13,913 bases of DNA, taken from an uncultured Anaerolineaceae bacterium (GTDB taxonomy: Bacteria > Chloroflexota > Anaerolineae > Promineifilales > Promineifilaceae). Position numbers and translations under genes: made by a program. Under the pieces are notes generated by a model that searched no databases, was not told where the DNA came from, and saw only the letters and a program-made list of their open reading frames with translations. The stretch lies in NCBI GenBank assembly GCA_937967805.1, contig CALBTC010000410.1, positions 1 to 13,913 on the forward strand, read 5' to 3'. Within the stretch, counting starts at the first letter, position 1. Every line of letters begins with the position of its first letter. This document shows, one piece after another, positions 1 to 13,913 of this stretch.

Positions 1-314
1 GCTGGTAATCCATGATGCTTATTTATACCACAGGTCTCAGACCTGTATAGTTACTGTCGGTCTTTATTAAACAAAAGGAATTGAGCAGGATATTTGATAA
101 AAAAAACGCGCACGCACAGTTTACAAAAAATTGGGGCAAATTCAAAGTTGTTTTGGCACGGTTAGTGGAGGGGTAAGGTTATAAGCTGACATTGCTTAAG
201 AGGTAGCCCATGTGCACGAGATTCATGAGCAGCATACCCGCCGTAAAGTGCAGAGCAAGGCGGAGTCAGGCATTTTGGCTGTTAGCTAGCAGAATGTACA
301 GCAACACGCCGACC
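1..314. other. Gene-free left edge
   Basis: I see no convincing gene in these 314 bases. Short open frames on both strands have no ribosome binding site and no recognisable protein signature. The stretch from about 60 to 180 is AT-rich with A-tracts; 200-314 is richer in GC and lies downstream of the minus-strand operon that ends at 315. The only clear structure is the 17-bp palindrome at 30-46. No T-rich hairpin terminator for the leftward operon is visible. Confidence 0.5.
30..46. repeat. 17-bp perfect palindrome, ACAGGTCT-C-AGACCTGT
   Basis: Two 8-base arms are exactly complementary around a single central C. As RNA it would form only a poor hairpin because the loop is one base, so a DNA-level site or a genome-wide intergenic palindromic repeat is more likely. 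It lies in a gene-free stretch. Confidence 0.5.
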
Positions 315-656
315 TCACGACTCTGGATCAAAGCCGAATACGCGAGGTTCCTGATCACAGCGACACGCTGTCGCGATACGTGCGGCCCAGGCAATTGCCT
401 CCCGACGTGAAGGCAGCTCAAGGACAGTGAAGCCCCCATTGAGCGGCGGCGCCCACGGGTAGCCGCCCTCAGCGACTGCGCCATTGGCCGAAACGAGTAC
501 GGGCGGGACTGTTTCATCGATGCCCCCGCCGAAAACGTAGACGCCCGCTGCCTTCGCCTCGCGTATCACCGCACGAGCGTCTTCACCCACCGCCTCCAAC
601 TCACTGTCAGGTACCTTCATTGCCGCACTGGGGAATGATATTAGATACTTTGCCAT
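315..656 (-). CDS. YciI-like (YCII/DGPF-related) small protein
   Basis: A 113-residue protein with the pattern of the YCII-related/DGPF family. It begins MAKYLISFP, has a central GVYVFGGGIDE stretch, and ends with GGFTVLELPSRREAIAWAAR followed by a Cys-containing tail and a terminal FGFDPES. These proteins are small ferredoxin-like alpha-beta folds, often annotated as YciI-like or wrongly as 'transcription initiation protein'; the reaction is usually unknown. The start is the ATG at 656, because AGGAGA lies about 10 bases upstream (near 665-670); the frame extends upstream, but that part has no site and no family similarity. It is the last gene of the leftward run, 61 bases after the DUF2200 gene. 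Family confident, function unknown. Confidence 0.8.
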   Translation of the reverse strand: MAKYLISFPSAAMKVPDSELEAVGEDARAVIREAKAAGVYVFGGGIDETVPPVLVSANGAVAEGGYPWAPPLNGGFTVLELPSRREAIAWAARIATACRCDQEPRVFGFDPES

Positions 657-717
657 GATCTTCTTTCTCCTAGAATTTTTGTGAATGTTGGGTAAACGGC
701 CGTTCTTAAAAACCAAG

Positions 718-1074
718 CTACCCTCGCAGAATCTTCGCCATCGCCTTACCCCTGGCCAGCTCATCAACCAGTTTGTCCAGATACCGTATTTTTTGCATCA
801 GCGGGTCTTCGATTTCTTCCACGCGGACGCCGCACACGACCCCCTTGATCAGCGCACGATTCGGATGCATGGCGGGGGCTTGGGCAAAAAAGGTTTCAAA
901 ATCGTTTTGCTCTTCGATTTGCTGCTGTAATCCTGCCTGGTCATATCCGGTCAACCAGTAAATGATCTGGTCAACTTCTTCTTTCGTGCGATTTTTGCGT
1001 TCCGCTTTTTGAACATAATGTGGATAAACGCCTGCAAATGATGTGGTAAAGATCCGATGTTTAGGTATTGTCAT
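718..1074 (-). CDS. DUF2200 family protein
   Basis: A 118-residue protein that I recognise as DUF2200. Characteristic stretches are [20 protein letters not shown] (residues 6-25), a WLTGYD element (40-45), DFETFF (58-63), then [20 protein letters not shown] (about 79-98) and a C-terminal [16 protein letters not shown] helix. Length matches the family. No biochemical role is established; it is probably a small cytosolic helical protein. The start is unusual: the Shine-Dalgarno GGAGGA (1080-1075) directly abuts the ATG at 1074 with no spacer, and the upstream acetyltransferase stop codon is only 7 bases away. Translation therefore probably depends on reinitiation or coupling. Confidence 0.88.
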
Positions 1075-1081
1075 TCCTCCG

Positions 1082-1657
1082 TTAGGTTGAGACCCGAATC
1101 GTCTTTCTCATGATACAGTGATTTTTCCCTTTTTCACCTTCATAACTGAAGCCAGCTTTTTCAAAGATTTCCCTTGTTCCATTGTATAAAAACGAATTTG
1201 ATGCTTTTTTACCTTGCGTATCCTGGGGATAACTTTCCACAATCCCACCGCCTGAATTTTTGATGAGTTCTAAAGCGCCATTCAGGGCCACAAAGGATAA
1301 ACCACGCTTGCGATAATCTCTATCCACGAAAAAGCAGGTAATTCTCCAGTCGGGCATTGTCATTTTGGATTCCACTTCTTTTTTGTGGTAAATGTTTGGC
1401 AGTTCTTGAGGGGAGCCAAATTGACACCAGGCAACGCAGTTATCGCCATCAAAGACCAGGGCCGCATGTGCGCACTCTGTTTCCACAAGCTTCTTTTTAT
1501 AAGATTTCGTGGCTTCCGCGCTCCCCTTATGCTCTGGAGACTTGGGATGAAAAGCTGTGCACCAGCATCCTCCCCAGACGCCATTATGCTTTTGCGCCAG
1601 GCGCTCAAACGCCGGCCAGGTTTCACTACTCAGCGGTTTTATGGATAAATTCTGCAT
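1082..1657 (-). CDS. GNAT family N-acetyltransferase
   Basis: A 191-residue acetyltransferase of the GNAT superfamily, transferring acetyl from acetyl-CoA to an unknown amine. The acetyl-CoA binding motif is at about residues 108-120 ([13 protein letters not shown]), with the R-x-x-R/K-x-G/A-type pyrophosphate loop in a slightly degenerate form (YRKRGL). The N-terminal [11 protein letters not shown] stretch (28-38) is typical of a subgroup of stand-alone GNATs of unknown substrate. The C-terminal [11 protein letters not shown] (165-175) is the usual beta-turn segment. AGGAGGA lies 5-6 bases before the ATG at 1657. It follows the second DinB gene after 14 bases and precedes DUF2200 by 7, so it is within an operon. 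The substrate cannot be inferred. Confidence 0.85.
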
Positions 1658-1671
1658 ATTTCCTCCTGACG

Positions 1672-2133
1672 CTAAATCTCAACCCCAGGCAGGCCAGCCG
1701 CACCCAACAGCAGCGATAGTTCCCCGGCGTGAGGCAGGTCGTGATCGAGGAGCCCCCAAATTGTCTGCACGATTTCTGTTTCCTGCGCGGTTAGATCGTC
1801 GGTGGGGGAGCCGCCCATCAGGCAGTCGGCGATGAACTGCCAGGTCAGGTCCAGCCCTTGCACAATTTCGACGGCCGTGTGCGGTGGGTTGTCGGCGTCG
1901 TCCCAGCGGAGCAGTGGCGTTAATTCAGCCGCCCGCTCACCCAGCGTGCGCTGCAAATGCAGGGCTCGCCCAAAGACGATATGTTCGGCGATTTCTCCAG
2001 GCGAGCGCAGACCGGGTAGGAGCCGCCGCCGCAGTTGTTCCTCGGTGAGCGGCGCGATGGCCCGCTTGAGAGCGTCCTGGTAATCTTGCCAACTGGCGAA
2101 GGCGCGTGCTTCCGCGACTGCTGCTCTTATCAT
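1672..2133 (-). CDS. DinB-like four-helix metalloenzyme (second copy)
   Basis: A 153-residue protein with the DinB/YfiT layout: a helical bundle with His51 (in EIAEHIVFGR) and the H-x-x-x-H pair His131/His135 in LLDHDLPHAGELS. These are the likely three metal ligands. Members of the superfamily include thiol-S-transferases and many uncharacterised metalloproteins. I chose the ATG at 2133 rather than that at 2145 because its ATG overlaps the TGA of the upstream DinB gene as ATGA, the classic translational coupling arrangement, and GAGG lies 4 bases upstream. It shares the leftward operon with another DinB protein but is clearly divergent from it. Confidence 0.75.
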   Translation of the reverse strand: MIRAAVAEARAFASWQDYQDALKRAIAPLTEEQLRRRLLPGLRSPGEIAEHIVFGRALHLQRTLGERAAELTPLLRWDDADNPPHTAVEIVQGLDLTWQFIADCLMGGSPTDDLTAQETEIVQTIWGLLDHDLPHAGELSLLLGAAGLPGVEI

Positions 2134-2621
2134 ATGCCTCGCCACACCAAATATCCCTCAAAATCCAGCTCCCCTGGTGATTGCCCAAAACCAGTTAACA
2201 TCGCCGCCGCTTCGCTGCGATGATGAGTGCCGTCGTTAATCACGTGCAGTATCGTTTGCCAGCGGGTCCGCCGAATATTTTCCTCTTCGCGCCAGACGGC
2301 GTTTAGCGCGGCATCATCCAGACCGGCAATGTAGGCCAACCAGGCCGCCTCTTCCGCCTGCCAGCGCGCCCGTAAGCTGGCCACATCGGTGAAATCTGCC
2401 TCGCGCAGCACCCCGGCATCCGGCAGGTTTTGCAGGGCGACGCGCCAGCCATATTCAGTGTCCAGCAGATGCACCAACGTGCCGCGCAGGCTGTGCCAGC
2501 CGGGGTCGGGCGTTACCGGTCGGGTGAAATCGGCCGGGGATATGCGCTCGCAGGCGTTTAAGATTTCGCTGTCGGCCCAGAAGTTGTAGGCAATCAGGGT
2601 TTCCACATCCTTTTTGTGCAT
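2130..2621 (-). CDS. DinB family protein (first gene of leftward operon)
   Basis: A 163-residue DinB-family protein. Visible features are the N-terminal AYNFWADSEIL helix, His51 in LVHLLDTEYGWR, and the signature HVINDGTHHRSEAAAMLTGF (126-145), followed by SPGELDFEGYL. In most relatives the signature reads N-H-G-T-x-H-R; here residue 130 is Asp, so one metal ligand is Asp instead of His (ligands probably His51, Asp130, His134). Start: AGGAG (2631-2627) is 5 bases from the ATG at 2621; the in-frame GTG at 2627 lies within that site and is discarded. Its TGA overlaps the start of the next gene. Likely substrates are small thiols or xenobiotics, by family only. Confidence 0.82.
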   Translation of the reverse strand: MHKKDVETLIAYNFWADSEILNACERISPADFTRPVTPDPGWHSLRGTLVHLLDTEYGWRVALQNLPDAGVLREADFTDVASLRARWQAEEAAWLAYIAGLDDAALNAVWREEENIRRTRWQTILHVINDGTHHRSEAAAMLTGFGQSPGELDFEGYLVWRGI

Positions 2622-2637
2622 AGACACTCCTGTGTAA

Positions 2638-2656
2638 ATCGAACATCTTGTTCGAT
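2638..2656. promoter_or_regulatory. Operator-like dyad ATCGAAC-N5-GTTCGAT
   Basis: Perfect 7-base arms around ATCTT, 17 bases upstream of the first DinB start codon. The half-site GAAC/GTTC resembles the Gram-positive LexA (SOS) box, but the usual spacing there is four bases and here it is five. It could be an operator or a short leader hairpin. It is placed where a repressor would block the DinB operon. Confidence 0.4.
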
Positions 2657-2657
2657 A

Positions 2658-2676
2658 CCCGATTTGGAAAATCGGG
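2658..2676. repeat. Hairpin CCCGATTT-GGA-AAATCGGG
   Basis: Perfect 8-base arms with a 3-base loop, one base away from the preceding dyad. No T-tract follows on either strand, so it is not a standard terminator. The pair of adjacent hairpins resembles an intergenic REP-type element or a leader structure of the DinB operon. Confidence 0.5.
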
Positions 2677-2735
2677 CAATGGATTTTTGTTTATGATGTT
2701 CAGATTGTGCTCATGTCGTCTACTTTGAAAATAAC

Positions 2736-2786
2736 CTCACGTAAAGGCGCAAAGGCCGTTTTGCGCAGTTGGCGGCCTGGCGTGAG
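2736..2786. repeat. Nested inverted repeat in the gap between DinB and GNAT genes
   Basis: An outer pair CTCACG (2736-2741) / CGTGAG (2781-2786) encloses an inner perfect 7-base hairpin GCGCAAA (2747-2753) / TTTGCGC (2760-2766) with loop GGCCGT. The AAAGGCGCAAAGG-like wording looks like a remnant of a dispersed intergenic repeat. The surrounding gap 2622-2875 has no gene I can support. Confidence 0.45.
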
Positions 2787-2875
2787 ATTTGCGTTAGCGG
2801 TGGTGTGAACGCCTGTGTCATTACGGCATATGGTGAGGAATACGGCCGTATCCCCACCCCCAGCCCCCTTTTTGC

Positions 2876-3307
2876 TCACTCATCGGCAATCACGCCATTT
2901 TCAATTGCCTGCGTCTCATTCTGGAAAATTGCCATCGCCGTGATCATGCGCTTGAAGCCAAGTTTTTTGTAAAATGGCTCCTTACCGGCGGCAGCATACA
3001 AAATAATCTTCTTGTGATCCTTTGAGAAATCGACCAGCCTGGAAACAACTTCCTTGCCCAAACCGCGACCCTGGTAGCTGGGATGAACGGCCACGTCACA
3101 AATGTAGGAACAATCTTTGCCGTCGGCCAACGCCCGGCCAGCAGCAATCAGTTGCCCGGCATCATAAACAAAGCACTTAAACATGCTGTTGGAGAAGGCG
3201 ATCTGTAGGTCAGTGGGGTCTTTCTGACCCAATGGCGCTATGAGATAGAGTTTGGAGAGTTCTTCCCAGTTCAGGTTGTCAATTGAATATTTCCATTCAA
3301 ATGTCAT
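2876..3307 (-). CDS. GNAT family N-acetyltransferase
   Basis: A 143-residue GNAT acetyltransferase. The acetyl-CoA motif is classical: DVAVHPSYQGRGLGKEVV (71-88), with Q-G-R-G-L-G at 79-84 forming the pyrophosphate-binding loop. The C-terminal FYKKLGFKRM (112-121) is the conserved segment of small GNATs. GGAGA lies about 6 bases upstream of the ATG at 3307. It is separated by about 254 bases from the DinB operon and is divergent from the oxidase gene at 3499, so it probably has its own promoter in 3308-3370. The acceptor is unknown. Confidence 0.88.
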   Translation of the reverse strand: MTFEWKYSIDNLNWEELSKLYLIAPLGQKDPTDLQIAFSNSMFKCFVYDAGQLIAAGRALADGKDCSYICDVAVHPSYQGRGLGKEVVSRLVDFSKDHKKIILYAAAGKEPFYKKLGFKRMITAMAIFQNETQAIENGVIADE

Positions 3308-3328
3308 CTGTTTTCTCCATTTGTTTTT

Positions 3329-3372
3329 TACGGCCGTATTTTACACCATTCTGCCCCCAAAACGGCCGTTTT
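3329..3372. promoter_or_regulatory. Paired ACGGCCGT palindromes in a divergent promoter region
   Basis: Two palindromes, TACGGCCGTA (3329-3338) and the 14-base AAAACGGCCGTTTT (3359-3372), have centres 32 bases apart, close to three helical turns. They lie between a leftward GNAT gene and a rightward oxidase gene. The second ends 14 bases before the TTGACA of the rightward promoter. The first overlaps a TAAAAT that could be the -10 of the leftward gene. The motif also recurs inside genes, so the regulatory reading is an inference. Confidence 0.35.
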
Positions 3373-3386
3373 CCTTCCCCAATTCC

Positions 3387-3414
3387 TTGACATTTGCCCA
3401 GTCGGTTATAAACT
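3387..3414 (+). promoter_or_regulatory. Candidate sigma-70-type promoter of the oxidase/transporter operon
   Basis: A perfect TTGACA (3387-3392) is followed after 16 bases by TAAACT (3409-3414), four of six matches to the -10 consensus; TATAAA at 3407-3412 is a better hexamer but only 14 bases away. The leader would be about 80 bases. Confidence 0.45.
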
Positions 3415-3498
3415 TCCCCATCTTTTTTAACAATTTGGATGAGAACTGTTTTTGGCCCTGAGAAAACCAGCTTTGTCAATCATTGTGGAGATTAAACA

Positions 3499-4680
3499 GT
3501 GCAGAAACCGGTGAAGAAACGAACGTTTCAATACCTGGTATTAGGCCTGGGGGGCATCGGGAGCGCGGCTGCGTATTGGCTGGCACGACAGGCCGGCAAT
3601 GATGTCCTGGGGCTGGAGCAGTTTCCCCTGGGCCACCTGCGGGGCGGCTCGCAAGACCATTCTCGCATCATCCGGCTTTCTTACCACAACCCCTTTTATG
3701 TAAACTTTGCCAAAGCAGCCTACCGCGCCTGGGCCGCTGTTGAAGCAGATTCGGGCGAACAGCTTGTCTTCAAAACCGGCGGTCTCGATCTGTCACCGGC
3801 CGGTTCCTGCCTGCCCCTTTCTGACTATGCGAATAGCTTAGCCACCTGCGACATACCGTTTGAACTGCTGGATGCCGCCGAAATTATGCATCGCTGGCCC
3901 CAGTGGCGCTTGCCAGCGCATGTGTGTGGACTGTACCAGGCCGAGAGCGGGTTGGTAGCTGCCGCCAAAAGTAACGCTGCTCACCAACGACTGGCCAAAG
4001 AATACGGCGCGATTTTGCAGGACAATTGCCCAGTTACGGCCGTTTACCCCGCCCACAATGAAATCACCGTCGTCGCCGGCGATGAAACCTACACCTGTGA
4101 AAAGCTGGTCATTGCCGGCGGCGCCTTGAGCAACAAGGTGCTGGCCCATTTTGGCACCCAGATCAACCTCCCCGTCACGCAAGAGCAGGTAACCTACTAC
4201 GCTTCGCCCCACCCGGCCGATTTTGCCCCGGAACGGTTCCCCATTTGGATTTGGCTGGATGAGCCATGTTTTTACGGCTTCCCGGCGTTTGGCGAAGCCG
4301 GTCCCAAGATTGCCCAGGACGTGGGCGGGCCGGAAGTCACGGCCGAATCCCGCACGTTTGCGGTGGATACGGCCGCTTTCCACCGCACCGACACCTTTTT
4401 ACGCCAACATCTACCCACGGCCCACGGCCCCGTCATCGCCACCAAGACCTGCCTCTACACCATGCCGCCGGACCGTGATTTTGTGCTGGACACCCTGCCG
4501 GAACATCCAAACGTCGCCATAGCCGTAGGGGCGGGCCACGCCTTTAAGTTTGCCTCGCTGCTGGGCAAAATTTTGAGCCAGCTAGCCGTTGCCGGGAAAT
4601 CTGATTACGACTTGACCCCCTTCCAAATCAGTCGCCCCATTCTCTTCGCTGAAAATCCGGTGAAGGAATTTATGGTGTAA
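3499..4680 (+). CDS. FAD-dependent amine oxidase, monomeric sarcosine / N-methyltryptophan oxidase family
   Basis: A 393-residue flavoenzyme that oxidises a secondary (N-methyl) amino acid to imine with release of H2O2. The Rossmann motif GLGGIG is at 16-21 with the ribose-binding acid at Glu40. SRIIRLSY (55-62) matches the flavin-cover segment T/S-R-I-I-R of monomeric sarcosine oxidase. FYGFPAFGEAGPK (258-270) ends in Lys270, which aligns by eye with the oxygen-activating Lys265. KTCLYT (316-321) holds Cys318, matching the cysteine that links FAD covalently. GAGHAFKFAS (344-353) and a closing QISRP are also family hallmarks. Start is GTG at 3499 with TGGAG eight bases upstream. It precedes the uptake genes by 64 bases, suggesting that the imported substrate is oxidised here. 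Whether the substrate is sarcosine, N-methyltryptophan or another amine cannot be decided. Confidence 0.88.
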   Translation: MQKPVKKRTFQYLVLGLGGIGSAAAYWLARQAGNDVLGLEQFPLGHLRGGSQDHSRIIRLSYHNPFYVNFAKAAYRAWAAVEADSGEQLVFKTGGLDLSPAGSCLPLSDYANSLATCDIPFELLDAAEIMHRWPQWRLPAHVCGLYQAESGLVAAAKSNAAHQRLAKEYGAILQDNCPVTAVYPAHNEITVVAGDETYTCEKLVIAGGALSNKVLAHFGTQINLPVTQEQVTYYASPHPADFAPERFPIWIWLDEPCFYGFPAFGEAGPKIAQDVGGPEVTAESRTFAVDTAAFHRTDTFLRQHLPTAHGPVIATKTCLYTMPPDRDFVLDTLPEHPNVAIAVGAGHAFKFASLLGKILSQLAVAGKSDYDLTPFQISRPILFAENPVKEFMV

Positions 4681-4690
4681 GTCTAAGATT

Positions 4691-4713
4691 GGTCCAATTT
4701 TAAAAATTGAACC
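4691..4713. promoter_or_regulatory. 23-base imperfect palindrome between oxidase and binding-protein genes
   Basis: GGTcCAATTTT, one central A, then AAAATTGaACC: ten of eleven positions pair. It lies in the 64-base gap, 20 bases before the ribosome binding site of the lipoprotein gene. With a one-base centre it is better as a protein-binding operator than as an RNA hairpin; it has no T-tract of terminator length. Confidence 0.35.
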
Positions 4714-4744
4714 ATCTAACAAAGTTCGTTAAAGGAGAAGAAAG

Positions 4745-6481
4745 ATGAAAAAGAATGTTGTTTTTAGACTGTGGTTGTTTTTATTGATAGCCGGTTTGCT
4801 GGTGGCCTGTGGCGGCACAGAAGGCACCACCGACACCGCCGACGAGACGACTTCAGAAACCGCGGGCGAACAGCCGGACGCCGAAGAAGTAGCCGATGAG
4901 ACAGCCGCGGAGGAGACAGCCGATGAACGGAAGATTGCCACTTTTATCTTTACCCAGGAATTTGACACCCTGAGCCCGCTTTATACCAGTATGTGGTTCA
5001 CCACTATTACCTACCAGTTTTGGGAAGTATGGGCCTGGCACTTTGACGAAAACAACGAGCCATTCCCCGTTTTGCTCACCGAAATGCCCACTGTGGAGAA
5101 TGGCGGCATCTCCGAAGACGGCACCGTCTTAACCTTCAACCTGCGCGACGATATTGTCTGGTCTGATGGCACCCCCATCACCTCGGCCGATTTCATTTTT
5201 ACCTATGAAATGGTTGTAGATCCCAACAACATTGTCACCTCCACCTACCCCTACGACCAGATTGCCACGGCCGAAGCCCCGGATGAGCGTACGGTGATTT
5301 TGACCTTTGATGAGCCGTTTGTTCCCTGGCAGGCAACCCTGTGGCATGGCATCCTGCCGCAGCACGTCCTGGGTCCGGTCTATGAAGCCGATGGCACCCT
5401 GGACAACGCCGAATGGAACCTGGCCCCCACCGTTGGCGCTGGTCCCTACGTCTTTGCCGAATGGGAGTCCGGCAGCTTTGCTCGCTTCGTGGCCAACGAA
5501 AATTATTGGGGCCCCGCGCCAAATATTGACGAAATCTTCGTTCGCTTTGTACCGGACGACGCGTCGCAAATTGCCGCGCTGCAAACCGGTGATGGCGATC
5601 TGGGCACATTTATTGCCTACTCAGACATTCCCGCGCTTGAAGAAGCCGGCGTGCAAATCCTTTCCGTACCGTCTGGGTTTAATGAAGGCTGGTTTTTTTA
5701 CTTTGGTGATGATGCCGCACCGGGGCATCCGGCCGTTCAAGATGTGCGCGTGCGCCAGGCAATCGCCATGGCCATTGATCGGCAGACGATTACCCAGGAT
5801 TTACTGCTGGGCTTAACCGAGCCGGCGGCCACGTTGTGGGACAACATGCCTTACGTAGACCCGTCCATCGAACCGTGGCCTTACGATCCAGAAGCGGCCA
5901 ATGCCCTGCTTGACGAAGCCGGCTGGATCGACAGCAACGGCGATGGCGTCCGTGATAAAGACGGGGTTGAATTGATACTGTCGCACGGCACTACCATTCG
6001 CGAGATTCGCCAGGATATGCAGGCTGTAGCCCAACAGCAGCTGGCCGAAGTGGGTATTCAGTTAGATATCGTCAGCTATGATGCCGACATCTTCTTTGGC
6101 GGGCTGGCCGACGGCGGTCCGGCCGCCAGCGGCGAACTGGACATTTTCGAATGGTCGGACGGGCCAGCCTATCCCGATCCCGATCATTACTACTGGTATT
6201 GCAGTGAAATCCCCAGCGAAGAAAATCCCGACGGCGGCAACTGGCAGCGCCTGTGCGATGAGCGGTTGGACGACCTGTTCACGCGGCAAACCACCCAGAT
6301 CAATTTTGAAGACCGGCAGCAAACATTCTATGAGATTACCAACATCATGTTCAACGAGGTGATCTGGCTGGGTATCTGGCAAGACCCGGATATTTGGGCC
6401 CTGAGCCCTAACCTTACAGGTGTGAAAATGTCTGGTGCAACGCCATTCTTCAACATTGCCGAATGGGATTTGAGCGAATAG
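4745..6481 (+). CDS. ABC transporter substrate-binding lipoprotein, family 5 (peptide/opine/nickel type)
   Basis: A 578-residue extracytoplasmic binding protein. The signal peptide has KK, a hydrophobic core (about 6-20) and the lipobox L-V-A-C with Cys22 as lipidation site. Residues 23-62 are a Thr/Glu/Asp/Ala-rich tether. The mature domain shows family-5 (SBP_bac_5) features: LTFNLRDDIVWSDGTPIT (129-146) with SADFIFTYEMV, VGAGPYVFAEWE (230-241), ENYWGPAP (252-259) and VRQAIAMAIDRQTI (336-349). A D-S-N-G-D-G-V-R-D-K-D-G loop near 396-407 is a possible calcium site. AAGGAG sits 7 bases before the ATG. It delivers ligand to the two permeases downstream. Family members bind oligopeptides, dipeptides, opines, glycosides or metals; pairing with an N-methyl-amine oxidase suggests an amine or short peptide ligand. 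Confidence 0.9.
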   Translation: MKKNVVFRLWLFLLIAGLLVACGGTEGTTDTADETTSETAGEQPDAEEVADETAAEETADERKIATFIFTQEFDTLSPLYTSMWFTTITYQFWEVWAWHFDENNEPFPVLLTEMPTVENGGISEDGTVLTFNLRDDIVWSDGTPITSADFIFTYEMVVDPNNIVTSTYPYDQIATAEAPDERTVILTFDEPFVPWQATLWHGILPQHVLGPVYEADGTLDNAEWNLAPTVGAGPYVFAEWESGSFARFVANENYWGPAPNIDEIFVRFVPDDASQIAALQTGDGDLGTFIAYSDIPALEEAGVQILSVPSGFNEGWFFYFGDDAAPGHPAVQDVRVRQAIAMAIDRQTITQDLLLGLTEPAATLWDNMPYVDPSIEPWPYDPEAANALLDEAGWIDSNGDGVRDKDGVELILSHGTTIREIRQDMQAVAQQQLAEVGIQLDIVSYDADIFFGGLADGGPAASGELDIFEWSDGPAYPDPDHYYWYCSEIPSEENPDGGNWQRLCDERLDDLFTRQTTQINFEDRQQTFYEITNIMFNEVIWLGIWQDPDIWALSPNLTGVKMSGATPFFNIAEWDLSE

Positions 6482-6609
6482 GAAGGAGTTTATGGGGTTT
6501 TGAATGAAGCGTGATGCGTGGAACGTGAAACGTGATTGGTTTTTTCACGCATCACGTTTCACGTTTCACGGGCCTGTCAACCTCCTGAATTCCCAAAGAG
6601 CCAACAGTT
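6482..6609. repeat. Hairpin-forming TTTCACG-type repeat between binding protein and permease
   Basis: This 128-base gap holds two overlapping inverted repeats: CGTGATGCGTG (6510-6520) / CACGCATCACG (6546-6556), and AACGTGAAACGTGAT (6522-6536) / ATCACGTTTCACGTT (6551-6565). The right arms overlap, so only one hairpin can form at a time. The units CGTGAAA/TTTCACG are iterated, allowing register shifts. It resembles a dispersed intergenic repeat. Just before it, AAGGAG (6483-6488) and ATG (6492) open a frame that stops after three codons. A hairpin here could favour high binding-protein and lower permease levels by protecting the upstream mRNA end. Confidence 0.7.
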
Positions 6610-7644
6610 ATGAGTCGATATATTATTCGCCGGCTGCTGCAAGCCATTCCTTTGCTGTTCATTATTAGCGTCGTCCTTTTTATATTGATGCAAAATATGG
6701 GCGATCCGCTGGCGACGATGGGCGGCCGTCGGGCAACGCGGCCCGATGATCGGGCGCGGCTAACGCGGCAGTTGGGGCTGGATCAACCCATTTACCTGCA
6801 ATATGTTTACTGGCTGGTGGGGAATGATTGGTCCAGTTTCGATGTGGATGGCGACGGCGTGGCCGAAACGCCGGGCCATCGTCAAGGCGTGCTGCGCGGC
6901 GACTTTGGCACCTCGTTGGTCAACCGGGGCAAACCGGTTTTGGAAGTGATTTGGGACAGGGTGCCAAACACGCTGATCTTGATGGTGGCGGCGGAGGTGG
7001 TCATTATTGTGTTCGCCTTGTTAATTGGTGTGTATTCGGCGCTGCGTCAGTACTCTTTGCTTGATCATGTGATAACGGCCGTTTCTTTCATCGGCTACTC
7101 AATGCCCATCTTCTTTATAGCCCTGCTCTCCATCTACATCTTTTCCGTCAATTTCCAGCGTTGGGGACTGCCCCACTTGCCGTCAGTGGGCATGTTCGAT
7201 CCCAAAGTAGGCAAAACCACCGGACAGGTGCTGTTGCATTTAATCCTGCCTGTATTAAGCCTGGCCATCATCAGTACGGCCGCATACAGCCGTTACATCC
7301 GCAGCACCATGTTAGAAGTGATGAGCCAGGATTATATTCGCACCGCCAAAGCCAAAGGATTAAAAAGGCGAACCATCATCTTAGTCCATGCTCTGAAAAA
7401 CGCTTCGCTGCCCATCGTCACCGTGGTTGGTCTAGACATTCCCTTTTTGCTGGGCGGCGCCGTGGTGACAGAGCGCATCTTTGCCTGGCCGGGCATGGGC
7501 CGCCTTTTTCTAGACCACGTCTCGCGCAATGACGTGCCTGTCGTCATGGGCATCCTCATGCTTTTATCCATAGCCGTCATCGTCTTCCAGATTTTGACCG
7601 ATATCACCTACGCTGTTTTAGACCCGCGTATCCGTTACGAGTAA
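6610..7644 (+). CDS. ABC transporter permease, DppB/OppB type
   Basis: A 344-residue inner-membrane permease, first of the pair. The N-terminus YIIRRLLQAIPLLFIISVV is the typical first membrane segment of this subfamily; further segments lie near 120-141, 155-180, 205-225, 265-290 and 311-333, giving six. The EAA loop that docks the ATPase is at about 241-262 (DYIRTAKAKGLKRRTI), and the end VLDPRIRYE is the family terminus. The periplasmic loop before GDFGTSL carries D-V-D-G-D-G-V-A-E (78-86), a calcium-binding-like loop that enteric homologues lack. No strong ribosome binding site precedes the ATG (AAAGAG at 6595-6600 is the best), in contrast to the gene before it. Confidence 0.92.
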   Translation: MSRYIIRRLLQAIPLLFIISVVLFILMQNMGDPLATMGGRRATRPDDRARLTRQLGLDQPIYLQYVYWLVGNDWSSFDVDGDGVAETPGHRQGVLRGDFGTSLVNRGKPVLEVIWDRVPNTLILMVAAEVVIIVFALLIGVYSALRQYSLLDHVITAVSFIGYSMPIFFIALLSIYIFSVNFQRWGLPHLPSVGMFDPKVGKTTGQVLLHLILPVLSLAIISTAAYSRYIRSTMLEVMSQDYIRTAKAKGLKRRTIILVHALKNASLPIVTVVGLDIPFLLGGAVVTERIFAWPGMGRLFLDHVSRNDVPVVMGILMLLSIAVIVFQILTDITYAVLDPRIRYE

Positions 7645-7653
7645 GGCCGCCTT

Positions 7654-8607
7654 ATGAGCAGTGTCGAACCTTCTGTGGCAACCCTGAAATTAGGGGCCGA
7701 TGATTTGGGAGCCCCCCCTTTAACCTTGGGGCAGATGACCTGGCGGCGCTTTCGCCGGCACAAGATGGCGTTGGCCGGCGCCGTGGTTATTGTCTTGCTT
7801 TTTGTTTATGCCTTCGGTGGTGCATTGCTCTACAGTGAAGCCGATGCCAATTTTACCGACACGGGACTGCGCCTGACCGGTCCTACGGCCGCCCATCCCT
7901 TTGGCACAGATACGGTCGGCCGCGATATTTTGATCCGCACCATTTATGGTGGCCAGATTTCTTTGTTGATTGGGTTAACGGCCGTTATTCTAGAAACGAT
8001 CATCGGGGTGCTGATCGGTGCCCTGGCCGGCTACTACGGCGGCAAAATTGATACCATCCTCATGCGTTTTACCGAAGCCGCCCTGAACATCCCCCAGCTA
8101 TTTCTCTTGATCGTCATGGCCAAATTTTTCGGCGGCGCCATCCCCGACGTGACCGTATTGGGGCGCACCTTCAGCGGCAGCGTTGTCGTCATAATTCTCA
8201 TTATCGGCCTCACCAGCTGGATGTACCTGGCCCGCATCGTCCGCGCCGAATTCCTTTCCGTAAAGGAGAATGAATTTATCCTGGCGGCCAGAGCTATCGG
8301 CACCCCCAATTGGGAGATCATCTTCAAACATATTCTGCCCAACAGCATCGCTCCCATCGTCGTTTCGGCAACGCTGGGTGTGGCCAATGCCATTCTTGCC
8401 GAAGCATACATTAGCTTCTTGGGGCTAGGCGTACAACCGCCCACGGCCACCTGGGGCAACATGCTCGATGGCTCTTACAACTACATCAAAACGGCTCCCT
8501 GGCTGTGGATTTTCCCCGGCTTGCTCATCGTGTTAACCGTCCTCAGCATCAATTTTGTGGGCGATGGCCTGCGCGACGCACTAGACCCGCGGAGTCGAGC
8601 AGCGTGA
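7654..8607 (+). CDS. ABC transporter permease, DppC/OppC type
   Basis: A 317-residue second permease. A cytosolic N-terminal region (1-37) ends in the conserved RRFRRHKMAL, followed by the first membrane segment (about 38-58), the periplasmic HPFGTDTVGRDI motif (81-92), and five more segments. The EAA loop is at 207-229 (EFILAARAIGTPNWEIIF). AYISFLGLGVQPPTATWG (251-268) and the closing GLRDALDPR are diagnostic. It starts 9 bases after the first permease with only AAGG as a weak site, so translation is probably coupled. It is the last gene of the operon; the ATPase genes that commonly follow are absent. Confidence 0.93.
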   Translation: MSSVEPSVATLKLGADDLGAPPLTLGQMTWRRFRRHKMALAGAVVIVLLFVYAFGGALLYSEADANFTDTGLRLTGPTAAHPFGTDTVGRDILIRTIYGGQISLLIGLTAVILETIIGVLIGALAGYYGGKIDTILMRFTEAALNIPQLFLLIVMAKFFGGAIPDVTVLGRTFSGSVVVIILIIGLTSWMYLARIVRAEFLSVKENEFILAARAIGTPNWEIIFKHILPNSIAPIVVSATLGVANAILAEAYISFLGLGVQPPTATWGNMLDGSYNYIKTAPWLWIFPGLLIVLTVLSINFVGDGLRDALDPRSRAA

Positions 8608-8663
8608 CGGCAAGTTAGGTCCAATTATTTTATCCCTCATGAAACCATCCCAAAACAAAATCC

Positions 8664-8697
8664 TCTCAGTTCGTTGAGATGTGGCTGCTATTGCCAC
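8664..8697. other. Two short hairpins downstream of the permease operon
   Basis: TCTCA-N6-TGAGA (8664-8679) and GTGGC-N7-GCCAC (8681-8697) are adjacent. Neither is followed by a T-tract, so a factor-independent terminator is not supported, although they sit where the transport operon should end. The rest of 8608-8739 shows nothing else. Confidence 0.25.
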
Positions 8698-8739
8698 TGT
8701 CCATACCTCCTAATTTCTCAGGAATAAAGCCCGTTGCGG

Positions 8740-8745
8740 TATAAT
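8740..8745 (+). promoter_or_regulatory. Candidate -10 box TATAAT upstream of the kinase cluster
   Basis: A perfect TATAAT follows TTGCGG. No good -35 hexamer is found at 16-18 bases, so an activator or another sigma factor would be required. A start about 8752 would give a leader of roughly 130 bases containing the upstream ORF at 8799. Confidence 0.35.
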
Positions 8746-8798
8746 CTTTGCTACATTCTAAAATGCAACTATGCAGATGGTCCGGGCGGAGAGTCTAA

Positions 8799-8930
8799 AT
8801 GGATGCTCTCAAATTTAATTATTTGCGTCGGGCCGACAGTACCCATTATGCATTCCTGTCAGGAAGGGCACGTTTACCAGGATTATGGACCAATCAAACC
8901 GCTCAACCAGTGAGTTATTTGAAGAACTAA
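8799..8930 (+). CDS. 43-codon upstream ORF overlapping the kinase start
   Basis: A short open frame beginning MDALKFNYLRRADSTHYAF and ending at TAA 8928-8930. It has a better initiation signal than the kinase itself: GGAGAG (8788-8793), five bases, ATG. It overlaps the first 46 bases of the kinase gene in another frame. GAGAG (8789-8793) can pair with CTCTC (8806-8810), placing the ATG in the loop, which could hide the ribosome binding site. No homology is recognised. It could be a coupling or leader peptide controlling kinase synthesis, or chance. Confidence 0.35.
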   Translation: MDALKFNYLRRADSTHYAFLSGRARLPGLWTNQTAQPVSYLKN

Positions 8931-10690
8931 ACCGTCTGCGAGCAGCGTTGGCCAGGGCGCAGGCGGAAGTTCAGCAGCTAACTGAACAAAATCATCAGCT
9001 GCAGACGGAGCTGGAAGTTTTTCAGTCTCTGGAAGTTCAAAACAGATCGGGCGAGTTGTCAACGGCCGTTTCAGCCAATCCAGACTTCGCCGAGCTGGCC
9101 CAACAACTGCGCAAGGCAGCCATTATTTCCCAAAAGCTCAATACCATTCGCAAACCGGACAAGCTGCTTACCGAAGCGATTTCGCTGATGCGGGCCAGCT
9201 TCAATTTGTACCATGTTCATATTTACCTTTTGGACAAAGAGGAAGAGGTTTTACGCGTGCACATCGGTTCGGGGCGTGTGGGGAAGCAGTTGCTAGAAAA
9301 AGAACACACGATTGCGCTTACGGCCATTAAAAGCCTGGTGGCGCTGGCTGCACGCCAACAAGAAATGGTCCTGGTACACGATGTAGAACAGCATCCCACC
9401 TTTTTAGCCAACCCGCTGCTGCCTAAAACAAAGTCGGAGCTGGCGATTCCTTTGCTGTACGGCCGTTCCCTCCTCGGCGTGTTAGATATTCAAGACAGCC
9501 AACCCAACCGATTTGGACCGGCCGAAGTAGATGCCATGCTTGTCCTGGCCGGGCACATTGCCATCGCCTTGCAAAATGCCCGTCTCTTTACCGAACGTGA
9601 TCAAATTCAAAGAGAACTATTTTACCAGGCCAACCTGCTGCAAAATGTCTCCGATGCCGTCATTGCCACCAACAACGAGTTTCGCATTCAGAGCTGGAAC
9701 AAAGCTGCTGAAACGATCTATGGTTGGCGGGAAGAGGAGGTATTAGGCAAAACCATGAGTGAACTGATGACCATAGTCTATCAGCAAGACAGTCGGGAAG
9801 AAGTGATGGCTGATTTTCTGTCTAAAGGGCATTGGCAGGGAAGAGTAACCCAAAACCGTAAAGATGGCACGCTTATCCCGGTGTTGTCTTCGGTTACGGC
9901 CGTTAAAGATCAGCACGGCGCCGTTATCGGCGCCGTTGCCGTCAACCGAGATATTTCTGACCAGCTAGAGATAGAAGAAGCATTACGAGAACGAACCCGC
10001 TCTCTGGAAGCCAGCAATGAAGATTTGGCCCAATTTGCCTACGCTGCCTCCCACGATCTGCAAGAACCACTGCGTATGATCACGTCTTATCTTCAACTAA
10101 TCGCCCAGCGACACCAGGATCAACTAGACGAAGAAGCCAACGAATTTATTGGCTACGCCATTGATGGTGCCAGGCGAATGCGGCAGCTAATTGTCGACCT
10201 GTTGGCTTACTCACGCATCGGGCAGCAAAATCAGGGGATTGGGCAAGTCGATTTGGAAAAAATATTGCAGCAGGTCCTATTTAATCTAGAAGTGCAAATT
10301 CAAGAAGCCAACATTACCATTACCCATGATCCATTGCCGACCATCACCGCAGACAAGACACAAATGCTGCAATTGCTGCAAAACCTAATCAGTAATGCCA
10401 TCAAATTTAGGAGCGAAGCATCACCAAAAATACACGTTTCGGCCACACAAGATCCGTCAAACTGGATGATCCAGGTTACAGATAATGGGATTGGTATGGA
10501 ACGGGAACTAACGAAAAAAATCTTCGCTATTTTCCAGCGTCTCCATACACGTGAAGAATACCCCGGCACCGGCATTGGCCTGGCAATCTGCAAAAAAATT
10601 GTGCAAAAGCATAAAGGAGAAATTTGGGTAGATTCAGAACCTGGCAGTGGTTCGACATTTTCATTTTCTATTCCCAAAAACTTAACATAA
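8885..10690 (+). CDS. GAF-PAS sensor histidine kinase
   Basis: A 601-residue soluble sensor kinase; no membrane segment is visible. Order: Gln/Glu-rich coiled coil (about 8-50), GAF domain (about 80-235, ending HIAIALQNARLF), PAS with PAC motif (about 245-360, DAVIATNNEFRIQSWNKAAE then VAVNRDISDQ), linker coil, HisKA with His390 in ASHDLQEPLRM, and HATPase_c with N-box Asn500/Asn504, G1 DNGIG (533-537) and G2 GTGIGLA (561-567). The SHDLQEPLRM phosphoacceptor box is typical of phytochrome-like kinases, but this GAF domain has no cysteine for a bilin, so it probably binds another small ligand or none. The only site before the ATG is AGGA two bases away. Likely phosphorylates the receiver domains encoded downstream. 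Confidence 0.9.
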   Translation: MDQSNRSTSELFEELNRLRAALARAQAEVQQLTEQNHQLQTELEVFQSLEVQNRSGELSTAVSANPDFAELAQQLRKAAIISQKLNTIRKPDKLLTEAISLMRASFNLYHVHIYLLDKEEEVLRVHIGSGRVGKQLLEKEHTIALTAIKSLVALAARQQEMVLVHDVEQHPTFLANPLLPKTKSELAIPLLYGRSLLGVLDIQDSQPNRFGPAEVDAMLVLAGHIAIALQNARLFTERDQIQRELFYQANLLQNVSDAVIATNNEFRIQSWNKAAETIYGWREEEVLGKTMSELMTIVYQQDSREEVMADFLSKGHWQGRVTQNRKDGTLIPVLSSVTAVKDQHGAVIGAVAVNRDISDQLEIEEALRERTRSLEASNEDLAQFAYAASHDLQEPLRMITSYLQLIAQRHQDQLDEEANEFIGYAIDGARRMRQLIVDLLAYSRIGQQNQGIGQVDLEKILQQVLFNLEVQIQEANITITHDPLPTITADKTQMLQLLQNLISNAIKFRSEASPKIHVSATQDPSNWMIQVTDNGIGMERELTKKIFAIFQRLHTREEYPGTGIGLAICKKIVQKHKGEIWVDSEPGSGSTFSFSIPKNLT

Positions 10691-10721
10691 TTAGTAGAAA
10701 GCCCTCAAGGTGCCATTTGTC

Positions 10722-10727
10722 TTGACA
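10722..10727 (+). promoter_or_regulatory. Isolated -35-like TTGACA downstream of first kinase
   Basis: A perfect TTGACA lies in the 143-base gap before the second signalling gene, but the hexamer 17 bases downstream (TAACTA) is poor and CATAAT is only 12 bases away. Weak evidence for an internal promoter. Confidence 0.2.
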
Positions 10728-10758
10728 GATTTTAAGAAACATAATAACTAGACTTGTC

Positions 10759-10778
10759 ATTCCCGCGAAGGCGGGAAT
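10759..10778. repeat. dRS3-like repeat ATTCCC-N8-GGGAAT
   Basis: Perfect 8-base arms ATTCCCGC / GCGGGAAT around GAAG, within TCATTCCCGCGAAGGCGGGA. The core exactly fits ATTCCC-N8-GGGAAT, the pattern called dRS3 in Neisseria, where it is a target of filamentous phage and Piv-type recombinases. Similar sequences are common between genes in many bacteria. Here it would be in the leader of the second signalling gene. Confidence 0.7.
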
Positions 10779-10833
10779 CCATTAAATTTCGACGAGGTAC
10801 TCCTGAGTGCCTGTCTTTACGTAACTATAAATA

Positions 10834-11973
10834 ATGAATGACAACAAGATAAACGTATTGTTGATTGAAGATAATCCAGGTGATGTTCGGCTGGTTAAAG
10901 AGATGTTGTATCAGGCCTCTTTTTTAGATAATCCATCATCGGTTATAGAGTTTGCCCATGCCGGCCGGCTGCAAGCTGCCCTCGCTCATTTAAAAAAACA
11001 CACCTGTGATGTTATTCTGCTGGATTTATCTTTACCAGATGCCACTGGCCTGGATTCGATCCTGAAGCTAAAAGAAAATCACCCTTCTACACCCATCATT
11101 ATTTTGAGCGGTCAGGCGGTTAATCAAACGGTTGTAGAAGCAGTACAGCATGGGGCACAAGATTATTTAGCCAAGAACGATTTAACCGCCAACTTATTGC
11201 TCAAAACAATTCATTACACAATAGAACGGCATCGCTTGCTGTTAGAAATCAAAGGGCGTGCAGAAGAGCTGGAGAGCCAAAATATAGCGCTCAACGACTT
11301 TGCCCACACGGTAGCGCATCAAATTCAAGGCCTGCTCAGCCAAATGGTTGGCTATGCCAGTCTGGTCGATTCCCACTACCAGGATCAGCTTAGCGAACCG
11401 GCCAGCCAGGCGATTGACCAGATCATGCAAAGTGGCTACAAGATGAACAATATCATTACAGAACTGCTCTTCCTGGCCAGTATGCGTTCTGAAGAAATAC
11501 AGGTGAATGAGCTGGATACCGGCCGTATTGTCGCCGAAGTTATGAAACGTTTGCGCTATCAAATTCGAGAAACTGGGGCCAAGATTCACCTACCAAAGGC
11601 ATGGCCGGTCGCGCTGGGATACGCCCCCTGGATTGAGGAAGTGTGGCTTAACTATATGAGCAACGGCTTGAAGTATGGTGGTGACGAGAATACACCACCC
11701 ATTTTGCATCTGGGTGCTACCCGAGAAAGCAACGGGATGATCCGTTTTTGGCTGGCAGATAACGGCCCCGGCATCTCCAAGGTAGATCAAAAGCGATTGT
11801 TCAAACCGCACACCAGGGTTACCTCCAAAAAGATTCGCGGCGAGGGTCTGGGGCTATCAATTTGCTGGCGAATTGTCAGCAAATGTGGTGGTGAAGTGGG
11901 GGTAAATAGTAATGAGGGAGCTGGCAGTTGTTTTTGGTTTACGTTGCCAGAAAAAACACGCACGATACCATAA
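10834..11973 (+). CDS. Receiver-histidine kinase hybrid with degenerate phosphoacceptor box
   Basis: A 379-residue cytosolic protein. The receiver domain (about 6-130) has acidic pair Glu12/Asp13, phosphorylatable Asp64 in ILLDLSLPD, Ser92 and Lys114; the opening VLLIEDNPGDVRLVKEML is of the Rcp1 type. A short coil leads to a HisKA-like helix with His162, but the box reads VAHQIQGLL: the acidic residue after His and the Pro five residues later, both normal in this family, are replaced by Gln and Leu. The ATPase domain keeps the N-box Asn273/Asn277, G1 DNGPGI (309-314) and G2 GEGLGLSI (336-343). No Shine-Dalgarno is visible before the ATG; an in-frame stop six bases upstream excludes a longer start. 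Autokinase activity may be reduced or altered. Confidence 0.87.
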   Translation: MNDNKINVLLIEDNPGDVRLVKEMLYQASFLDNPSSVIEFAHAGRLQAALAHLKKHTCDVILLDLSLPDATGLDSILKLKENHPSTPIIILSGQAVNQTVVEAVQHGAQDYLAKNDLTANLLLKTIHYTIERHRLLLEIKGRAEELESQNIALNDFAHTVAHQIQGLLSQMVGYASLVDSHYQDQLSEPASQAIDQIMQSGYKMNNIITELLFLASMRSEEIQVNELDTGRIVAEVMKRLRYQIRETGAKIHLPKAWPVALGYAPWIEEVWLNYMSNGLKYGGDENTPPILHLGATRESNGMIRFWLADNGPGISKVDQKRLFKPHTRVTSKKIRGEGLGLSICWRIVSKCGGEVGVNSNEGAGSCFWFTLPEKTRTIP

Positions 11974-11988
11974 ATTAGGAAAAGTATT

Positions 11989-13698
11989 GTGGTTACTGAC
12001 GCACCAAACGGCCGTAATGTTGACATCTTGCTCGTTGAAGATAATCCCGGCGACATCCGGCGCATTGCCCTGATGCTGGATATGTTGCAGGATACGTACC
12101 GGCTGCATACCGCCAGTTCCGTTAAATCTGCCCACCAAACTCTTTCTAATCAGCCCGTCCAAATTATTCTTCTCGATTTATCCCTCCCAGACAGTGATGG
12201 TTTGCAAACGATTCGCACCATGCACGCCACCTATCCCTGGGTTCCCATTGTGGTTTTAACCGGTCTAGATGATGAGCAGGCAGTGGCTGACGCAGCCACC
12301 GCCGGGGCCCACGACTATCTGGTTAAGCATGATCTCGATCCGGCGAATTTGTGGCGCGTTTTACGCTATGCACAAGAAAGGCGTATTCATGAAGAGCAGC
12401 TGCGCGCCAGCCAAAAGGCGTACAGGCGGCAGGCTCGTGAGCTGAATCTGCTCAATCACATCATCTCTGCCGCCTCAGCCAGTAATGATGAACAATCTAT
12501 TCTGGATGTGACCTGTTCGGAGTTGGCTCAATTTTACGATGCCCTGCGCACCTTGATCCTCCTGCGCCACCATGAAGACTCACTCGTCACGGTCCAGGCA
12601 GAGCACCATCATCCAGAGATGCCCCCTTTGCGCCACAGCCAGATCGATCTGGACATGGAGGAACATTTTGCCGCCGTTCTTTTCACCCAGCAAACCTTAA
12701 TCTGCCCTCATTTAACAGCAAACCTGAAGCTTTTCCTGTCCTCGCCTGAAGATAGCAAAGCAATCATTCATCCGCTCACCCTGGAAGAGGAGAACGTTGG
12801 CTTTTTTGTACTGAATTTGCCACCTTCATACGAGTTGGCCGTAAGCGATGCCCGCCTTTTGGCGATGGTGGCAGAAGAGGTTGAACTTGCTCTGACGAAG
12901 ATTCGTCTGCACGGCCGTTTACAGGCGTACGCCAACGAGCTGGAAGATCGCGTTCAGGAACGCACCCAGGCGCTGGCCGAAGCCAACGAACAGCTCCAAT
13001 CGTTGGATAAGCTAAAATCAAAGTTTGTCTCCGACGTCTCGCACGAATTACGTAACCCCATCACCAATTTATCCCTCTATTTAGAACTGCTAGAATTTGC
13101 CAAACCGGAAAAGCAGCCTAAATATTTCAGCATTCTGCGCAACCAGGTGCGCCGGCTTACCAGCCTTGTCGAAGAGATTTTGACGCTGTCCCGCCTGGAA
13201 AATCAAAGCTATAGCCATTTATACCAGCCTATCGACTTTAACTATCTCATTCAGCAAGTCATTGTGGCCCACAAGCCGCGCGCCCAAAACAACCGGATCA
13301 AACTGCTATTTCACCCTGCCGCGCCCTTGCCGCCGGTGTGGGGTGAACGTAACCAAATCACTCAAATCGTGACAAATTTATTAGACAACGCGCTGAACTA
13401 CACGGCAGAAGGCACCGTCACTGTCTCCACTGAACTGCATGAAAATGATTCAGAAACCGAAATCGTTTTGAATGTTTCTGACACCGGCATCGGCATTCCG
13501 GAGGAGGACCTGCCCCATATTTTTGATCGATTTTATCGCGGATCACAGATCAATCGGGACAAAAATATGGGCACGGGTTTGGGTTTAGGCATTGTTAATG
13601 AGATTGTTGCTTTGCATAACGGCCGTATCAGCGTCAGCAGCACTCCCAACCAGGGTAGCACCTTTACCGTTGTTCTGCCCGCTGCCCCACAAGATTAA
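11989..13698 (+). CDS. Receiver-GAF-like-histidine kinase hybrid
   Basis: A 569-residue cytosolic hybrid kinase. Receiver domain about 10-130 with Glu17/Asp18, Asp63 in ILLDLSLPD, Thr91 and Lys113. A coiled stretch (130-155) leads to a GAF-like sensor region (about 155-305; weak identity, recognised by the ending LLAMVAEEVELALTK). A second coil (310-345) precedes a canonical HisKA box FVSDVSHELRNPITNLSLYL with His352, then HATPase_c with Asn463/Asn467, G1 DTGIGI (498-503) and G2 GTGLGLGI (528-535). Start is GTG at 11989 with AGGA about 8 bases upstream; it follows the previous gene by 15 bases, hence co-transcribed. It is likely both to receive phosphate from a sister kinase and to be an active kinase. 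Confidence 0.88.
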   Translation: MVTDAPNGRNVDILLVEDNPGDIRRIALMLDMLQDTYRLHTASSVKSAHQTLSNQPVQIILLDLSLPDSDGLQTIRTMHATYPWVPIVVLTGLDDEQAVADAATAGAHDYLVKHDLDPANLWRVLRYAQERRIHEEQLRASQKAYRRQARELNLLNHIISAASASNDEQSILDVTCSELAQFYDALRTLILLRHHEDSLVTVQAEHHHPEMPPLRHSQIDLDMEEHFAAVLFTQQTLICPHLTANLKLFLSSPEDSKAIIHPLTLEEENVGFFVLNLPPSYELAVSDARLLAMVAEEVELALTKIRLHGRLQAYANELEDRVQERTQALAEANEQLQSLDKLKSKFVSDVSHELRNPITNLSLYLELLEFAKPEKQPKYFSILRNQVRRLTSLVEEILTLSRLENQSYSHLYQPIDFNYLIQQVIVAHKPRAQNNRIKLLFHPAAPLPPVWGERNQITQIVTNLLDNALNYTAEGTVTVSTELHENDSETEIVLNVSDTGIGIPEEDLPHIFDRFYRGSQINRDKNMGTGLGLGIVNEIVALHNGRISVSSTPNQGSTFTVVLPAAPQD

Positions 13699-13745
13699 TC
13701 CTTTCACTTGTTGCCCCGCCCCCATTGTTTGATACCATCACCGCA

Positions 13746-13913
13746 ATGGAACATCAGCTACAAACGGAACCGGCTCAATTGACCTTGAGTCTGAGCGAAT
13801 ACGAAACCGTTAGTCTGCCCGCCGCCCGGCTTCCGGCGCAAGTCGGCGAACAGTTGTGGCGTTCGCTGGACCAAAACGGCAAAAAGCTGCTCGTCTCCTT
13901 CCCCTCAACCAAA
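13746..13913 (+). CDS. N-terminal fragment of an unidentified protein, possibly McrC-like
   Basis: An open frame from ATG 13746 reaches the window end without a stop (56 codons). It begins MEHQLQTEPAQLTLSLSEYE and continues with a TVSLPAARL stretch, and near the end a KKLLVSFPS motif. The pattern 'L-S-E-Y-E-T-x-x-L-P ... L-W-R-S ... K-K-L-x-V-x-x-P-S' recalls the N-terminus of McrC subunits of McrBC-type restriction systems, but the fragment is too short to be sure. No Shine-Dalgarno precedes the ATG and an in-frame TTG lies at 13725, so the start is uncertain. The gap 13699-13745 shows no terminator. Confidence 0.5.
   Translation, partial: MEHQLQTEPAQLTLSLSEYETVSLPAARLPAQVGEQLWRSLDQNGKKLLVSFPSTK

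Follow-up and report, generated by a model that had tools for sequence, protein, structure and literature searches.

The octamer ACGGCCGT, an exact 8-base palindrome, is a highly iterated sequence that fills the genomes of one Anaerolineae clade. Its sites are retained position by position between related genomes, and this conservation is confined to the eight bases. By analogy, it appears to work like the cyanobacterial palindrome HIP1, but with another core, in another phylum, and with dialects among its relatives.

Abundance of the octamer in the window and among relatives

The window, which is the 13.9-kb stretch of DNA that we analysed, contains 14 exact copies of ACGGCCGT (1.01 per kb; Table 1), the first at 696 and the last at 13619. 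The expected number is 0.24 from dinucleotide shuffles (0 of 200 shuffles reached 14) and 0.47 from an order-2 Markov model, and the runner-up palindromic octamer has just 4 copies. The original prediction had counted 14 copies where about 0.2 were expected, and all 14 were located. It had also placed them on both strands, in intergenic DNA, and in two reading frames, which proved correct: 10 of the 14 copies lie within reading frames, one of them in a minus-strand gene. The six in phase 0 all encode Thr-Ala-Val, the four in phase 1 encode Tyr, Asn, or His followed by Gly-Arg, and three further copies are intergenic. The copy at 696 counts as intergenic when the ATG at 659 is taken as the start of the small minus-strand gene, which is our own choice, and lies inside the frame if the gene begins at the upstream TTG.

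Table 1. Positions of the 14 copies of ACGGCCGT in the window and their contexts.
Feature	Position	Context
Copy 1	696..703	upstream of small minus-strand ORF; intergenic if ORF start is 659
Copy 2	1871..1878	minus-strand DinB-like ORF 1672-2145; phase 0, Thr-Ala-Val
Copy 3	2842..2849	intergenic
Copy 4	3330..3337	intergenic; copy 5 follows 32 bp on
Copy 5	3362..3369	intergenic
Copy 6	4036..4043	FAD-dependent oxidoreductase gene 3499-4680; phase 0, Thr-Ala-Val
Copy 7	7075..7082	permease-like ORF 6610-7644; phase 0, Thr-Ala-Val
Copy 8	7978..7985	permease-like ORF 7654-8607; phase 0, Thr-Ala-Val
Copy 9	9062..9069	histidine kinase gene 8885-10690; phase 0, Thr-Ala-Val
Copy 10	9459..9466	histidine kinase gene 8885-10690; phase 1, Tyr-Gly-Arg
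Copy 11	9896..9903	histidine kinase gene 8885-10690; phase 0, Thr-Ala-Val
Copy 12	12008..12015	ORF 11989-13698; phase 1, Asn-Gly-Arg
Copy 13	12911..12918	ORF 11989-13698; phase 1, His-Gly-Arg
Copy 14	13619..13626	ORF 11989-13698; phase 1, Asn-Gly-Arg

Our genome-wide counts, which had been proposed as a check on the original prediction, are from relatives, as the window's own genome is represented by these 13.9 kb alone. They lie far above a reversed-motif control, and samples of sequence lie far above a Markov model. Specifically, 18 of the 396 genomes of a relative's class carry ACGGCCGT at 0.99-2.1 per kb, or about one copy per 500 to 1,000 bases in these enriched Chloroflexota genomes (2,984-14,867 copies each, versus 55-459 for the reversed motif). 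A 653-kb sample that comprises the window and 19 genomes (with G155 and G276 among them) has 1,008 copies where the Markov model expects 24.8. Among octamers with at least 60 counts, ACGGCCGT is the most over-represented (41.6-fold), and the following four in the list are its own overlaps. The ratio of observed to expected copies is 40.9 in coding and 52.3 in intergenic DNA, and in the relatives the coding copies occupy all three phases.

Of the enriched genomes, 16 of 18 could be placed in an RpoB tree, and all of these fall in one clade, which also holds five non-enriched genomes of the Promineifilum group. At a cut of 0.8 per kb, a single change in enrichment is inferred on this tree, in which G099 and G155 are sisters. 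Among the matches listed from the open-licence PMC literature, no paper was about this element by its title.

Retention of sites and their imprint on proteins

In pairs of genomes with 86-90% DNA identity, 89/99, 90/98, 71/78, and 77/86 of the ACGGCCGT sites were kept, as compared to fractions of 0.39-0.55 for octamers of the same composition (513 of 1,318 in the pair at 86% identity, where 89 of 99 sites were kept). At about 75% identity, the corresponding values were 34/59, 34/42, and 28/47 versus 0.15-0.16. These counts omit sites opposite gaps (1/100, 2/100, and 1/60 in three comparisons and none in the others). Similarly, at orthologous sites in the rpoB region of enriched genomes, 65% were identical and 3% were one base off, versus 13% and 25% for controls, in 1,387 non-independent comparisons among 15 genomes. 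From the first base beyond the site, flank identity equals or slightly undercuts the baseline, so a functional footprint of more than eight bases is unsupported. Within the window, the position of copy 7 also has ACGGCCGT in G391, G355, G386, G002, and G003, and lacks it in G302, G331, G366, G005, G198, G001, and G004. The position of copy 8 has ACGGCCGT in G391, G366, and G355, ACGGCCGC in G005 and G003, GCGGCCGC in G198, and other sequence in G302, G331, G001, G002, and G004.

Two explanations can be judged from these data. The coding sites mostly translate to Thr-Ala-Val and x-Gly-Arg, as would be expected if the count reflected base composition or a preference for certain codons or tripeptides, and the original prediction had named such codon use as the account that would refute it. 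But synonymous shuffling yielded 152.9 copies (at most 172 in 20 shuffles) versus 1,252 observed; within conserved codons, the third base was kept in 142 of 146 cases inside sites versus 7,969 of 10,987 elsewhere; and the intergenic excess is about 52-fold. These results, which are from relatives, refute the codon and composition explanations, and we give them virtually no credence. The other explanation, which was also among the options in the original prediction, is pure mutational drive: biased mutation or repair would create the octamer, and existing sites would not be maintained. It fits this explanation that copies occupy every coding phase as well as intergenic DNA, and that the spectrum of near-copies is asymmetric. 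Nevertheless, biased gain would not slow the loss of existing sites, and these disappear at a far lower rate than either the adjoining sequence or octamers of the same composition, so drive alone leaves the retention unexplained and seems quite improbable.

The sites leave a mark on the proteome. Thr-Ala-Val occurs 27.4 times per 10,000 residues in the enriched genomes, versus 2.0 times in 26 stretches of other genomes, and ACGGCCGT itself encodes 639 of the 661 Thr-Ala-Val tripeptides. Thus, a short DNA mark imposes amino-acid choices on proteins.

Near-copies, alternative octamers, and known systems

Near-copies of ACGGCCGT, which the original prediction had also reported, are present in the window and mostly have the outermost base altered: ACGGCCGC occurs four times, ACGGCCGA and ACGGCCGG twice each, and AAGGCCGT, ACCGCCGT, ACAGCCGT, and ACGGCCAT once each. 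In the 653-kb sample, one-off forms exceed expectation at the outermost base alone (3.83, 2.08, and 1.2 times), and the inner forms are all at 0.39-0.99 times expectation. In the Promineifilum group, orthologues of ACGGCCGT sites often have just the outer base altered (in 363 comparisons, GCGGCCGT was seen 50 times, ACGGCCGC 37 times, and ACGGCCGT 24 times). The one-off forms and these orthologues suggest a two-layer recognition of a core plus an outer base.

Other octamers with the CGGCCG core reach a density that resembles that of ACGGCCGT: TCGGCCGA, the octamer of G099-like genomes, has 7,668 copies, and GCGGCCGC has 87 copies in 59 kb of G185. The RpoB clade (27 tree rows) thereby includes three distinct octamers, each with a tripeptide imprint of its own (Thr-Ala-Val for ACGGCCGT, Ser-Ala-Glu for TCGGCCGA, and Ala-Ala-Ala for GCGGCCGC). 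Of the sister lineages, some hold other octamers, some a diffuse hexamer, and some what look like relics.

We take CGGCCG to be the EagI site, YGGCCR to be the EaeI site, and GCGGCCGC to be the NotI site. Host genomes tend to avoid restriction sites, whereas the octamers that share this core are about 25-45 times over-represented here (in well-sampled genomes). Recombination signals of the Chi type are oriented and strand-biased, and ACGGCCGT does not fit this description because a palindrome has no orientation. The motifs given for Chloroflexi in Hiraoka 2019 (PMC6329791) are GANTC, TTAA, and GCWGC.

The closest parallel is HIP1 (GCGATCGC), an octameric palindrome of cyanobacteria that occurs on the order of once per kb genome-wide, with a hexamer core (CGATCG), a weaker outer pair, an alternative octamer in relatives (TCGATCGA), and one-off forms that concentrate at positions 1 and 8 (Elhai 2015, PMC4390886). 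ACGGCCGT shares the density, the palindromic hexamer core with a weaker outer pair, the alternative octamers on the same core, and the outermost one-off forms, which supports the original prediction that it is HIP1-like. In being the top-ranking octamer, in falling within the range of roughly 0.5-2.5 copies per kb, and in having its one-off forms at the outermost positions, it resembles a HIP-type element, whose genome would also be expected to encode a methyltransferase for the sequence or its core. It is not HIP1 proper, as its sequence is different and the loci related to the window are, by title, mostly from Chloroflexota. It also differs from HIP1 in having three octamers within one RpoB clade, and whereas HIP1 has an identified cognate methyltransferase, ACGGCCGT has candidates alone. 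Alternate cyanobacterial HIPs (GGCGCC, rCCGGy, GCsGC, and GGGATCCC; single genomes hold about 500-2,500 copies per Mb) are likewise GC-rich palindromes with high copy number but are reported to be sporadic (PMC4390886), whereas ACGGCCGT marks a clade.

Ever since HIP1 was described in 1995, its significance has been an open question (cited in Elhai 2015, PMC4390886). A second HIP-type case, inferred to have been gained once and with sister lineages that differ as described above, allows comparative tests of that question: whatever drives the element should not be the same in G099 as in G155, nor in the enriched genomes as in the Promineifilum group.

What might maintain the octamer

Our preferred explanation, which we hold tentatively, is that ACGGCCGT is maintained by a dedicated CGGCCG-reading enzyme, for which we predict an orphan DNA methyltransferase that works with mismatch repair, as was proposed for HIP1; a methyltransferase or mismatch-repair bias was also among the options in the original prediction. 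One protein would read the core, and shifts in its outer-base preference would generate the alternative octamers. Whether through repair guided by methylation or through selection for binding, its action would restore damaged sites and capture near-matches. In favor of this are the density and spread of the octamer, the retention of its sites, the scarcity of one-off states between enriched genomes, the two-layer recognition, the alternative octamers at comparable density, the presence of MutL, and the finding of a permuted amino-methyltransferase in nearly all sharp-octamer genomes. A bolder claim, which is possible but doubtful, is that the octamers form a lineage identity code: a single CGGCCG-reading protein, whose outer-pair preference changed between lineages, would have installed thousands of copies of ACGGCCGT, TCGGCCGA, or GCGGCCGC (which are mutually exclusive) and reshaped the proteome to the point where tripeptide frequencies alone would reveal the dialect.

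Several observations count against a CGGCCG-reading enzyme. The spacing of ACGGCCGT is exponential (CV 1.01) rather than even, which weakens this explanation because a density-saturating repair model would even out the sites. An A/T outer pair does not follow from the published GmeC model. In G099, none of the 53 positions at which enriched genomes carry the site keeps the CGGCCG core, and G001, though enriched, lacks ACGGCCGT at both comparable sites of the window.

Among the methyltransferase families PF00145 and PF01555, we found no enzyme of the right specificity. Searches for the m5C family PF00145 came up empty in 8 of the 18 enriched genomes and in 9 of the 21 genomes with over 1,000 copies, so it is unsupported as a requirement, but these absences are weak evidence because the genomes are MAGs. 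PF01555 is present in most genomes, yet without an element-specific orthologue. A permuted amino-methyltransferase was found in 19 of 20 sharp-octamer genomes (five of these 19 are in pieces, partial, or have an internal stop). It was not found in G155, G276, G198, G302, G349, G331, or G137, the last of which has 6,514 ACGGCCGT sites. All 30 copies examined have DPPY and 29 have the GGGT motif; the copy in G366 lacks GGGT as written. The candidate also occurs in all five genomes of the Promineifilum group that lack the full element, as well as in 24 more genomes that are low in ACGGCCGT. In 19 sampled ACGGCCGT-low genomes that have it (3.7-20 kb each), the excess of CGGCCG is at most 1.5-fold in 17, the exceptions being G218 (3.37-fold) and G267 (1.8-fold). 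A quick and weakly resolved tree of the candidate puts the enriched genomes in two groups with other genomes between. The permuted amino-methyltransferase of G361, which has 674 amino acids and no PDB relative by sequence, is unsupported as the sole driver, as the enzyme also occurs in genomes without the element. MutL and ComEC were each found in 29 of 30 genomes searched, and neither separates genomes with the element from those without.

Alternatively, the octamer might be the binding site of an abundant dimeric protein associated with the chromosome or with transcription, with selection for binding keeping the sites and altered receptor specificity producing the other outer pairs. The strong conservation of individual sites and the similar enrichment in coding and intergenic DNA agree with this. 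So would the scarcity of close neighbours, as for a footprint (13 gaps of 8-24 bp versus about 40 by a hand calculation from the exponential; Poisson P ~5e-7), and the flanks, which are G-rich on the 5' side and C-rich on the 3' side and fade over about 35 bp. However, conservation ends sharply at the eighth base, where a graded binding motif would differ, and the spacing is otherwise random. Known architectural proteins would need fewer sites than the 3,000-15,000 identical copies per genome seen here, with their visible amino-acid cost. We consider a binding site to be somewhat unlikely. We also consider it unlikely that ACGGCCGT is a self-recognition sequence for DNA uptake that was spread by biased transformation and recombination. 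Described uptake sequences (DUS and USS) are oriented, non-palindromic motifs, whereas ACGGCCGT is an exact palindrome; one-off states are depleted at orthologous sites; and ComEC, although nearly always present, is equally common in relatives without the element. Nor is there a graded excess of inner one-mismatch forms, but this is a weak test: Bakkali 2007 reports such an excess for uptake sequences and also reports similar distributions for other frequent oligonucleotides. In favor of uptake are the thousands of copies, the imprint on proteins, the finding of ComEC in nearly all genomes searched, and dialects like those of the Neisseriaceae, where the core stays constant among the DUS (Frye 2013, PMC3630211).

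We discarded the idea of a hairpin or an extended inverted repeat, as the complementarity of the flanks at distance 4 (0.36 for coding copies) is near the level expected from independent base preferences (about 0.35, worked by hand). Near methyltransferase genes in enriched genomes, the density of ACGGCCGT is mildly reduced (175 sites versus 233 expected, across 42 loci).

Distribution of the octamer in the window and the class

The original prediction described ACGGCCGT as a HIP1-like palindrome, and its counts were confirmed: the window contains 14 exact copies, against 0.24 expected from dinucleotide shuffles and 0.47 from an order-2 Markov model, and the runner-up palindromic octamer has 4. 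Ten copies are coding and 4 are intergenic. As had been claimed, the coding copies use two reading frames (six encode Thr-Ala-Val in phase 0 and four encode Tyr/Asn/His-Gly-Arg in phase 1) and lie in genes of unrelated families. These genes include a DinB-like protein, an FAD oxidoreductase, and a histidine kinase (from Pfam), as well as two ORFs that, by likeness, are probably ABC permeases. Positions were compared with relatives for 2 of the 14 copies.

Features of the window (G numbers are genomes of relatives; L207 is a stretch of DNA from a relative)
Position	Feature	Observation
314-679	Small gene, possibly recently transferred	88-92% identity to places in G361, G248, and G185; other long window matches there are ~64-84%
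696	ACGGCCGT copy	Coding or intergenic status hinges on start-codon choice
6484-6606	Intergenic; putative clade-wide interspersed hairpin repeat	Matches many places in several enriched genomes (~71-88% over 55-125 bp); strong predicted hairpin (z -5.6); L207 has similar repeats
7075	ACGGCCGT copy	Same position occupied in G391, G355, G386, G002, and G003; not intact in G302, G331, G005, G198, G004, or the enriched G001
7978	ACGGCCGT copy	Same position occupied in G391, G355, and G366; not intact in the six genomes listed for 7075
11989-13698	Further copy-bearing ORF	

A permease search identified 80 loci in relatives (about 65 are Chloroflexota by title), and only L050 (CALEAD010000006.1, uncultured Anaerolineae) had an excess of the same order as the window, with 26 copies in 21 kb vs. 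0.58 expected. The 4.1-Mb genome of L050, G001, contains 6,316 copies, and 255 of the reversed motif. Among 396 genomes sampled from the larger class of G001, 21 have over 1,000 copies; 18 of these have 0.99-2.1 copies per kb (the "enriched" genomes), and the others are G276 (0.51/kb), G155 (0.42/kb), and G198 (0.16/kb). By a hand count from the table, 366 of the 378 remaining genomes have at most 300 copies, and nine have 327-657. Ten of the 396 have none at all in 2.2-6.0 Mb (G024, G056, G128, G159, G246, G252, G323, G336, G359, and G369), which suggests that the same core is avoided elsewhere in the class. These genome-wide counts come from relatives, as the window's own genome is known from the window only; that the window belongs to the same clade is suggested by its shared density and the similarity of its parts.

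When RpoB of G001 was compared to the 396 genomes, 18 of the 21 high-count genomes were among the matches listed (73-100% identity), and no enriched genome in that list fell below 73%. G355 had no match, and G381 and G391 were not among the matches listed. On a 31-row RpoB tree (without G355 and G381), a density of 0.8/kb or more arises by one change, and 0.4/kb or more by three. A 21-row clade (support 86/87), with poorly supported branching among its groups, joins 16 enriched genomes with the five Promineifilum-group genomes, which have 0.10-0.18 copies per kb and form one subclade (support 100/100).

Anatomy and retention of the sites

In 653 kb (the window and 19 genomes), there are 1,008 copies vs. 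24.8 expected. One-base variants at inner positions are at or under expectation (0.39-0.99x), and changes to the outermost base exceed it (3.83x, 2.08x, and 1.2x). Raw density is lower in intergenic DNA (1.02/kb) than in coding DNA (1.70/kb), and the observed/expected ratios are 52.3 and 40.9. A and then G are favored on the upstream flank, T and then C on the downstream flank (G has a frequency of 0.51 at -4 and 0.455 at -3), and the flanks show neither base-by-base conservation nor mutual pairing above chance. G exceeds C on the 5' side and C exceeds G on the 3' side, fading over ~35 bp (for instance in the relatives' loci L191-L193 and L196-L198). This skew, which may stem from a preference in binding or from strand-asymmetric repair, is weaker or missing at other palindromes and is partly seen at [TG]CGGCCGT.

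Codon usage does not explain the excess: synonymous shuffling within genes gave 152.9 copies (sd 11.1, maximum 172, 20 shuffles), as compared to 1,252 observed. Nearly all Thr-Ala-Val tripeptides (639 of 661) and most [Tyr/His/Asn/Asp]-Gly-Arg tripeptides (444 of 513) are encoded by the octamer itself. Per 10,000 residues, Thr-Ala-Val occurs 27.4 times in enriched genomes, 4.3 times in the Promineifilum group, and 2.0 times elsewhere (26 stretches of other genomes).

When homologous DNA is aligned, the sites prove to be kept more often than octamers of the same composition, for instance 89/99 vs. 513/1,318 kept from G228 to G361, 71/78 vs. 519/943 from G228 to G248, 34/42 vs. 119/761 from G343 to G228, and 34/59 vs. 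119/771 in the other direction. In gap-free coding-like windows, third bases of codons with unchanged amino acids were also kept more often inside sites (142/146 vs. 7,969/10,987 outside for G228-G361; 40/51 vs. 2,701/5,024 for G228-G343). Lost sites have at least 3 differences more often than controls do (in one comparison 13/25 vs. 230/652, small numbers). In the rpoB region of 15 enriched genomes, orthologous sites are 65% identical and 3% one base off, vs. 13% and 25% for controls (1,387 comparisons, which are not independent). Related genomes enter the pooled alignments more than once.

Other octamers on the same core

Genome G099 has 7,668 copies of TCGGCCGA in 5.1 Mb and 85 of ACGGCCGT; in 120 kb of it, TCGGCCGA is at 25.7x and all other NCGGCCGN forms are at 0.8x or below. 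In a 59-kb sample of G185, GCGGCCGC is at 40.3x (87 copies). Proteomes track the dialects of their genomes: per 10,000 residues, Ser-Ala-Glu occurs 20.0 times in G099 (2.5 in other genomes) and Ala-Ala-Ala 36.8 times in G185 (10.7 in other genomes). The bare hexamer CGGCCG is in excess in G155 (7.4x), G276 (7.1x, beside ACGGCCGT at 29x), and G198 (3.7x). The CGGCCG-type count is also raised in G349 (6.6 Mb), with 2,070 TCGGCCGA and 657 ACGGCCGT.

In the Promineifilum group, orthologues of enriched-genome sites are 7% intact and 39% one base off (363 comparisons), vs. 13% and 30% for controls. In the commonest forms, the outer base alone is changed (GCGGCCGT 50, ACGGCCGC 37, ACGGCCGT 24, CCGGCCGT 17, and ACGGCCGG 16). 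CGGCCG is kept at 164/367 of these positions, as compared to 193/543 for other CGGCCG and 999/4,031 for hexamers of the same composition. This looks like the decay of an ancestral element, with a modest excess over other CGGCCG. Simple shared ancestry is opposed by genome G302, where 0/67 sites are intact or one base off, and by G099, where the core is kept at 0/53 enriched-genome site positions.

Candidate mechanisms

The hard edges at eight bases, the core with a changeable outer pair, the retention with rare intermediates, and the dialects together point to one protein that reads the sequence. HIP1 has the same anatomy of a hexamer core plus an outer pair, with near-copies at the outer positions and alternative octamers. 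Given this likeness and the marks of a single reader, we tentatively favor a HIP-type mechanism, in which a candidate enzyme would read the CGGCCG core and would work coupled to repair; the exponential spacing of sites speaks against a density-saturating version of this model. A binding protein whose sites are under selection is a less probable alternative, and biased DNA uptake is rated slightly lower still. ComEC and MutL do not discriminate, as each is in 29 of 30 genomes whether the element is present or absent.

As for the putative enzyme, a search for PF00145 gave no hit in 9 of the 21 genomes with over 1,000 copies, which is weak evidence because most genomes, to judge from the known titles, are MAGs. 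Members of PF01555 occur widely but vary. One of these, a 674-amino-acid permuted amino-methyltransferase with a weak likeness (far below the cut-off) to the DUF1156 antiphage family, is in 17 of the 18 genomes with sharp ACGGCCGT enrichment, as well as in G185 and, in pieces, G099. It is in pieces in G208 and G371, partial in G310, and has one internal stop in G376; it was not found in G137, G155, G276, G198, G302, G349, or G331. All five Promineifilum genomes have it too, as do another 24 ACGGCCGT-low genomes, and in 17 of 19 sampled ACGGCCGT-low carriers, the CGGCCG excess is not above 1.5x. In its weakly resolved tree, the enriched genomes do not group together.

Other palindromes are strongly depleted in enriched genomes (GAGCTC 0.08, GGGCCC 0.09, CCTAGG 0.11, and CCCGGG and ACGCGT 0.14, in a pooled 865 kb), which resembles restriction avoidance.
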